A stretch of 64,000 bases of DNA from Neolewinella xylanilytica (GTDB lineage Bacteria > Bacteroidota > Bacteroidia > Chitinophagales > Saprospiraceae), in contig NZ_PTJC01000005.1 in the NCBI RefSeq assembly GCF_002934605.1, positions 1,488,001-1,552,000 on the forward strand, written 5' to 3'. Under the pieces are notes generated by a model, which was given only the letters and a program-made list of their open reading frames with translations, was not told the DNA's origin and made no database searches. Both the position numbers and the translations under genes were made by a program. Below, one piece after another: positions 1-64,000 of the stretch (its first letter is position 1; every line of letters starts with the position of its first letter).

Positions 1-378
1 GAGTAAGTCGATTTGAATCGTCTCCCGGTAGGAGAAGAGAAAGTATTTGATCACCAGTTCGAGGGGCGTGAAGAGCACCGACAAACCGATCAGCGCCGCC
101 GTGTACACCAGGTATTTACCCGTCTTAAGGTAGGTGGGGAACAGGAAGAGCAGGTTCGTATACACCACGATGGCGAAGACCAGCACGGTGATGAGTTCGT
201 TGACGATCGCCAGTCCCAACCCGATTTCTCCGGTTTGCATCTGCAGGATGACCAGGATCCAGAAGAAAACAAACCAACCGATCCCGTGGTAGAAAGGCCG
301 GCGCACGAGCGTACTGCCCAGGCGGTCGGCAAAATGACTGATCTGGGCGCCTGCGGATTCTCGGGTGGCGGTCGACAT
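1..378 (-). CDS. LytS/YehU-like sensor histidine kinase, N-terminal part (cut by window edge)
   Basis: The reading frame opens at an ATG (complement of 376-378) and runs without a stop off the left edge, giving 126 residues. It begins with a short polar segment and then has at least three hydrophobic segments (around residues 31-47, 52-78 and 88-108) separated by short loops. The pattern 'RPFYHGIGWFVFFW' near residue 27 followed by alternating helices resembles the membrane-embedded N-terminus of Bacteroidota histidine kinases of the LytS/YehU type, in which a His-kinase domain (PF06580) follows and a LytTR response regulator usually lies next door. The kinase domain is outside the window, so the family call is an inference from the N-terminus only. 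Confidence 0.55.
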   Translation of the reverse strand, partial: MSTATRESAGAQISHFADRLGSTLVRRPFYHGIGWFVFFWILVILQMQTGEIGLGLAIVNELITVLVFAIVVYTNLLFLFPTYLKTGKYLVYTAALIGLSVLFTPLELVIKYFLFSYRETIQIDLL

Positions 379-493
379 GGGCCGTAAAATAAGGTGGAGG
401 GAGGGGTTCGGGGAAGGAATTTCTACCAATCCGGCTTCCGCGGCGATGAAAGGGGCCTCCAACAATTACCGGGGGCTAACCGTTTTCCCGCCT

Positions 494-757
494 ATGGGAA
501 CGTACCTCATCGCAGCCGTAGCCGCGGCCATCATCTACCGGATCGGACGGGAAGTCATGGGCAGTTTCCGACACCCGGACGACGAGGAGCTCCTCGACTA
601 CTGGAACGGGGTGACGCGGGATGAGGATCGCGGCGCTTACCGACAGATCAGCGAACACCTCTCTAGCTGCGATAGCTGCCGCGACCGGCTGGACGAGCTG
701 CGCAAACGTCCCGGGGGCCCGGGAGCGCATTCCCCGCTGATCACCCGGCGCTACTAA
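494..757 (+). CDS. Small membrane-anchored protein with zinc-finger-like HxxxCxxC motif
   Basis: An 87-residue protein if started at the ATG at 494; the frame is open further upstream (ATG at 446), but the 494 start places a transmembrane helix (MGTYLIAAVAAAIIYRIG) at the very N-terminus. The soluble part contains HPDDEELLDYWNG and then HLSSCDSCRDRL, an H-x3-C-x2-C arrangement like the zinc-binding motif of anti-sigma factors (ZAS domain). It is too short to carry a normal anti-sigma fold on the other side of the membrane, and no sigma factor gene is adjacent. It is divergent from the LytS-like kinase gene. The function is unknown; a metal-binding regulatory peptide is an inference. Confidence 0.5.
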   Translation: MGTYLIAAVAAAIIYRIGREVMGSFRHPDDEELLDYWNGVTRDEDRGAYRQISEHLSSCDSCRDRLDELRKRPGGPGAHSPLITRRY

Positions 758-810
758 ACATCGTAGGCCCGACGCACGGTTAGGGAAGTACCAACAGTAA
801 AGCTATTTCC

Positions 811-2238
811 ATGACCATCCAGCGCTTCCACGACGAGATCAACGACCAGTATTCCTACCTCATCATTGAGCAAAAGGAAGCTATCGTAGTAGATCCCAGC
901 CGTAATGCCCAACGCTACTTAGCATACCTCAACGAACACCAACTCAAACTCGTGGGTATCGCCCTCACCCACCGCCCCGGCTCTTTCGCCAGCGGATGGG
1001 CGGAATTGCGCGAGAAAACCCGGGCTACGGTTATCGGAGCCAGTTCCTACCGCTTTCACGGGGAAGGGCATTACCTCCACGCCGGCCGCGCTACCATGTT
1101 CCCCTTCGGTGATGGCAGTCACCTGCAGACGCAGCCGACGCCGGGCTTTACGGCAGACAGTATCTGCCTGCTGGCCATGGATAGCGACGGGAAGGTGCAG
1201 GGCATCTTTACCGGCGGCGCGCTGCTTTACGACGGCGTGGGCTACCCCCTGCCGCGCCCCGAAGACAAAAACCCGCTCCACGGCCGAAAGACCTACGTAA
1301 AGGAGATGTACGAATCCTTGACGAAGCACATCAGCGGTTTTGCCCCGAAGGCTAACATCTATGCCGGTTTCGGAGAAGCGGCCCACTTCAGTAAAATGGC
1401 CGAGAGTCGGCACGCCCAGTTTAACCTCACGGAGGCGAAGGAGGAAAGTCCCGTCCTCAACCAGAAGGACGAAAATGCCTTCGAACGGTACGTGTTAGCG
1501 GATTATCCCTTCGTACCCGCCTACGTACAGGGCTGCCTGGAGAAGAACCCGAACGGCTACCAAAGCTGGGCCAAAGCGCTTTATCCCTTCCGGGAACTGT
1601 TGACGGAAGAACACCGGGGGGAAGCCCTCAAGTTGCCGGGAGATATGGCACCTGCGTCCCCGCAAAACCTATTACTCGACGGCGAGGAAGTGCTCGTTAT
1701 CGATACGCGGCATGCCGCAGACTTTACCGCCGGTCACCAACCCGGGGCCTTGAATATCCAGGCCGACGGACCCTTTGCCTTAGCGCTCGGGTCGGTGGTT
1801 AAGCCGGGGGAGGTATTCCACGTGATCATCGACGAGGAGGAGAAAACCTTCGGCATCGCGGAAAGCATCGCCAAGATCGGCTACGACGAGCAACTGCAGG
1901 GAGCGAGTAAATGGTCGGACGCCCACGACACGGTGCTGCCTAAGCCACTGAACCTCGACGACTTCAAAGCCAACCACGTGGGGCATTACACCATCGTCGA
2001 CGTACGCTCACCGGAAGCAGCCGAGAAGGACACCCGCTTCTACGGGGCGATTAATATTCCCTACTGGGAACTGCGGGGCCGCGCCGGACAGGTGCCCCGC
2101 GACCGACCGGTAGTCGTGCACTGCGGTGATGGATACGCCTCGGCGATCGGCGCCAGTATCCTGCGTCGGGAAATCGGCGACCGGGTGCCCGTTTACGATC
2201 TCGGTAAACGGATCAAGAAGTTCAAGGCAGGCAGATAA
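811..2238 (+). CDS. Metallo-beta-lactamase-fold/tandem rhodanese fusion with degenerate metal site
   Basis: A 475-residue protein with the layout of persulfide-dioxygenase-like MBL-rhodanese fusions: an MBL-fold domain (about 1-260) followed by two rhodanese domains (about 275-370 and 380-475). The usual THxHxDH metal signature is replaced by 'LTHRPGSFASG': only the first His survives. The later 'FTGD' aspartate is Gly (FTGGAL), and the final His region reads AGFGEAAH. The second rhodanese domain keeps a candidate active-site Cys in 'VVHCGDGYAS', whereas the first has VIIDEEE and no Cys. The MBL half is therefore probably non-catalytic, while sulfur transfer by the last domain remains possible. 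It stands alone and ends 5 nt before a strong terminator shared with the convergent reductase gene. Confidence 0.8.
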   Translation: MTIQRFHDEINDQYSYLIIEQKEAIVVDPSRNAQRYLAYLNEHQLKLVGIALTHRPGSFASGWAELREKTRATVIGASSYRFHGEGHYLHAGRATMFPFGDGSHLQTQPTPGFTADSICLLAMDSDGKVQGIFTGGALLYDGVGYPLPRPEDKNPLHGRKTYVKEMYESLTKHISGFAPKANIYAGFGEAAHFSKMAESRHAQFNLTEAKEESPVLNQKDENAFERYVLADYPFVPAYVQGCLEKNPNGYQSWAKALYPFRELLTEEHRGEALKLPGDMAPASPQNLLLDGEEVLVIDTRHAADFTAGHQPGALNIQADGPFALALGSVVKPGEVFHVIIDEEEKTFGIAESIAKIGYDEQLQGASKWSDAHDTVLPKPLNLDDFKANHVGHYTIVDVRSPEAAEKDTRFYGAINIPYWELRGRAGQVPRDRPVVVHCGDGYASAIGASILRREIGDRVPVYDLGKRIKKFKAGR

Positions 2239-2243
2239 ACGCA

Positions 2244-2280
2244 AAAACCGCCGGACGCAATGGCAGCGTCCGGCGGTTTT
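2244..2280. terminator. Bidirectional intrinsic terminator
   Basis: A perfect 15-bp inverted repeat (2244-2258 with 2266-2280, loop 2259-2265) with AAAA at the left foot and TTTT at the right foot. It lies between two convergent genes, so it can end transcription from both sides. Confidence 0.85.
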
Positions 2281-2305
2281 GATTTACGGTTTGCCCGAGG
2301 GGAGG

Positions 2306-3397
2306 CTAGACCTTTTCCGCGAGGGTGGGGTAGGTCAGATACCCCTCCGGCCCGGGGGTGTAAAAGGTTTCCTGGTTGGGGATATTCAGTTCGGCACCTT
2401 CCTGGAAACGCTCAACGAGATCGGGGTTAGCGATGAACGGCCGGCCGAAGGCTACGAGGTCGCCCTTATCGGCGGCAAGATCCTTCTCGGCTCGGTGGGC
2501 ATCGTAGCCACCGGAAAGGATGAAGGTGTTCTTGAAGGTGTCGCGCAGCGTATGCTTGATGGATTCCGGCACGGGCGGGGTACCCATAGCCTCGTGGTCT
2601 ACCATGTGCAGGTAGACGATGCCGATCTCGTTCAGGATCTCGGTGAGCCGGACGTAGGTTTCGTCGACGCTATCGAAAGGACCGATTTCGTTGAAGAAGC
2701 CGTAGGGGCTGACGCGCATACCCACCCGGTCGGCGCCGATGGCGGCCACCGTGGCTTCGGTCACGTCGCGGACGAAGCGCAGGCGGTTTTCCACCGATCC
2801 GCCGAACTGGTCGGTTCGGAGGTTGGTCTGGGGATTGATGAATTGTTCCAGCAGGTACCCGTTAGCGGCGTGAAGTTCTACGCCATCGAAGCCGGCGTCG
2901 ATGGCCAGTTTAGCGGAGCTGGCGTATTCCTTGACCGCGAACGTAATATCGTCCAGGGTCATTTCCTGTGCCAGGGGAATCGGCTGCAGGCCCTTACCGT
3001 CTACGTACATCTGGGTATCCGTCATCTCCACCGCGCTGGGCGCGAGTACCCGTCCGCCTTCGGGCAGGTTATCGGGGTGACTCACCCGGCCGCAGTGCAT
3101 CAACTGCATATAGATCTTGCCGCCGTTCGCGTGCACGGCATCCACGACTTTCTTCCAGCCTTCCATTTGCGCGGCGGAAAAATTACCGGGAATTCTTGGA
3201 TAGCCCAGACCGTTGAAACTGGGAGAGGTACCCTCGGTAATAATCAGGCCCGCGCCCGCCCGGTTCCCGTAGTAGGTCACCATCATGTCGTTCGGCACGT
3301 TGCCTTCGGCACGGGAACGGGTCATGGGGGCCATAACGACGCGGTTTTTCAGGGTAATGTTGCCGAGTTGGTACTCGGATAGTAGATGGTCTAGCAT
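2306..3397 (-). CDS. Old Yellow Enzyme family NADH:flavin oxidoreductase (NemA/xenobiotic reductase type)
   Basis: 363 residues starting at MLDHLLSEYQLGNITLKNR; the frame is open 31 codons further upstream, but the family starts here. It is an FMN-dependent TIM-barrel ene-reductase that reduces activated C=C bonds, nitrate esters or N-ethylmaleimide with NAD(P)H. Family marks are 'NRVVMAPMTRSRA' near the N-terminus, the His/Asn substrate pair in 'GVELHAANGYLLEQF', the 'NLRTDQFGGSVENR' block, and a C-terminal phosphate-binding region with 'ILSGGYDAHRAE'. The gene is monocistronic. Its upstream region has a promoter-like box (3488-3495) and a 12-bp palindrome (3451-3462) between that box and the start codon, which would fit control by a repressor, as in NemR/TetR- or MarR-controlled relatives. 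The precise substrate cannot be read from the sequence. Confidence 0.9.
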   Translation of the reverse strand: MLDHLLSEYQLGNITLKNRVVMAPMTRSRAEGNVPNDMMVTYYGNRAGAGLIITEGTSPSFNGLGYPRIPGNFSAAQMEGWKKVVDAVHANGGKIYMQLMHCGRVSHPDNLPEGGRVLAPSAVEMTDTQMYVDGKGLQPIPLAQEMTLDDITFAVKEYASSAKLAIDAGFDGVELHAANGYLLEQFINPQTNLRTDQFGGSVENRLRFVRDVTEATVAAIGADRVGMRVSPYGFFNEIGPFDSVDETYVRLTEILNEIGIVYLHMVDHEAMGTPPVPESIKHTLRDTFKNTFILSGGYDAHRAEKDLAADKGDLVAFGRPFIANPDLVERFQEGAELNIPNQETFYTPGPEGYLTYPTLAEKV

Positions 3398-3450
3398 AGC
3401 TTTCTTGGTTTGTACATGCAACGGCTGCATCGCCGTAAGGTTGCCTATAC

Positions 3451-3462
3451 ATGTATATACAT
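3451..3462. promoter_or_regulatory. Perfect palindrome ATGTATATACAT, candidate operator of the reductase gene
   Basis: A 12-bp perfect palindrome lies 54 nt upstream of the reductase ATG and about 25 nt downstream of a TACTTTTG box (complement of 3488-3495). It sits in an AT-rich patch. A repressor bound here would block transcription from the reductase promoter. No regulator gene is adjacent, so the binding protein is unknown. Confidence 0.4.
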
Positions 3463-3579
3463 TAATATGCCAGGGGGTAGAAACCGGCAAAAGTAACGTA
3501 TTCGCAGGTTTAGCTTATATTTAAGCATTGCTCCGAGCCGCTGGGGCGGGTTTTCCACGCGTTGCCTAAAACCCAAACT

Positions 3580-4245
3580 ATGTTACGCACCCTTTACCTA
3601 CTGCTATCCATTCCGTTGCTCCTGTTACTGAGCAGTTCCCCGGCGGTGCCAGATGACAACCCCGCCACGCCCGTTATCACGGAAACCACCCTGCCCCCCT
3701 TCAGCCACGGGACGGCTTCCGGTGACAATATGATGCAGTTCCGGGGCTATACGGTCAGCCATGTGCTAAGCGAGCTCACTTCCTTACCGGTCGATTACCG
3801 GTTGGAGGAAGATCCGCGGATAGATTTCAACTACGCTTATCCCGACTTATCCACCGAAGAGGCTACCAAAGTGGCCATCCGGGCACTGGTGGAGTTCGTG
3901 GGTGGTCGCGTAGCGGGCATGTTCACGACTACCCCCGGCTACTTGCTGGAGGCTTCTCCCACCATTGGTAAACGGAGCGCGGAGGACCTGGGCCTTTCCG
4001 GTACCGGGAAGAAAGTGGAAAACAACCGCGTAGGGGCCTCGGAGCTTTCCCTGAGCGAGTTAGCCGCATTACTTAACGCATACCGCCCCGAAGGCTTTTA
4101 CGCCGAGGATGATGCCTGTTGCGTAAGTGTCCTTTTTCCGGCCGACGCCTCGCTGGAAGCGCTGGAGCAGGGGCTACTGGAAACGGCTGGGGTGAGGTTG
4201 CGGGCGGGGAAACCGATGGTTACCGGTCTGCGGGTGACCCGCTAG
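3580..4245 (+). CDS. Exported hypothetical protein
   Basis: 221 residues from the ATG at 3580, which puts a Sec signal peptide (MLRTLYLLLSIPLLLLLSSSPA) at the N-terminus; an upstream TTG (3562) would add six residues. The mature part is acidic and has no motif I can assign. Its layout, with 'FRGYTVSHVLSELTSLPVDYRLEEDP' followed by 'EEATKVAIRALVEFVGGRV', hints at a small alpha/beta module of the secretin/TonB short N-terminal or DUF3738 kind, but this is only a resemblance. Two adjacent Cys (DACCVSV) occur late in the protein. It converges on the lipoprotein gene that ends at the next base, 4246. Confidence 0.7.
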   Translation: MLRTLYLLLSIPLLLLLSSSPAVPDDNPATPVITETTLPPFSHGTASGDNMMQFRGYTVSHVLSELTSLPVDYRLEEDPRIDFNYAYPDLSTEEATKVAIRALVEFVGGRVAGMFTTTPGYLLEASPTIGKRSAEDLGLSGTGKKVENNRVGASELSLSELAALLNAYRPEGFYAEDDACCVSVLFPADASLEALEQGLLETAGVRLRAGKPMVTGLRVTR

Positions 4246-4728
4246 CTAGCGGCGGGTTTCTACCTCCAACTCCCGGTATCCCGTTTGCGGATCTTCCGTA
4301 CGAATGAACCGGTGGTCAAGGCTTTCGCCGATGACGATCTCCGCGGTGGTGTACACCACATTCCCCTCGAGCAGGTGGCCGCCGATCGTTTTCCCCTCCC
4401 CGTCGGATACGCTGAGGTGAAGATGGCTACCGTGCATACTCACCGTTCCGACCAGACTGACGATTTCGAAGTGGCCCGTACCGGTAGATCCGTCGGGCTG
4501 GTTCGCGAACCGGAGTTGCCAGTCCGTCAGGCTACCCACGCAGGTAACGATATAGCCCGCCTCGATCCGGTGGTCTTCGACGTACCGCTGGATCTCCTCC
4601 CGCAGATCTTCGCCGGGTGCCAAACGGAAGGCATGGATACGGGGAGCAGCGTGGGGCATAGGGCTAGATGATGGCTGGCAGCCAGTGACGAAGAGGAAGA
4701 CTGCCAACGCCAGGAATTTTTGGATCAT
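4246..4728 (-). CDS. Lipoprotein with a PPC (DUF296) domain
   Basis: 160 residues starting with a lipoprotein signal peptide (MIQKFLALAVFLFVTGCQ; lipobox FVTGC, acylated Cys at about 17). The rest is one PPC/DUF296 domain: 'EAGYIVTCVGSLTDWQLRFA', 'HFEIVSLVGTVS', the histidine-rich 'HGSHLHLSVSDGEGK' and 'GGHLLEGNVVYTTAEIVI'. In plants this fold sits behind AT-hooks in nuclear proteins, while stand-alone prokaryotic forms are trimeric and carry a putative metal site made by the clustered histidines. An exported, membrane-tethered PPC domain argues against DNA binding here and for ligand or metal binding in the periplasm (inference). Upstream, 4729-4887 shows nothing recognisable. Confidence 0.8.
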   Translation of the reverse strand: MIQKFLALAVFLFVTGCQPSSSPMPHAAPRIHAFRLAPGEDLREEIQRYVEDHRIEAGYIVTCVGSLTDWQLRFANQPDGSTGTGHFEIVSLVGTVSMHGSHLHLSVSDGEGKTIGGHLLEGNVVYTTAEIVIGESLDHRFIRTEDPQTGYRELEVETRR

Positions 4729-4887
4729 ACGGTAATTTCCGCAGGGTAGGCGGGATTCAGCCCCAAGGTAAGACTACCACCGTTCGTTGACGTGGTAGGG
4801 GGGGGACTGCTCCCAGGAGATCGTCTTTCCGTGCCCCTACCCAGCATCGCCGGCCAAAGTAGGTCAGACCGTCCATCCACCCCGTAG

Positions 4888-4978
4888 GTAAACCGCAGGT
4901 TAAATTTCTGATGGTCGCTGGGGAATGAACTGGTCGGACGAGTAGTCGTCCGACGACTACTCGCGCGACCACTACCCG
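4888..4978 (+). repeat. Leader-plus-15-bp-module element, copy A
   Basis: A 45-nt leader (4888-4932; begins GTAAACCGCAGGTTAA) runs straight into three 15-bp modules (GTCGGACGAGTAGTC, GTCCGACGACTACTC, GCGCGACCACTACCC; 4933-4977). Positions 4934-4953 form an 8-bp inverted repeat, TCGGACGA/TCGTCCGA. The array stops 2 nt from the stop codon of the acyl-CoA dehydrogenase gene (4980-4982). The same 45-nt leader with a following array occurs at 33496, 48313 (reverse) and 63357. Confidence 0.8.
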
Positions 4979-4979
4979 C

Positions 4980-7358
4980 CTAAAGCGCGATCGGCGCCCC
5001 CAATAACTCATCCGGAATCCCGAAGCCATCGACCAGCACCCCCGCCTCCGGACGCAACTCGGCACAGAGCACGTCCACCAACTTACGGATCGCCTTGCTC
5101 TTTTGTCCGCTGATGTAGTCGCTCTCCATATACCAGCCGGCGTGGTGCTCGATGGTGTGTACGGCGTAGAGGAGGATCGTCTTTTCGAGTAGGTCTACGG
5201 CCTCCGTCGAAGGCTTGTCATTGGAGGACACATCCGATGTGTTTCCGGATGCCGCCGGTCGGGCCCCGCGCAGATCGTCTATCCGTGCCAGGCTTTCGTC
5301 CAGCACCAGTTGCTCCACGTAAGCTTCGGCCGCGGCGATCATGTGGGTCTGGCAGAGCAGGCCGGCTTCGTAGGCGCTTTTCCCGTCCTTGATGTACGCC
5401 CGCAGCCGCTGGGCCAGGGTGCTCACCAGGCGGCGGGTACGAAAGTGGAAAGCGGACTGATAGAAGGACCGGCTCTCGAGGTGCTCGCGGTCCGTCTGCC
5501 GCACCACATAGGGGTTCTGCTCGGTGACGATGGTGCCCACCCGCCGGCCGATGAATTTCAGTACCGCAAAGTTGCCGTCCTCCTGGAACGACTTTTTGAA
5601 CTCCGTCAGCAAGCTCTTGGCCAGTAGCTGCATGAGCACGGTGTTGTCTCCCTCGAAGGTGGTGAAGATGTCCGTATCCGCCTTCAGGTCGGCGATGCGG
5701 TTCTCCGCCAGGTAGCCCTTACCGCCCGTCGCTTCCCGGCACTCCTGAATGGCGGCGGTGGTGAACCAGGTGGCGTAGGATTTCAATCCCGCGGCCATCG
5801 CCTCGATTTCCCGCATCTCCGATTCGGTGCGGTTCACGAAACGGACCAGTAGGTGGTCCAGGCCGAAGTGAATGGCGTAAGCCTTGGCGACCAGCGGGAT
5901 CAACCGTCGTTGCTGATTCGGATAGTCCATGATGATCGTTTCCGACCGCATCGACTCCGACGGGAATTGCCGGCGCCGCAAGCCGTACCGCACGGCAATA
6001 GCCAACGCCGATTTTGCCGCGCTTAGTCCCGCCCGTGGCACGAATACCCGCCCGCCGACCAACGTACCCAGCATGGTGAAGAAGCGGCGGCCCGGACTCT
6101 CGATCGGGCTCTCGTATTCACCGGCTTCGTTGATGCCCCCGTATTTGTTGAGCAGGTTGGCTACCGGCACCCGCACGTGATCGAACCAGAGGCGACCGTT
6201 ATCCACTCCGTTCAGCCCCATTTTGTAGCCGTTGTCCTCCACCCGGATGCCGGGCAGTACCAATCCCTGTTCGTCGCGTATCGGTACGACAACGGCGTGG
6301 ACGCCATGGCTCTTTCCGTCAACGATCAGTTGGCAGAAGACGGCCGCCATGCGGGCGTGCATCGCGTTACCGATGTATTCCTTGCCCGCCGCGACGCTCG
6401 GGGAGTGGACGATCAGCTCTTCGGTTTCCGAATCGTACACCGCCGTGGTTTCCAGTCCCCGTACGTTGCTCCCGTGACCGGTCTCCGTCATCGCGAAGCA
6501 GCCGGGCAGTTCCAGTTGGCCGGTAGCCTGCAAGTATTTATCGTGGTGGTATTTCGTGCCCAGGTTGTACACGGCACCCCCCCACAGCCCGAACTGTACA
6601 CCGAACTTGATCACCAGGCTCAGGTCGTGGTAAGCGATGGTCTCGAAGGCCGCCGCGTAGTCCGACATGCTGTCCTGCCCGCCGTATTCCTCCGGGTAGG
6701 ACAAAGCGCCGATGCCCTCCTGCGCCAGTTCTTTGCACCACCGCAGCACTTGTTCCCGGTAATCCTCCTTGATGCGCAGGGTAGGCCGCTCGAAGGAAGG
6801 CCGCAGTAAAATGGCTTTGGTGCGTTCGATCACGTCGGTATGCCCGTCTTCCAAAATTGCCTGCAGCACCTTGGGATCAATCCGTGACCCGGTAATGGCT
6901 TCCGCCAGTTTTTCCCGTTCGTCGTAGAGGGGGAAGAGCGACCGGTAGGTGTCTTCCTCGATCCCCCAGAGCATTTGCTCGATCCGGGTGAGGGCGGGCA
7001 GTTGCTCGCCCCAGAATTCCCGGCGCCCATCGGCGTCTTCTTCCGCGGCCAGACCAAGCCAGGCACCCAACTCGGCCAGACTGGCGGGGCGGTCAGTCGG
7101 TAAGGCTCCCGCCGCCTCCCGACCGCTGCTCAGCCACTGCTGGTACCGCTCCCGGGCGGGGGGGCGTGCCGGATCGCTCCATTCGAGCAGCAGAATCTTG
7201 TCCTCCCGCGATAGAAAAGGTAAACCCGCGGCCTCCTCACGGATCGATTCGATCTCGTGCACGCTCAAGTGGCGGTCCGACCAGGCTGCGTACAAAAACG
7301 GAACCATTGCCTGGATACCGGGGGAAAGGGAAGTGTTACTTTGGAGGTCTGCGCCCAT
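4980..7358 (-). CDS. Large acyl-CoA dehydrogenase/oxidase family protein with N-terminal extension
   Basis: 792 residues from the ATG at 7358 (a TTG at 7382 is also in frame). Residues from about 200 on form an FAD-dependent acyl-CoA dehydrogenase core of the acyl-CoA oxidase-like branch: 'CFAMTETGHGSNVRGLET' (substrate/FAD region), 'GYKMGLNGVDNGRLWFDHVRVP', 'REATGGKGYLAENRI', and the catalytic Glu within 'TTFEGDNTVLMQLLAK'. The first ~190 residues are a helical extension ('AAWSDRHLSVHEIESIREEA') resembling a TerB-like or EF-hand-like acidic domain, which explains the length against ~400 in ordinary dehydrogenases and ~650 in oxidases. It probably acts on fatty acyl-CoA in beta-oxidation. It is the last gene of the helicase/DUF3592 run and overlaps its upstream neighbour by 23 nt. 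Confidence 0.85.
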   Translation of the reverse strand: MGADLQSNTSLSPGIQAMVPFLYAAWSDRHLSVHEIESIREEAAGLPFLSREDKILLLEWSDPARPPARERYQQWLSSGREAAGALPTDRPASLAELGAWLGLAAEEDADGRREFWGEQLPALTRIEQMLWGIEEDTYRSLFPLYDEREKLAEAITGSRIDPKVLQAILEDGHTDVIERTKAILLRPSFERPTLRIKEDYREQVLRWCKELAQEGIGALSYPEEYGGQDSMSDYAAAFETIAYHDLSLVIKFGVQFGLWGGAVYNLGTKYHHDKYLQATGQLELPGCFAMTETGHGSNVRGLETTAVYDSETEELIVHSPSVAAGKEYIGNAMHARMAAVFCQLIVDGKSHGVHAVVVPIRDEQGLVLPGIRVEDNGYKMGLNGVDNGRLWFDHVRVPVANLLNKYGGINEAGEYESPIESPGRRFFTMLGTLVGGRVFVPRAGLSAAKSALAIAVRYGLRRRQFPSESMRSETIIMDYPNQQRRLIPLVAKAYAIHFGLDHLLVRFVNRTESEMREIEAMAAGLKSYATWFTTAAIQECREATGGKGYLAENRIADLKADTDIFTTFEGDNTVLMQLLAKSLLTEFKKSFQEDGNFAVLKFIGRRVGTIVTEQNPYVVRQTDREHLESRSFYQSAFHFRTRRLVSTLAQRLRAYIKDGKSAYEAGLLCQTHMIAAAEAYVEQLVLDESLARIDDLRGARPAASGNTSDVSSNDKPSTEAVDLLEKTILLYAVHTIEHHAGWYMESDYISGQKSKAIRKLVDVLCAELRPEAGVLVDGFGIPDELLGAPIAL

Positions 7359-8067
7359 GCCTGATCGATGTTTGGTTTTCAAACGCCGGTCGGCCTCGCG
7401 TGGTTGGTCCGGCTTGGTCGTTAACGGTACCGGACGCCACTTCGTCTCCAGAATTTTGGGCGCCGGGGCGCAGGATAGGGCATGGGCTCAGCCGTTGCGC
7501 AAGCTGTACGGGCGGTTTGGCCGAGTGATAGGAAATTAAGGCGAGTACGGGAACGAAAAGCAATAAGAGAATCATCATTTCACCGGTCAGTATTCCTCTC
7601 CAGGCGGGACTTGCGTAAATCATGTAGGGCAAAACTATCCCCACTGTAGCTAGTAGGAATAGCTCTAAATACCCCATGATTTCCGTCCCCCCGGTCAAAT
7701 AATTGTCCGTAGGGTTGTCTGGGTTGAACACCACGTTGTACCGACGACTTTGCCCTAACTCCCGTAGAAAAAGCGAGGCATCAGACTCCGTTATATACCG
7801 CATCCCCGGTGCCAGCCGATTGCCGGTGTAGCGCGCTCCTCTGGCGTAGAAAACGTACGGCTGTTCGAGTTCGGCCCGGTAGTAATTTACATAACGGAAG
7901 GCATCGCGGTAGCCGGTGCACAGTCGGTCCGGCCCCTCCGCCAACGTGGCCGGTGCCTGCGGCCAGCCGAGGGTTCGCTGATGCCGGCTCTCCCGCCTGA
8001 AGATCCAAACGAGGTACAGCACACTCAGTACAAAAAGTAGCATCGACAAGCCGTCAAAGAGGATCAC
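7336..8067 (-). CDS. DUF3592 membrane protein (second of tandem pair)
   Basis: 243 residues from GTG at 8067; ATG at 8043 is an alternative that begins right at the first membrane helix. Architecture: an N-terminal TM helix, a ~90-residue soluble domain with 'QPYVFYARGARYTGNRLAP' and 'YNVVFNPDNPTDNYL' (the DUF3592 signature: aromatic strands, then V-x-Y/F-NP-x-xP), two C-terminal TM helices, and a polar tail rich in Gly/Asn/Arg. It is clearly paralogous to the upstream gene (same spacing of the YVFYARG and FNPD motifs). It overlaps that gene by 14 nt and the dehydrogenase by 23 nt, so the three are probably co-translated. The molecular function of DUF3592 is unknown. Confidence 0.75.
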   Translation of the reverse strand: MILFDGLSMLLFVLSVLYLVWIFRRESRHQRTLGWPQAPATLAEGPDRLCTGYRDAFRYVNYYRAELEQPYVFYARGARYTGNRLAPGMRYITESDASLFLRELGQSRRYNVVFNPDNPTDNYLTGGTEIMGYLELFLLATVGIVLPYMIYASPAWRGILTGEMMILLLLFVPVLALISYHSAKPPVQLAQRLSPCPILRPGAQNSGDEVASGTVNDQAGPTTRGRPAFENQTSIRHGRRPPK

Positions 8068-8782
8068 GGGAGCGGTTTTTCTTTTGCAGGAGTTTTTCCG
8101 GATCAGTCAGCCGCAGCGGCCGGTCCTCCAGGCGATTAAGCAATTTGTCTTCCGTAGTCGTATTCCCTTCATTGCGTACCCGATCCGTGGAGGTCACCGG
8201 AAGCAGCAATTTCCCGAGATCAAAGACCGGCTGGGCGAGAAAGTAGACGACCAATAAGAGCAGAACCACTACCACGGCGACCACGAACAGCACGACCAGC
8301 TTCTGCGTATCGGGGCCCTCAGTACCAAACCACAGCAAAACTCCCGGTAGCAGCAGGCCGTAAACCAAGAACAACCACAGTTTGCCGTATCCCAGGATCG
8401 GCTTCCCAATGGTCAGGTAATTCTCTTCCGGGCGGTCGGGATTGAAATACACCTCGTATTTCCGGCACTGGGACAACCCTTTCAGGAAGACTTTCGCCTC
8501 GTCGACATTGAGTAAGTCGAGCTTCGGAGCCAATCGCTTACCCGAATATTTTTCCCCCCGGGCGTAAAAGACATAGGACCTTTCGAGCTCCGCCTTGTAA
8601 AAGGTGGTTTCCCCAAGGTGGTTGGCTTCCGCGGTGCCAAGTCTGTCTTCGCCTTCCGGTAGCACCGCCACCGCCCGGGGCCAGGTAAGTACTCGTTGCC
8701 GGTTGGCTTCCTGCCGGGCGCGACGCACGAAGCGCACCGACGAAAGGACCAATATAAGGAGGGCGAGTCCGATCCAGATCAT
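8054..8782 (-). CDS. DUF3592 membrane protein (first of tandem pair)
   Basis: 242 residues, with a TM helix at residues 2-20, a soluble DUF3592 domain ('RSYVFYARGEKYSGKRLAP', 'KYEVYFNPDRPEENYLT') and two strongly hydrophobic helices (about 131-150 and 162-187), then a charged cytoplasmic tail ('DPEKLLQKKNRSRDPL'). The start codon follows the helicase stop codon with no gap (TAGATG), so translation is almost certainly coupled to the helicase. Together with the following paralog it looks like a duplicated membrane component dedicated to the helicase or the dehydrogenase of this operon (inference). Confidence 0.78.
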   Translation of the reverse strand: MIWIGLALLILVLSSVRFVRRARQEANRQRVLTWPRAVAVLPEGEDRLGTAEANHLGETTFYKAELERSYVFYARGEKYSGKRLAPKLDLLNVDEAKVFLKGLSQCRKYEVYFNPDRPEENYLTIGKPILGYGKLWLFLVYGLLLPGVLLWFGTEGPDTQKLVVLFVVAVVVVLLLLVVYFLAQPVFDLGKLLLPVTSTDRVRNEGNTTTEDKLLNRLEDRPLRLTDPEKLLQKKNRSRDPL

Positions 8783-11707
8783 CTAGCGCCAGCGTTGTTC
8801 GCGCCGCGCCCCTTCGGAAGCGACCTTGCTGCTGGCCTGTAGCCGGGCCGTGAGCAGATGCAGTCTTCCGGCCGGCTCGCGGGTGTAGATGGCCTCGAAT
8901 TCCTGTTCCACGACGCCGCTCAGCAACTCGGCGAGTCGATCGGCATCCTTCCGGTTCCCCAGGGCGGCGGGGACGCCGAGGTAATATTCCCCTCTGGTCC
9001 AGTCGTCCGGAAGCTTCATCCGGAGCAGGTAGCGTGGGTTGTCCACCGGTGACATCAATTCACCCAGCGCACCGGCGAAAAGCTGCCCGTCGTGATGCTC
9101 GGCTTCGGAAAGGAATACGATCTCCTCCCCGGCTTCCTCTTCGAGCCGTAAGCGGTCGGGAGTGGCCGAGTGGAAGTGGCTGCCCCGGTGCAGGCTCTCC
9201 GCCAGGGCGCGTCCGTAGGCAAAAAGCCGGGATCGGGTATCCGCGAGGAGGGTGTGCCGACGGGCCGCCTCGTTCCGCTTCAGTTCGGGGCGGAAAGCGG
9301 TCTGCGCAACCATCCAGCTGAAGTAAACACCAACAAACACCAGGGGAGGTTGCCAGCCAACGCTCACCAGCAACAGTAGAACAAATATCAGGGGATGTCC
9401 GAGGTGCGGACTTAGGTCCACCTCGTTGGCAAATACCGGGTTGCGGTCGCTCCGTTCCAGTCGGGGGCGGGCCGCTTCCCGCAGGCGCAGCAGCCTCGGC
9501 ACGTAGTACAGGGCCCCCACTCCGCCAATCACCGCGGCTATCCAGGGTAGTAGCGGTAAGGCTACCATGCTGCCCGCAAGGGCGCCGACCAGGGCGACGA
9601 GGCACGCTACCTTCATCTGCAGCAGCACCATCCGGTAGCGCTCCTCGATGTGGCGATCGACGGACTCCCGGTAGTGCAGGGTAAGGGGGTCCTTCCTTTC
9701 GTAGTACCGCTCAGCGGGTGGGCGGATCGTTTCGACCAATTGGGTTCCCGCCCCGAGGGCTTCGCTCCAGCGCCGGGCCAGATCGTCCCGGTTCGTGGCC
9801 CGTTCCTCGGTGAGTTCCCGAAGTTCCAGCATAGACTCCGCATCGGTGGTACGGAAGGACGCCGCGGCCGGTAGGGCGGGTACGGCAGATGCGGCTGATC
9901 CGCCTCCGTTTTTAGAGAACTGTAGGTTGTAGCGCTCCAGGCCATTCTGTATTGCCGGCTTACCGACCAGCCGCGGCCCGGCGAATCCCCGGAACCGCCG
10001 GCGCATCCGGTCGACCTCCGGTCCGCCGCGGTCGACGTCGGGATGCACGACTACGGGGTGCCAGATGTTGGCCGTCTTATCGGGGTTGCCACGGACCGTA
10101 CGGATAGCCCGCCCCCGCATTTGGTTGCTGAGCACGAAGCTGCCCACCCGGTTCGCCAGAATCAGGCTGTTCACGATGGGGGCGTCCCAGCCCTCACCGA
10201 GTAACGATTTGGTGCCCACGATCACGTGGATCCCCCCTTCGGCAAACAATTGGTTAATCCAGCCTACGATGTGCTTGTTGGCTACGGTGGCCGTGTCCAG
10301 TACCAGGTATTCGGAGTCGGGGAAGAGGGGCCGGGAGGTGATGACCGTTTCGAGGGGCAATTGCTCGTAGGCGATTTCCCGTAGCCGAATTAGTACCGGC
10401 TGGGGGATAATGACCAATGATCCCGACAATAGACAAAGGTTCCTGGCGTAGTAAGCACCTGCGCGCCGGCGCAACACTTCAAAAACGGGCACGGTGCCGA
10501 CCTTGAGCAGGGGCCGGCGGTCGTATTCCGTGGTGGGCAGGTACTCGTCGTGGATATTGTCGGTCAGGATTACCAGGCGCAGTTTATCCAGCAACGCATC
10601 GCTTTCCAATTCCGTGATATGCACCAGGGCCTCCAGTTTCGCCTGCGGGCTTTCCAGCTCTTCCGCCGCCGCCCCGCTTGCCGGTGGTAGCGGTTCGTCG
10701 AGGCGGAGTTTGCCCCGATCCCAGGCGCCCATGGCCGATAGACCCCGTCGATAGGGTTGTAATAATGGTTTGGCGTGCTTGTCCCCGAAGTAGTCGTCGT
10801 GCCGCAGGGCCCGCTCCAGGAAAATCCGCAGCCAGTAGCCGTCCAGCACCGGAGCCAGGGTAGCTTCGCCGTGCAGCACCCCCAGGGCCGGCGCCGGCGG
10901 TTCGCTACCCTGAGCGCGCAGGACGCTAAGCAAGGAAGTGAAGTACTCGGGGTGCTCGAAAATTTCCGTGTAGTGCTCCTCCGGCTGTTGGAGCCAGGGG
11001 TGATCGCGGATGAGGTAGGCCAGTTCCGAACGGGTGTAGGCCATCTTCAGTAAATCCTCCTTGCGGCTCTGCCATTCGCGTAGCAAACGCCCGTCCCCGG
11101 GGGGCGGCAGGATGGGGTAGAGGTAATCCTGGTGCGGACAAAGGTCCCCGCTGGCCACCAGTTCGGGAATGCTGATCTCTTCGTCGATCTCCCCGCAGAA
11201 GCCGTAGTAGCGCCGCCATTCGATGCCGCTAACGTCGTAGGGTGGGGTAGCGGTCAGCGCCACCAGCTCGGGGTTGTAGCGTTCGGCGACCGCGTCCAAT
11301 ACCCGCCACCATTCCCTGCGTAGGTGGTGGCACTCGTCTACCACCAATGTCTCCATCCAGTCGAGCCCGTCAGTCCCGGTCTTTTCGTGGTAGGCCCACA
11401 GCGCCTGGTAAGTCACGACCGTGAGGGTAGCCGGCGCGTAGAGGTCGGTAGCAACATCCTCCGGGTCGCCACCAAAATCGGCCCGGAAGCGATCGATCCA
11501 CTGTTCGCGAATCGTCAGGTTCGGGGCCAGCACGAGGGTGCGGCCGTTCAGGCGACGCATGATTTCCAGCCCCAGCACGGTCTTTCCGGCGCCGGGCGGT
11601 GCGACGATGTGAATTTTGCGGTCGTCCCGGTACTGGTCGAGCCGGTCGAGGATCCGCGCCTGGTAAACGCGCCAGGAATAGCGAAAGGAAAGGGCGCCTA
11701 GGGCCAT
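8783..11707 (-). CDS. SF2 DEAD/DEAH-type helicase with C-terminal transmembrane region
   Basis: 974 residues. The N-terminal two-RecA helicase core shows Walker A 'APPGAGKT' (about 36-43), motif Ia 'LVLAPNLTIREQW', motif II 'VVDECHHL' (~126), motif III 'ALTATPP' (~155), and in the second RecA domain 'GTKSLLGEGWDAP' (~500) and 'SNQMRGRAIRT' (~530). This is the SSL2/UvrB-like branch also seen in restriction and defence helicases. An insert of roughly 250 residues separates the two halves. After residue ~690 come two hydrophobic hairpins (about 692-735 and 769-802) that look like four TM helices, followed by a soluble C-terminal domain of ~150 residues. Membrane anchoring of such a helicase is unusual. 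The gene sits between a PH-like membrane protein and two DUF3592 proteins, all on the same strand. Confidence 0.82.
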   Translation of the reverse strand: MALGALSFRYSWRVYQARILDRLDQYRDDRKIHIVAPPGAGKTVLGLEIMRRLNGRTLVLAPNLTIREQWIDRFRADFGGDPEDVATDLYAPATLTVVTYQALWAYHEKTGTDGLDWMETLVVDECHHLRREWWRVLDAVAERYNPELVALTATPPYDVSGIEWRRYYGFCGEIDEEISIPELVASGDLCPHQDYLYPILPPPGDGRLLREWQSRKEDLLKMAYTRSELAYLIRDHPWLQQPEEHYTEIFEHPEYFTSLLSVLRAQGSEPPAPALGVLHGEATLAPVLDGYWLRIFLERALRHDDYFGDKHAKPLLQPYRRGLSAMGAWDRGKLRLDEPLPPASGAAAEELESPQAKLEALVHITELESDALLDKLRLVILTDNIHDEYLPTTEYDRRPLLKVGTVPVFEVLRRRAGAYYARNLCLLSGSLVIIPQPVLIRLREIAYEQLPLETVITSRPLFPDSEYLVLDTATVANKHIVGWINQLFAEGGIHVIVGTKSLLGEGWDAPIVNSLILANRVGSFVLSNQMRGRAIRTVRGNPDKTANIWHPVVVHPDVDRGGPEVDRMRRRFRGFAGPRLVGKPAIQNGLERYNLQFSKNGGGSAASAVPALPAAASFRTTDAESMLELRELTEERATNRDDLARRWSEALGAGTQLVETIRPPAERYYERKDPLTLHYRESVDRHIEERYRMVLLQMKVACLVALVGALAGSMVALPLLPWIAAVIGGVGALYYVPRLLRLREAARPRLERSDRNPVFANEVDLSPHLGHPLIFVLLLLVSVGWQPPLVFVGVYFSWMVAQTAFRPELKRNEAARRHTLLADTRSRLFAYGRALAESLHRGSHFHSATPDRLRLEEEAGEEIVFLSEAEHHDGQLFAGALGELMSPVDNPRYLLRMKLPDDWTRGEYYLGVPAALGNRKDADRLAELLSGVVEQEFEAIYTREPAGRLHLLTARLQASSKVASEGARREQRWR

Positions 11708-11770
11708 GCGAGAAAGTACGGATATTGGCGAGGTAAGGGGTGCGTAGTTGCTCCGGCCATGTACTGGAGC

Positions 11771-12316
11771 TTACAGTTCGGCCGCAATTCGGTCGGCCAG
11801 ATACCGTGCCTCCGCCTCGTCCAGGGCCAAGCCGAAGGAGAAGGTTTTCATGCCGTAGTCAAACCTGATGCGGCCCTCGCCAAAGCCAAAGGCCGCCATG
11901 TTACGATTTCCGCTAAAGAGGCTGGTATCTACCGCATGGTACCGTACGTTGGTGATTTGTCCGCGGTGTAATTCCTTGCGCATTCCAAATCCGAAAACGC
12001 CCCGAAAGTAAACCACCCGGGAACCCTCGATCCGGAAAGCTTCCTTGCCGAACCACAGCCAGGAAACTACGCTCAGGGCGAAAACGCCACCTGCCGTCCA
12101 CAAAATCAGCCACACCGCCAAAAATAGATCCGGGATCTCTCCGCCTCCGAGCGACCCGATAACGCTGCCGCCGGCAGCTACGAAGCCGGCGGCCCAGCCC
12201 AGTAGCCAAACCGGCAGGAAAATCATCGCGAACCACTGTTTGCGGGAGGGAACCGTGATCGCTAATCCATTTGGGGTGCGCCTGATCGTGGCTGTACCGT
12301 TGTCGCTGCTTTCCAT
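11771..12316 (-). CDS. Small membrane protein with a PH-like (bPH) domain
   Basis: 181 residues from ATG 12316 (GTG 12337 possible). After a short strand-rich start ('TIRRTPNGLAITVPSRKQW') come two TM helices (about 34-55 and 66-97), then a C-terminal region with 'KEAFRIEGSRVVYFRGVFGFGMRKEL' and 'ITNVRYHAVD', the strand pattern of bacterial PH-like domains attached to a TM hairpin. The gene ends 63 nt before the helicase start and is probably the first gene of that operon. The function is unknown. Confidence 0.65.
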   Translation of the reverse strand: MESSDNGTATIRRTPNGLAITVPSRKQWFAMIFLPVWLLGWAAGFVAAGGSVIGSLGGGEIPDLFLAVWLILWTAGGVFALSVVSWLWFGKEAFRIEGSRVVYFRGVFGFGMRKELHRGQITNVRYHAVDTSLFSGNRNMAAFGFGEGRIRFDYGMKTFSFGLALDEAEARYLADRIAAEL

Positions 12317-12337
12317 GGTGTTTTCTGGGTGTAGCAC

Positions 12338-12736
12338 GATGGTCGTACCGTGCGGAATGGGTCAGGAATATGGCAATAACCGAATGAACGGGATTTTATT
12401 GAGCGCCTTAACGTCGGGCGGCCGCATTGTTACGGCCGGGCGCTCCCACAAGAAAATCCATTCAAGGCCCGCAAAAGCCCGGAAATTGATGAGCATTTCG
12501 TGCCCGGGAAAATCGGATTATGGTAGAATCATCCCCGCATTCTTCCTGATTTTTGGGAGATATAATCACGGGTTGAGGTAGGGTCCATAGTATCCAATAA
12601 AATTACTAACAAATAGCGGGCGGAACTGGCTGCCGGCCAGCACCACCGCGCCGGGTACGTACCCGAAAATAAGCTCGGCCTGGCCTATATTGCCTTCCTA
12701 CACTCAGCTGCCGTTTGGCATTTCAAACACATTACC
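12338..12736. other. Gene-poor spacer of about 400 nt
   Basis: This spacer lies between the divergent PH-like gene and the exported protein at 12737. It contains a CGGCCG...CGGCCG inverted repeat around 12420-12440 and otherwise no gene I can support. A 65-codon open frame (12383-12581) has no recognisable features. Confidence 0.4.
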
Positions 12737-13654
12737 TTGGTACGTATTTTAATTACGGGCATGCTCGCCCTGCTAGTATGCCCCCTTACCGGCCAGCTGG
12801 CCAACACCAAAGCAGCCATCACCGAAATTCGCCGTAGTAAGATCATCCTCGGCCTGACCGGTGACGAACACATCGATCGTACCCTCCGGATCGCGGTCGA
12901 TAGCTTCTGGCGGGTAGGACGGCTCACCGAGGAGATGCCCTACGAAGAAGCGCTGCAAGCCGCCAACGACGACGACCGGACGATGGTCCTCTACGTTGAC
13001 AATATGAAGAGCGAGACCAGGCTCATGCAAAATCAGTTCGACAACGGGGGGGTGCCCACGATGAATTGGCTGCCCGGCCCCTCCAGCCAGAGCCTGATCC
13101 TCACCGTTAGTGACGGGAAGCGGCTGAAGCGCGATATGAAAGCCTTTCTGGCCCTGCCGACCGATGAAGACGGTCTCGTACCCGAAGCGGCCATCTATTT
13201 CGGCGTAGCGGCCCTCAACGACATGTGTATGACCGTAGCCCGCGCCCCGAAGTCCGGCGCCGCCCACCTGAAGGCGACCCTGGCCAAGCGGGGGCGCCGG
13301 CTGAAAGCCAAAACGCTCTACGTGCTCGACGAGCTGATCGACAAGAAGTTGACCCAGGACGTTTTCGCGGACATATACGGCTTCCAGGTAGAAGTAGTGG
13401 ACTTCGAAACGTGGTCCGAAGTTGTTCTGAATCGCCAGGCGGGGGCTGCCTACGCCATTGTCAGCCCCGTGCCGATGGGCGGACGGCATGTCTACGCCCA
13501 TTACCTGATGGATGCCGAGACGGGCCTGATCCTGGGCGTGGCCTACCCTAAGGTCGCCGTAGCACTGGGGCCCATCAACCTTTCTAAGAGCAATTCGGCG
13601 ACCATCAACGAAAAGATGGCCGAACTCTACCACGAGGCCGCTGCCAGCCGCTAG
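12737..13654 (+). CDS. Exported hypothetical protein
   Basis: 305 residues when started at TTG 12737, which gives a convincing signal peptide (MVRILITGMLALLVCPLTGQ); the ATG at 12761 would cut into it. The mature protein is alpha/beta with 'MVLYVDNMKSETRLMQNQFDN', 'LYVLDELIDKKLTQDVFADIYG' and a C-terminal hydrophobic strand region, but no catalytic motif I recognise. It is a single-gene unit with a long 5' spacer. Possibly a periplasmic protein of Saprospiria-specific distribution (guess). Confidence 0.7.
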   Translation: MVRILITGMLALLVCPLTGQLANTKAAITEIRRSKIILGLTGDEHIDRTLRIAVDSFWRVGRLTEEMPYEEALQAANDDDRTMVLYVDNMKSETRLMQNQFDNGGVPTMNWLPGPSSQSLILTVSDGKRLKRDMKAFLALPTDEDGLVPEAAIYFGVAALNDMCMTVARAPKSGAAHLKATLAKRGRRLKAKTLYVLDELIDKKLTQDVFADIYGFQVEVVDFETWSEVVLNRQAGAAYAIVSPVPMGGRHVYAHYLMDAETGLILGVAYPKVAVALGPINLSKSNSATINEKMAELYHEAAASR

Positions 13655-13859
13655 TCCTTTCCCCAACCGTGGAGCGCCGGCAATGCGTTTTTCCACCCCG
13701 TAAGCGTCCGCTGAACACCGTTTCCGGACTTAGCGTATAATATATCCGCTACTTATTAGTTCTTTTGACATACTGTAGTGCGCACCCGGTCAAGAATTTA
13801 GGTGGCTGTAATACGGTGCCTAGCCCATAGCATAACACATTAACCTGCAAATCACTAAC

Positions 13860-14519
13860 ATGAAGTTAGGAAGAGCGTTGTGGTCGCTTGGGTCGCTACT
13901 GATTAACGTCACCATCATTATCCACCAAATCATGGCCCGCCGCATGCCCGCCGGTGACCCGGCCGGCCGATTTGATTACGTTATCAAGAATTGGGACATC
14001 TATGGTCTCAACTGGCGGGTCGAGTGGGTGCTTATGGCCATGATCGCCGCCGGTGCGATCTTTTTCGCCATCCGTACCCGTACGCTTAGTTGGGCGATAA
14101 TCTCCGGCGGACAGGTCTTGTTACTCCTCACTTACCCGGTTTTGCTTGCCGGTTATCTGGGGGGATCACTACCCATGGCCACCCTGGTGAACCGGCTGGC
14201 AACCGAAATTTTCGTTTCCGGTAACATGCTGTTCCTGGCCGGACTGCTCCACCTCTACCTCACCGACGAACAGTTACCTCTCTGGGCCCGCTATCCCGCA
14301 GCGGCCCTGGCCCTCGTCGGTGTCCTGGCCTTCGTCGGGTGCAATTTCGGCCTGTTGACCCTGAGTGAGATCGTCGTCGCCGCCCCCGTGCTCCAATTAC
14401 TTTACGTTGTCAACAGCTATTACGGGCTTATCGTCCCCCTCAGCCGGCAACGCAGCAGTCGAGACGCGCGGGTTTCCGTTAGCCGTACCGGGGCGCGCCC
14501 GCAGCGCGTTAGCAGCTGA
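13860..14519 (+). CDS. Multi-pass membrane protein of unknown function
   Basis: 219 residues with about six hydrophobic helices: 7-24, 55-71, 76-99, 105-132, 142-160 and 163-190. The basic C-terminal tail (RQRSSRDARVSVSRTGARPQR) should face the cytoplasm. There are no transporter or enzyme signatures. The gene is isolated, with a ~200-nt AT-richer upstream region (13655-13859) and a convergent neighbour. Confidence 0.7.
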   Translation: MKLGRALWSLGSLLINVTIIIHQIMARRMPAGDPAGRFDYVIKNWDIYGLNWRVEWVLMAMIAAGAIFFAIRTRTLSWAIISGGQVLLLLTYPVLLAGYLGGSLPMATLVNRLATEIFVSGNMLFLAGLLHLYLTDEQLPLWARYPAAALALVGVLAFVGCNFGLLTLSEIVVAAPVLQLLYVVNSYYGLIVPLSRQRSSRDARVSVSRTGARPQRVSS

Positions 14520-14569
14520 GTACATTCCACCACTTGGCCAGTGCCGGCATACGGTGCGATCTTGCTTTC

Positions 14570-14586
14570 TCCGCCGTCACGGCGGA
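14570..14586. terminator. Short GC-rich hairpin in a convergent gap
   Basis: A perfect 7-bp stem, TCCGCCG/CGGCGGA, with a TCA loop, lies in the 195-nt gap between two convergent genes. There is no T-tract, so a role as a terminator is only suggested by position. Confidence 0.3.
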
Positions 14587-14714
14587 CTAGCTGCTGGTAC
14601 ACCACGCGCGGCATTTTTGCGCCGGAGCGCAGGAGACAAGCCTCGCGAACCACTGGGTAGATACCGGGGGGGAAGAAAGCGTGTGCATGGTTGCCGGTGA
14701 TGGCTTCTCTGGTC

Positions 14715-15200
14715 TCAGTGCAAGCTGATCACCCGGGCCATATACCATTCTCCGTCAACCTGCTGCCAGACCGTTACGAAGCGACTGGGTACCGATGGGG
14801 CCTCCGGTTCGGCGGCGTTCACGAAGCGATGGTAGCCGATCTGTACCGCCCCATATCCCGGGATGGGGTGCACCTCCACGGTTTCGGGCAGCAGGATGCG
14901 CGCTACTTTGCCGCAAATATTTTCTTCGATCGATCGCAGGATGCCGGCCTTGGAAGTGGCCAATCCGCCGCGGTCGTGATAAAACTCGATACTATCGGAG
15001 TAAATCCGGGACTGGGTCTCCATATCGCAGCTATTGTAGGCATCGAAGTACGTCCGGTCCATTTCCAGGATTTCCGCGTAGAGCGCCGTATCGACGGCTA
15101 CGTAATCGGGGATCGGTTCCTGAGCCAGAAGGGAGGCGGAAACCAGGAATAGGAAGCACGGGAGGACGCCCCGCCAATCAGCCTGGTGCATGGGATGCAA
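14715..15200 (-). CDS. Exported NTF2-like (DUF4440/SnoaL-type) protein
   Basis: 161 residues with an N-terminal signal peptide (WRGVLPCFLFLVSASLLAQ). The mature domain has the cone-shaped NTF2-like pattern: 'LEMDRTYFDAYNSCDMETQSRIYSDSIEFYHDRGG' (helix, then strand with the conserved D-x-E/V-F-Y-H) and 'WQQVDGEWYMARVISLH' at the end, typical of DUF4440 proteins. These bind small ligands or act as isomerase-like enzymes; the ligand is unknown. It is convergent with the membrane protein at 13860. Confidence 0.75.
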   Translation of the reverse strand: MHPMHQADWRGVLPCFLFLVSASLLAQEPIPDYVAVDTALYAEILEMDRTYFDAYNSCDMETQSRIYSDSIEFYHDRGGLATSKAGILRSIEENICGKVARILLPETVEVHPIPGYGAVQIGYHRFVNAAEPEAPSVPSRFVTVWQQVDGEWYMARVISLH

Positions 15201-15294
15201 TTTTCAGCAGTATGTGACCGTAACTTATGGGGCAAGGTACCCATCGTCGGGGTAAGCCGGCAAACCTTTTACGGGCTACCGAATTCACCATACC

Positions 15295-16194
15295 ATGCCG
15301 AAACTACGCTTTTACTATCCTTGGTTCGATCGCAGGGCGTTCCCCGTGCTCGCGGGGATTGTCGCCGGACTGTACCTCCTCGAAGAGGTACTCGTATTAC
15401 GCGAGCAGCAGCAATCGAAAGTAAAGCGATCGGTGATCAATACCGCGGTGGCCGCTAGCGGTTTTGCCGTGGTTCGCGCCGCCCTCCTCCCGGCGATGGT
15501 CTGGGCCGGCACGCTAGCCGAGCGGAAACGCTTCGGACTGGTGCAGTGGCTGCCTCTGCCCGGCCCCGCTCGCTACGTACTCGCCTTTCTGCTGCTCGAT
15601 TACACGAATTATCTCTGGCACGTATGTACCCACCGGGTACCCTTGCTTTTCCGGCTCCACCGCGTTCACCATTCCGACCTGGACATGGACGTCACCACCG
15701 GTTTCCGCTTTCATCTGGGTGAGCAAGTCTTTTCCATTCTTTTCCGCGGGGGCATGATCGCCCTGATCGGCGCGCCGCCGAAGCTGGTCCTGGAGTACGA
15801 AGCCGTGTTCGAGGGCTGTACCGCCTTTCACCACAGCAACCTGCGCCTGCCGGCCGGTTTGGAGGCGTTGCTGGCCCGGATGATGATTACGCCACGTGCC
15901 CACGGCATTCACCACAGCATCGTCGAGGAGGAGTTCAACAGCAATTTCGGCGTCGTTTTTCCTTTTTGGGACATGCTCCACGGCACCCGCCGTACCGACG
16001 TCGCCCAGGAAGCCGTGACTATCGGGATGCCAGCCTACCGGGACGCGGACGCCCTGACCGTCGGTCGACTGCACAAGATGCCCGTTGAGCCCATTCGACC
16101 GTGGGCGCTGCCCGACGGAACGGTGCCCCGTCGCAGCCCGAACGGTCAACTGGAGATGACGCGCAGCGGTCAGTCGCTGTCCGCCGGGGAATAA
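15295..16194 (+). CDS. Sterol desaturase/fatty acid hydroxylase family protein
   Basis: 299 residues. A membrane di-iron hydroxylase with the histidine clusters HVCTH (~113), HRVHH (~128) and HGIHH (~205) plus an additional FHHSN (~184), which together ligate the non-haem diiron centre. Four or so TM helices surround them. Members hydroxylate or desaturate acyl chains, sterols or carotenoids using O2; the substrate here cannot be told. The last 25 nt overlap the 3' end of the convergent gene at 16170. A second family member is at 51439. Confidence 0.88.
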   Translation: MPKLRFYYPWFDRRAFPVLAGIVAGLYLLEEVLVLREQQQSKVKRSVINTAVAASGFAVVRAALLPAMVWAGTLAERKRFGLVQWLPLPGPARYVLAFLLLDYTNYLWHVCTHRVPLLFRLHRVHHSDLDMDVTTGFRFHLGEQVFSILFRGGMIALIGAPPKLVLEYEAVFEGCTAFHHSNLRLPAGLEALLARMMITPRAHGIHHSIVEEEFNSNFGVVFPFWDMLHGTRRTDVAQEAVTIGMPAYRDADALTVGRLHKMPVEPIRPWALPDGTVPRRSPNGQLEMTRSGQSLSAGE

Positions 16195-17339
16195 TTGCTG
16201 GGTAGCATCCGGCTTACCTCACTCGCTCCCATGGCACCACCGAAGCCGATCGGACTGTTGCCGAGGGTGCCGTCCGCCCGGAACGTTGCTTCCGGCCCCC
16301 CGATTACCATCACCGAGGTCAGGTAGGCAGCCCGTTTCCTGCGGTCCGGTGGCAACGGAAGGCCCTTCCGGTCGTGAAAGTAGAGAATGGTGATTTGCCG
16401 GTTCTCGAGACCCTGAAAGGCCATCTCCCCGTCGGACCTGGCTTCCAGGTAGGAAAGCAGATCGATGGGGCGTGCCTTGCCGTCGATCATTTCGTAGGTA
16501 GCGAATCCATTGGCCCCGAGGTCATTAGCGTACAGAGACCGGAGAAAATGCTGGGAAGACGCATAAAATGCCCGTTGCCGGTTCCGGCGATGTTTCGGCC
16601 GAGCTTTTCCCTGCCTACCCTCGTAGGGCTCGAAGTAGTAGGTGCCGAGGCCGTAGGTGCTGCCCGCGGCGTAATTGACCACGAAGTGCTCGAGGTTTAC
16701 CCGCACCCGGTAACCGAGCATGGGGACATCCGCCTCCAGCGTGCCGGTACTGCTGGCACGCAGATCTACGGCCCGATCGAAGGTCAGCGTTTTTCCGTCG
16801 ATGGCCCACGCTACGTTGCGTAGGTCGTCCGGCAGGCCGTATTGTTTCACCAGCACGTCGGCGTTGCGGAGGGTGTCGGTTTCGTAGTGCCGGTCGAAGC
16901 GGAGCCGGTCGGTAAACTGAAGGCGGGCGCCCCGGCTCCATTCTTCCGTACCCAGAAACCGTTCCCGGAATTCAGCCACGTTCTTCGCGCGGTTGTTCCG
17001 ATCGCCCACCTCCACGGCCGCGATCTCGTTGGCGGCCGGGGTGAGTAGCCAGTCTTCCGTTGGTCCGGCCGAAGTGGCCGTACGGCTGGCGGTACGGTAA
17101 TTCAGGTGGGTAACGACTACGGTAGCGGGCAAGGTCACCGCGGAAAGGGGTAGGCGATAGCTCCCGTCGTCCGCGGTAGTGGTGCCCACGGTCGTGCCGT
17201 CGAAATAGACGGTCGCGAAGGGAACCGCCTCCCGGCTCAGGCTGTCCAGTACCCTGCCGAATAGGGTTTCCTGACCGGGAAGGGCAGCGGATAAGAGGGC
17301 GAGAATAGCGAGGGGGAACAAACGAACGATGGAGAACAA
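16170..17339 (-). CDS. Exported protein with carboxypeptidase-regulatory-like domain
   Basis: 389 residues, starting at TTG (17339), with no ATG available in frame near the signal peptide (MFSIVRLFPLAILALLSAALPG). Residues ~25-105 are a CarboxypepD_reg-like beta-sandwich: 'LFGRVLDSLSREAVPFATVYFDGTTVGTTTADDGSY', as found at the N-terminus of TonB-dependent receptors and in Bacteroidota surface proteins. The rest ('VNLEHFVVNYAAGSTYGLGTYYFEPYEG') is a strand-rich domain with no plug or barrel, so this is not a full receptor. Probably a periplasmic or outer-membrane-associated structural protein. Confidence 0.75.
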   Translation of the reverse strand: MFSIVRLFPLAILALLSAALPGQETLFGRVLDSLSREAVPFATVYFDGTTVGTTTADDGSYRLPLSAVTLPATVVVTHLNYRTASRTATSAGPTEDWLLTPAANEIAAVEVGDRNNRAKNVAEFRERFLGTEEWSRGARLQFTDRLRFDRHYETDTLRNADVLVKQYGLPDDLRNVAWAIDGKTLTFDRAVDLRASSTGTLEADVPMLGYRVRVNLEHFVVNYAAGSTYGLGTYYFEPYEGRQGKARPKHRRNRQRAFYASSQHFLRSLYANDLGANGFATYEMIDGKARPIDLLSYLEARSDGEMAFQGLENRQITILYFHDRKGLPLPPDRRKRAAYLTSVMVIGGPEATFRADGTLGNSPIGFGGAMGASEVSRMLPSNYSPADSD

Positions 17340-17411
17340 GCGGAAACGGTTTTGGTCAAGGCCGACGGGTAGGGCAAAATAAGACGGCTGGGAATTAGCC
17401 GGGCTGGTGGG

Positions 17412-18692
17412 TCATCCCCACGCCCAGCCCTCTGGCCACAGCCACAGCACCAGCGCCCCCGCCGCAATCGTCAGCCCGGTGGCTCCCAGAACATACTTGC
17501 TTAGGTTTCTGGACCCGAGGAAAACCGCCAGCCCCGCTTTGAACACCATGTTGGACAGGGCCGCCAGCAGGATGAGGCTCCAACCGCGTTCGGCGGTCAG
17601 CCCGCCATCCTTGATGGTGTTGCTGAGACTCAGGGTGATGGCATCCACGTCGGTGAGTCCGCTAATCAGGGATACCACGAAAAGGCCACGCTGACCGAAA
17701 TAGTCCTCCACCGCGGCAACCGCGAAGATGATAATGGCATACAGCGCACCGAAGATGAGCGCTGCCTTTAGCTGGGCCGGATTTTCGGGGTCCGGAAGCT
17801 CCTCCGTTTCCTCGTCGTCGTTGATCCAGTACAGGCCACAGCACAGTAGCGCCATGAAAACCACCATGGCGGCAATGGGCGGGGCGATCACGCCGAGCCG
17901 TTCGGGAATAACCACCCCGACCTCAATCAGTACCCGGACGAAAGAAATGGTCGAAGCGATGAATATGACCAGCGCGGCCAACCGCCCCGCCCGCTCGGTC
18001 CCCGCCGTCCGCTTGGCGTAAGTGACCGTAGTTGCCGTGCTGGAAATGAGGCCGCCGAGAATGCCGCCGGCAATGGTGCCGATGCTTTTTCCGGCCCACT
18101 TGTAGACGAAGTAGGCCACTACGCTCAGCCCCACGATCAGCACGACCATGGTCCAGATCTCGCGGGGGTTCAGGGTTTCGTAGGGGCCGTAGTCCTGGTC
18201 GGGCAATAGTGGCAGGATGATGAAGGCGATGGCGGCAAACTGCATGATCGCCCGTACGTCTTCCCGCGTCATGTTACCCGTCACCCGGTGCAGGGTTCGC
18301 TTCAGGGAAAGCAGAATCGCCACGCTGGCACCGGTAGTGACGGCTACGGCGGTGGGCCCGATGGGGATGAAGGCACCTACCAGAAACATGAGGAGGATAG
18401 CGATTTCCGTGGTCTGGCCGATCCCCACGTCATCGGCCTCCTCCGCACGTAGGGTGTCGGCCCGGATGAAGTTAGCCGCCGCGATCAGGATGGTTACCGC
18501 GATCGCTCCGGCCGCGATCAGCCACCGGGAGTCCGTTGCCTCGGCGAGCAGGGCGCAGAAGGTGCCGCTCAGCGTGATCAGCCCGAAGGTGCGGATGCCG
18601 GCTATTTCGGAATTGGCCCGCTCACGCTGCAGGCCGACCAACAGCCCCAGCCCGAGACTGGTAGCCAGGTGTACAAAGGGGGTATAATCCAT
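17412..18692 (-). CDS. MgtC/SapB and DUF4010 family inner-membrane protein
   Basis: 426 residues from ATG 18692. The N-terminal ~140 residues are an MgtC/SapB-like domain ('LGLGLLVGLQRERANSEIAGIRTFGLITLSG') and the remainder is DUF4010 ('IISTATTVTYAKR'-like segment near 215, 'SGLTDVDAITLSLSNTIKDGGL' near 345), with about 12 hydrophobic helices in total. Proteins of this architecture are predicted inner-membrane transporters or modulators; the substrate is unknown. Monocistronic, convergent with nothing, followed by the exported CarboxypepD_reg gene on the same strand. Confidence 0.85.
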   Translation of the reverse strand: MDYTPFVHLATSLGLGLLVGLQRERANSEIAGIRTFGLITLSGTFCALLAEATDSRWLIAAGAIAVTILIAAANFIRADTLRAEEADDVGIGQTTEIAILLMFLVGAFIPIGPTAVAVTTGASVAILLSLKRTLHRVTGNMTREDVRAIMQFAAIAFIILPLLPDQDYGPYETLNPREIWTMVVLIVGLSVVAYFVYKWAGKSIGTIAGGILGGLISSTATTVTYAKRTAGTERAGRLAALVIFIASTISFVRVLIEVGVVIPERLGVIAPPIAAMVVFMALLCCGLYWINDDEETEELPDPENPAQLKAALIFGALYAIIIFAVAAVEDYFGQRGLFVVSLISGLTDVDAITLSLSNTIKDGGLTAERGWSLILLAALSNMVFKAGLAVFLGSRNLSKYVLGATGLTIAAGALVLWLWPEGWAWG

Positions 18693-18864
18693 AGGGTAAC
18701 CACTGGAAAAGCAGGGACAACCCATCTGTTCACTGGAAATGGATAAGTCGATGCACGTGGCCGGCCATCCGCCGCATCGTCACCGGGGCACCAAGGGGCA
18801 AGCTTTTCCCGGCCCCGCCTAAACTACTGGGGCCCGGGCGCCTTCTACCTAAAAACACCCCGCC

Positions 18865-20871
18865 ATCGCCAACCGACTTCAGCACGAAACCAGCCCGTAC
18901 CTACTCCAGCACGCCCACAACCCCGTGGATTGGTATCCGTGGGGGGAGGAGGCCCTGTCCCGGGCCCGCCGGGAAGACAAGCCCATACTGGTCAGTATCG
19001 GCTATTCCACCTGCCACTGGTGCCACGTGATGGAACGGGAAAGCTTCGAAGACGAGGTCACCGCGCGGCTGATGAACGAACACTTCGTTTGCATCAAGGT
19101 GGACCGGGAAGAAAGACCGGACGTCGACCAAGTGTACATGGATGCCTGCCAGGCCATCACCGGCGGGGGCGGGTGGCCGCTAAATGCCTTTTTGCTACCG
19201 GACGCCCGGCCGTTTTACGCCGGCACCTACTATCCGCCGGAGCAGAAATACAACCGGCCGTCCTGGACCGAACTCCTGACATACCTCAGCCGGACCTTCC
19301 GGGAGGAGCGCGACCAGGTGGAGGACCAGGCGGAGCAATTAGTGGATAACCTGAAAGCGGGTGGAGACCGGCTGCTCGGGATTGCTGTCGAGCCGGAAGA
19401 CACCCTGATGGAGCAGGTTCGCGCCAGCTACGATGCCGCCCGCGGCGGGTTCGGGGGCGCACCCAAGTTCCCGCAGAGCCAGGCGCTGGAACTCCTGCTC
19501 GCCAACGGAATCATCACCGGCAACAACCACGATATCTACAGTGCCGGCCATGCGATGCGGGCCATGCTCGGGGGCGGCATCTACGACCAGATCGGCGGTG
19601 GCTTCAGCCGCTACACCGTAGATGCCAATTGGCGGGTACCTCACTTCGAAAAAATGCTCTACGACAACGCCCTGCTGCTACGGCTGCTGGCGAAGCTGCA
19701 TCTGGTCACCCCCGACCCCCGCTACCTGCAGGCCATGGAGGAGACCACGGATTGGTTACGCCAGGAAATGGCACTCCCCGATGGCGGATACCGCGCGGCG
19801 CTGGATGCCGACAGCGAAGGGGTGGAGGGAAAGTACTACGTGTGGGACTATAAGGAACTCGAAGCGCTGTTCCCGTCGGAAACCGTCGAGCTGGTGGCCG
19901 ATTTCTATGGCCTGACCGAAGCCGGAAACTGGGAGGAGGAGCATACCAATATTCCTTACCGCCCCGGCCCGCTGCCGGCGGTCACCGGCCTGCCGACCGA
20001 CGTGGCGGTGGCCAAGATCGCCGAAGCCCGCCGCACGATGGCAGAAGTGCGCCGGCAACGCATCCCCCCCGGCGCAGATGATAAGCTGATCCTCCAGTGG
20101 AACGCCTTGTTGGTTTCCGGCTGGGCTTGGTGCTACCGGGCCACCGGCGAGCAAACTTACCTCCAGCTGGCGACGGACCTTTATACCAGCCTGAACGAGC
20201 AGCTTCGCCACGACGGGACCTGGTACCGCAACCGGACCGACGGGACGTTCGGCGCGCCGGCCTTTCTCGACGACCATGCCGCCATGGCCGCCGCGGCCCT
20301 CGACCTGAGTGAGGCGAGCTTCGACCTCGATTACGCGTTGCGGGATGCGCGCCATCACGTCGATACGGTACTGGAGCGGTTTTCGGACGCCGAGGAGGTC
20401 ATGTTCTACCTGCGCCGGCCCGAAGGCAGCGAACTCCCGGTGGCCACGAAAGACTTTTACGACAACGCGCTGCCGAGCGGCAACTCCCAAATGGCTAACA
20501 ATTTGTATCGCCTGGGAAGACTGACGGGGCACGCCGCCTACCATGACCGGGCGGAACGCATGATCGCAGCGATCCGTGGCGCGGTCCAGCGCTATCCTAC
20601 CAGTTTCGCCGGATGGGCCATGACGCTGCTGCTCATGCAACAAGCGGAGCGGGAGCTGGCGATCACGGGCGTCGGGGCGGTGGCAGCGGCCCGCGAATTC
20701 TTGTCGGACTACCGACCCGACCTCATGATCGTGGCGGCGGAAAAAGATCGAGAAGACGTACCAGTGTTACAAAACCGCTACCTTTCGAAATTACGCTACT
20801 TCGTTTGTGAAAACCGGACCTGTAGGTTACCGGTTGATACGGCTGAGGCAGCCCGTAAACTGCTGAACTAA
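18865..20871 (+). CDS. SPATA20/YyaL-like thioredoxin-domain protein (DUF255), apparent ATC start
   Basis: 668 residues. The N-terminal thioredoxin-like DUF255 domain shows '[26 protein letters not shown]' (CxxC as CHWC) and is followed by an (alpha/alpha)6-barrel like those of N-acylglucosamine epimerases ('[17 protein letters not shown]', '[14 protein letters not shown]'). The family almost always begins M-A-N-R-L[18 protein letters not shown]. Here that whole stretch is present in frame but its first codon is ATC at 18865, with a stop (TAA 18850) just upstream and no ATG/GTG/TTG before GTG 18925, which would remove the conserved block. Either ATC initiates or the sequence has a base error. 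Role: unresolved; possibly redox or carbohydrate-related. It is followed after 6 nt by porP/sprF. Confidence 0.85.
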
Positions 20872-20877
20872 ACGTCA

Positions 20878-21849
20878 ATGACCCGCCAATTTTACCTACT
20901 TCTCTTGCTGTTGCTGGTCGGTGGGGCCGCAAGTGCGCAGCAATTGGGCCACTACAGCCTGTACTGGCTCGACCCCGTACAGTTCAATCCCGCCTACGCC
21001 GGCCTCGATAACAGCCTCAGCATAACCGGCACGTTCCGGGCCCAGTGGACCGGACTGGACGGGCAGCCCACCAGCCAGCGCCTGAGCGCTCACCTGCCCG
21101 TTTACTTCCTGAGCAGTGGCTTCGGGGTCGAGGCCGAACGCGACGAGCTCGGTGCGCGCAGCCTCAATCGCTTCGGGGCTACCTGGAGTTATCAACTGGT
21201 GACCTCTTCCGCCGTCTGGTCCGTCGGGGTCTCCGGACGCTACTACCAGATGAGCCTGGACGGATCGGCATTGCGCACTCCGGACGGCGACTACACCGAG
21301 CCCAATTTCGTCGCCCACAACGACGTATTGCTGCCCAGCGGCAACGAAGGTGCGGGCACGATGACCTTCGCGGCCGGCCTGTATTACCAGTCGGAAAGAT
21401 TGGAGGGCGGCCTCTCGGTCCGTAATCTCACCGAAAGCGTGATCGAATTCCCGGGGCTGGATTACCGGTTGGGGCGCCAGTACCACGCCTATCTGCGGGC
21501 CCGCTTCGATTTTCTGCGGGCCTGGGAACTCAGTCCGCTCATCGGGGCCATGAGCGATGGCATTCAGCATCAGGTCACTACGGGGCTGATCGCCCGGTAC
21601 GACGAAAATATTTTTGGCGGTATAGCTTACCGGGGCTACAATAATCAGACCACCGATGCCATTTTACTGATGGCCGGCCTGAATCTCAGCGACAAGGTAT
21701 CGTTGGCTTATGCCTACGATCTCACGCTCTCTGAATTACGCACCGTTCAGGACGGTAGCCACGAGTTAACTTTGAAGTACAATCTCCGGCAACGGATCGG
21801 CGCCGGTGTGCCGCCGCCGATTATCTTTAACCCACGTACCAAACAATGA
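20878..21849 (+). CDS. PorP/SprF family type IX secretion-associated membrane protein
   Basis: 323 residues: signal peptide ending ASAQ, then the family hallmark 'YWLDPVQFNPAYAGLDNSLSITGTFRAQWTGLDGQP' and a series of amphipathic strands expected to form an outer-membrane barrel ('GSHELTLKYNLRQ' at the end). PorP/SprF proteins are partners of the T9SS; in Flavobacterium SprF is needed for secretion of the adhesin SprB, and in Porphyromonas porP sits at the head of the porPKLMN operon. Here it is directly upstream of gldK, which supports a core T9SS role. Confidence 0.9.
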   Translation: MTRQFYLLLLLLLVGGAASAQQLGHYSLYWLDPVQFNPAYAGLDNSLSITGTFRAQWTGLDGQPTSQRLSAHLPVYFLSSGFGVEAERDELGARSLNRFGATWSYQLVTSSAVWSVGVSGRYYQMSLDGSALRTPDGDYTEPNFVAHNDVLLPSGNEGAGTMTFAAGLYYQSERLEGGLSVRNLTESVIEFPGLDYRLGRQYHAYLRARFDFLRAWELSPLIGAMSDGIQHQVTTGLIARYDENIFGGIAYRGYNNQTTDAILLMAGLNLSDKVSLAYAYDLTLSELRTVQDGSHELTLKYNLRQRIGAGVPPPIIFNPRTKQ

Positions 21850-21997
21850 TGATCTATGTCGGCTCCCCGCAGATTCAGTGCCATAAACTGTTAAATTGGC
21901 TTGCGGTTCCGCACTTGTGATACTAACTATGTTTTACCCTACGTTCCCCCCTTATACACCCCGCCCCTTGAAAACGAGGAAAATTCCGGTTTTGCGC

Positions 21998-23230
21998 ATG
22001 AAAAATCAATTAAACACTTTTCTAGCCGTCCTGCTTCTGGGCTTGACGCTGTCCAGTTGCGGCGGTAGTCGGGAAACCGGCGAACTCGTCGGTACCCTTG
22101 ACCGGCCTACCTGGAAGGGCGTGCAGCCCTACGGTATGGTCTACGTTCCCTCCGGATTCGTCCACGTCGGCAATAGCGACCAGGACATCACCGGAACCTT
22201 TATCCAACGACCGAAAGCCGTTACGATCAACGGTTTCTACATGGACGATACGGAGATCTCCAACAACGAGTATCGCCAGTTCATGGATTGGGTTCGGGAT
22301 TCCATCGCCCACGTCATTCTCGGTGACGTAGACGAGAACGGCAACATCGACTGGGAGCTGCCGATCGACTACGGCGACGAAACCCTCTCGGAACTCTACC
22401 TCGAAGAGTATTTCGCCGGCAAGAAGCAGGTGAACACCAACCTCTACGAGTACACCTACAGCGAAGTCGACTGGACGGAAGCCGCCCAGGCCCGCCCCCG
22501 CGGCATCGACGGTCAGGGAATTACCGACTACGTTACCGAAAAGACCGTCAACGTCTATCCCGATACGCTGGTGTGGGTCCGTGATTTCGCCTACGCCTAC
22601 AACGAGCCGATGGCCCGCGTCTACTTCAGCCACCCCGCTTACGACAATTATCCGGTTGTCGGCATCGACTGGCACATGGCCCGCGCCTTCAGCCACTGGC
22701 GTACCACCCTCTGGAATACCTACAACGAAGACGCCCTCATCGAGAGCTTCCGCCTCCCTACGGAGTACGAGTTCGAATACGCCGCCCGCGGTGGCAAGGA
22801 ACACGCCCCATACCCCTGGGGTGGCCCCTACGTCCGCAACAGTAAAGGCTGTTTGCTGGCCAACTTCAAGCCCGGTCGCGGTAATTACGCCGACGATGGC
22901 GGTTCCTACACCGTGCCCGTCGACGCCTACTACCCCAACGACTACGGCCTTTACAACATGGCCGGCAACGTAGCCGAGTGGACCATCACCGCCTTCCAGG
23001 AAAACGGTACCAGCTTCATCCACGACTTCAACCCCGATATCCGCTACAACGCCAAGGACGACGACCCCGTCTCCTACAAGCGGAAGGTTATCCGCGGCGG
23101 CAGCTGGAAAGACATCAGCTTCTACCTGCAGAACGGTACCCGGACCTTCGAATACCAGGATACCACTAAGTCTTACGTCGGCTTCCGCAACGTGATGTCC
23201 TTCACGGGTCGCTCGATCAACGACTTCTAG
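21998..23230 (+). CDS. gldK: GldK/PorK T9SS lipoprotein
   Basis: 410 residues from ATG 21998, giving a lipoprotein signal peptide with lipobox 'TLSSC' (Cys ~20). The rest is a formylglycine-generating-enzyme/sulfatase-modifying fold: 'MVYVPSGFVHVGNSDQD', 'INGFYMDDTEISNNEYRQF', 'PVVGIDWHMARAFSHW', 'RLPTEYEFEYAARGG', 'GLYNMAGNVAEW', 'VIRGGSWKD'. GldK/PorK forms the periplasmic ring with GldN beneath the outer membrane in the type IX secretion system and gliding machinery. The expected gldL, gldM and gldN do not follow; a strong hairpin and queG come next. An upstream ATG at 21929 would add 23 residues before the signal peptide and is unlikely. Confidence 0.9.
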   Translation: MKNQLNTFLAVLLLGLTLSSCGGSRETGELVGTLDRPTWKGVQPYGMVYVPSGFVHVGNSDQDITGTFIQRPKAVTINGFYMDDTEISNNEYRQFMDWVRDSIAHVILGDVDENGNIDWELPIDYGDETLSELYLEEYFAGKKQVNTNLYEYTYSEVDWTEAAQARPRGIDGQGITDYVTEKTVNVYPDTLVWVRDFAYAYNEPMARVYFSHPAYDNYPVVGIDWHMARAFSHWRTTLWNTYNEDALIESFRLPTEYEFEYAARGGKEHAPYPWGGPYVRNSKGCLLANFKPGRGNYADDGGSYTVPVDAYYPNDYGLYNMAGNVAEWTITAFQENGTSFIHDFNPDIRYNAKDDDPVSYKRKVIRGGSWKDISFYLQNGTRTFEYQDTTKSYVGFRNVMSFTGRSINDF

Positions 23231-23252
23231 ATAATTTCAAGCGCTTAACTTT

Positions 23253-23284
23253 AACGGCCGCTCCGGATTTCCGGGGCGGCCGTT
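23253..23284 (+). terminator. Hairpin terminator after gldK
   Basis: A 14-bp stem (23253-23266 with 23271-23284; outer nine pairs AACGGCCGC/GCGGCCGTT, one G-U pair) with a 4-nt ATTT loop, then CCGTTTTCC. It lies 22 nt after the gldK stop and just before the queG start, and separates the two transcription units. Confidence 0.7.
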
Positions 23285-23293
23285 CCGTTTTCC

Positions 23294-24235
23294 ATGGACC
23301 CTACCTCCTTAGCCAACCTGATCAAGCAGACCGCCTACGACCTGGGCTTCGGCTTCGTGGGCATCGCCCGCGCCGAACGGATGGAGCCCGAGGAGCGACG
23401 GCTCGAAGCCTGGCTCGATGCCGGCCACCATGGCCAGATGCATTGGATGGAAAATCACTTCGATAAGCGGGTAGATCCGACCAAACTGGTACCCGGAGCT
23501 AAGTCGGTGGTTTCCCTGCTCTACAATTATTTCCCCGCCGACGATACCCCCAGCAGGGAGGCTCCGAAGGTAGCCCGGTATGCCTACGGCGAGGATTACC
23601 ACAAGGTCGTACGCGGCAAGCTTCGGGAGCTTACCGGACGCTTGGAGGAGGCTATCGGTTCCCCGATCGACGGGCGGGTGTTCGTAGACAGTGCCCCCGT
23701 ACTGGAAAGGGATTGGGCGGCGCGCGCGGGTGCAGGGTGGATCGGTAAAAACACCCTCCTCCTCAACCCCAAGGCAGGATCCTACTTCTTTCTGGCGGAA
23801 ATCATCAGCGATCTCCAACCGGCTACCGATTCCGCGATACGCGATCATTGCGGCACCTGTACCCGGTGTATCGATGCCTGCCCGACGGATGCAATCAGTC
23901 CGCAAGGGTACCTCGTCGACGGCAGCAAATGCATCAGCTACCTCACCATCGAGCTGAAGGAAGCCATTCCCGAAGAATTCCGGGGCCGGATGGAAGGCTG
24001 GGCGTTCGGTTGCGATATTTGCCAGGAGGTTTGCCCCTGGAATCGATTCAGCACCCCACACCGGGAACCGGCCTTCGAACCCCACGCTGATTTACCCGGC
24101 ATGGGGCCGCGGGAGTGGACGGAAATGACGGAGGACGTATTCCGGCGGGTTTTTCAGAAATCAGCGGTCAAGCGGACCAAATTCACCGGCCTTCGCAGAA
24201 ATATCGATTTTTTGGATAAGGGCGGATCGGACTAA
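23294..24235 (+). CDS. queG: Epoxyqueuosine reductase QueG
   Basis: 313 residues. The last step of queuosine biosynthesis: cobalamin-dependent reduction of epoxyqueuosine to queuosine in tRNAs (Tyr, His, Asn, Asp). Seen: the N-terminal domain 'LGFGFVGIARAE', 'SVVSLLYNYFP', the catalytic-domain 'DSAPVLERDWAARAGAGWIGKNT', and two 4Fe-4S ligand sets 'CGTCTRCIDACP' (~199) and 'CDICQEVCPWN' (~242). The C-terminal HEAT-like extension of some QueG proteins is absent; this is the short form. Cytoplasmic. It overlaps convergent lspA by 4 nt. Confidence 0.93.
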   Translation: MDPTSLANLIKQTAYDLGFGFVGIARAERMEPEERRLEAWLDAGHHGQMHWMENHFDKRVDPTKLVPGAKSVVSLLYNYFPADDTPSREAPKVARYAYGEDYHKVVRGKLRELTGRLEEAIGSPIDGRVFVDSAPVLERDWAARAGAGWIGKNTLLLNPKAGSYFFLAEIISDLQPATDSAIRDHCGTCTRCIDACPTDAISPQGYLVDGSKCISYLTIELKEAIPEEFRGRMEGWAFGCDICQEVCPWNRFSTPHREPAFEPHADLPGMGPREWTEMTEDVFRRVFQKSAVKRTKFTGLRRNIDFLDKGGSD

Positions 24236-24792
24236 CGGATCGTGGATTCCTCGTCCCGCGGCTCCGGTTGGAGGCTGGTAGTTGCTTCGGGAGCCGCGAC
24301 GGTTTCCCGCTTTTCCGGCCGCAACGCGAAGGGGAGCATGATAAACATACCGGCCATGATGGCCATATCCGCCACGTTAAAGATGCCGGTCTGCAGTCCG
24401 AAGGCCTTCAGGTGAAGCATATCCACTACGTGACCGTACAGCAAGCGATCCACGATATTGCTGAGTCCGCCACCCACGATCAGCGACAGGGCGATGACTT
24501 GCCAGGCGTTCAGCAGCTTTTCGCGGAAGATGTAGTACAGGAGGGCGATCAGCAGCAGGGCGGGAAACAGATTGAGCAAGACCGGCCGCCAGAAGTCATT
24601 CAGTCCCGATCCGATACTGAGAAATGCTCCGGTATTATGGACGTGGGTCAGGCGGAGGATGCCGTCCAGGTAAAACTGATCGGGTTCGCCCTGCAGGTGC
24701 TGGGTGGCGAGATATTTGGTCCATTGGTCGAGACCTACGGTGATCAATACCACTACCAGTACGGAAAGGAGCCGGGATTTAAATGTTTTCAT
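24232..24792 (-). CDS. lspA: Lipoprotein signal peptidase LspA
   Basis: 186 residues with four TM helices. Signal peptidase II cleaves prolipoproteins after lipid modification of the lipobox Cys. The two catalytic Asp are present in 'GGLSNIVDRLLYG' and 'FNVADMAIMAG', with the conserved 'DQWTKYLA' near the N-terminus and 'VHNTGAFLS'. A C-terminal polar tail of ~25 residues is extra. The many lipoproteins in this window are its clients. A TAACTTTG box lies 5 nt upstream of the ATG. Confidence 0.95.
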   Translation of the reverse strand: MKTFKSRLLSVLVVVLITVGLDQWTKYLATQHLQGEPDQFYLDGILRLTHVHNTGAFLSIGSGLNDFWRPVLLNLFPALLLIALLYYIFREKLLNAWQVIALSLIVGGGLSNIVDRLLYGHVVDMLHLKAFGLQTGIFNVADMAIMAGMFIMLPFALRPEKRETVAAPEATTSLQPEPRDEESTIR

Positions 24793-24797
24793 CGGGA

Positions 24798-24805
24798 CAA
24801 AGTTA
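24798..24805 (-). promoter_or_regulatory. TAACTTTG -7-like box before lspA
   Basis: A perfect match to the Bacteroidota -7 consensus TAnnTTTG, ending 5 nt before the lspA ATG. Transcription starting at the usual distance would begin at or next to the start codon. I see no clear TTG at -33. Confidence 0.4.
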
Positions 24806-24824
24806 GGGCATACACGACTGGCGA

Positions 24825-26171
24825 TTATTTAACGCCCAAAACCTCCGCCAGCTTGCGCTCCAGTTCAGGGCCGCGGAGGTTGCGGGCCAGAATGTTGCCT
24901 TTCCGGTCGAGAAGCACCGTTTGGGGAATGCTGGTCACCCCGTAAAGCTGGCCGTATGCGCTCCGCCAACCCATGAGATCGGAAACGTGGAGCCACTCAA
25001 GCTCGTCATCGGCGATGGCTTGTTCCCACCGGGCCCGGTTGTCGTCCAGGCTTACCCCGAGAATTTCGAAGCCCGCTCCTTTGAACTTGTTGTACATCCG
25101 CACGACGTTCGGATTCTCCCGGCGGCACGGGCCGCACCAACTCGCCCAGAAATCGAGCAGCACGACCTGGCCGCGCAGGCTTTCCAGACTGAGGGAATCG
25201 CCACTTGGCGTCAAGGCCGTAAAGTCCGGAGCCTCGGCACCGATGATGTAGGTACGCAACACGTCGGTTTGCTGCTTCATGGATGCTACGGCCGCGGGGT
25301 ACAGATCGGCGAACTCCGCGGCAATGCTGTCGGCCAGGGGTTGGGTAGCCGGGTGCCGTTCGGGAAGCATGGCGGCCAAGGCTCCGCTCCGGGCGAGGAA
25401 ACGCGCGCGACTGCCGACGGGCCATTTTCCGGTTTTTTCCAGTAGCAACGGGGCGAGTTGGTCGGTCGGTATTACCCGAAGGATCTGGTTGCCGAAGGTG
25501 CGGTAGGCTTCGTAGGTCCAGGCCAGGTCGTTAAAACCGGGGTCGGAGTAGTCTACGAATTGAAAGTAGGTCTCCAGGTAGTGCTCCAATTGGGTAGGAA
25601 ATTGGTCGAGATCCGCCGAATAGTGGCTGAGGTAGGTATTGAGACTGGCGATTCGGCCGAGAATGGGGAATTGGTTTTTTAGTTCGTTTACCAACAGTTC
25701 TTTTTCCCGGTCCATTTCCGCCATGGCGATCCGGCCTTCTTCCCGCACCCGTTCGTCCTGAATGACCTCGATATCCTGCTGGAGGGTCTGGTAGCGCTCG
25801 TCGAATTCCTCGAAGCGTTTTTTTAGCCGATCGTAGGCCTCATTGACGGGACTATCGCTTACCGATGCATTTCGGAAGTCTCCGCAGTTGCCGGTGATCC
25901 GAGCGGGTTGCTCACCACCAATAATCAGGGGGCGTAGGTCTTTCGGCTCCGTGCCCAAGTACCGAAAGACCGGTTCCTTTAGCTCCAGCGAGGCGGTGTA
26001 CACGCCATCGGCCGCCCGATCAAGTTGGTGGACCGGCACAAATCCGAACCCCGTAAAGGCGTATAGCTGAGGCGGGGTTGCGCAACCGCTAACCTCGGCG
26101 GTCAGGGTAGGGGACTGTTGGGCAGTTAAGCCAAAGGACAAAAACGTCAGGAGAAATAGGAACCGCTTCAT
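24825..26171 (-). CDS. TlpA-like periplasmic thiol-disulfide oxidoreductase
   Basis: 448 residues with a signal peptide (MKRFLFLLTFLSFGLTAQ). The first ~110 residues are a strand-rich DUF4369-like domain, a helical coiled-coil segment follows (~115-165), and the C-terminal ~140 residues are a thioredoxin-fold AhpC/TSA-TlpA domain with the CxxC site 'DFWASWCGPCRRENP' (~343) and cis-Pro in 'TSIPQTVLLD'. It probably reduces or relays electrons to periplasmic proteins. Preceded by a TAAATTTG box 4 nt before the ATG. Confidence 0.88.
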   Translation of the reverse strand: MKRFLFLLTFLSFGLTAQQSPTLTAEVSGCATPPQLYAFTGFGFVPVHQLDRAADGVYTASLELKEPVFRYLGTEPKDLRPLIIGGEQPARITGNCGDFRNASVSDSPVNEAYDRLKKRFEEFDERYQTLQQDIEVIQDERVREEGRIAMAEMDREKELLVNELKNQFPILGRIASLNTYLSHYSADLDQFPTQLEHYLETYFQFVDYSDPGFNDLAWTYEAYRTFGNQILRVIPTDQLAPLLLEKTGKWPVGSRARFLARSGALAAMLPERHPATQPLADSIAAEFADLYPAAVASMKQQTDVLRTYIIGAEAPDFTALTPSGDSLSLESLRGQVVLLDFWASWCGPCRRENPNVVRMYNKFKGAGFEILGVSLDDNRARWEQAIADDELEWLHVSDLMGWRSAYGQLYGVTSIPQTVLLDRKGNILARNLRGPELERKLAEVLGVK

Positions 26172-26175
26172 CCGG

Positions 26176-26183
26176 CAAATTTA
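26176..26183 (-). promoter_or_regulatory. TAAATTTG -7-like box before the TlpA-like gene
   Basis: A perfect TAnnTTTG match ending 4 nt before the ATG, the same placement as at lspA and nhaC. It would give a leaderless transcript. Confidence 0.4.
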
Positions 26184-26353
26184 CGGGATATATCCACGGT
26201 AGCCTTCTGGTGATCGACCCGTTTCCGACGCGTAGCCAGCAAAGTGCCCGGATTGGGCGGGGATTCGTCCGGAGAATGTGTGCTTCCGCCGAAAAAGGTG
26301 TCCGGCCGCGCCATCCTACCCAACCGGGTCAGGGGCTGGGCCGTTTACCCCGT

Positions 26354-26839
26354 ATGGCAACTTACCGCTCTCCCTTCGACCGTTCACCGATCGCTACCAT
26401 CATTGGTATCGTCATTTCCGTGGCGGTGCTGTACGTTATGTTCTCGATCGTAGGTTGGGTCATTTCCTTGCTTTACCGCTATAGCTGGCTGATCTTGATC
26501 GCTGCGCTCGTTATCGATTACCGGGTCGTGCTGGATTACCTGAAGGGCCTCAAGCGGCTATTCGACCGAAGCCCCGTGTACGGTTTACTGGGCGCCGCCG
26601 CTACCGTAGCCTTCTACCCCCTGGTCTTCCTGTATTTTCTCGGCATCGCCCTCTTCAAAAAGAAGGTTAAAGAAGCCAAGCAGGAAGCGGACGTCCGTCG
26701 TAACGGCCAGTGGGTGGATTACGAGGAGGTGTCCGAAGAGCCGATGGATATCGATACCGAATATCGGGAATTGCCCCCACCGCCATCGCCCCAGCCCCGT
26801 CGCCGGGAAGAGGGAGACTACGACCAGTACTTTAAGTAA
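26354..26839 (+). CDS. Small membrane protein with internal repeat
   Basis: 161 residues from ATG 26354 (the frame is open 48 codons upstream without support). Two to four TM helices: ~12-32, ~38-50 and ~78-100. The motif FDRSP occurs twice (residues ~6 and ~75), each time just before a hydrophobic run (FDRSPIATIIGI, FDRSPVYGLLGA), suggesting two related halves. The C-terminal third is acidic and proline-rich. Its stop is 2 nt from the start of the glycosyltransferase, so the two are probably one operon. Confidence 0.65.
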   Translation: MATYRSPFDRSPIATIIGIVISVAVLYVMFSIVGWVISLLYRYSWLILIAALVIDYRVVLDYLKGLKRLFDRSPVYGLLGAAATVAFYPLVFLYFLGIALFKKKVKEAKQEADVRRNGQWVDYEEVSEEPMDIDTEYRELPPPPSPQPRRREEGDYDQYFK

Positions 26840-26841
26840 GG

Positions 26842-27966
26842 TTGGCTTGGTTTTGTTACCTGCCGCTCCTGATCGCCGCCGCGTATACCGTCTGGCAGAT
26901 CGGGAACTTTCAACGCTGGGCGACGGGGCTGTCGATTTCCCCTGACGCCTTTGCCCGTTGCCCCTCCATTGCGGTCCTCGTCCCGTTCCGGAACGAAAAA
27001 GACCACCTTCCCGCCTTGGTCGAAAGCCTGTACGCCCAGCAGTATCCCGGCTACTTCGAGATCCTGCTGATCGATGACCACTCCACGGACGGGGGCGCGG
27101 CGACGGTGGCACCCCCCGGTGTACAGCTGCGTACGCTACGGCTCGCCGATTACCCCGAATACATAAACCGGGCTGCGTACAAGAAGTCGGCCCTGACCCT
27201 CGGGATCGACCAAGTCGATTGCGAGGTGATCGTTACTACGGATGCGGACTGTCAGTGGTCTCCAATGGGACTCACTTACCTGGGAGAAGCCTTCGCCCGT
27301 GGCGCGGATGTGGTGTTGGGACCCGTGCTAGTAGATCCGGTCACCGACTACAGCTCGGCCTTTCAGGCGCTTGACGTGCTGGGGTACCAGCTGCTAACCG
27401 GCGCGATGGTGCAGGCCGGGGTGCCGGGTTTGGCTAACGGGGCCAACTTTGCTTTTCGAAAACGGGCCTTTACCTCGGTGAGTGGCTATCGGGGGGTCGA
27501 TCATCTCCCCTCCGGCGACGATGTCTTGCTGCTGCATAAGTTCGTGGCGGCCAAAAACCTCTCGATCCGCTACGTCGGACGAAAGGAAGCAGCGGTGACG
27601 ACCCTGCCGGTGGAAGGCTGGCGGAGCGTCTGGTATCAACGCCTTCGATGGGCGGGTAAAGCCGGCAACTACGCCAGCCCCGCCCTGACCTTTGCGCAGG
27701 GACTTGCTTTCGTGACTTCCGCGTCCATTGTCGGCTGCCTTCTTCTCGGATTGGTAGATTGGCGGTTCGCGGGGGTCGGGTTGGGTGCGTGGACCCTCAA
27801 ATCTGTAGTTGATGGGGTGCTACTAGGTGCCATCTGCCGGCACTACGGGCAAGCGGCGCTGATGCGGTGGTACGGATTCGTTCAGTTAATCCATCCGTTT
27901 TACTTGGTGGCCGTCGGTACGGCCGCGCTGCTGGGGGTAAAAGTGTCGTGGAAGGGGCGACGGTAG
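26842..27966 (+). CDS. Membrane-bound family 2 glycosyltransferase
   Basis: 374 residues, starting at TTG 26842. An N-terminal TM helix, a GT-A domain with 'SIAVLVPFRNEKDHLPAL', 'ILLIDDHSTDGG', the metal/nucleotide-binding 'VTTDADCQW' (DxD-type), 'GLANGANFAFRKRAF', 'SGDDVLLLHKF' and the processive-type 'QRLRWAGK', followed by about three C-terminal TM helices. Enzymes like this transfer sugars from nucleotide donors to lipid or polymer acceptors at the inner membrane. No other polysaccharide genes are adjacent, so the product is unknown. It converges on tsaD with a 6-nt gap. Confidence 0.85.
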   Translation: MAWFCYLPLLIAAAYTVWQIGNFQRWATGLSISPDAFARCPSIAVLVPFRNEKDHLPALVESLYAQQYPGYFEILLIDDHSTDGGAATVAPPGVQLRTLRLADYPEYINRAAYKKSALTLGIDQVDCEVIVTTDADCQWSPMGLTYLGEAFARGADVVLGPVLVDPVTDYSSAFQALDVLGYQLLTGAMVQAGVPGLANGANFAFRKRAFTSVSGYRGVDHLPSGDDVLLLHKFVAAKNLSIRYVGRKEAAVTTLPVEGWRSVWYQRLRWAGKAGNYASPALTFAQGLAFVTSASIVGCLLLGLVDWRFAGVGLGAWTLKSVVDGVLLGAICRHYGQAALMRWYGFVQLIHPFYLVAVGTAALLGVKVSWKGRR

Positions 27967-27972
27967 ACGCGG

Positions 27973-28965
27973 TCAGAACCTAGCGGCCGGAGCGACCGCT
28001 TGACTGGTGAACAGTCCCTGGGCGTATTTAAACGCAGCCGTGACTCCGATCATCGCGGCGTTGTCCGTGCAATATTCAATCTTTGGGACGAAGGTTTCCC
28101 AGTCTCGTTTGCGCCCCTCCTGCGCCAGGCGCCCCCTTAGTTCACTGTTGGCGGATACGCCTCCCGCAAGCGCGACGCGGTGCAACCCCGTCTGTTCGGC
28201 GGCGGCTACCAGTTTGCGGATCAGGGTAGCCACAATGGCTTCCTGGACGGAGGCGCAGATATCGTTGAGGTTGTTTTTGACGTAGTCGGGCTCGGCTTCG
28301 ACCCGTTTCTGGAGGGTATATAAAATACTCGTTTTCAGACCGCTGAAACTAAAATCCAGTCCGCCCGGATCCGGTTGAGCGAAATCGATGGTTGGCTTTC
28401 CCGCCCGGGCGAGCCGGTCCAGTTCGGGGCCGGCGGGGTAGGGGAGCCCGATCAGCTTGCCGGATTTGTCGAAGGCTTCGCCGGCTGCATCGTCGATGGT
28501 CCGCCCGATAATCTCCTGCTCTAGGGCGGAGTGAACCACTACGAGCTGGGTGTGTCCGCCGGAAACCGTCAGGCAAAGGAAGGGGAAGTCGGGTTTGGGG
28601 GCTTCGGCGAAGTGGGCCAGGACGTGGGCTTGCATGTGATCCACCTCGATGAGGGGGATGTCGAGGGCCAGGGCCAGGGCCTTGGCAAAACTGACCCCCA
28701 CCATGAGGGAGCCGATGAGGCCCGGCCCGCGGGTGAAGGCGACGGCATCCAGTTCCGAGGCTGTCCGTTCCGCCCGGCGGAGTGCCACGGAGACGGTGGG
28801 CAGGATATTCCGCTGGTGCGCGCGACTGGCGTGTTCCGGAACCACGCCTCCGTACTCGACGTGGATGGCCTGGGTGGCGGTGACGTTGCTCCGTACCCGG
28901 CCGTCTTCCACTACGGCGGCGGAAGTGTCGTCGCAACTCGATTCGATGGCTAGGATGAGGGGCAT
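27973..28965 (-). CDS. tsaD: tRNA N6-adenosine threonylcarbamoyltransferase TsaD
   Basis: 330 residues from ATG 28965. The catalytic subunit that attaches threonylcarbamoyl to A37 of ANN-decoding tRNAs, working with TsaB and TsaE. ASKHA-fold marks: 'ILAIESSCDDTSAAVV', the metal-binding HxxxH in 'VDHMQAHVLAH', 'TVSGGHTQLV', 'DDAAGEAFDKSGK', 'ALAGGVSANSELR' and the late metal ligand in 'CTDNAAMIG'. Length and start agree with the family. Confidence 0.96.
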   Translation of the reverse strand: MPLILAIESSCDDTSAAVVEDGRVRSNVTATQAIHVEYGGVVPEHASRAHQRNILPTVSVALRRAERTASELDAVAFTRGPGLIGSLMVGVSFAKALALALDIPLIEVDHMQAHVLAHFAEAPKPDFPFLCLTVSGGHTQLVVVHSALEQEIIGRTIDDAAGEAFDKSGKLIGLPYPAGPELDRLARAGKPTIDFAQPDPGGLDFSFSGLKTSILYTLQKRVEAEPDYVKNNLNDICASVQEAIVATLIRKLVAAAEQTGLHRVALAGGVSANSELRGRLAQEGRKRDWETFVPKIEYCTDNAAMIGVTAAFKYAQGLFTSQAVAPAARF

Positions 28966-29116
28966 GGGGGAAGATTCGGGTGTTAAATAACGCACGAATC
29001 GTTCGTCCGTTGCACCAAGCTGCCGGTGCATTGCATCTACCGGCTACAGATTTTTGCTCCGGCGGGTCAACGCCTTGGAGGAAATGTTTTATACTTGCAT
29101 AAATTAACTGCTCACG

Positions 29117-29698
29117 ATGCGCAAATTATTCAGTCTGGCCTTTTTGGTACTAGCCTTCTTTTTGGGATGGCTGCTGTACCGTAGTATTGAAGAACCGATC
29201 ACCTTCGCCGACGAGCGAGCGGTGCGGCAGGATGCCGTTGCGGAACAGCTGATGGTTATCCGTACGACCCAGGAAATGTACCGTGACATTACCGGCATGT
29301 TCGCCCCTACCTTCGATACCCTGAAGCAGGTACTCCGGGAGGGTGAGTTTCTGGAGGTCCGGATCCTGGGCGACCCCGACGACGCTGATTTTGACCCCGC
29401 GACGGCTTACGATACCATTTACCGGCCGGCGATCGATAGCATCAATCGACTGGGTATCGACCTCGACCGCCTGGAGTACGTTCCCTTCACCGAAGACGTG
29501 AAGTTTGATATCGCCGCCGATACGATCGACTACCAGTCTACCAAGGTGCCGGTCGTCCAGGTCGGTATCCCCTACAAGGAATTCATGGGGCGGTTCGCCG
29601 ATGCCCGGTTCCAGCGGTACGACCAACGCTACAATCCCAACGCCCCCATTAAATTCGGCGATCTCAGCAAGCCCAGCTTGGCCGGGAATTGGGAGTAA
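29117..29698 (+). CDS. Conserved hypothetical protein with N-terminal membrane anchor
   Basis: 193 residues. A single N-terminal TM helix (FSLAFLVLAFFLGWLLY), then a soluble domain containing 'QLMVIRTTQEMYRDITGMFAPTFDTLKQVLREGEF', which resembles the periplasmic helix-plus-sheet of pseudopilin-like or PilA-like subunits, though without a prepilin peptidase site. I know no function. Its end overlaps the DUF3822 gene by 10 nt, so it is the first gene of a probable operon with DUF3822 and rsmD. Confidence 0.7.
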   Translation: MRKLFSLAFLVLAFFLGWLLYRSIEEPITFADERAVRQDAVAEQLMVIRTTQEMYRDITGMFAPTFDTLKQVLREGEFLEVRILGDPDDADFDPATAYDTIYRPAIDSINRLGIDLDRLEYVPFTEDVKFDIAADTIDYQSTKVPVVQVGIPYKEFMGRFADARFQRYDQRYNPNAPIKFGDLSKPSLAGNWE

Positions 29699-30537
29699 GT
29701 AACTATAATATTACTTCCGCCGCTTTCCAGCGGGAGCGCGCGCAGGATTACGAACTGTCCATCCTTACGGGGATGGACAGTTTTGCGTATACCCTTCGGG
29801 ATCGTACGGAAAATCGGCTTCTTGCCTACCGGTCGTATTCCTTCGGGCGCGATGAGCGGGCGGATTGGTCCGCCGCTATCGTCCGGCTGGTGGAGGAAGA
29901 CCCGCGATTGAATGGGCTGCATCACGGAAAAACCTTACTAGCGTGGGACACTCCCGTGCTCACCCTCGTGCCGGAAGCGCTATACTCCCCCGGTAACCCC
30001 AGTGCCTATCTGGAACAGTTGACCGTTATCGGACTGGAAGACGAGGTGCGCCACGAGCACTTCCACGAGTTGGGCGCCGAGCTTATCTACGCCGCCCGGC
30101 GCGATCACATCCTCGCCGCGGAGCGGGAGTTGCATTCGCTGCGCACCCAACACGTTGCCGGCGGGCTATTAACGGCCTGGTCGCTTCGCTCCCGCAGACT
30201 CGCTCACCAATCCGTGTCCTGTTCGGTAAGGGAAAATCGCTTGTTTATTGCCGGACACGATAGCGGGGCACTGATCTTCTACAACACGTTCCGGTACGAT
30301 ACCAGCCATGATGCCGTCTACTACCTGTTGCTGGCCTACCAGCAGTGCGGGCTGACGCCGGACCGGGTGCCGCTCTACCTGAGCGGGGAAGTCACGCTGA
30401 ATAACGAACTCTATAACCAGTTTTACCGCTACGTAGAGGATATTCGGTTTAGCACCTATCCCACACCGCCGGCGACGCCTCCCGAGCTGGCCGGGATACC
30501 TTCCCACCTGTATTTTGACTTGCTCTGTCTCGGTTGA
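29689..30537 (+). CDS. DUF3822 family protein
   Basis: 282 residues beginning at TTG 29689, with no later start before the conserved N-terminus. Recognised by overall layout and by the downstream rsmD, a pairing common across Bacteroidota. Motifs such as 'YELSILTGMDSFAYTLRD' and 'FNTFRYDTSHDAVYYLLLAYQQ' (seen here as YNTFRYDTSHDAVYYLL) recall an actin/ASKHA-like fold. The role is unknown; association with rRNA methylation is implied only by synteny. Confidence 0.8.
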   Translation: MGVSNYNITSAAFQRERAQDYELSILTGMDSFAYTLRDRTENRLLAYRSYSFGRDERADWSAAIVRLVEEDPRLNGLHHGKTLLAWDTPVLTLVPEALYSPGNPSAYLEQLTVIGLEDEVRHEHFHELGAELIYAARRDHILAAERELHSLRTQHVAGGLLTAWSLRSRRLAHQSVSCSVRENRLFIAGHDSGALIFYNTFRYDTSHDAVYYLLLAYQQCGLTPDRVPLYLSGEVTLNNELYNQFYRYVEDIRFSTYPTPPATPPELAGIPSHLYFDLLCLG

Positions 30538-30561
30538 TCAGGGCCCTTTAGCTTCGTTGTT

Positions 30562-31104
30562 ATGCGCATCATTTCCGGAAAATTCAAGGGGCGCCGCTTT
30601 ACCCCGCCCGCCGACAACTGGCCCACGCGGCCTACGACGGATTACGCCAAGGAAGGCCTGTTTAATCTCCTGAACAACCGACTGTATTTTGAAGACCAGC
30701 GGGTGTTGGACCTCTTCGGAGGAACGGGGAGCCACGACTACGAGTGGATCAGCCGGGGCTGTTGTGACGTGACGTACGTAGACAAGCACGCGCCGGCGGT
30801 GGCTTTCGTTAAGCGTACGGTTGCGACGCTGGAGGTGGAGGAATGCATCCAGGTTTTCCGGATGGACGTATTCAAGTTTATCGAGCGACCCGCACCCCAA
30901 CCCTACACCTACATCTTTGCGGGCCCGCCTTATCCCCTACCTAACATCCCCGAGCTGCCGGATCTGGTGTTTGGAGCCGGATTGCTGGCCGAAGGGGGGC
31001 TGTTTGTGTTGGAACACAACCCGCACCATGATTTTACCGCTGACGAACGCTGCACCGAAGTACGCAAGTACGGCAAAACGATTTTTAGTTTTTTTCAAAC
31101 GTAG
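30562..31104 (+). CDS. rsmD: RsmD-like 16S rRNA (guanine966-N2)-methyltransferase with altered motif IV
   Basis: 180 residues. RsmD methylates G966 of 16S rRNA using SAM. Seen: N-terminal 'MRIISGKFKGRRF', 'RPTTDYAKEGLFNLL', and SAM-binding motif I 'VLDLFGGTGSHDYEWISRG'. Motif IV, normally (N/D)PP(Y/F) with the Asp/Asn contacting the target amino group, reads 'IFAGPPYPLPN': the acidic/amide residue is Gly, encoded by GGC, one base from GAC. The rest of the fold is intact and the gene keeps its DUF3822 partner. It may be inactive, have changed specificity, or carry a sequence error. Confidence 0.85.
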   Translation: MRIISGKFKGRRFTPPADNWPTRPTTDYAKEGLFNLLNNRLYFEDQRVLDLFGGTGSHDYEWISRGCCDVTYVDKHAPAVAFVKRTVATLEVEECIQVFRMDVFKFIERPAPQPYTYIFAGPPYPLPNIPELPDLVFGAGLLAEGGLFVLEHNPHHDFTADERCTEVRKYGKTIFSFFQT

Positions 31105-31194
31105 ACCGCCGGTGGCCGTCGGTTGGCGGACGGCGGGGCACGAATAATTCGGCGCTCCGATAATTTGCACTCCGCGGTGGCGGTTTAAGGGAAA

Positions 31195-31896
31195 ATGGAC
31201 ACTATGTATCGCTTACTTCTTGTTTGCTTACTCCTTTCGGCGGGGCTTGCGGCGCAAACGCTGGAGCGGAGCTACGGACTGGAACTGACGCCGAACTACG
31301 CCAGTAGCCGAATCACCCGTGGAAACAACATCACCTTCTCCGAACTCGAAATGCTGGATAGCCTGGAAAGTGGGGCGTACGGATACGGTGCCGGGCTGGT
31401 CTTCGAAAACCGGGTGGATCGCATCGGGTACACCACGGGGCTGCGGTATACCCGTACCGGTTTGGAACGCCTGCAGCGGCCCCTCGAAGGGGGGAACCGA
31501 ACGTACAGCGAAACGGTTGCGGCGCACTATCTCGCCGTTCCCTTTGACGTCAATTTCTATCAGGACGTGACCGATGCCGACCGGGTGCTGTTCACCCTGG
31601 GTGCGGGTTTGCAATACCACTTGGGTACCCGGACGCGTCGGACGATTTACGAAGGAGACCGGGAGGTCGAGAACGTGGATCTCGATAACAGTGCGACCGA
31701 CTACCGTCCGTTCGTGGTTTCCTTTTCTACCGCGGTCGGGTACGACCGGAAGCTGAGCACTGACTACGCCCTTCGCTTCCAGCCGTATTTTCAGTTTTTC
31801 CTGAATGGGAATCTGCGGGAGACCAATGACCTGCGCGCTAACCGCAACTACTACCAGGTCGGACTTCGGTTGGTAGTGCGCAGATTGTTTATCTAG
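31195..31896 (+). CDS. Outer-membrane beta-barrel protein
   Basis: 233 residues with a signal peptide (LLLVCLLLSAGLAAQ) and alternating amphipathic strands ('YGLELTPNYASS', 'GYTTGLRYTRTGL', 'FTLGAGLQYHLG', 'YYQVGLRLVVRRLF'), ending in an aromatic/hydrophobic strand as outer-membrane barrels do. It resembles the small PorT-like barrels of Bacteroidota, but no specific family signature is certain. Confidence 0.75.
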   Translation: MDTMYRLLLVCLLLSAGLAAQTLERSYGLELTPNYASSRITRGNNITFSELEMLDSLESGAYGYGAGLVFENRVDRIGYTTGLRYTRTGLERLQRPLEGGNRTYSETVAAHYLAVPFDVNFYQDVTDADRVLFTLGAGLQYHLGTRTRRTIYEGDREVENVDLDNSATDYRPFVVSFSTAVGYDRKLSTDYALRFQPYFQFFLNGNLRETNDLRANRNYYQVGLRLVVRRLFI

Positions 31897-31966
31897 CAGG
31901 CGAACGCGGCATGGACAACCGCTGTTTGGGAGGCACTACCCTTACCTCATCTCAGCCTCCCTTTAT

Positions 31967-33499
31967 ATGGCCTTTTTCGGACACGTTATTAAAGCCCTGA
32001 TCCAAACCAAGCATACGCTGCTTCCCCACGAACCGACGGATCCGGAGGCGGCCCAGGAAGATCAATTGCGCCATCTCCTGGAAACGGCGAAAGACACCGC
32101 GTTCGGTAAGTACTACAACTTTGCCCGTATCCTGGAAGCGGAAGACATCCGGACAGCGTACCGGGAGGAAGTACCCCTGTTCGACTACGATGAGATGAAC
32201 GAGGAGTGGTGGAGAAAGCAGCGCCACGACCCGGATATTACCTGGCCGGGCCGTCCGCGGTTTTTTGCCCTGAGCAGTGGTACGACCGGAAAGAAGAGCA
32301 AGCGGATACCGGTTACGGACGAGATGCTGGAGTGTACCCAACAAGTAGGTCGCGCCCAGGCGGAATGTCTGGCAAACTTCGATTTCGACGCCGATCTCTT
32401 TGAAAAGGATATTCTGATGCTTTCTAGCTCCGCTCAATTGCGGGAACGCGATGGCTGGCAGGAAGGCGAGATCAGCGGCATTAACGTCAGTAACATGCCG
32501 GAATTCATGGAAGGCTTTTACAAGCCCGGCCTGGAAATCGCGCAGATCGACAACTGGGACGAGCGGGTGCAGCGCATTGCCGAGGAGGCCCCCAAATGGG
32601 ACGTCGGCGCCCTGGCCGGCATCCCCTCCTGGATGGTGATGATGCTCCGTAAGGTCATTGAACACAATAAGCTGAAAAACATCCACGAGATATGGCCCAA
32701 TCTGGCCATCTACACCACCGGTGGCGTTGCCTTCGAACCCTACCGACAAACCTTCGAATCCTTGCTGGCGCATCCGATTACGATCATGGATACGTACCTG
32801 GCCAGTGAGGGCTTCTTTGCCTTCAACGCCCGGCCGGACACCATGGCCATGGAACTGGCCCTGGACCACGGGATGTATTTCGAGTTCGTTCCCCACGATG
32901 AGCGGGGTTTTGACGAAACGGGTACGATTCTCAAGAAACCGATGGTCATTGACTACCGGGATGTCGAGGAAGGCGTCGATTACGCCCTGATCGTTTCGAC
33001 GCCCGCGGGTGCCTGGCGGTACATGATCGGCGATACCGTTAAGTTTACCGACCTGGAACGGATGGAGATGGTGATCTCCGGGCGCACGAAGTACTTTCTG
33101 AACGTGGTGGGCAGCCAGCTCTCGGAGGAGAAACTAAATACCGCCATCGCGGATCTAAACGAGAAAACCGGGGCGACGGTAAAGGAATTTACCGTCGGTG
33201 CCCTGAAGCGGGAAGAAGACGGCGAATACGTCCACCAGTGGGTATTGGGGTTAGAGAACGGAGAGCTGGATGCGGAGGAAGCCAAGTCCGTCCTCGACTC
33301 CCACCTCCAGGAAGCCAACAAGAACTACAAAGTAGCCCGCCAGAAAGCCCTCAAGGACCTACGCGTCCGGGTAGAGCCTGCCGACCGGCTATACGCCTTC
33401 CTGGAACAAACCAAGAAAAAGGGCGGTCAGATCAAGTTTCCCAAGGTCATGCCGGAGGAGAAACTGCAGGAGCTGCTCAGCTTTCTCAATAACTCGTAA
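31967..33499 (+). CDS. GH3 family acyl-acid-amido synthetase-like protein
   Basis: 510 residues. The GH3 family is an ANL-superfamily adenylating enzyme; in plants it conjugates amino acids to hormones, and Bacteroidota homologues are uncharacterised. Seen: the ATP-binding P-loop-like 'FFALSSGTTGKKSKRIPVT' (~100), 'YTTGGVAFEPY' (~250), 'YLASEGFFAFN' (~278), 'WRYMIGDTVKFTD' (~355), and the C-terminal 'SGRTKYFLNVVGSQLSEEKLN' hinge. All core elements are present, so adenylation activity is likely. Its stop codon lies within the leader of repeat element copy B. Confidence 0.9.
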   Translation: MAFFGHVIKALIQTKHTLLPHEPTDPEAAQEDQLRHLLETAKDTAFGKYYNFARILEAEDIRTAYREEVPLFDYDEMNEEWWRKQRHDPDITWPGRPRFFALSSGTTGKKSKRIPVTDEMLECTQQVGRAQAECLANFDFDADLFEKDILMLSSSAQLRERDGWQEGEISGINVSNMPEFMEGFYKPGLEIAQIDNWDERVQRIAEEAPKWDVGALAGIPSWMVMMLRKVIEHNKLKNIHEIWPNLAIYTTGGVAFEPYRQTFESLLAHPITIMDTYLASEGFFAFNARPDTMAMELALDHGMYFEFVPHDERGFDETGTILKKPMVIDYRDVEEGVDYALIVSTPAGAWRYMIGDTVKFTDLERMEMVISGRTKYFLNVVGSQLSEEKLNTAIADLNEKTGATVKEFTVGALKREEDGEYVHQWVLGLENGELDAEEAKSVLDSHLQEANKNYKVARQKALKDLRVRVEPADRLYAFLEQTKKKGGQIKFPKVMPEEKLQELLSFLNNS

Positions 33500-33593
33500 A
33501 CTTCCCGGGTAACTGGTGGCGGGTCGTCGGACCAAGGTTCGTCCGACCATTACTCGTCCGACGAAAACTCGTCGGACGAGTAATGGTCCGACC
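33496..33593 (+). repeat. Leader-plus-15-bp-module element, copy B
   Basis: A 45-nt leader (33496-33540, begins GTAAACTTCCCGGGTAA) and modules GTCCGACCATTACTC, GTCCGACGAAAACTC, GTCGGACGAGTAATG and GTCCGACC. The TAA stop of GH3 is bases 2-4 of the leader, and the array runs into the stop codon of NhaC (33593-33595). The end of the leader (33526-33540) itself reads like a module. Modules 1-3 fold into a 20-bp perfect hairpin. Confidence 0.8.
33545..33588. terminator. 20-bp perfect inverted repeat between convergent genes
   Basis: Arms 33545-33564 and 33569-33588 pair perfectly with a 4-nt AAAC loop. It is formed by the module array of element copy B and lies between the GH3 and NhaC stop codons, where it could terminate both transcripts; there is no flanking T-tract. 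Confidence 0.55.
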
Positions 33594-35080
33594 TACACGA
33601 AGCCAAGGATCAGGTAAAGCGCCGCGGCAATCCCCCCCGCCAATCCGGCGTAGGGAAGTTGGGTTTTGACGTGGTCGATATGGTCGGTAGCACTGGCCAG
33701 GCTGGAAAGGATGGTGGTGTCGGAGATCGGGGAACAGTGGTCGCCAAAGACCCCGCCGCCGAGTACCGCCGCGATCGCCATGAGGACGTTGGCATCCATC
33801 TCCCGCGCCATGGGTACCGCAATCGGGATCATGATGGCAAAGGTACCCCAGCTCGTACCCGTGCTGAAGGCGATGAAGCAAGTAACCACGAAAACCAGGA
33901 AGGGGACCAAACCGGGCGATAACCACCCGCGGGCCAGCTCGGAAACGTAGATGCCGGTTTCCAATTGCTTGCACAGCGCGCCGATAGCGAAAGCCAGTAA
34001 CATCAATAGGGCGAGCGGAATGAGTCCGGCGATGCCCTTCAGCACCAGGTCGACACTTTCGCGGATACCAAAAATGCCCTGGGCTTTGTAAATGGCAATC
34101 GATACCAGGATGGAAATCGAGACCGCGGTGAGGACGGCCGTCGATCCGCTTCCGCTGCCGATCGACTGGAACAGCATGGCACCCGCGCCGGCGTCGCCCC
34201 CCAACAGCTCCCGTGCGTCGGCCCATCCCGTATAGGCCAGCATGAAGGGCATGCACACGACCATGACCACGATGGGTACGATCATGTTGATGGCTTTCGG
34301 CTGCACGCCTTCTTTCGCCTCCACGCTGGTGAGTGACTCGTCCACCACCGGCGTGGCCCCTTCGTTTAAGACCTTCCCTTCCCGCGCCCGCCGCTCGGCC
34401 TTTTTCATGGGGCCCCACTCGATGCCCGTGAGTACCACCACCGGTACCAGGAAGAGCGCCGCGAAGGCATAGAAGTTATATCCCAACGCCCGCAGCATGG
34501 TTCCGAAGGGATTGGCGAAACCCTCGGTAGCCAGTAGCGTCATGATGAAGGCTCCCCAACCATTGAAGGGAATGAGGATAGAACTGGGGGCGGAAGAGGA
34601 ATCCGCGATGTAGGCCAGCTTCTCCCGACTGAGCCCCAGCTTGTCGAAAATCGGCCGGTACAGCGTGCCTACGGTCAGTACGCTAATGCTGGATTCGACG
34701 AATACGACGGTGCCGGTCGCCCATGCCAGTAGCTGGACGACGGTGCGGCTGGAACCGTCCTTTCTGCGCTCGTACTTAACCAGGCGGCGATCGATGGCCT
34801 CGATAAATCCGTTAACCCCGCCGCTCCGCTGCATGAATACGATGAGTGCCCCCACCAGCGCGCAGAACATAATGGTGCGGGTATTGCCGGCGTCGGCGAA
34901 TACATCCACCAGTCCCTGGAGGGTATCGAGAAAGCCGATCCACACATTGCCACCGGAAAGGATCACGTATCCCAGGAAAATGCCGACGAAGAGGGAAATG
35001 AACACCTGCCGGGTGGCAATGGCCAGGACGATGGCGATGACGGGAGGGAGAAGGGTAAGGAAGCCGAGCTGTTCTGCCAT
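33593..35080 (-). CDS. NhaC family Na+/H+ antiporter
   Basis: 495 residues with about 11-12 TM helices. NhaC-type secondary transporters exchange Na+ for protons, and some members carry dicarboxylates or amino acids instead. Diagnostic stretches are 'ATGTVVFVESSISVLTVGTLYRPIFDKLGLSREKLAYIADSS' (given here in part), 'SIGSGSGSTAVLTAVS', 'FIAFSTGTSWGTFAIMIPIAVPMA' and 'GGGVFGDHCSPISDTTILSS'. Inner membrane. Monocistronic, with a TAGGTTTG box 4 nt before the ATG. Confidence 0.88.
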   Translation of the reverse strand: MAEQLGFLTLLPPVIAIVLAIATRQVFISLFVGIFLGYVILSGGNVWIGFLDTLQGLVDVFADAGNTRTIMFCALVGALIVFMQRSGGVNGFIEAIDRRLVKYERRKDGSSRTVVQLLAWATGTVVFVESSISVLTVGTLYRPIFDKLGLSREKLAYIADSSSAPSSILIPFNGWGAFIMTLLATEGFANPFGTMLRALGYNFYAFAALFLVPVVVLTGIEWGPMKKAERRAREGKVLNEGATPVVDESLTSVEAKEGVQPKAINMIVPIVVMVVCMPFMLAYTGWADARELLGGDAGAGAMLFQSIGSGSGSTAVLTAVSISILVSIAIYKAQGIFGIRESVDLVLKGIAGLIPLALLMLLAFAIGALCKQLETGIYVSELARGWLSPGLVPFLVFVVTCFIAFSTGTSWGTFAIMIPIAVPMAREMDANVLMAIAAVLGGGVFGDHCSPISDTTILSSLASATDHIDHVKTQLPYAGLAGGIAAALYLILGFV

Positions 35081-35084
35081 GTTA

Positions 35085-35092
35085 CAAACCTA
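35085..35092 (-). promoter_or_regulatory. TAGGTTTG -7-like box before nhaC-type gene
   Basis: A perfect TAnnTTTG match ending 4 nt from the ATG. Same geometry as upstream of lspA and the TlpA-like gene. Confidence 0.4.
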
Positions 35093-35139
35093 AACATTCA
35101 GCGGGCAATCCACGCTTAGCATATAACAAAACGAAAATT

Positions 35140-35418
35140 ATGGCTACCACGATCAAGACCGTCGACCAAAACCTTATCAAAGCCTTCGCTAACGCCCGGA
35201 ATGGCTTACCCGCCATGATCGATCAGAACATGGACGGCTACAACAGCCAGCCGCTGCGCATCCACTTTGACGATGTCGACAACGACGACGATTTCGATAT
35301 CAACCCCGTAAGTTGGGAAGTCTTCTTTACCGAAATGCGTAACCGGGAGCTCGCTTTCGCCTACGAAGAGGACGGAGACGATCCCTATTTCTACGAACTC
35401 GTACCCGCCAACGCCTAA
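35140..35418 (+). CDS. Small acidic hypothetical protein
   Basis: 92 residues, strongly acidic in the middle (FDDVDNDDDFDINPV) and end (YEEDGDDPYFYELVP), with no signal peptide. It starts at ATG 35140 and ends 3 nt before the epimerase gene, so it heads a probable three-gene operon with the epimerase and the TIGR03915 protein. I recognise no family. Confidence 0.65.
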   Translation: MATTIKTVDQNLIKAFANARNGLPAMIDQNMDGYNSQPLRIHFDDVDNDDDFDINPVSWEVFFTEMRNRELAFAYEEDGDDPYFYELVPANA

Positions 35419-35421
35419 CCA

Positions 35422-36321
35422 ATGGACATCGTATTGATTGGCGGGGGAAGCGGATTCATCGGTATGCACCTATCGCGCCGGCTACGGCGCGATGGCTACG
35501 AGGTCCGCCACCTCAGCAGAACGGTGAACCCGAAGGCGACCTTCGCTACCTACCACTGGGACGTCGAAGCCCAAACCATCGACGATCGGGCACTGGATGG
35601 CGTGGACTACGTCATCAACCTCGCCGGTGCCGGTATCGCCGATGCGCGTTGGACGGAAGAACGGAAAGCCCTGATCATCAAAAGTCGGGTCGAAAGCACG
35701 CGGCTGCTGGCCCGCCGTTTTGCCGAGGGCAACCGGCGCCCCAAGTTGTATCTGTCTGCCAGCGCCGTCGGCTACTACGGCGACCGGGGCGCGGAGTGGC
35801 TGACCGAAACGGCGGAACCCGGTTCGGGCTTTCTCAGCAAATCCTGCGTGTTGTGGGAAGAGGCCGTGGCGGAGATCGACCGACTCGGCATTCCCACCTT
35901 CGTCAACCGCACTGGTATCGTGCTACACCCGGAAGAAGGGGCGCTGGAAAAAATGCTGTTGCCGCTCAAGGTATGGACCTCAACCTACTTCGGGAACGGA
36001 GAACAGTACTACAGCTGGATCCACGTCGAGGACCTGGTAGGCATCTACGCCTACGCCCTCGAGCACCAACTTACCGGCGTGTATAACGGATGCGCACCTA
36101 ACCCCGTCCGAAGCAAGCAACTCGCGCAGTCGCTGGGCCCCGCCCTCGGCAAAAAGGCGGTAGTCTTGCCCGCACCCGAGCCGGCCTTGCGGGCGGCCAT
36201 GGGAGAAATGAGCCATACGGTGCTGGATAGCGCCCGTTGCTCGGCGGAGAAGATCGAGCAAGCGGGCTACCGATTCGCTTACCCCGAGTTGAGTCAGGCC
36301 CTCGAACAGTTGCTGGGGTGA
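35422..36321 (+). CDS. TIGR01777-type NAD-dependent epimerase/oxidoreductase (SDR39U1/YfcH-like)
   Basis: 299 residues. An extended SDR with the nucleotide-binding 'IGGGSGFIGMHLSRRL' at the N-terminus, 'VINLAGAGIADARWTEERK', 'LSASAVGYYGDRG' carrying the family's YYG in place of the classical YxxxK, 'YYSWIHVEDLVGIYAYAL', and the C-terminal DUF1731 region. The substrate of this family is unknown. Its stop overlaps the start of the next gene (GTGA). Confidence 0.9.
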   Translation: MDIVLIGGGSGFIGMHLSRRLRRDGYEVRHLSRTVNPKATFATYHWDVEAQTIDDRALDGVDYVINLAGAGIADARWTEERKALIIKSRVESTRLLARRFAEGNRRPKLYLSASAVGYYGDRGAEWLTETAEPGSGFLSKSCVLWEEAVAEIDRLGIPTFVNRTGIVLHPEEGALEKMLLPLKVWTSTYFGNGEQYYSWIHVEDLVGIYAYALEHQLTGVYNGCAPNPVRSKQLAQSLGPALGKKAVVLPAPEPALRAAMGEMSHTVLDSARCSAEKIEQAGYRFAYPELSQALEQLLG

Positions 36322-37088
36322 TCCTTACGTACGATGGGACCTTTGCCGGACTACTCTCCGCCATCTTCGAAAGCTACCGGCTAAAGGCGGATGTCGTGGA
36401 TATCATCCCCGAAGACCGGTACCAAGAGCAGCTTTTCTCTTCGGCCTCCTACGTGCCGACCAATACGGCGCATGCATCGCGCGTGTTGAAAGGACTCCAA
36501 AAACATAGTGGCAACCAGAAGATCGGCGACTTCCTCCGGCGAACGTACCTGACCGAGCAGCCCGAGGTGGAACGGCTGATTTTATATTTCGTCCACCGAC
36601 AGATGGAGGTACGCGCCCTTGACATTAGCAAGGATGCGGGCGACGACCGGGTACGGCAACTCCTGCGTTTGTCGCAGCAGATGGGGCGGGAAATCCACCG
36701 GATGCACGCCTTCGTGCGATTTCAGCAGACGCCGGACGGGATGTACGTCGGCCTCATCAACCCCGATTTCAATTGCCTGCCCCTCATCGGCGATCACTTC
36801 GCCGCCCGCTACCCGGCCATGGAGTGGCTCATTTACGATACCCGGCGGCATTATGGCCTGCACTGGAATCAGGAGGACAAAAAAGCGGCCTTTATCACGT
36901 TGGATTCCGGCCAGGACGGGCGGTTGCGCCGGCTGTCCGAGGAAATGCTCGACACCCGCGAGACGGACTACCAGGAGCTTTGGCAGACGTACTTCCGTGC
37001 GGTGGACATCCCGGAGCGGAAAAACCTGAAGCTGCACCTGCAGCATGTACCCAAACGCTACTGGAAGTACCTGACGGAAAAAATCTAG
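36318..37088 (+). CDS. TIGR03915 family putative DNA metabolism protein (DUF4130)
   Basis: 256 residues starting at GTG 36318, which overlaps the epimerase TGA. Family stretches: 'ILTYDGTFAGLLSAIFESY' at the N-terminus, 'RMHAFVRFQQTPDGMYVG' and 'LPLIGDHFAARYPAMEWLIYDTRRHYGLHWN' in the middle, 'QHVPKRYWKYLTE' at the end. In most genomes this protein is encoded beside a radical-SAM/HhH partner (TIGR03916) and is suspected to act in DNA repair, with a uracil-DNA-glycosylase-like context in fused forms. The partner is not here. Confidence 0.88.
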   Translation: MILTYDGTFAGLLSAIFESYRLKADVVDIIPEDRYQEQLFSSASYVPTNTAHASRVLKGLQKHSGNQKIGDFLRRTYLTEQPEVERLILYFVHRQMEVRALDISKDAGDDRVRQLLRLSQQMGREIHRMHAFVRFQQTPDGMYVGLINPDFNCLPLIGDHFAARYPAMEWLIYDTRRHYGLHWNQEDKKAAFITLDSGQDGRLRRLSEEMLDTRETDYQELWQTYFRAVDIPERKNLKLHLQHVPKRYWKYLTEKI

Positions 37089-37582
37089 GGTGCCGAAGGG
37101 GTAAGGTCCCTGATCATATAGCGGTCACAAGCCGAGTGGCCGGTGTGGCCGAGGGGTGCATCCAGGGGGGTGAAACCGTACTTGGCGTATAGTTTTGCGG
37201 CCGTCGTCATGCCGGCCACCGTCTCCAGGTACATCTTGGAGAAACCGTCCCGGCCGGCTTCGGCCAGGCAATGCTCCAGGAGCTGCTTACCACCCCCGTG
37301 ACCCCGTACGTCGGGTAGTAAATACATCTTTCGCAACTCACAGACCTCCGGTCCGGAAGCATGGAGTGGCGCATATCCACCCGCGCCGACGATCTGTTGG
37401 TGGCTATCGACTAGCACGAAAAATGCCGAACGGGCTTCGGTGTAGGCCGAGAACATATCCGCTAGTTCGGGATCGTTGATGGAGTACCCGTCTCCGGTAC
37501 AGTGGAATTCCGTCATCACCGTTTTGATGAGTCGGGCAACGGCGGCATTATCCTCCGGTTGGATCGGGCGCAAGTGGAGCAT
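37085..37582 (-). CDS. GNAT family N-acetyltransferase
   Basis: 165 residues. GNAT fold with beta-strand 4/alpha-3 acetyl-CoA site 'CELRKMYLLPDVRGHGGGKQLLEH' (R/Q-x-x-G-x-G/A as RGHGGG) and 'KMYLETVAGMTTAAKLYAKYGF'. The substrate is unknown. The start codon overlaps the hpt stop (ATGA), so they are probably translated together; 3' overlap of 4 nt with the convergent TIGR03915 gene. Confidence 0.88.
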   Translation of the reverse strand: MLHLRPIQPEDNAAVARLIKTVMTEFHCTGDGYSINDPELADMFSAYTEARSAFFVLVDSHQQIVGAGGYAPLHASGPEVCELRKMYLLPDVRGHGGGKQLLEHCLAEAGRDGFSKMYLETVAGMTTAAKLYAKYGFTPLDAPLGHTGHSACDRYMIRDLTPSAP

Positions 37583-38142
37583 CAGTAACGTTCGTCGAGT
37601 TGGTAAATGGCGGGTAGCTGTCGACCGAATCCGTCGTAATCGAGGCCATAACCTACTACGAATTTAGTGGGAATGGAAAAGCCGATCAAGTCGACCGGTA
37701 CGTCCACCCGCTGGGCCTCGGGTTTGTGCAGTAGGGTGACCAGGAGAATGCTGCGAGCGCCCATCTCCCGGAGGACCGGCAGGAAAGCCTGCATGGTGAG
37801 TCCGCTATCGACAATATCCTCGATGAGTACCACGTCCCGGTCGCGGATCAGCTCCGGTTCCGGGGCGAGCAACAATTGCACCTGCCCGGCCGACTCGGTG
37901 CCGCTGTAGCTGCTGGTGCGCACGAACGACACCTCCCCGGCTAAACCGCTGGCACGCACCAGGTCGGCGGCAAACACGTAGGCCCCCTTCAGCATCACGA
38001 CAAAGGTCACGTTGCCCTGCGGATAGCGGGCGGCCACCTCCCGGCCCAGCTCCGTCACCCGCTGGCGGATCGCTGCTTCGGACAAGAAAGGGCGGAACGG
38101 AAGGCCGTGAATGAGGATGGTGTCAGCGCCGGACAAGGACAT
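37582..38142 (-). CDS. hpt: Hypoxanthine phosphoribosyltransferase
   Basis: 186 residues. Purine salvage: hypoxanthine/guanine plus PRPP to IMP/GMP. Seen: 'VTFVVMLKGAYVFAADLVRA' (PPi loop), the flexible-loop 'FVRTSSYSGTESAG', the PRPP-binding 'VVLIEDIVDSGLTM' and the purine-pocket 'DLIGFSIPTKFVVGYGLDYDG'. Complete and of normal length. Upstream lies the AT-rich gene-free island. Confidence 0.93.
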   Translation of the reverse strand: MSLSGADTILIHGLPFRPFLSEAAIRQRVTELGREVAARYPQGNVTFVVMLKGAYVFAADLVRASGLAGEVSFVRTSSYSGTESAGQVQLLLAPEPELIRDRDVVLIEDIVDSGLTMQAFLPVLREMGARSILLVTLLHKPEAQRVDVPVDLIGFSIPTKFVVGYGLDYDGFGRQLPAIYQLDERY

Positions 38143-38577
38143 ATTAGCTTCGGTTTTACGATGCGAAAGGTGGCGATATTTTAGGACCCGCCCTGGCGGG
38201 CGGACCGTGTTAATAAATCACCGCAGGCAAAATCAGAATGTAGCACGGAATAGGAAGGGGTTGAGAAATTATAATTTTACAATTGTCATATTGACAGATA
38301 ATTCTCCGGAATGACGATGGTTATCTTTTGTGAAAAGACTGTTGCACCAACAATTTAATCGGCTGAATTTGGCAAAACCAAATTATAATATTACGATACC
38401 GAAGATTGCCGAAATAACGGAATTGCATCCTTTTTGCCGTTTGGCTATGAAATTCCCGATGATTCCCCCTTATATTTGAATGAGCACGCGGTTAAGCTCG
38501 CTTTACCACCGCGAAAATTAATTTGGTTTTATTTGGTTAGGGCTGAGGTGGTGCTGTGGTGGCACTGCCTCTTTTTT
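38143..38577. other. AT-rich gene-free island
   Basis: This 435-nt gap between two minus-strand genes has no gene I can support. Lines 38281-38340 and 38341-38400 each count 20 G/C in 60 (33%), against roughly 60% in the neighbourhood. It holds TGTCATATTGACA (a 5-bp inverted repeat around TAT, near 38285-38297) and a separated 12-bp inverted repeat (38374-38385 with 38519-38530). It may contain the hpt promoter, or be a relic of an acquired element. Confidence 0.5.
38374..38530. repeat. 12-bp inverted repeats bounding 157 nt of AT-rich DNA
   Basis: AAAACCAAATTA at 38374-38385 and its exact complement TAATTTGGTTTT at 38519-38530. They could be the ends of a miniature element, but no target-site duplication is visible, and chance pairing is easier in AT-rich sequence. 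Confidence 0.3.
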
Positions 38578-39108
38578 TTACCAGGAAACCGCGATATCGG
38601 CGTCCAGGTCTTTCCCGAAGCGGTTCGTTTGCTCGGTCCGCATTCGGTAACCCCGGGCGGGCTCGTAGATCAGTCGGTGCTGCCCTTTGGACAACACCGT
38701 TCCCGTCCGCCGGATAATTTCAATATGAACGGGAACATTGTCCTGGCTCACCACCCGCAGCCGGCGGGTCTGCATGCTGCTATCGAGGGCGGTATAGGTG
38801 CGGATCAGGGAGTCGCCCCGCGCTTCCCGCTCGCTGTGGTACTTATCCAGCCAGGCGGGTTTGTTGATGTCCGCCTCCCGAAAGACGCGGAGGTCGGTGG
38901 CGAAGTTCAGGTCGGTCATTCGCTTGGTTTCCGTGGTTCCGTTGAGGGTGATCGTCTTGGTCACCTCCCCACCGGCCGCCTGGAGGCTGTCCACCTGTCG
39001 GTTGATGTAAGCGGTCAGGTCGAAGTAGGGGTCGCGCGCTAGGTCCTCCTCGACTTCATCGGCAAAGCAGGCAGTAAGCAAAAGTAGGAAGGGCAAATAG
39101 CGAAGCAT
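38578..39108 (-). CDS. Lipoprotein of unknown function
   Basis: 176 residues from ATG 39108, giving a lipoprotein signal (MLRYLPFLLLLTACF; lipobox LLTAC). The mature part is polar, mixed alpha/beta, with 'RDPYFDLTAYINRQVDSLQAAGGEVTKTI' and 'VVSQDNVPVHIEIIRRTGTVLSKGQHRLIYEP'. No family recognised. It follows the PQQ-dehydrogenase gene on the same strand with 53 nt between and may be co-transcribed with it. Confidence 0.72.
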   Translation of the reverse strand: MLRYLPFLLLLTACFADEVEEDLARDPYFDLTAYINRQVDSLQAAGGEVTKTITLNGTTETKRMTDLNFATDLRVFREADINKPAWLDKYHSEREARGDSLIRTYTALDSSMQTRRLRVVSQDNVPVHIEIIRRTGTVLSKGQHRLIYEPARGYRMRTEQTNRFGKDLDADIAVSW

Positions 39109-39161
39109 GGGGAGGGAGCCTTTCCCTAAATAACGCACCAATACCGGAATAGTCGACCGCC

Positions 39162-41324
39162 TCAGTCGGGAAGGGCGAAGGCCACGTAGCGGTCACCGGA
39201 ATCGGTGCCCAGTTTGCCACCCCCGCAGGCGATGACCACGAACTGCTTTTCGCCCGCTTGGTACACCGCCGGAGTAGCGTAGCCCGCGGCCGGTAAAGGA
39301 GCCTCCCAGAGCAGCGCGCCGTCACGGGTGCGAAAGGCCCGTATCTTTTCGTCCAGCGTCGCCGCGATGAAGACCACCCCGCCGGCCGTAGCTGCCGGTC
39401 CGCCGTAGTTTTCGCTACCCGTATTGCGGATTCCCCGGTCTACGAGGTCGGGGTATTCTCCCAGCGGTACCTGCCAGGCGATCGTGCCCCGGTCCAGGTC
39501 CAGCGCAGTCAGCGTACCCCAGGGCGGGGCCGTGATCGGGTGGCCATCGCTGGTTTTTAGCCGGGTGTATCCGTCCATAATGTAGGGGTAGGGCCAAACA
39601 CCTTCCCCGCTGGCTTCTTTTTTGTCGCTATCCGTCGGTGCCGGGCGGGCGCCGGTAGCTTTCGCCTCATCGAGCTGCAATAGCCAATCGGTTACGGCCC
39701 TTACCTGATCGTCGTTCAGCCAGCTGACCGCCGGCATCGCGCCCCGGCCATTACGGATCACGTGGCTTACCGCGGGTCCGTCGAGTCGTTGAGATAACCC
39801 GCGCAGGGAAGGACTTTCAAAAACGCCGCCCCCCGCCCGGTCCGCCCCGTGGCATGCCTGACAAGCGATCGCGTAGATCTCCTGTCCGGCATCCGCTCCG
39901 GCCAATCCCGCTACCGGGTTCATCTTCAGCATCCAGGGCATTTCGTTGGCGTTGACGATAAACAGGCGCTCGGTGGGGGAGTAGGCGCCGCCACCCCATT
40001 CCGCCCCGCCATCGAAACCGGGAAAAAGGATGGTGCCGGCCTCGCTCGGTGGGAGAAACGGACCGCCGAACCGACTTTTAGCCAGCAATGCCCGCGCCTC
40101 CGTGTTCCTGGCCGTATCGTAGGGGTAGAGGTCTTCCGCGGAAAGGTGTTGCCGGGTGAAGGGCGGCGGCGCGGTCGGCATCGGTTGGGTCGGACTGGTG
40201 TATTCGCCCTGCAGCTCCGAAGCCGGGAAGGGCCGCTCCTCCACCGGAAACAGCGGCTCGCCGGTTTCCCGGTCCAGCAGGAATAGGTATCCCCCCTTGG
40301 TGGCCTGGGCTACGGCGTCGACTTCCGCGCCATCGTGCTCCACGGTGATCAGGACGGGCGGGGCGGGCAGGTCGCGGTCCCAGATGTCGTGGTGAACGGT
40401 CTGAAAGTGCCAGCGGTAGGCGCCGGTGCGGGCATCCAGGGCCAGCACGCAGTTTGCGTAGAGGTTGTCGCCCGGTCGGTTCCCCCCGTAGAAATCGTAG
40501 GACGCGGAGCCGGTGGGTACGAACACGATTCCCCGCTCGGTATCCAGGCTCAGTCCCGCCCAGGAGTTGGCCCCGCCGGTCAGGGGCGATAGGGGTTCGG
40601 GCCACGTATCGGCTCCCGCCTCGCCGGGGTCGGGCAGCGTACGGAACGTCCAACGCAGGGCGCCGGAGCGCAGGTCAAACGCGCGGATGTAACCCGGAGC
40701 CGCCCCCAGATCTTCACTCACCCGCCCCCCGATGATGAGCAGATCTTCGAAGATGATGCCCGGGCTGGTGGCGATGACGAATTGCTCCCGCGCCCCGGCG
40801 CCCAGGCCCGTATGCAGGTCCACCCGGCCACCTTCTCCGAAGGTGGTTACCGGCGTTCCGTCCTGGGCGTCGATGGCATAGAGAAAGGAGCCGGCGGGGT
40901 AATAGATCTGGCGGTCGTCTCCGTCGGTCCAGTAGCTCAGCCCCCGGTTCGTACCCATCCCGAAGAGATCGTCGTGAAAGACGGCCGGGTCGAAGGTCCA
41001 TAATTCAGCCCCCGTAGCCGCATCCACGGCGAAAGCCTTCAGTTTCGGGTTGGTACCGTACAGTATCCCGTCGATCACCAGCGGATTGCACTGGATTTGG
41101 CTGCGGTTCAGGGAGTCCGCATCCCCGGAGGCGTACGTCCAGGCTACCGCCAGCCGGTCCACGTTGGTTGTGTCGATCTGCGCCAACCCGCTGAACTGGG
41201 TCGTGCCCGGGTCGCCGAGGTAGTGGCCCCAGTCGGCAACCGGCAATTCTCCGGTTTCCGGCGACGTACAGCCCGCCATCACCAGGGTGGCGACGGCGAA
41301 TAACAGTTTCGGTACGCTTTTCAT
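39162..41324 (-). CDS. PQQ-dependent dehydrogenase lipoprotein with inserted cytochrome c domain
   Basis: 720 residues with a lipobox 'LVMAGC' (Cys ~19). An eight-bladed quinoprotein propeller: 'WGHYLGDPGTTQFSGLAQID', 'YWTDGDDRQIYYPAGSFLYAID', 'WAGLSLDTERGIVFVPTGSASYDFYGG', 'HFQTVHHDIWDRDLPAPPVL', and a last part with 'WGTLTALDLDRGTIAWQVPLG'. A c-type haem site CQACH at ~486 with a downstream 'GRGAMPAVSWLNDDQ' Met ligand region is inserted between the penultimate and last blades. It should oxidise an alcohol or sugar in the periplasm and pass electrons via its own haem to the respiratory chain. PQQ biosynthesis genes are not in the window. Confidence 0.88.
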   Translation of the reverse strand: MKSVPKLLFAVATLVMAGCTSPETGELPVADWGHYLGDPGTTQFSGLAQIDTTNVDRLAVAWTYASGDADSLNRSQIQCNPLVIDGILYGTNPKLKAFAVDAATGAELWTFDPAVFHDDLFGMGTNRGLSYWTDGDDRQIYYPAGSFLYAIDAQDGTPVTTFGEGGRVDLHTGLGAGAREQFVIATSPGIIFEDLLIIGGRVSEDLGAAPGYIRAFDLRSGALRWTFRTLPDPGEAGADTWPEPLSPLTGGANSWAGLSLDTERGIVFVPTGSASYDFYGGNRPGDNLYANCVLALDARTGAYRWHFQTVHHDIWDRDLPAPPVLITVEHDGAEVDAVAQATKGGYLFLLDRETGEPLFPVEERPFPASELQGEYTSPTQPMPTAPPPFTRQHLSAEDLYPYDTARNTEARALLAKSRFGGPFLPPSEAGTILFPGFDGGAEWGGGAYSPTERLFIVNANEMPWMLKMNPVAGLAGADAGQEIYAIACQACHGADRAGGGVFESPSLRGLSQRLDGPAVSHVIRNGRGAMPAVSWLNDDQVRAVTDWLLQLDEAKATGARPAPTDSDKKEASGEGVWPYPYIMDGYTRLKTSDGHPITAPPWGTLTALDLDRGTIAWQVPLGEYPDLVDRGIRNTGSENYGGPAATAGGVVFIAATLDEKIRAFRTRDGALLWEAPLPAAGYATPAVYQAGEKQFVVIACGGGKLGTDSGDRYVAFALPD

Positions 41325-41423
41325 GGAACCAAGATGGGGAATATTCCGCTACCCCCACCGCACCCGCGCCCCGGCGCCCCAACCTTAACTCCGTCGATCT
41401 GTTTGAATGCCCAAATAAGTACT

Positions 41424-42599
41424 ATGAAAGCCGCCCCAGATGCCAACTTCGCGACTCAGTGTATTCACGGAGGATTAGAGCCCGACCCCCAGACCGGATC
41501 GGTGATGACCCCCATTTACCAGACCTCCACCTACGCCCAGTCCGCCCCCGGCGAGCACAAGGGCTACGAGTACGCCCGCACGGGAAACCCCACCCGCACC
41601 GCCCTCCAGAATAACCTGGCGGCGCTGGAAAAGGGCAAATTCGGCATCTGTTTCAGTAGCGGTTTGTCCGCCATGGACGCCATACTCCGCACCCTGCGTC
41701 CGGGCGACGAAGTACTCGCCAGCGACGATCTCTACGGCGGTAGCTACCGGCTCCTCACCGCGGTGCTCGGCAACTTCGGCCTGAAGAGCCGCTTCGTGGA
41801 CATGCGCGACACCGATCAACTCGCCGGGCACATCACCGAGGCCACCAAGCTGCTGTGGATCGAGACGCCCACCAACCCCATGCTGAACATCGTGGATATC
41901 CAAGCGCTGACCGATTTGGCCCGCGACCGGGGCATCCTGACCTGCGTCGACAACACCTTTGCCAGCCCCTACCTCCAGCAGCCGCTCGAACTGGGAGCCG
42001 ATATGGTGCTGCACAGTGCCACGAAGTACCTCGGCGGCCACAGCGACGTGGTGATGGGTGCCGTTATTACCCGTAACGAGGAACTGGCCAAAAAGCTCTA
42101 CTACCTGCAGAATGCCGTCGGCGCCGTGCCGGGTCCTCAGGATTGCTTCCTCGTTCTCCGGGGCATCAAGACCCTCCACCTGCGGGTGCAGCGGGCCTGC
42201 GAAAATGCCAGGCACATCGTCGAGGTGCTACGGCAAAACGACCTAGTCGCTAACGTGTACTACCCCGGACTGGCCAGTCACCCCCGCCATGAGATCGCCG
42301 CCAAGCAGATGCGTGATTTCGGTGGTATGGTGAGCTTCGACCTCAAGGAAGATACCCAGGAAGCCGCTACCCAGGTGATGCAGAATACCCACTACTTCAC
42401 CCTCGCCGAGAGCCTCGGTGGCGTTGAAAGCCTCATCGGCCACCCCGCCTCGATGACCCACGCCAGCATCCCCCGGGAACAACGACTTAGCGTCGGCCTC
42501 ACCGATAGCCTGATCCGCCTCAGCGTCGGGGTAGAAGATGGCGAAGATCTGGTGAAGGACCTGGAAGGGGCCCTCACCAAAGCCATGGCGCTGGCGTAG
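41424..42599 (+). CDS. Cystathionine gamma-synthase/lyase-type PLP enzyme
   Basis: 391 residues from ATG 41424. A Cys/Met-metabolism PLP-dependent enzyme: 'FATQCIHGGLEPDPQTGSVMTPIYQTSTYAQ', 'YARTGNPTRTALQNNLAALE', 'SSGLSAMDAIL', 'IETPTNPMLNIVDI', 'CVDNTFASPYLQQPLELGADMVLHSATKYLGGHSD' (quoted in part; Lys of SATKYLGGHSD binds PLP), and 'ESLGGVESLIGHPASMTH'. Sequence does not separate synthase from lyase. The gene is monocistronic, with the convergent aminotransferase 9 nt downstream. Together with metH at 54 kb it serves sulfur amino-acid metabolism. Confidence 0.9.
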   Translation: MKAAPDANFATQCIHGGLEPDPQTGSVMTPIYQTSTYAQSAPGEHKGYEYARTGNPTRTALQNNLAALEKGKFGICFSSGLSAMDAILRTLRPGDEVLASDDLYGGSYRLLTAVLGNFGLKSRFVDMRDTDQLAGHITEATKLLWIETPTNPMLNIVDIQALTDLARDRGILTCVDNTFASPYLQQPLELGADMVLHSATKYLGGHSDVVMGAVITRNEELAKKLYYLQNAVGAVPGPQDCFLVLRGIKTLHLRVQRACENARHIVEVLRQNDLVANVYYPGLASHPRHEIAAKQMRDFGGMVSFDLKEDTQEAATQVMQNTHYFTLAESLGGVESLIGHPASMTHASIPREQRLSVGLTDSLIRLSVGVEDGEDLVKDLEGALTKAMALA

Positions 42600-42608
42600 A
42601 CCGCCGGG

Positions 42609-43883
42609 TTACGTACGGTCCGAGAAGAAAGCTTGCAGGCGATCCATCGCTTCCCGCAGAGCCTCCGGGGAGACGCCGCTGTACACGATGCGGAACCAGC
42701 CGGCGTCCGGTTGGCCGAGTCCGCCCGGCGCCGTGAGGAGGACGCCCGTTTCCTCGAAGAGTTGCTGCCAGAGGCTCTGTGCGGCGTCCATGTTGGGCTC
42801 GGACAGAAAGCCGGAGAAGTCGGCCCACACGAACAAACTCCCCCGGGCGGGAGTGTAGGCTACGTCGATGGCGTCGAGGGATTCCGTGACGGTGCGGTAG
42901 GCATCGGTCAGTAGCCGTTTGTTGCGCCTTTGAAAATCGGCGATCCATTCGCCATCATTCAACAGTTCGGCCAGCAGCCACTGGGTGATGTTACTTACCT
43001 GGTGGGGGGCGTTGAAATTCTTATACGCCCGGCGCATTTCCTCGTTTCGAGTGTACAGCAGCCCGACGCGGAAGCCGGAAATGCCGAAGTCCTTGGAGAA
43101 AGAATACCACCAGTGGAGGTAGGGGCTGTTCATTTCTTCCAGCAGCGGCAGGAAGGAAGTGTAGGCGGATTCGTTGGGAATTCCGTCCACCCCACGTTCG
43201 AACTGACTGAGGGCATAGATTTCGTTCACGACAAGGTGGATTTCCTTTTCCGTACACCATTTGGCCATGGATCGCAGCTGATCGTCGGAGTAGATCGCAC
43301 CGGTTGGATTATCGGGCTGGGTGAGGATCAACAGCCGGAATTTATCGCCCAGGTGATCCAGCGCCGCTTCCAGTTCCTTGATGGAAAGGGGGTGAAAGGC
43401 GGGTCCAAAATCTTGCTCGTAGTGGCGGATATCGTAGCGCCGCAGTCTGGCCTTGTTGTGCAGGTCGGGGGCGTAAGCCTGGTAGGCCGGAGCCGGAAAG
43501 ACGGCGTAATCTTCCGGTCCACCCAGCACCATGGCACTTACTTCCACGACGGCCGTTGCTCCCGCGCTCACGCAAAAATGATCGGCCGAGAGTTGCTGCC
43601 CGGCGATGTGGCGACCTACGAAGGCAGCTACGGCCTCGCGGAAGTCGGGCGCGCCGGCCAGCTCCGTATAGGCCGCTACCCAGTCCGGCCAGTCTCTCTC
43701 GGCCGCGATGGACTGGAGCTTGTCCCGTAGCGTAGGCCACTGCAACAGGTTTTCGGCGATGCAGAGGGGAATGGCACCGTCGGTGTTATCGGGCGCGTAG
43801 GGGTTGGCCTGGGCTTTTTCAAAGAGTTCGAAATCGGGCCGGAGGGGTTCCTGTGCCTTTTGGGCGCCTCGTTTGGATAGCAT
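42609..43883 (-). CDS. Class I/II aminotransferase, ACC-synthase-like
   Basis: 424 residues. Fold-type I PLP enzyme with 'IAENLLQWPTLRDKL' and 'ADHFCVSAGATAVVEVSAMVL' at the start, the substrate region 'ILTQPDNPTGAIYSDDQL', 'HLVVNEIYALSQF', and the PLP-Lys block 'WYSFSKDFGISGFRVGLLY', which closely follows the SxSKDxGxxGxRVG signature of 1-aminocyclopropane-1-carboxylate synthases. 'GSLFVWADFSGFL' and 'WFRIVYSG' (phosphate-binding Arg) complete the site. Actual activity could be ordinary transamination; ethylene-precursor synthesis is only a resemblance. Confidence 0.85.
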   Translation of the reverse strand: MLSKRGAQKAQEPLRPDFELFEKAQANPYAPDNTDGAIPLCIAENLLQWPTLRDKLQSIAAERDWPDWVAAYTELAGAPDFREAVAAFVGRHIAGQQLSADHFCVSAGATAVVEVSAMVLGGPEDYAVFPAPAYQAYAPDLHNKARLRRYDIRHYEQDFGPAFHPLSIKELEAALDHLGDKFRLLILTQPDNPTGAIYSDDQLRSMAKWCTEKEIHLVVNEIYALSQFERGVDGIPNESAYTSFLPLLEEMNSPYLHWWYSFSKDFGISGFRVGLLYTRNEEMRRAYKNFNAPHQVSNITQWLLAELLNDGEWIADFQRRNKRLLTDAYRTVTESLDAIDVAYTPARGSLFVWADFSGFLSEPNMDAAQSLWQQLFEETGVLLTAPGGLGQPDAGWFRIVYSGVSPEALREAMDRLQAFFSDRT

Positions 43884-43944
43884 ACGCGGGTTTTTGTGGT
43901 CTGACGTATCGTTCTACCAGTGGGCGGCCCAAAAGTTCGGCGGT

Positions 43945-44658
43945 TCAAAGCTCAAAGTCCAGGGCGCGGCGCAGGACGGCCGAGTCGCGTTCGTCCACGA
44001 GCTTGCGGTAGCGCGCTTCGTTGAAGCGGTAAAGTAGGGCCGGTCGGTGGGCCACGTTCTCCTGCTTGCCCACTTCCTCGAGGATGCCGGTTTTCAAAAT
44101 GCGGGTGCGAAAGTTGCGCTTATTGAATTCCGGGACGCCCAGTACCGTCTCGTAGAGCCGTTGCAATTCGCCCAGGGTAAACGCTTCCGGCAGCAGTTCG
44201 AAACCGATGGGCTGGTAACGCACCTTGGCGCGGAGGCGGGCGGTGGCCAGGTCGATGATGCCGGCGTGGTCGAAGGCCAGTTCGGGAAGTTCATCCAGGG
44301 AGAACCAATCGGCGCGGGTGGCGTCCGATGCCGCGTTGGTCGGGTGGTTGCCGAGGTTGACGAGGGCGTAATGGGCTACGCTGATCACCCGACCGCGGGG
44401 GTCACGCCCCGGCTGGCCGAAGGTGTAGAGTTGCTCCACGTAGATATCCTTCACGCCGGTTTCTTCCTCCAGCTCCCGTAGCGCGCTGACTTCCAGATCT
44501 TCATCCATGTCCACGAAGCCGCCCGGTAGGGCCCACTGTCCCTTGAAGGGCTCGCCGCCACGTTGAATCAGCAGTAACTTGAGGGTCTGGCCACCGTCGT
44601 AGCCGAATACCACGACGTCAACGGTGACGGAGGGGCGGGGGTGTTTGTAGGTGGGCAC
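43945..44658 (-). CDS. nrtR: NrtR-like NUDIX transcriptional regulator
   Basis: 237 residues. The N-terminal NUDIX domain (1-~140) has an intact NUDIX box '[20 protein letters not shown]' continuing ETGV (G-x5-E-x7-REL-EE-x-GV), and the C-terminal ~90 residues form the winged-helix segment of NrtR ('[19 protein letters not shown]', '[16 protein letters not shown]'). NrtR regulators sense ADP-ribose-like ligands and repress NAD biosynthesis and salvage genes. The gene lies 32 nt downstream of pncB on the same strand, and a perfect palindrome overlaps the pncB start region, so it probably represses pncB and itself. The intact NUDIX box leaves open hydrolase activity. Confidence 0.87.
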
Positions 44659-44690
44659 GGGTAGAAGGTTTACGCGTTACGGTGTTGGGT

Positions 44691-46124
44691 TTATGCTTTT
44701 TGCCGGAGCAGCTCCGCTTTCTCGGCCTCCAATTCGGGGCTTAGGCCGTACCGGAACCGGTTCCAGTCGATTCGCTCCCAGTCAGACCAGTTTTTTTGCG
44801 CCAGGGCGCGGGAGCGGTGTAAGTCGGGAAGGTCGCTAACCCGGGATCCATTTCTGTATACCGGCTGGAGTGCCGGCTGGCAGGTTCCGGAGAGGGAATG
44901 GACCTTGCCGTTCGCAATGACCGAATTGCCGGGCTCGCCGGATAATTCGTTGAAAAGCTGGCTGCCGACGGGCTGCTCGTCCCGGTAATAGCGGCGAATG
45001 GCCAGTTTGCCCGGGTTGCTGGATTTTTCGGCGGTTTCGGAGCGTTTGATTTTTGATTGCCAGTTACCGGTGGTGTCCTGGATCGCGGAGAGCTTGTATA
45101 CGCCTCCGAGTGCCGCCTGGTCGTGGCCGGTCACCAGCCGGGTACCGATGCCCCAGATGCTGATCTTGGCTCCTTCCGCCTTCAGCTCCCGAATGGCGTA
45201 TTCGTCCAGGCTGTCGCTGGCAACGATCCGGGCGTCGGGAAAGCCGGCTTCGTCCAGCAGTTTACGGGCTTCGATGGAGAGCTGACCGAGGTCGCCGCTA
45301 TCCAGCCGGATGCCGTTCATCTCGTGGCCGCGTTCCCGCAGCTTGTTGCCTACCCGGATGGCGTTACGCGTTCCCTCCAGGGTGTCGTAGGTGTCGACGA
45401 GGAAAATGCAGTTTGCGGGCAGGGCCTCGGCGTAGGCGTCGAAGGCGGTGAGTTCGTCCGGGAAAACCATTACCCAGCTGTGGGCGTGGGTGCCCCTCAC
45501 CGGGATATTGTAATACCTCCCGGCCCAGACGTTACTGGTGGCGTCGCATCCTCCGAGGTAGGCCGAACGGGAAGCGGTCAGCCCCCCGTCCAGTCCCTGC
45601 GCCCGCCGGAGCCCGAACTCGAGTACGGTATCGTTGCCCGCCGCGGCCTTGATGCGGGCGGCCTTGGTGGCGACGAGGGTGGAGAAGTTCATAACGGTTA
45701 GCAGGGCGGTCTCCAGCAGCTGGACCATAATCAGCGGCCCTTCGATGCGCAGCAGCGGCTCGTTGGGGAGCACGATTTCCCCTTCCGGGATGGCGTCGAG
45801 ATCGCCGGTCCACCGCATCCGTTGCAAATAATTTAAAAAGGGCTCCTTGAACAGGGCCGAACCGTCGCTGCTCTTCAGCCGGCCGAGGTACTGGATATCG
45901 TCGGCGTCGAAGCGGTAGTTTTCGATCAGGTCGATGGCCAGCGGCAACCCGGCGGCCAGCGCGATGCGACCGTCGAAGGGAGCCGTGCGGTAAAACAGGT
46001 GGAAAATGGCCCGGCGCTCGTGGATGCCCTGGTCGTAGTACCCCGCGGCCATGGTCAGCTCGTAGAGGTCGGTGAGCAGACCGAACTGGGGTCGGTAGAT
46101 CCGCGAGAGGTGGGAGAGGGCCAT
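44691..46124 (-). CDS. pncB: Nicotinate phosphoribosyltransferase PncB
   Basis: 477 residues. NAD salvage: nicotinate plus PRPP to nicotinate mononucleotide (ATP-stimulated). Seen: 'FGLLTDLYELTMAAGYYDQG' at the N-terminus, 'EFGLRRAQGLDGGLTASRSAYLGGCDATSN' (quoted in part), 'RGTHAHSWVM', 'FLVDTYDTLEGTRNAI', 'GIRLDSGDLGQLS' and 'WGIGTRLVTGHDQAALGGVYKL'. Length and domain order are normal. First gene of a pncB-nrtR operon under the palindrome 46127-46149. Confidence 0.95.
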   Translation of the reverse strand: MALSHLSRIYRPQFGLLTDLYELTMAAGYYDQGIHERRAIFHLFYRTAPFDGRIALAAGLPLAIDLIENYRFDADDIQYLGRLKSSDGSALFKEPFLNYLQRMRWTGDLDAIPEGEIVLPNEPLLRIEGPLIMVQLLETALLTVMNFSTLVATKAARIKAAAGNDTVLEFGLRRAQGLDGGLTASRSAYLGGCDATSNVWAGRYYNIPVRGTHAHSWVMVFPDELTAFDAYAEALPANCIFLVDTYDTLEGTRNAIRVGNKLRERGHEMNGIRLDSGDLGQLSIEARKLLDEAGFPDARIVASDSLDEYAIRELKAEGAKISIWGIGTRLVTGHDQAALGGVYKLSAIQDTTGNWQSKIKRSETAEKSSNPGKLAIRRYYRDEQPVGSQLFNELSGEPGNSVIANGKVHSLSGTCQPALQPVYRNGSRVSDLPDLHRSRALAQKNWSDWERIDWNRFRYGLSPELEAEKAELLRQKA

Positions 46125-46126
46125 GG

Positions 46127-46149
46127 CTTAGTTTATGTGCTAAACTAAG
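46127..46149. promoter_or_regulatory. Palindromic operator, probable NrtR site, at the pncB start
   Basis: Perfect 9-bp inverted repeat CTTAGTTTA/TAAACTAAG with a 5-nt spacer (TGTGC), starting 2 nt upstream of the pncB ATG (complement of 46122-46124). On the minus strand it covers TAGTTTAG, a near match to TAnnTTTG with a TTG 22 nt further upstream, so a bound repressor would sit on the promoter. The match to a known NrtR box consensus was not tested. Confidence 0.65.
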
Positions 46150-46200
46150 TCGGGGGGGCTAAATATGTTCAATCCGCTGCTTCGATGCGACGCGTGCCTT

Positions 46201-46231
46201 TTGGAGGACAGGAAGATTTTTCCTAAATTTC
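46201..46231 (+). promoter_or_regulatory. Bacteroidota-type promoter, -33 TTGG and -7 TAAATTTC
   Basis: TTG at 46201 and TAAATTTC at 46224-46231 (one mismatch to TAnnTTTG), with a 20-nt spacer, 42 nt upstream of the membrane-protein start at 46274. Confidence 0.4.
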
Positions 46232-46273
46232 TGGAGTACGGTGCCCCGTTTGGACGCCACTAATTATCCACCT

Positions 46274-46636
46274 ATGCCCACCGATTATACCGTCTCTAAG
46301 GGGATCTTTTACTGGGCCGGGACGTTTTGCGTAATCGCCGCCCTGTCCCTGTCCTTTTCCGCGGATGCCCTATCTGCGACCTTTACAGGCTACGACCTTG
46401 CCATCGGAACCATCGGCCTGGCCATCGTTGGCTGCCTGCTTCTATGGCGTAACCAGGCCGGGGCACCGCTGGAAAAACACCTTGCGTTCGGAGTACAGGT
46501 TACCCTGTTTTGGGGGGTGGTCCTGCTTCCCGTTGCCCGGGTTCCGGACTGGTTGCAAGCCTTCGCGGTGGTTTGCTGCTTGGCTGCCCTGGCCGGTCTG
46601 GGATATGCGCGTTACCGTGACGACCTGGTTAGTTGA
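46274..46636 (+). CDS. Small four-helix membrane protein
   Basis: 120 residues from ATG 46274 (GTG 46241 possible). Four TM helices spaced evenly (about 10-28, 40-58, 70-86 and 92-110), with almost no loops. No family is recognised. The next gene (46708) has the same size and layout, so the two may be distant paralogs or subunits of one complex. Confidence 0.6.
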   Translation: MPTDYTVSKGIFYWAGTFCVIAALSLSFSADALSATFTGYDLAIGTIGLAIVGCLLLWRNQAGAPLEKHLAFGVQVTLFWGVVLLPVARVPDWLQAFAVVCCLAALAGLGYARYRDDLVS

Positions 46637-46707
46637 GCGCGGGCGCAATGGCGGTTGCCGGCCGAAGGCCACTGAAGCATACACTATTCACCACTAAAAT
46701 CTTCGAA

Positions 46708-47082
46708 ATGACCCGTAACAAGCCGCTTCATCGCGCCCACCAAGCGAAGTGGATTCCGATCGGACTGTGGGGTATTGCCGCGGTCATATTGCATTTCCCG
46801 GGCGTGGCCCCCGCCATGGAAATACCGCTTTTCACGGCTGCCTGTTTGCTTGTCGCCCTGGCCGGTTACGTAAGGTGGCGGAGCGTTTTCGGTACGGACG
46901 GCCAAACGCGCTTTAAAAGCCTGGCGGGTAGTTGTATCCTTCTGCTCACCGTGTTCCTGTTTTCCGACCTTCAGCTATTCGGCGAACGGGCCGTTATGCT
47001 GGCCGGTATACTGCTCCTGCTTTTGCTCGCTGCCTATTTCGGATGGCGTGGCCGCCCCGTTTTGTCGGAACAGCATGCGTAA
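46708..47082 (+). CDS. Small four-helix membrane protein, overlapping a convergent gene
   Basis: 124 residues from ATG 46708. Four TM helices (about 15-31, 38-56, 72-86 and 92-110), the last ones very leucine-rich (LLLLLLAAYFGW). The layout matches the upstream gene. Its last 108 nt run antisense through the 3' end of the methyltransferase gene (46975-48030), a much longer convergent overlap than any other pair here. I see no motif that gives a function. Confidence 0.55.
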   Translation: MTRNKPLHRAHQAKWIPIGLWGIAAVILHFPGVAPAMEIPLFTAACLLVALAGYVRWRSVFGTDGQTRFKSLAGSCILLLTVFLFSDLQLFGERAVMLAGILLLLLLAAYFGWRGRPVLSEQHA

Positions 47083-48030
47083 ATACGGGCAGGGCTCCAT
47101 CTGGTAGGTGAATTCGACCGTTTCCGGCGTACCTTCCTCGTCGGGAAATCGCCCGATGATTTCCGGATTGGTGAGCCCGCTTTCGTAATCTTCGAGCCGG
47201 TAACCCCCGAAAATCTGAATGCCGGTCCGGATGGCAAAGAGCCCCCCCGCCGGCGGCAGCGGCAGCGTTACGGTGGGAAAATCGGAGGATTTCGTATTCC
47301 GGACGTAAGAGCGCAGCGTGTGCCGGTCGATCACTAGCAGCTCGCCGAGGTCTTCCACCAGCGGTTCTCCTTCGGTTTCCGCTAGCCGGCCGAGCCGCAG
47401 GGTGATCCGTTCCGGGATGAGGACGGTAGTAGCGGGCAACTGGCGAAGCAGGTTCAGCGTGATCGGCACCTGCATCTCATCCACCAGACTGAACTGCATC
47501 GTTTCCGATAGCAGGATGTCTACCGTACGATCCGGTAGCTGATAAGTGGAGGCATCCGTCAGCACCACATCCCGCACGTACGCCCCGATACCCAGCGCAT
47601 CGATCAGTCGCTCGACGGCCGCCAGGCTTACCGCGTTGATTTCGAGAAAAGTAAATTGGAGTTGCTCCGCCGGAAACCGCGTCATCAGCGGCAGGGCGAG
47701 GGTGGCGAAGGGACCGGTACCAGCGTACACGACGTGGACGGGGGTAGTGGACCCGGCGGCGATCGCTTCGTTTACCGCCGCGTGTAGTCCGGCGATGAAG
47801 CGTTGCGTCCGCAGCTCGTCATCGATACACAGGGCCGCCCAGGTGGCGCCAATGGCAATGCCCCGCCCGGTATCGAAGGGCTTAAGGCTGCTGTCGTCAC
47901 CCAGGTCTAGCCCGGAGGCGGTGAGGAGCAGGTCGCGGTATTGCTCGAGGGTGTCGTGGAGAAGGGAGGGGGAAGTGGCATCGTCGAGTAAGACGTCGGC
48001 CACGGCAGCCAGGGTGGCTAGTCGGGTCAT
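46975..48030 (-). CDS. PRMT-like SAM-dependent methyltransferase
   Basis: 351 residues. Class I methyltransferase with motif I 'VHVVYAGTGPFATLALPL' (~101), an acidic end of strand 2 'FTFLEINAVSLAAVERLI', 'VDILLSETMQFSLVDEMQVP' (~171), reminiscent of the double-E loop of protein arginine methyltransferases (SExMGxxLxxExM), and 'LPATTVLIPERITLRL' like the PRMT 'lkpgGxxiP' strand. Only one Glu of the double-E pair is clearly aligned, so the substrate could be other than arginine. The last ~36 residues overlap the convergent membrane-protein gene and look poorly conserved in composition (QKQEQYTGQHNGPFAE). Promoter-like TACCTTTG at 48073-48080. Confidence 0.65.
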   Translation of the reverse strand: MTRLATLAAVADVLLDDATSPSLLHDTLEQYRDLLLTASGLDLGDDSSLKPFDTGRGIAIGATWAALCIDDELRTQRFIAGLHAAVNEAIAAGSTTPVHVVYAGTGPFATLALPLMTRFPAEQLQFTFLEINAVSLAAVERLIDALGIGAYVRDVVLTDASTYQLPDRTVDILLSETMQFSLVDEMQVPITLNLLRQLPATTVLIPERITLRLGRLAETEGEPLVEDLGELLVIDRHTLRSYVRNTKSSDFPTVTLPLPPAGGLFAIRTGIQIFGGYRLEDYESGLTNPEIIGRFPDEEGTPETVEFTYQMEPCPYLRMLFRQNGAATPSEIGSEQKQEQYTGQHNGPFAE

Positions 48031-48072
48031 TCCGGGAGATTGCGACCGTCAACGGTGACGGAGGCGCTGGGG

Positions 48073-48080
48073 CAAAGGTA
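48073..48080 (-). promoter_or_regulatory. TACCTTTG -7-like box before the PRMT-like gene
   Basis: A perfect TAnnTTTG match 42 nt upstream of the methyltransferase ATG on the same strand; no clear -33 element. Confidence 0.4.
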
Positions 48081-48125
48081 CGCTGTTTCGGCACCATGCT
48101 GCGGAAAGGATCGCGGGAGGTTAAT

Positions 48126-48313
48126 GGTCGCGCGAAAACTCGCGCGACGACTACTCGTTGGGCGACTACTCGCGCGACCACTACTCGTTGGGCGACTACT
48201 CGCGCGACCACTACTCGTTGGGCGACTACTCGCGCGACCACTACTCGTCGGACGAATAGTCGTCCGACCACTTCACCTCCCGGCGACCTGGCCAAAATTA
48301 ACCTGGAGTTAAC
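48126..48313 (-). repeat. Leader-plus-15-bp-module element, copy C (longest 30-bp periodicity)
   Basis: Read on the minus strand: a 45-nt leader from 48313 to 48269 (begins GTTAACTCCAGGTTAA), then about 9.5 modules to 48126. The modules alternate GTCGCGCGAGTAGTC and GCCCAACGAGTAGTG, making a near-perfect 30-bp tandem repeat in 48157-48246. It lies downstream of NamZ and upstream of the methyltransferase promoter. It is the only copy in reverse orientation. Confidence 0.85.
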
Positions 48314-48422
48314 ATACGGGCAATACACTAACTACCCTCCCGTCGACCTGGCGGTTCCACGGAGCATCTCATCTCGACCATGAGCGGGCAGCGCCAGGGA
48401 GTACCGCTAACGCCAGTTCACC

Positions 48423-49676
48423 TCAGGGATACAGCAGGTACCGATCCCGCATCGCCCGGTAAGCAGCCAGTTCGTCGGCCCAACTGGCGCGAATAGCCTC
48501 CTCCGATTCGCCGGCCGCGATCATTTTCCGGAGGCGATCCGTACCGGCCAGAAGGTCGAAAAAGTCCGGTCGGGTGAAAAAAGAGACCCCGGCATCGGTC
48601 AACGCCCCGTGGGTGGAGAGCAAGGGCTGCAGGTTCAGTTGATTCTCCCGGTAGGTCACGGCCGGCGTGTTGGTAAGGTCGTAGCCGTGGCATACCTCTC
48701 CGTTTAACTTCGGATCGGCCGCTCCGGGGCCGGGGCGCGGCGTGAACGTGAAGGGCGCTTCCAGCTGTGGGTGACCGTATACCTGGAATTGCTTGTCCGT
48801 ACCCCGCCCCACGCTGAGCGCGGTTCCCTCGAAGAAGCACAGGCTCGGGTAGAGGTAGATACTCCGTTGGTTGGGTAGGTTGGGGGAGGGGGCCACGGGC
48901 AGTTCGTAGGGGCTGTCGTGGGTGTAGTCCCGGCAGGGTACGACCGTCAGGTCACAGGTCAGTCCCTCGCCGAGCCAGCCTTCCCCGTTCACCATTTTTC
49001 CATATTCTCCTACCGTCAGGCCGTGCACCACGGGGATAGGATCGAGGCCCACGAAACTCTCGAAACCCGGCCTGCGGACGGGCCCGTCCACGTAATGGCC
49101 GTTCGGATTGGGGCGGTCCAGGATCACCACGGGCTTCCCGTAGCGCGCGGCCGATTCCATTACGTAGTGGAGCGTGGAGATGTAGGTGTAGAAGCGGGCG
49201 CCTACGTCTTGGATGTCGAAGACGATGAGGTCGACATTTTCCAAATCTTCCGCCGAAGGTTTCTTATTGCTGCCATAGAGCGATCGGATGGGGAGTCCCG
49301 TGCGGGCATCCAATCCGTCGGCGATCGTCGCACCGGCGTCGGCCTCTCCCCGGAAACCATGTTCGGGAGCGAAGATGACGGCCACCTGCTGCCCGAGGGC
49401 CAGCAGGGTATCGACGAGGTGGGTTTGGCCCACGGTGGATGTCTGATTAACGACTAAGCCGAGCCTTTTCCCCTGGAGCAGCCAGCGGTAATCTTCGGGG
49501 TTCTGGGCGGCGGGCGCAGGTGCCAGGTCAACCGGGAACGCTTGGCCTGGCTTGGTTTCGGCCCCGACGTCGGCCGGGCGGTTGGTGATTTGCGTTGCTC
49601 CTGCGTCCCCGCCCGAGTTAAAACAATTTGCGGTAAGCAGGAAGGTAAAACAAATTATTAGATATACCTTGGCCAT
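48423..49676 (-). CDS. NamZ-like exo-beta-N-acetylmuramidase (DUF1343) lipoprotein
   Basis: 417 residues with a lipoprotein-type N-terminus (MAKVYLIICFTFLLTANC). DUF1343 enzymes of the NamZ family (GH171) remove terminal N-acetylmuramic acid from peptidoglycan fragments for recycling. Seen: 'GKRLGLVVNQTSTVGQTHLVD', 'VIFAPEHGFRGEADAG', 'IVFDIQDVGARFYTYISTLHYVM', 'VILDRPNPNGHYVDGP' and 'YLYPSLCFFEGTALSVGRGTD'. All the family blocks are present. It probably acts in the periplasm. Monocistronic, divergent from the exonuclease gene. Confidence 0.9.
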   Translation of the reverse strand: MAKVYLIICFTFLLTANCFNSGGDAGATQITNRPADVGAETKPGQAFPVDLAPAPAAQNPEDYRWLLQGKRLGLVVNQTSTVGQTHLVDTLLALGQQVAVIFAPEHGFRGEADAGATIADGLDARTGLPIRSLYGSNKKPSAEDLENVDLIVFDIQDVGARFYTYISTLHYVMESAARYGKPVVILDRPNPNGHYVDGPVRRPGFESFVGLDPIPVVHGLTVGEYGKMVNGEGWLGEGLTCDLTVVPCRDYTHDSPYELPVAPSPNLPNQRSIYLYPSLCFFEGTALSVGRGTDKQFQVYGHPQLEAPFTFTPRPGPGAADPKLNGEVCHGYDLTNTPAVTYRENQLNLQPLLSTHGALTDAGVSFFTRPDFFDLLAGTDRLRKMIAAGESEEAIRASWADELAAYRAMRDRYLLYP

Positions 49677-49717
49677 TCCAGTGCATTGAAGACCGCCGGA
49701 GGGAGCGGACCTGAACT

Positions 49718-51127
49718 ATGAGTAAGAGAGAATACGCGATCGTCGACATCGAGACCACGGGCGGGCGTGCCTCCCGGTCCCGCATCACCGAAATCGGAAT
49801 CGTGGTGTACGACGGCGAAAAGGTAACGGAAACGTTCGAGACGCTGCTCGACCCCGAACAGTACATTCCCGCCGGTATCGTAGAGTTAACGGGCATTACC
49901 CAGGAAATGGTGAGCGGCCAACCCAAGTTTTATGAGGTCGCTAAGCAAATCGTCGAGCTCACCGAAGGCCGCATCTTCGTAGCCCACAACGCGAAGTTCG
50001 ACTACGGCTTCCTCCGGGAGGAATTCAGCCGCCTCGGCTACACCTTCTCCCGCCGCAAGCTCTGTACCGTTCGCCTCACGCGGAAGTGCTTTCCCGGACT
50101 GAAAAGCTACAGTCTCGGCAACCTGATCCAACACTTCGGATTCCAGGTCGAAGCCCGCCACCGCGCGCTGGCCGATGCCGTCGCGACCACGGAATTGCTC
50201 CAGCTGTGCCTAGCCGGGGAGGATTGCGCCCAGGAAGCTACCCGACTCATCAACCACGGCATCAAGGAAACCCGCCTGCCCAAGCAGATCAAGCTGGAAC
50301 AGATCATGGAGATCCCGGATGAAACGGGGGTCTACTATTTCCACGACGATCGCGGCGACGTCATCTACGTCGGAAAGAGCACGAATATCCGGAAGCGCAT
50401 CGCCCAGCACTTCAACGATCACACCACCAAGGGAAGCCGTATTGCCGAGAAAGTAGCGGACATCACCTACGAAATCACCGGTAGCGAGCTGGTCGCCCTC
50501 CTCCTGGAAAGCGAGGAAATCAAACGCCTTCAACCCCGGATCAACCGTGCCCAGCGGGGTAAACGCTTTAGCCACGCTATTCATAGCTACCTGAATGAGC
50601 GGGGTTTCCGCTGCTTCGACGTGGTCCGCAATACCGCCCAGGCCCGCAAGGAACTCGACATCATCAGCGAATACCCTTCGATCAGCCGCGCGAAAGGCCG
50701 CCTGAATTTCGTCCGTAAGCACCTGGAACTCTGCAGCGCCTTTACCAACATTTACCCGAGTAAATCGGCCTGCTTTCACTACCACCTAAAGCAGTGCCGC
50801 GGCGGCTGCGCCGGAGAGGAGGATCCCGATACCTATAACCTCCGCGCCGAGGACGCCCGCCTCCACCTGCGCAACGTCTTCGACGAGGATTTTCTACTCT
50901 TCGATCGCGGCCGGAGTCACGACGAGGCCTCCGTCATCCTGGTCGAGGAGGGCAAATACCAGGGCTTCGGTTACATCGACAAGGAGCGATCCAGCGACCT
51001 GGCCATGGCCATCGACAGCGTAAAGCGGTCCGTCACTTACCCGGATACGGCGCGCATCATCCAGCGTTACGTGAGTGAGAAGGGGGGAAAGATGGTGAAT
51101 TTGCGTTCCGGGAAGGTGGTTAGGTAG
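49718..51127 (+). CDS. DEDDh exonuclease/GIY-YIG nuclease fusion (DnaQ-Cho/UvrC-like)
   Basis: 469 residues. N-terminal DnaQ-like 3'-5' exonuclease: 'YAIVDIETTGG' (D,E), 'FVAHNAKFDYGFL' (D), 'HRALADAVATTEL' (H,D). Residues ~195-280 are a UvrC-type GIY-YIG domain: 'TGVYYFHDDRGDVIYVGKSTNIRKRIAQHF' (quoted in part) and the catalytic Glu in 'LVALLLESEEIKRLQP'. The C-terminus contains a Cys-rich 'SACFHYHLKQCRGGCAGEE' reminiscent of the UvrC Cys region. Both active sites look intact. This matches polymerase III epsilon/Cho fusions that act in excision repair downstream of UvrAB. Followed by a repeat-rich spacer. Confidence 0.9.
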   Translation: MSKREYAIVDIETTGGRASRSRITEIGIVVYDGEKVTETFETLLDPEQYIPAGIVELTGITQEMVSGQPKFYEVAKQIVELTEGRIFVAHNAKFDYGFLREEFSRLGYTFSRRKLCTVRLTRKCFPGLKSYSLGNLIQHFGFQVEARHRALADAVATTELLQLCLAGEDCAQEATRLINHGIKETRLPKQIKLEQIMEIPDETGVYYFHDDRGDVIYVGKSTNIRKRIAQHFNDHTTKGSRIAEKVADITYEITGSELVALLLESEEIKRLQPRINRAQRGKRFSHAIHSYLNERGFRCFDVVRNTAQARKELDIISEYPSISRAKGRLNFVRKHLELCSAFTNIYPSKSACFHYHLKQCRGGCAGEEDPDTYNLRAEDARLHLRNVFDEDFLLFDRGRSHDEASVILVEEGKYQGFGYIDKERSSDLAMAIDSVKRSVTYPDTARIIQRYVSEKGGKMVNLRSGKVVR

Positions 51128-51257
51128 TCTTTTAGTCGGGTAGTCTTTTAGTCGCGTCCCTTTCGCCGCTTGCTGCGCTCGCGATCGTGGTGCGGTAGTA
51201 GGTTAGTCTTTTAATTCTTTAGTCTTTTAGTCGCGTCCCTTTCGCCGCTTGCTGCGC
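51125..51257. repeat. TAGTCNNN octamers and a 38-bp direct repeat
   Basis: Four consecutive octamers TAGTCTTT, TAGTCGGG, TAGTCTTT, TAGTCGCG fill 51125-51156, beginning at the stop codon of the exonuclease gene. A 38-bp block starting TAGTCTTTTAGTCGCG is repeated exactly at 51141-51178 and 51220-51257 (offset 79). Decayed copies continue to about 51328. Confidence 0.75.
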
Positions 51258-51360
51258 CTGCGTGGGGGTAGTATGGTAGTATTTTAGTCGGGTAATCCGT
51301 TGGATTTGTCCCTTCCTGCACTCGCGATAGGGGGTATGGCCGCCCTTCGATAAGGGACAT

Positions 51361-51429
51361 GAGACAACCGACAACCGACAACCGAAAGCCGAAAACCGAC
51401 AACAGGCTTCGACAACCAACAACCGACAA
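51361..51429. repeat. CCGACAA-type heptamer repeat tract
   Basis: Imperfect tandem of ACAACCG/AAACCGA heptamers (for example ACAACCGACAACCGACAACC at 51364) up to the C-rich run at 51431. It lies just downstream of the stop of the convergent hydroxylase gene and is not coding, because the 7-bp unit shifts frame. Confidence 0.65.
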
Positions 51430-51438
51430 TCCCCCCCC

Positions 51439-52248
51439 TTACTTCCTACGCTCAAAGGGTATCCCCAGCATACGCCACAGATTCTGGTGGTCTGGCTCGT
51501 CCATATGGGTGTCTACGCCGTAGCGGAGTTGCCGGTTGTCCATCACTTGATAGGTGCCGAACAGCCGATCCCATACGCTGAAGATGTTGCCGTAGTTGCT
51601 GTCGGTGTAGGGGAGGACGTAGTGGTGGTGCACCCGGTGCATGTCGGGGGTGACGAAGACCGTACGGAGCCCGCGGTCGAGCCATTCGGGAAGGCTGATA
51701 TTGGCGTGGTTGAACTGGCTCGATACCACGCTCATGCTTTGGTAGAGAAAGACGAGCCAGATCGGCGCGCCCAGCAGCATGACGGCCACCGTGGTAAAGG
51801 CGAAGCGGATCACGCTTTCCCCGGGGTGGTGACGGTTGGCGGTGGTCGTATCCACGTTCTGGTCGGTATGATGGATCAAGTGAAAGCGCCAAAGTAGGGG
51901 TACCCGGTGCTCGGTCCAGTGAGCGAGGTAGGCGCCCAGCAGGTCTAGCAGGAGTAGACCGGCGATCGCCATGGCCCAGGTGGGCATGGCGATCCACTGG
52001 AGTAGTCCGAATTCACTCGCCACCGCCCACTGGCTGCCCCGCACGAGCAGGAAGGCCAGCACGAAGTTAACGACAACGGTGGTCAGGGTGAAGAAAACGT
52101 TGATACCGGCGTGGCGCCACCGTTTGTATTCCGCCGTAAAGAGGGGGACGGCGCTTTCGAGCAGCCAGAAAAGCGTGAGGCCGCCTACTAGGATCAGGGT
52201 CCGGTGACTGCTTGGTATGGTTTCAAAGTACGTTGCGATCGACTCCAT
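51439..52248 (-). CDS. Sterol desaturase/fatty acid hydroxylase family protein (second copy)
   Basis: 269 residues from ATG 52248. Membrane diiron enzyme with His clusters HWTEH (~112), HLIHH (~125), NRHH (~138), FNHAN (~179) and HRVHHH (~202), embedded among four to five TM helices ('LDLLGAYLAHWTEHRVPLLWRFHLIHHTDQ', quoted in part). It resembles the family member at 15295 but with different spacing, so the two probably have different lipid substrates. A TATCTTGG box lies 4 nt before the ATG. Confidence 0.88.
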   Translation of the reverse strand: MESIATYFETIPSSHRTLILVGGLTLFWLLESAVPLFTAEYKRWRHAGINVFFTLTTVVVNFVLAFLLVRGSQWAVASEFGLLQWIAMPTWAMAIAGLLLLDLLGAYLAHWTEHRVPLLWRFHLIHHTDQNVDTTTANRHHPGESVIRFAFTTVAVMLLGAPIWLVFLYQSMSVVSSQFNHANISLPEWLDRGLRTVFVTPDMHRVHHHYVLPYTDSNYGNIFSVWDRLFGTYQVMDNRQLRYGVDTHMDEPDHQNLWRMLGIPFERRK

Positions 52249-52311
52249 TCCTCCAAGATACGGCGAGCTCCAGGCGGAAGACGGTAATTTAGCAGACAAG
52301 AACCCCGTACC

Positions 52312-53079
52312 GTGAACCGATTATTCCTTAACGAGCGTGCCATACTCTTGGCCGTTATCCTGAATTCGCTGGTCATCTTCGCGCTGTACTTTCCCAGCCA
52401 GCGGGACGATCCCTGGTTGCTGGGGCTCGACTATTTTTTCATCCTCTTTTTTCTGATGGAGGTAGTAGTGAAGCTTGCGGTGCTGAAACCGCGCCCTTAC
52501 TTTTCAAACCCCTGGAACCGCTTCGATTTTTTCATCATCGTCGGTTCGCTACCGGTGCTGTTCCTGGCATTTTTTGATGTTCCCGATACCACTATTCTGA
52601 TCCTGTTGCGGCTGTTCCGGTTGGTTCGCCTGGTACGGTTTCTGCGGTTCATTCCCAACGTCGAGCAGGTGATGCAGGGGCTTGGCCGGGCCCTGAAGTC
52701 TTCCGTATTGGTGTTGGCCGCGCTGTTCTTTCTGAACTTGTTGCTAGCCATGGTTACCTGCCACTTTTACGCGGATACCGCCCCCCGCTATTTCGGCGAT
52801 CCGCTGGTGAGCTTCTACAGCATTTTTCAGATGTTCACCCTCGAGGGTTGGAACGAGATCCCGGATGCGATCACGCCGAACAGTGCCAGTCCGTGGCGGG
52901 TGGGTATGACCCGGCTCTATTTCGGCAGCGTGGTGCTGCTCGGCGGCATTTTCGGTATTGGATTGGCTAATGCCATCTTCGTGGATGAAATGACGATGGA
53001 TAACAACCGGGAATTGGAGCGGAAAGTCGATGCGCTGACGGAGGAGATCCGTGCCTTGCGCCGGGGGCTGAATGCCTAA
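52312..53079 (+). CDS. Voltage-gated cation channel (BacNav-like) single-domain protein
   Basis: 255 residues starting at GTG 52312. Six TM helices: S1-S3 in 10-100, then S4 'LLRLFRLVRLVRFLRFIPN' with Arg at every third position (five charges), S5 ~120-145, pore loop with filter 'MFTLEGWNEI' (~176-185), S6 'SVVLLGGIFGIGLANAIFVDEM', and a C-terminal coiled coil ('NNRELERKVDALTEEIRALRR') that should hold the tetramer together. NaChBac has TLESWAS at the filter; TLEGW is like bacterial and eukaryotic Ca/Na channel repeats. Ion selectivity cannot be settled from sequence. Confidence 0.88.
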   Translation: MNRLFLNERAILLAVILNSLVIFALYFPSQRDDPWLLGLDYFFILFFLMEVVVKLAVLKPRPYFSNPWNRFDFFIIVGSLPVLFLAFFDVPDTTILILLRLFRLVRLVRFLRFIPNVEQVMQGLGRALKSSVLVLAALFFLNLLLAMVTCHFYADTAPRYFGDPLVSFYSIFQMFTLEGWNEIPDAITPNSASPWRVGMTRLYFGSVVLLGGIFGIGLANAIFVDEMTMDNNRELERKVDALTEEIRALRRGLNA

Positions 53080-54239
53080 CCGCCAACCATTAATCGGCGG
53101 GTGGTTAGAATTCTTCCCCGTTCGTTCGTCAGGCTGTAGAGGTACGTTCCGCGGGGAAGCCTTTCCAAGTTGAGGGGAACCTTCGCCTGACCGGAAACGG
53201 GGGCGAATCGCGCCTCACCGACTTTCCTGCCAAGTACATTCAGTACGCGAATGGTGTAGTTGCCGGCATCCAGTCCGTTAACCTCGAAGGTGGTCAGGCC
53301 GTGGGTAGGATTGGGATAAACGTTGATATCCGCCTGCCGAAGGTAGGGCCCGCCGGTGGAGTTGGTGGCGTCGCCCTGTATATACGTCAGTCGGGTGAGG
53401 CTTCCGTCCGGTGCCTCCGTAACGGTCGCGATCGCTTCCTTCACGCCGGGCGACCAAAACAAGTAGGTCGTCATAGGTGGCTGTTGCCCCAGAAACTCGG
53501 CAATGTCGGGAATGGCGGCGCCTAAATTGTTGGTCACGTCCACGTAGCCCAGTATGGGTACCTTGATTTCCACCGTAGTCTGGATAAATTCGACCCGTTT
53601 TTCCCGTAGCACGTCGTAGGTTCGGTTGTCGATCGTCAGGGTACCGGTAGCATCTATTTCGTCTTGGCGGACGCTCGAGGTGGTAAGCCGGATACTGTCC
53701 ACCGCCTCGGTAACCACGGCGTTCAGCTGATCGAGGGCTTCCTGCGGCAGATCGTCCGGCGCAACTACCAAGCCGGTACTGGCGGCGGCTTCAAACTCAT
53801 CGCCGTACGACAGTGGGGCCCGGCGTTCGGGGCGGGTGGGATTGAGGGCGACCTCCAGGGGAAATCCTTCGAGTAGGGGCGTGTTACCACGTATGCCGAC
53901 GAGGTTTATCTCCGTTTCGGTGACACGAAAGTAGCCTACGGTACCCGATTCGATGTTCATGGCGATCTGGGCATCGGTGAACACCGAATCACTCACCGCC
54001 GAAGTCACGGGGAACAGGAGTTCGCTTGCCGCGGTGAGCTCGCCGAAGTTCCAGTTGACGCCCTCACCCGGGCCGAGGAGGTCGACCGTGAAACCATCGT
54101 CCGCGACGTAATACTTAAGCGTATCTCCCGCTTCCGGAAAGTAATTGCTGTTGAGAATGATTTGTTGCCCACGGAGCGTGGATCCCAGCAGCATAAGCAG
54201 CGTAAACAGGAAGGTTTCTGACATCAGGTCGATCTTCAA
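53076..54239 (-). CDS. Secreted protein with T9SS C-terminal sorting domain
   Basis: 387 residues (TTG 54239; ATG 54224 is an alternative). Signal peptide up to 'STLRGQQ', a large strand-rich passenger with no enzymatic motif ('LNSNYFPEAGDTLKYYVADDGF', 'YFRVTETEINLVG'), and a C-terminal type-A sorting domain (~315-387): 'DINVYPNPTHGLTTFEVNG', 'YTIRVLNVLGRKV', 'LPRGTYLYSLTNERGRILTTRRLMV'. It is exported by the type IX system whose GldK is encoded at 22 kb. Lies 63 nt after metH on the same strand; overlaps the channel gene by 4 nt at the 3' end. Confidence 0.87.
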   Translation of the reverse strand: MKIDLMSETFLFTLLMLLGSTLRGQQIILNSNYFPEAGDTLKYYVADDGFTVDLLGPGEGVNWNFGELTAASELLFPVTSAVSDSVFTDAQIAMNIESGTVGYFRVTETEINLVGIRGNTPLLEGFPLEVALNPTRPERRAPLSYGDEFEAAASTGLVVAPDDLPQEALDQLNAVVTEAVDSIRLTTSSVRQDEIDATGTLTIDNRTYDVLREKRVEFIQTTVEIKVPILGYVDVTNNLGAAIPDIAEFLGQQPPMTTYLFWSPGVKEAIATVTEAPDGSLTRLTYIQGDATNSTGGPYLRQADINVYPNPTHGLTTFEVNGLDAGNYTIRVLNVLGRKVGEARFAPVSGQAKVPLNLERLPRGTYLYSLTNERGRILTTRRLMVGG

Positions 54240-54302
54240 AGCCTCCCTAAGGTAAGTCCTTTCCGGTGCTTATTGTGCGATTCCCGTACAATTAACCGAG
54301 GC

Positions 54303-57986
<3,684 letters not shown>

Positions 57987-58040
57987 CGGACGTAGTTGGG
58001 AGCAGCTAGCACTCCGGTTTCTGAGGTAGTAAGCGGGGCG

Positions 58041-58048
58041 CAAAGATA
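58041..58048 (-). promoter_or_regulatory. TATCTTTG -7-like box before metH
   Basis: A perfect TAnnTTTG match 54 nt upstream of the metH ATG on the same strand. A start about 7 nt downstream gives a leader of roughly 50 nt, too short for a cobalamin riboswitch. No good -33 TTG. Confidence 0.45.
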
Positions 58049-58204
58049 CGAAGAACGTTATCCCTCACGGCTTAATGGGGCGGTGGTTTTGATGCTTTGC
58101 GCTGTTTGCTCCCGCGCTCCGGCGCAATGATTGGCGATCAGCGGCGAGCATGTTGGCTACGAGGGAATCGCCCGACCCCTACCTACCACCTACTCCCCCC
58201 CCTA

Positions 58205-59215
58205 CTATTCCTCCTCCAACGTATCCCGCGTCTCCGGAGCCGTCAGATCCCGGTGCACCGCAATGGCCGCGTTCATTTCGAAGCCGATGATCAGGATGAG
58301 GGCGTTCAGCTGAAACCACAGCATCACGATGATGATGGTGGCGATGGAGCCGTAGAACTTCGTGTAGGTATCGTAGCGATTGAAGCCGTCGATGTAGAAG
58401 CTGAAGGCTACGGAAGTAAGCAAACTCAGGATGGTGGCCAGGGTCACCCCCGGACTGAAGTAGCTAAAGCGGGTGATCGTAGCGGCCCCGTAGCGGTAGA
58501 GCGAGCCGATGATGATGTAGTAGAGGGCCAGCATGGTGACCCAGCGAACGCTGTTGACCAGGAAACGGGCAAAGCCGCCCAGCCCGAGCCAGTAGTTGAT
58601 CCAGCCGATGATGCTGTCGCCCATAATGACGAGTACCACGCTGGCGATGATGAAGAGCCCGATGAGGAAGGTGAGCCCCACGGCCACCATCCGCTTGCGC
58701 AGGAAGCCCCGCTGCCGAAACACCTTCACGTAGCTCTTTTCGAAGGCCTGCATGAGCGACATCATCCCGTTGCTGGAAAAGAAAACCGCCAGCAGGAAAC
58801 CGAAGCTCAGCAACCCGATCTTGGGGGAATTGGTGATCTCCTGCACGAAGCCGAAGACGATATCCCCCGCCTGACCGGGCATCACGCGCTTGATCTCTTC
58901 GTACAGCGTCATGTTGAAGTTCTCCAGGGCGGGAAACCAGATGCTGAGGAAGTTCAGGGCGAAGGGGACCAGCGTGAAGATGGTCAGAATGGAGGGGAAA
59001 AGCGACAGAAAAAAACTGAAGGCTACGCTGTTGGCCCGGGTGAAGAGGTCGTCGCGGGTCGCTTCGTTGATGACGAAGACCACCACCTCGTAGATCGGTA
59101 CGCCGTGAAATCCGATGAGGCTATTCTCCTTGCTGTACTTCAGTAACCCGATCACCACGGGGTGCTCGGTGAAGTACCGCTTGAAGGCCGTCATGCTGAA
59201 TTTCTTCACGCTCAA
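58205..59215 (-). CDS. YihY/virulence factor BrkB family membrane protein
   Basis: 336 residues if started at TTG 59215, which forms a TTGA junction with the thioesterase stop; ATG 59194 is an alternative. Six TM helices in the YihY pattern: 'RANSVAFSFFLSLFPSILTIFTLVPF' (quoted in part), 'GFLLAVFFSSNGMMSLMQAFEKSY', 'YYIIIGSLYRYGA', 'ATILSLLTSVAFSFYIDGFNRYDTYTKFYGSIATIIIVMLWF' (in part). YihY proteins were once taken for RNase BN; their function is still unclear. Translationally coupled to the thioesterase gene. Confidence 0.88.
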   Translation of the reverse strand: MSVKKFSMTAFKRYFTEHPVVIGLLKYSKENSLIGFHGVPIYEVVVFVINEATRDDLFTRANSVAFSFFLSLFPSILTIFTLVPFALNFLSIWFPALENFNMTLYEEIKRVMPGQAGDIVFGFVQEITNSPKIGLLSFGFLLAVFFSSNGMMSLMQAFEKSYVKVFRQRGFLRKRMVAVGLTFLIGLFIIASVVLVIMGDSIIGWINYWLGLGGFARFLVNSVRWVTMLALYYIIIGSLYRYGAATITRFSYFSPGVTLATILSLLTSVAFSFYIDGFNRYDTYTKFYGSIATIIIVMLWFQLNALILIIGFEMNAAIAVHRDLTAPETRDTLEEE

Positions 59216-59619
59216 AAATTCGGACGTATGACCTGGAGGAGATATTCGGGTACCGACACCGTGCGCTCCGTCTTGACGTCGACAAAGCAGAGTTTGACCG
59301 AGCCGCCGTTGACCAATTTACCGTTTTCGTTGTGGATCTCGATGTGAAAAGTGATGGTCCGGTCGGGTACGTGGCGCAGCTGAGTGGTAATGGTCAGCAC
59401 CTCGTCGTAACGGGCCGGCCGTACGAAGCGTTGGTTCAGGCTCATCACCGGCATCATGACGCCGACCTTCTTTTCCATTTCGGCGTAGCTCAGACCGAGG
59501 CCCCGCAGCATTTCCGCCCGGCCCACCTCGTAGAGCAGCGCGTAGTGGCCGTGGTAGAGGTAGCCCATCTGGTCGGTTTCTCCGTAGCGTACGCGGTGGG
59601 TGGTTTGGGCAGTCAGCAT
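59212..59619 (-). CDS. Hotdog-fold acyl-CoA thioesterase (YbgC/FadM-like)
   Basis: 135 residues from ATG 59619. Hotdog fold of the 4-hydroxybenzoyl-CoA thioesterase type: 'HRVRYGETDQMGYLYHGHYALLYEVGRAEMLRGLGL' (quoted in part) with the catalytic Asp in 'YGETDQMG' and the helix that follows, then 'TITTQLRHVPDRTITFHIEI'. Length and start are typical. It hydrolyses acyl-CoA; chain specificity unknown. Upstream frame sequence overlaps the TM2 gene and is not part of this gene. Confidence 0.88.
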   Translation of the reverse strand: MLTAQTTHRVRYGETDQMGYLYHGHYALLYEVGRAEMLRGLGLSYAEMEKKVGVMMPVMSLNQRFVRPARYDEVLTITTQLRHVPDRTITFHIEIHNENGKLVNGGSVKLCFVDVKTERTVSVPEYLLQVIRPNF

Positions 59620-59817
59620 AGGGCAGGTAAGAATTAATGCGCTCGCGATTACAATCGGGGTGGGTGAAGGTAACGGTCGGTACGCCAACGGGGTTTGCTG
59701 CGTAGCCGTTGAGCCGCTCGTAGAAAAGTATCCCGGTTCGAGGGCGATTATCGGCCTGCGGGTCGAATAGTCCGTCGCGGCGTTGGGCGTATCTTCGGTA
59801 CTTCCGACCTTTGCCTT

Positions 59818-60606
59818 ATGAAAAACAAAACCACCGCCGGTATCTTCGCCCTGGTCTTTGGCGGACTGGGCGTACACCGGTTTTATCTGGGGCAGAAGGG
59901 GTTGGGAATCCTGTACCTGCTCTTCGTTTGGACCTTCATCCCCACGATCATCGCCATGATCGACGGCATCGTCTTCCTGACCCAGGACGACCAGAAGTTT
60001 AACCGCAAGTACAATCCGGAGTTCTGGGCGGCCCAGCAACACCAGCAGTACCAGCACCAGTACGAGTATGCCGGCCCGCCACCGCCCCAGCCGCCCCGCC
60101 AGGAGTACGTGGCCCCGCCCCCGGCCGGCCCCCGTAAAGATCCCTTTCAGCTTACGGCCGACCAGTATTACGCCAACTATCAATTCGACGAAGCGATCCG
60201 TGACTACCGCCGCTCGCTGAACGTCGATCCCCGCCAACCAGAAGTCCACTTCAAACTGGCCTGCCTGTACTCCATCCACGAAGAAACCGACACCGCCCTC
60301 TACCACCTCAGTCAGGCGCTGGAGCATGGCTACTACGACTTCGACGAGATGGAGCGGCACGATCACCTGGCTTTCCTGCGGTCCACTCCGGATTACGCCG
60401 CCTTCAAATCAAACGGTTACCGGAAACCTGCCACCCGCCCCCGGTCGGACGCCGACATCGTTTCCGAGCCCGGTGCCGCTCCGGATACGCTCGAGCTTTC
60501 CGACGACCTCATCACCCAGATCGAGCGATTGGCCAAGCTAAAGGAGGAAGGAATCCTCTCCGATGCCGCCTTCCAGAGGGAAAAAGAAAAGCTGTTGCGA
60601 TCTTAG
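59818..60606 (+). CDS. TM2-TPR-SHOCT multidomain membrane protein
   Basis: 262 residues. N-terminal TM2 domain (two TM helices with 'LVFGGLGVHRFYLGQKGLGIL' quoted in part, and 'IDGIVFLTQDDQKFNRKY'), a Pro/Gln-rich linker (~75-105), a TPR-like segment ('DQYYANYQFDEAIRDYRRSLN', 'PEVHFKLACLYSIHEETDTALYHLSQALEHG'), and a C-terminal SHOCT motif ('IERLAKLKEEGILSDAAFQRE'). SHOCT is often an oligomerisation tail. The combination suggests a membrane scaffold. GACCTTTG precedes the ATG by 4 nt. Confidence 0.82.
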   Translation: MKNKTTAGIFALVFGGLGVHRFYLGQKGLGILYLLFVWTFIPTIIAMIDGIVFLTQDDQKFNRKYNPEFWAAQQHQQYQHQYEYAGPPPPQPPRQEYVAPPPAGPRKDPFQLTADQYYANYQFDEAIRDYRRSLNVDPRQPEVHFKLACLYSIHEETDTALYHLSQALEHGYYDFDEMERHDHLAFLRSTPDYAAFKSNGYRKPATRPRSDADIVSEPGAAPDTLELSDDLITQIERLAKLKEEGILSDAAFQREKEKLLRS

Positions 60607-60681
60607 CCGGACCCTTCGTCGGCCGAACCCAGCCCAGCGAAGTTCGTCCGCCAAAGGGTACGCTCACGAATATCGCTTCCC

Positions 60682-61827
60682 ATGATGTCCTCCCCCCTGC
60701 TACTCCTGGCCATCTTATGCGGAAGCGTGGTCCTCTCGGAATGGTTGGTGCGGAGGACCTTTCTACGCCACTTCGGAACGGCCCTGGTGGTCATCGTCGT
60801 CGTGGCCGTCTGGGCCAACTTGGGCCTGATCCCCTCCGCCAGCCAGGGATCGGTAGTTTACGACGGCATCTTCCGCTACCTGGCGCCGTTGTCCATCTTC
60901 TACCTGCTGCTCGACGTAAACCTGGCGAGTATCCGCCGGGCCGGCGCACCGATGTTAGGGCTGTTCGTGCTCGGCAGTGCGGCTACGGCCCTGGGCGTCT
61001 TCGCCGGGATGTTCGTAGTGGACGGGCCGACTCACTTTGGCGAATTCTACCCCGCGATCAGCGGCATGTTTACCGGTACGTATACCGGCGGCAGCGTGAA
61101 TTATAATGCCATTGCGATCCACTACGACATGATGCGGGAGGGCATCCTCTACGCCGGGATGACCGCGGTGGATAACATCATCACCGCCGTCTGGATGGTG
61201 GTCACGCTGGCCGTACCGCTATTGTTCCGGCGGCGTGATGTGATCAACCCCGGTCCGGCGGAGGCCACCGAAGACGTCGAACGGGCAACCGAATCGGTAA
61301 GCGTCCTCTCCATCGGGGTGCTACTGGGTATCGGTTTCCTCAGCCTGGCTGCTGCCGATGGGCTAGCCACTGCTCTGGAAAACGGGGGCCTGAACGTGCC
61401 GTCCATCCTGGTACTCACCACCATCGCCTTGCTGCTGGCCCAGGTTCCGGCGCTGCACCGACTAGCCGGTGGACAGGTAGTCGGGCTGTTCTTCGTTTAC
61501 CTTTTCCTGGCGGTCATCGGGGCCTTCTGCGAACTGGCCGCGCTGGGGCAGATCGGCGACCTGGCCTGGCGGCTTCTCTTTATGGTCTGTGTCACCGTGG
61601 TGGTTCACGGTACGATCGTTTTCGGCGGAGCCAGGTTAATGAAACTGGACATGGACGTAGCCGCCGTAGCCTCCCAGGCAAATATCGGAGGCTCCTCTTC
61701 CTCCCTCGCCCTGGCTAAAAGCCTGAACCGGATGGACCTGTACCTGCCGGGTATTCTGGTCGGATCACTCGGAAACGGGCTGGGAACCTACCTGGGCTTT
61801 TTAGTGGCCGGGTTGGTGGCACCGTAG
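60682..61827 (+). CDS. DUF819 family membrane protein
   Basis: 381 residues (ATG 60682 or 60685), with about 11 TM helices. DUF819 (YjcL-like) marks: 'GIFRYLAPLSIFYLLLDVNLASIRRAG' (in part), 'MFTGTYTGGSVNYNAIA', 'SQANIGGSSSSLALAKSLNR' and 'LPGILVGSLGNGLGTYLGFLVA'. The GTYTGGSxN and NIGGSSS half-repeats suggest a two-fold transporter architecture like arsenical pump/gluconate-type carriers. The substrate is unknown; inner membrane. Confidence 0.85.
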   Translation: MMSSPLLLLAILCGSVVLSEWLVRRTFLRHFGTALVVIVVVAVWANLGLIPSASQGSVVYDGIFRYLAPLSIFYLLLDVNLASIRRAGAPMLGLFVLGSAATALGVFAGMFVVDGPTHFGEFYPAISGMFTGTYTGGSVNYNAIAIHYDMMREGILYAGMTAVDNIITAVWMVVTLAVPLLFRRRDVINPGPAEATEDVERATESVSVLSIGVLLGIGFLSLAAADGLATALENGGLNVPSILVLTTIALLLAQVPALHRLAGGQVVGLFFVYLFLAVIGAFCELAALGQIGDLAWRLLFMVCVTVVVHGTIVFGGARLMKLDMDVAAVASQANIGGSSSSLALAKSLNRMDLYLPGILVGSLGNGLGTYLGFLVAGLVAP

Positions 61828-61871
61828 GGATCTTTAGCGAATACTAACCCGCACGGTGACCATGCTTCTAC

Positions 61872-63254
61872 TCAGAAAAACGTCCAGATCTTAGCCAGGA
61901 GCAGGAGGGCTATCCCGATCGGGATCACGTAGCGCAACTGCCAGGTCAACCGCTTGCGATCTGCGGCCGTGACGCGGTGGCCACCGAAGGCCAGTTCCTC
62001 GAAGAAGGCCGGTAGTCCCCACACCTTCAGCAAAAACCAACACAGGAGCAATTCCCCGATAAGCAACGAGATACTCCCGAACCATTCCAGCAAGAAATTG
62101 AAGTAGCCGAGACCGGGGTCGCCCATTCCGGCGAAATTGGTTAGCCAGGCTGGCCCGTCAGCGGAACAGGAGATCACCACTGGCACCGCCAGCGCGAAGA
62201 CGAGGAGACCCACCACCGGTCCTCCCGAACGACGTCGCCAGCCGTAGCGCTCGGTCATGGTCCGCAGCGCGGGCTCGAAGAGCGACACGGCCGAGGTCAA
62301 AATGGCTACCCCCAGGAGGAAGAAAAATAACAGGCCGACCCACTGGGCGGCCATACCGTAGGTTTTGAAAATTTCGACCAGGTTGATGAAGACCAGCGGC
62401 GGACCGGCGTAGATGTCCCCTTCCGCCCCGCCAATGAGGGGCAGCACCAGCACCGCGCCAAGAATGGCTACGGCGGTATCCAGGTGGACGATCTGCGGGG
62501 CCGCGCGGAGCACGTTCGTTTCCCGGTCGGCGTGGGTGGCGAAGGTCATCATGGAAACCGCGCCAAGCCCGAGACTGAAAAAGGCTTGTCCGAGCGCGTG
62601 CAGTAGTCCCAGTTCCCGGTTGTCCGTCGGGATGAGCAGCCCGCGCCAGTCAAACTTCAGCAGGTTCGGATAATCCAGTGCGCCGGGGCGCAGGAGCGGC
62701 AGAGACACGATCAAAAAGATCAATAACAACCCGAGGACCGGCATGGCGAATTTGCCCAATCGCTCGATCCCGGCGTACAATTCCCGGGAACAGACGAAGG
62801 CCACCATAGCGGTAAACAGTCCCGTGAAGAGCAACGCCCGCGGGATGGTGCCGATGGCTGCTCCAAAGGCCGGTCCGGCCGGGGTAGTGGCCACCGCGGC
62901 GTAATCCGTCAGGTAGGTCCAGACGTAGTCAAGCGTCCACCCCGCTAGGACGAGATAAAACGACGCGACCATGATGGAGGTCAGAATTCCCAGCCAGGCT
63001 ACCGCCTGCCAATTTTTCGAGGTGCCCGGCCAGGTGAAGGCTTCGGTAGCGTCGGTGCCACGCCGTTTGCCCATGGCATTCTCCAGTACCATCAGCGGTA
63101 TGCCCATCAACAGGGTGAAGACGACGAAAGCCAGGATGTAGGCACTCCCCCCGAAGTAGTGCACCCGGTAGGGAAAGATCACCAGGTTGGCTACCCCGAT
63201 GGCGGCGCCGGCGGAGGCCAGGACGTGACCTACGCGAGAGAATCTTACGGACAT
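61872..63254 (-). CDS. Neurotransmitter:sodium symporter family (LeuT-like) transporter
   Basis: 460 residues from ATG 63254. LeuT-fold Na+-coupled symporter with about 12 TM helices. TM1 reads 'VLASAGAAIGVANLVIFPYRV', where most members have GNAVGLGNFWRFPY, so the unwound Na/substrate segment is diverged: Asn27-type ligand is Ala, and the W-R pair is lost. 'FFSLGLGAVSMMTFATHA' matches the TM6 region (FFSLS...G). Transport of an amino acid or related amine is likely; the altered TM1 makes substrate prediction unsafe. Confidence 0.85.
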   Translation of the reverse strand: MSVRFSRVGHVLASAGAAIGVANLVIFPYRVHYFGGSAYILAFVVFTLLMGIPLMVLENAMGKRRGTDATEAFTWPGTSKNWQAVAWLGILTSIMVASFYLVLAGWTLDYVWTYLTDYAAVATTPAGPAFGAAIGTIPRALLFTGLFTAMVAFVCSRELYAGIERLGKFAMPVLGLLLIFLIVSLPLLRPGALDYPNLLKFDWRGLLIPTDNRELGLLHALGQAFFSLGLGAVSMMTFATHADRETNVLRAAPQIVHLDTAVAILGAVLVLPLIGGAEGDIYAGPPLVFINLVEIFKTYGMAAQWVGLLFFFLLGVAILTSAVSLFEPALRTMTERYGWRRRSGGPVVGLLVFALAVPVVISCSADGPAWLTNFAGMGDPGLGYFNFLLEWFGSISLLIGELLLCWFLLKVWGLPAFFEELAFGGHRVTAADRKRLTWQLRYVIPIGIALLLLAKIWTFF

Positions 63255-63356
63255 GGGGTGAAGATAGGGGCCCGCTGCCGACCTTCCGCTGAGGAAAATT
63301 ACCGGGGAATACCTTTTCACCGGGTGTGGGAGGGGGGCAGGGTCCTATGTGCCAAT

Positions 63357-63548
63357 GTTAACTGCAGGTTAAGAAATCGATGGTCGTCGGTAGCGAAAGT
63401 GGTCCGACGAGTTATCGTCGCGCGAGTAGCCGTCCGACGAGTAACCGTCGCGCGAGTAGCCGTCCGACGAGTAACCGTCGCGCGAGTAGTCGTCCGACGA
63501 GTAACCGTCGCACGAGTAGCCGTCCGACGAGGAACCGTCGCGCGAGCC
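63357..63548 (+). repeat. Leader-plus-15-bp-module element, copy D
   Basis: A 45-nt leader (63357-63401, begins GTTAACTGCAGGTTAA) followed by nearly ten modules alternating GTCCGACGAGTAACC and GTCGCGCGAGTAGCC (63402-63548). The first 15 bases of the leader form an interrupted dyad, TTAAC/GTTAA. It ends 47 nt from the stop of the MFS gene and starts 103 nt upstream of the NSS start. Confidence 0.85.
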
Positions 63549-63594
63549 AGCCCGCCAAGCTCGCCCTGCCATCTTTTCGAGCGGTAAGCAACCC

Positions 63595-64000
63595 TTAGGT
63601 GGAGGTGGCAACCGTCATGCGACGGCTCCCCACTGTCAGCAGGGTAAGCGCTATTCCCCCACATACGGCCATCACCCCGACCATCGGCAGGGCCGTTTCG
63701 TTCTGGAGCACGCCGACGAGTCCGGAAGCCAGGGCTCCCACCGCCATCTGTAGCGACCCCATCAGCGCCGAAGCACTCCCCGCCGTATGTTGCATCGTAT
63801 CGAGCGACAGGGCGCTGGAGTTGGGGAAAATGAACCCAAGACAGAAGAGGTAAGCGAAGATGAGGGCGGTGGTCGCAATCAGGTTGGTGTAGCCAAAGTA
63901 GACGTCAGCGAAAAGCAGACCCGCGGTCACGCACTGCCCAATCAGCGCCAGGAAGACGATGCGTTCGCTCGACCGGTTCCGCAGGCTCCGATTATTCAGC
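63595..64000 (-). CDS. Bcr/CflA-type MFS drug-efflux transporter, C-terminal part (cut by window edge)
   Basis: The frame is open from the right edge to a TAA at 63595-63597, about 134 residues. It starts with 'RSLRNRSSERIVFLALIGQ', the basic loop and helix typical before TM7-8 of Bcr/CflA carriers, then 'LIFAYLFCLGFIFPNSSALSLDT' with the conserved GF-x-x-PN-x-x-A block, 'GSASALMGSLQMAVGALASGLVG' and a last helix 'MAVCGGIALTLLTVGSRRM'. Proton-driven export of drugs or metabolites is the usual role. The N-terminal half is outside the window. Confidence 0.8.
   Translation of the reverse strand, partial: LNNRSLRNRSSERIVFLALIGQCVTAGLLFADVYFGYTNLIATTALIFAYLFCLGFIFPNSSALSLDTMQHTAGSASALMGSLQMAVGALASGLVGVLQNETALPMVGVMAVCGGIALTLLTVGSRRMTVATST

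What the first reader, a model, noticed from the sequence alone, without database searches (positions are those of the whole stretch)
4888..63548. Four-copy dispersed element: a 45-nt leader plus an array of 15-bp palindrome-core modules
At 4888-4978, 33496-33593, 48313-48126 (reverse) and 63357-63548 there is a leader of exactly 45 nt in every copy (starts G-T-W-A-A-C, contains CAGGTTAA in three, and G-G-T-C-G-C/T-Y/C-G-G in the middle), followed at once by GTCSGACSA and a run of 15-bp modules (about 3, 3.5, 9.5 and 9.8). Module cores are the palindrome TCGCGCGA or the pair TCGGACGA/TCGTCCGA. Two module types alternate in C and D, giving a 30-bp period (about three helical turns), so like modules face the same side of DNA. 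The copies differ in sequence yet keep length and register, which points to selection or gene-conversion-like spread rather than one recent duplication. No transposase or RAYT gene is nearby. It may be a protein-binding array, a nucleoid or partition site, or a mobile non-coding element.
Basis: seen in the sequence. Interest (0 to 1): 0.8.

Follow-up and report, generated by a model that had tools for sequence, protein, structure and literature searches.

The report
Transposase-linked dispersed hairpin repeat family
The four odd repeats are members of a genome-wide family of short hairpin-forming DNA elements, one of which sits beside a domesticated-transposase-like gene that probably copies them, and related species carry their own rewritten versions of the hairpin.

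Summary
All four copies are at the stated coordinates: a 45-nt leader, then 15-bp palindromic modules. They belong to a family of at least 29 array loci in the same 5.38-Mb genome. The 45-nt leader length also holds in a sister species whose hairpin core is different (13 of 13 copies read).

"No RAYT nearby" is true of the window only. One family member (C2:1204314) abuts a gene resembling REP-associated tyrosine transposases (RAYT): NCBIfam NF047646 at E 1e-8, below cut-off. The best PDB fold match of an orthologue is RAYT bound to a REP hairpin (4er8). Orthologues in five other Neolewinella/Lewinella genomes lie beside that species' own arrays. RAYT-flank k-mers best match the same species' arrays at other loci in 5 of 6 species.

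Best reading: a REP/REPIN-like, RAYT-mobilised, non-autonomous family, atypical for its leader, tandem half-palindromes and lack of a conserved GTAG foot. Adjacency, species matching and fold are shown; mobilisation is inferred. Most surprising: several elements keep their chromosomal site across species while their modules are rewritten species-wide. New variant of a known kind.

The parts
4888..4932 (+). Copy A, 45-nt leader (GTAAAC...CAGGTTAA...)
   Evidence: R1 hit E 3.2e-15
4933..4975 (+). Copy A, array of about 3 modules; folds as one hairpin
   Evidence: z -3.9 for 4933-4980; inverted repeat I4
33496..33540 (+). Copy B, 45-nt leader, degenerate; begins next to the stop codon of the upstream + gene (ends 33499)
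   Evidence: (E 2e-10)
33541..33592 (+). Copy B, array of about 3.5 modules; 24-nt arms, 96% complementary hairpin between two convergent genes
   Evidence: z -9.3 for 33529-33595; I2; own-type arrays at the orthologous site in G004, G016, G017
48269..48313 (-). Copy C, 45-nt leader
   Evidence: E 4.5e-18; orthologous leader in G001
48126..48268 (-). Copy C, array of about 9.5 modules, 30-bp super-period
   Evidence: z -6.9 for 48126-48270; I3
63357..63401 (+). Copy D, 45-nt leader
   Evidence: E 2.3e-16
63402..63547 (+). Copy D, array of about 9.7 modules, 30-bp super-period; single-strand fold not clearly better than shuffles; site empty in the 6 relatives read
   Evidence: (z -1.1)

Best explanation
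The four copies are members of a REP/REPIN-like family of short, non-autonomous, hairpin-forming elements whose partner enzyme is the RAYT-like HUH transposase encoded at G000:C2:1203600-1204271, outside the window. Anatomy: GTTAACTNCAGGTTAA-N9-GGTCG(T/C)CGGTAGCNNAAGTG-(15-bp modules)n, in a few copies with an imperfect hairpin (CACTC..GAGTG) next to the TTAAC word. Two neighbouring modules in opposite sense make a 30-bp palindrome. Shown: the family and its usual 45-nt leader; one element beside the RAYT-like gene; orthologous genes in five other species beside arrays of that species' own core; a second RAYT paralogue in the same genome with its own, different repeat family; a fold like RAYT bound to a REP hairpin; a covarying hairpin upstream of the RAYT gene. 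Inferred: when a strand is exposed, modules fold into hairpins, RAYT recognises the hairpin and/or the TTAAC leader, nicks and rejoins the single strand, and so seeds or overwrites copies elsewhere; array length then changes in 15-bp steps by slippage; the core drifts together with its RAYT. Any host use (termination, mRNA stability) would be secondary.
For: Family. RAYT-like gene beside element C2:1204314, 43 bp between its ATG and the leader. Protein: NF047646 the only NCBIfam family, E 1.3e-8 to 8e-11, in 6 of 6 orthologues; PDHFH and YIH(D/A)NP motifs; AlphaFold model of the IMCC34183 orthologue (pLDDT 79.6), best PDB match 4er8, RAYT with REP hairpin, E 1.1e-6, then IS200-type transposases. 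Gene at the same locus and open in 6 of 9 genomes examined there, frameshifted in G011, not seen in G001 and G008. Species-specific arrays beside it in 6 of 6, on both sides in 4. RAYT-flank 9-mers are the best of six sets for the same species' other loci in 5 of 6 species. G020 core palindrome: 18 places in G020, 0 in 8 other genomes. Second own RAYT (C1:1123202) lies between copies of a distinct repeat, 12 pattern hits genome-wide, 3 beside the gene; G017 has two RAYTs with two different flanking families. Presence/absence as in mobile DNA: site D empty in 6 of 6 relatives read, site C1_1082 without an array in 7 of 8 (G001 has one module-like palindrome). Two arrays in one coding sequence use different reading frames, so DNA and not peptide is what repeats. 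RAYT-proximal hairpin: 66 of 66 cells paired, 12 cells changed on both sides, covariation 0.509 vs 0.130 shuffled, 0/500. Gene context like background.
Against: No movement was observed, and no exact filled/empty junction or target duplication could be read. The protein is below the curated cut-off of NF047646 (34.9-42 against 80 bits), Pfam Y1_Tnp is sub-threshold or absent, and by sequence 4er8 is only E 0.5. The canonical GT(A/G)G foot is not conserved between species, and a residue I take for the conserved W is F. G012 fails the k-mer test (13 own vs 41 with the G016 set). G001 keeps leader-bearing elements with only a distant RAYT homologue (E 3.8e-19). Two of the three covarying hairpin pairs separate the G000 rows from the rest, so few independent changes are counted; in the shuffle control, 146/500 and 53/500 shuffles reach the pair and pair-type counts. 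Copy D does not fold better than shuffles. Several sites are shared across species, so part of the family is old and stationary rather than hopping. Uneven placing on contig C1 (KS p 8e-5) is unexplained.
Confidence: 0.72

Rival explanations
1. Host regulatory hairpins: transcription terminators or mRNA-stabilising or attenuating RNA structures, with the leader as a promoter or regulator site; the RAYT neighbour is incidental.
For: B fills the space between two convergent stop codons and the array of A ends next to a stop codon. Strong folds for A, B and C. The leader carries two GTTAA words 11 bp apart, like direct repeats of some response-regulator sites (resemblance recalled, not tested); similar isolated words lie upstream of other open frames.
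Against: Of 24 elements with called neighbours, 6 are between convergent, 7 between divergent and 11 between co-directional genes, which does not differ from window gene pairs (chi-square p 0.76; 0.51 against gaps > 40 bp; the background is one 64-kb window). Leader orientation to genes is mixed. Two arrays lie inside a gene. Many sites are empty in relatives. It does not explain RAYT adjacency and species-matched cores.
Confidence: 0.12
2. Spread and homogenisation by ordinary recombination (gene conversion between copies, slippage) of old palindromes without an enzyme of their own; RAYT loci are merely one more intergenic place that holds them.
For: Positions shared between species with species-wide fixed differences: the second-last leader base is T in 16 of 16 G000 model rows and 13 of 13 G020 copies but C in 5 of 5 intact G001 leaders, including orthologous sites C, C2_926, C4_120 and C2_539. 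Array lengths differ by whole modules.
Against: The RAYT-like gene has the species' arrays beside it in 6 of 6 open orthologues, and paralogues carry different families, which a neutral background does not predict. Copies this short and diverged are poor substrates for homologous conversion (inference).
Confidence: 0.11
3. Chromosome-organising sites (nucleoid-protein, partition or macrodomain signals) bound by a dedicated protein.
For: Palindromic, periodic, 29 loci, unevenly placed: on contig C1 all 15 lie in 1.08-2.26 Mb of 2.42 Mb (KS p 8e-5), on C2 all 11 in 0.54-1.33 Mb of 2.14 Mb (KS p 0.06).
Against: The core differs between species and many sites are absent in relatives. Leader strands are mixed. 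ori and ter could not be placed: dnaA is at C2:1.77 Mb and GC skew from 20 samples is noisy.
Confidence: 0.05

Closest known systems
RAYT (TnpAREP) with REP sequences / REPtrons; TnpAREP subclass 2.6 (Bertels group 5) of PMC6006769
   Same: One HUH-Y1 enzyme gene beside palindromic repeats found elsewhere in the genome; one RAYT per repeat family; a stable, shared locus; Bacteroidota. The paper (passages and its table seen) describes the repeats of subclass 2.6 as atypical secondary structures without GT[AG]G. Y motif YIHxNP and an SS motif after it.
   Different: HUH is DHFH, not NH[LIV]H; Y motif YIH(D/A)NP, not YIH[QN]NP; F where I expect the conserved W; repeats are tandem arrays of 15-bp half-palindromes, in three species behind a GTTAAC leader. 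Assignment to a subclass was not tested with the paper's models.
REPINs and BIMEs (REP dimers and mosaics of gamma-proteobacteria)
   Same: Inverted half-units forming hairpins, mostly intergenic, species-specific populations kept over long times with a vertically inherited RAYT (PMC8049555, passages).
   Different: Here arrays of many modules, 29 loci found rather than hundreds, a conserved leader, and site retention with rewritten cores.
CGTC-tagged REPs, including some rickettsial palindromic elements (PMC3733652)
   Same: Palindromes rich in CGTC, reported in Bacteroidetes too, and found inside genes (abstract, passages and one section seen).
   Different: That paper reports no CGTC unit flanking a RAYT; here arrays do. 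CGTC lies inside the paired stem here rather than as an unpaired tag, so membership is doubtful.
IS200/IS605 insertion sequences and their non-autonomous derivatives
   Same: Y1 HUH fold (ISDra2, IS200 and IS608 structures among the next best matches); imperfect hairpin upstream of the gene.
   Different: The RAYT-like gene stays at one orthologous locus in six species; the other homologues found in the own genome are diverged paralogues, not near-identical copies.

Membership tests
RAYT / TnpAREP protein | HUH motif and single-Tyr Y motif | tested here: met
   PDHFH and YIH(D/A)NP in 6 of 6 orthologues; motif definitions from PMC6006769
RAYT / TnpAREP protein | Match to the curated RAYT profile at its cut-off | tested here: not met
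   NF047646 is the only NCBIfam hit, E 1.3e-8 to 8e-11, but 34.9-42 bits against a cut-off of 80; hence called RAYT-like
RAYT / TnpAREP protein | RAYT fold | tested here: met
   Foldseek best PDB match 4er8, E 1.1e-6, prob 1.00, TM (target) 0.65, TM (query) 0.48, rmsd 8.5, for the IMCC34183 orthologue, 65% identical to the own protein; the own protein itself was not modelled
RAYT / TnpAREP protein | Conserved W before the Y motif | tested here: inconclusive
   GSLF in all six rows where I expect it; my placing of the W motif is by recalled resemblance to RRGxLW
REPtron arrangement | RAYT gene flanked by repeats that are dispersed elsewhere in the genome | tested here: met
   on one side only at the main RAYT of G000 and of G020, and not borne out for G012 by the k-mer test
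Canonical REP | GT(A/G)G tetranucleotide at the 5' foot of the hairpin | tested here: not met
   By eye: GTAG occurs in G000 leaders and linkers but not at a fixed place in G004 or G020 elements
Canonical REP | Cleavage and rejoining of the repeat by its RAYT | not testable with these tools
   Needs purified protein and single-stranded oligonucleotides
REPIN | Two inverted REP units around a variable spacer | tested here: inconclusive
   C2_604 is a perfect 52-bp palindrome and the G020 core a 28-bp palindrome, but many copies are longer arrays
Partition or macrodomain site | Conserved motif and position in relatives | tested here: not met
   Core differs between species and many sites are empty, though some positions are shared
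Known structured RNA | Rfam match | tested here: not met
   No family reached its gathering score in the window

The most novel reading that the evidence does not exclude
The RAYT system rewrites resident arrays in place: elements stay at the same intergenic sites over the divergence of the genus while their palindromic core is replaced genome-wide in each species as RAYT specificity drifts, with the constant 45-nt leader as the address. This would be enzyme-driven concerted evolution of dispersed bacterial sites rather than hopping. Own-type arrays were found at 9 of 43 orthologous stretches in five other RAYT-bearing species (threshold of 12 k-mers chosen after seeing the table), against 6 of 980 blind 400-bp windows of the own genome (a rough yardstick, not intergenic-matched).
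Probability: 0.3. Interest if true: 0.78.

Novelty: new variant of a known kind. Interest (0 to 1): 0.56.

Why it matters
RAYTs of Bacteroidota were noted in 2018 to sit beside 'atypical' structures without the usual consensus (PMC6006769, passages). Here is a genus in which such a repeat can be read clearly: a constant leader in three species, a modular palindrome, and species-specific cores at one shared RAYT locus. That makes the open question of how a RAYT recognises its repeat, and how enzyme and repeat change together, directly testable by swapping leader and core between species. It also offers natural replicates for asking whether REP populations hop, or stay put and are overwritten.

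Tried and rejected
Rfam search of the window: nothing at gathering scores. Pfam Y1_Tnp search of the genome missed the relevant RAYT and gave three other genes, none with an R1 hit inside its 3-kb locus. Pfam on six orthologues: sub-threshold Y1_Tnp in four, nothing in two. Leader as promoter of neighbours: set aside on mixed orientation. Terminator-only reading: no enrichment at gene ends. Peptide-level repeat (SSDEE): rejected because two arrays in one gene use different frames (I recognised the gene as VIT/VWA-type by eye, no search); the array at C2:1316242 is open in several frames and was not assigned to a gene. ori/ter link: GC skew from 20 samples was too noisy. Response-regulator box idea for the GTTAA repeats: not tested. 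Exact insertion junctions: not readable.

Rows left out: model R1 uses 16 of 22 copies (C1_1632, C1_1082, C2_587, C4_120, C1_2207, C1_2246 left out; leader shifted, truncated or not found). Alignment A4 holds 11 hand-picked sequences; RAYT loci L361, L362, L339 and L341 are not in it, as I saw no such hairpin there by eye. Orthologous stretches were fetched for 11 elements, 74 of 88 possible element-relative pairs with 8 relatives, because the listing was cut; C and A have only 2 and 3 relatives. The k-mer test left out the RAYT locus itself. Gene context covers 24 of 29 loci (two are inside a gene, three were not fetched with flanks).
Full report
OBSERVATION. Reading the sequence confirms four copies of a leader plus modular array at 4888, 33496, 48313 (minus) and 63357, with the stated leader length, the CAGGTTAA word in three copies, and about 3, 3.5, 9.5 and 9.7 modules of 15 bp. 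A module is half of a 30-bp palindrome (for example AGTGGTCGGACGACT / AGTCGTCCGACCACT); TCGCGCGA cores are palindromic on their own.

GENOME-WIDE. The window lies in G000:C1:1488001-1552000 of a 5.38-Mb draft genome in 13 contigs. A sequence-only model (R1) of 16 aligned copies finds 18 loci at E <= 2e-8 and 29 separate array loci at E <= 0.01 (my count: 15 on C1, 11 on C2, 2 on C3, 1 on C4; 150 of 2488 first-look candidates scored). Tandem-module pattern: 94 hits per strand, 0 in the reversed control of the own genome (the control has up to 3 hits in other genomes, so single hits there mean nothing). Of 22 copies scanned for spacing, 16 have a 44-45-nt leader; the rest are shifted, truncated or not found.

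CONTEXT. With a simple codon-usage gene caller, 24 elements lie between convergent (6), divergent (7) and co-directional (11) genes, as expected from window gene pairs, with mixed leader orientation. Two arrays lie within one coding sequence in different frames. Positions are uneven on contig C1 (KS p 8e-5; C2 p 0.06), unexplained.

RELATIVES. The GTTAAC leader is shared by G000, G001 and G020, but the module core differs: GTCGGACGA (G000), GTCGGACGG (G001), GCCGGTCGACTAGTCGACCGGC (G020), others in G016, G017 and G004. In G020, 13 of 13 leader copies read keep 45 nt before its different core (found with R1, which favours that spacing). The G020 palindrome occurs at 18 places in G020 and none in eight other genomes.

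RAYT. Flanking-gene searches and orthologous intergenic stretches showed that at C2:1204314 the element stands beside a gene for a 223-aa protein with PDHFH and YIHDNP motifs. NCBIfam gives one family, REP-associated tyrosine transposase NF047646, below its cut-off. An AlphaFold model of the G020 orthologue matches PDB 4er8 best, then IS200-type transposases. The gene is at the same place and open in G000, G020, G004, G016, G012 and G017, frameshifted in G011, and not seen in G001 and G008. In the six open cases species-specific arrays lie beside it, on both sides in G016, G012, G017 and G004, on one side in G000 and G020. More distant homologues in G010 and G013 and a second one in G017 also lie between repeats; a second one in G016 shows a palindrome on one side only. 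In G000 a second RAYT (C1:1123202) lies between copies of a different repeat with 12 pattern hits genome-wide, and a third (C3:366150) beside yet another palindrome. A fourth, interrupted one (C2:877245) has the same upstream hairpin as the main RAYT and a different short palindrome.

MATCHING TEST. 9-mers from each species' RAYT flanks, those shared by three or more species removed, were counted in ten other orthologous loci. Own set against the largest of the other five: G000 342 vs 118, G020 51 vs 17, G016 107 vs 37, G017 116 vs 21, G004 160 vs 75. G012 fails: 13 own vs 41 for the G016 set. Three genomes without an intact RAYT there score 3-54 with every set. Own-type arrays (12 or more k-mers, threshold set afterwards) stand at 4 of 9, 2 of 9, 2 of 8, 1 of 8 and 0 of 9 loci in G004, G016, G017, G020 and G012. 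Six of 980 blind 400-bp windows of the own genome pass the same threshold, and 0 of 196 overlapping windows of a 20-kb G004 stretch. So sites are shared more than density suggests, yet cores differ: either old sites are rewritten, or certain intergenic spots are hot.

CONCERTED CHANGE. Between G000 and G001 four elements with intact leaders stand at the same place: C, C2_926, C4_120, and C2_539, the last beside a gene 88% identical at protein level. All four differ by the same T-to-C change at the second-last leader base that separates all leaders read: T in 16 of 16 G000 rows and 13 of 13 G020 copies, C in 5 of 5 intact G001 leaders. Site C2_539 is also occupied in G020 with that species' core.

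HAIRPINS. A, B and C fold as single-stranded DNA better than shuffles; D does not. Next to a TTAAC word, upstream of the RAYT gene in seven genomes, is an imperfect 6-bp hairpin with an internal mismatch. In the own genome it also stands 5' of the leader in C2_1204 and C3_17, and between array and TTAAC word in C1_2207 and C1_2246. In 11 hand-picked sequences all 66 pair cells are standard, with changes on both sides at 3 of 6 pairs; sliding the partner by 1-3 columns drops pairing to 17-42%. The rows are related and two of the three varying pairs mostly separate G000 from the rest, so this is not a probability.

MECHANISM. Shown: family, leader, hairpins, RAYT adjacency, species matching, RAYT-like fold. 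Inferred from published work on E. coli TnpAREP, which cleaves and rejoins REP DNA (PMC6006769 and PMC3733652, passages): RAYT nicks exposed single-stranded hairpins, probably addressed by TTAAC/leader, and seeds or overwrites copies; modules then multiply by slippage.

LITERATURE. PMC6006769 (passages and its subclass table) reports RAYT subclass 2.6, mostly Bacteroidetes, beside atypical structures; this family is nearest to it but differs in motifs. PMC3733652 (abstract, passages, one section) reports CGTC repeats in Bacteroidetes and none beside a RAYT. PMC8049555 (passages) describes long-lived REPIN populations with vertically inherited RAYTs. In the rows listed by four searches I saw no paper on REP-like repeats of Lewinella or Neolewinella; only open-licence papers were searched and only top rows listed.

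VERDICT. Real, genome-wide, and best explained as an atypical RAYT-associated REP-like family: new variant of a known kind. The in-place rewriting of old sites is the most interesting open point.

Noticed in passing
G000:C1:1123202-1123789 and L363, L368-L370; C3:44771-45131; C2:183607-184424: Second RAYT paralogue in the same genome with its own longer repeat family (GTCTGCCCAGCGC..GGTCCGCCGACG), 12 pattern hits, four of them on C3 at 107-117-bp steps.
   Followed up: partly
L243 (G004:C1:859386-860066): At the site orthologous to copy B, G004 seems to have a tandem partial duplication of the neighbouring gene's 3' end, each copy bounded by the species' palindromic array (by eye).
   Followed up: no
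L015 (C2:353123-353190), L012 (C1:1336616): Runs of GTTAAC/GTAAAC words at 11-bp steps upstream of open frames, one of them looking like a response regulator; resembles direct-repeat response-regulator sites and half of the leader (by eye).
   Followed up: no
G000:C2:877245-877595 (L365): Another RAYT-like gene, interrupted by a stop, preceded by the same TTAAC + ACTC..GAGT hairpin as the main RAYT although its neighbouring palindrome (GACATCGGATGTGTC type) differs.
   Followed up: partly
G000 contigs C1 and C2: All 15 array loci found on C1 lie in 1.08-2.26 Mb and all 11 on C2 in 0.54-1.33 Mb; the rest of both contigs has none at E <= 0.01. Reason unknown.
   Followed up: partly
L240 (G004:C34), L248 (G020:C53), L247 (G008:C3): Other, unrelated palindromic repeats fill the same intergenic spots in some relatives (for example GGACGGCTCAAGCCGTCGCTACA in G004, GCTGCCTCCGGCAGC in G020), as if these spots were general repeat hot spots.
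   Followed up: no
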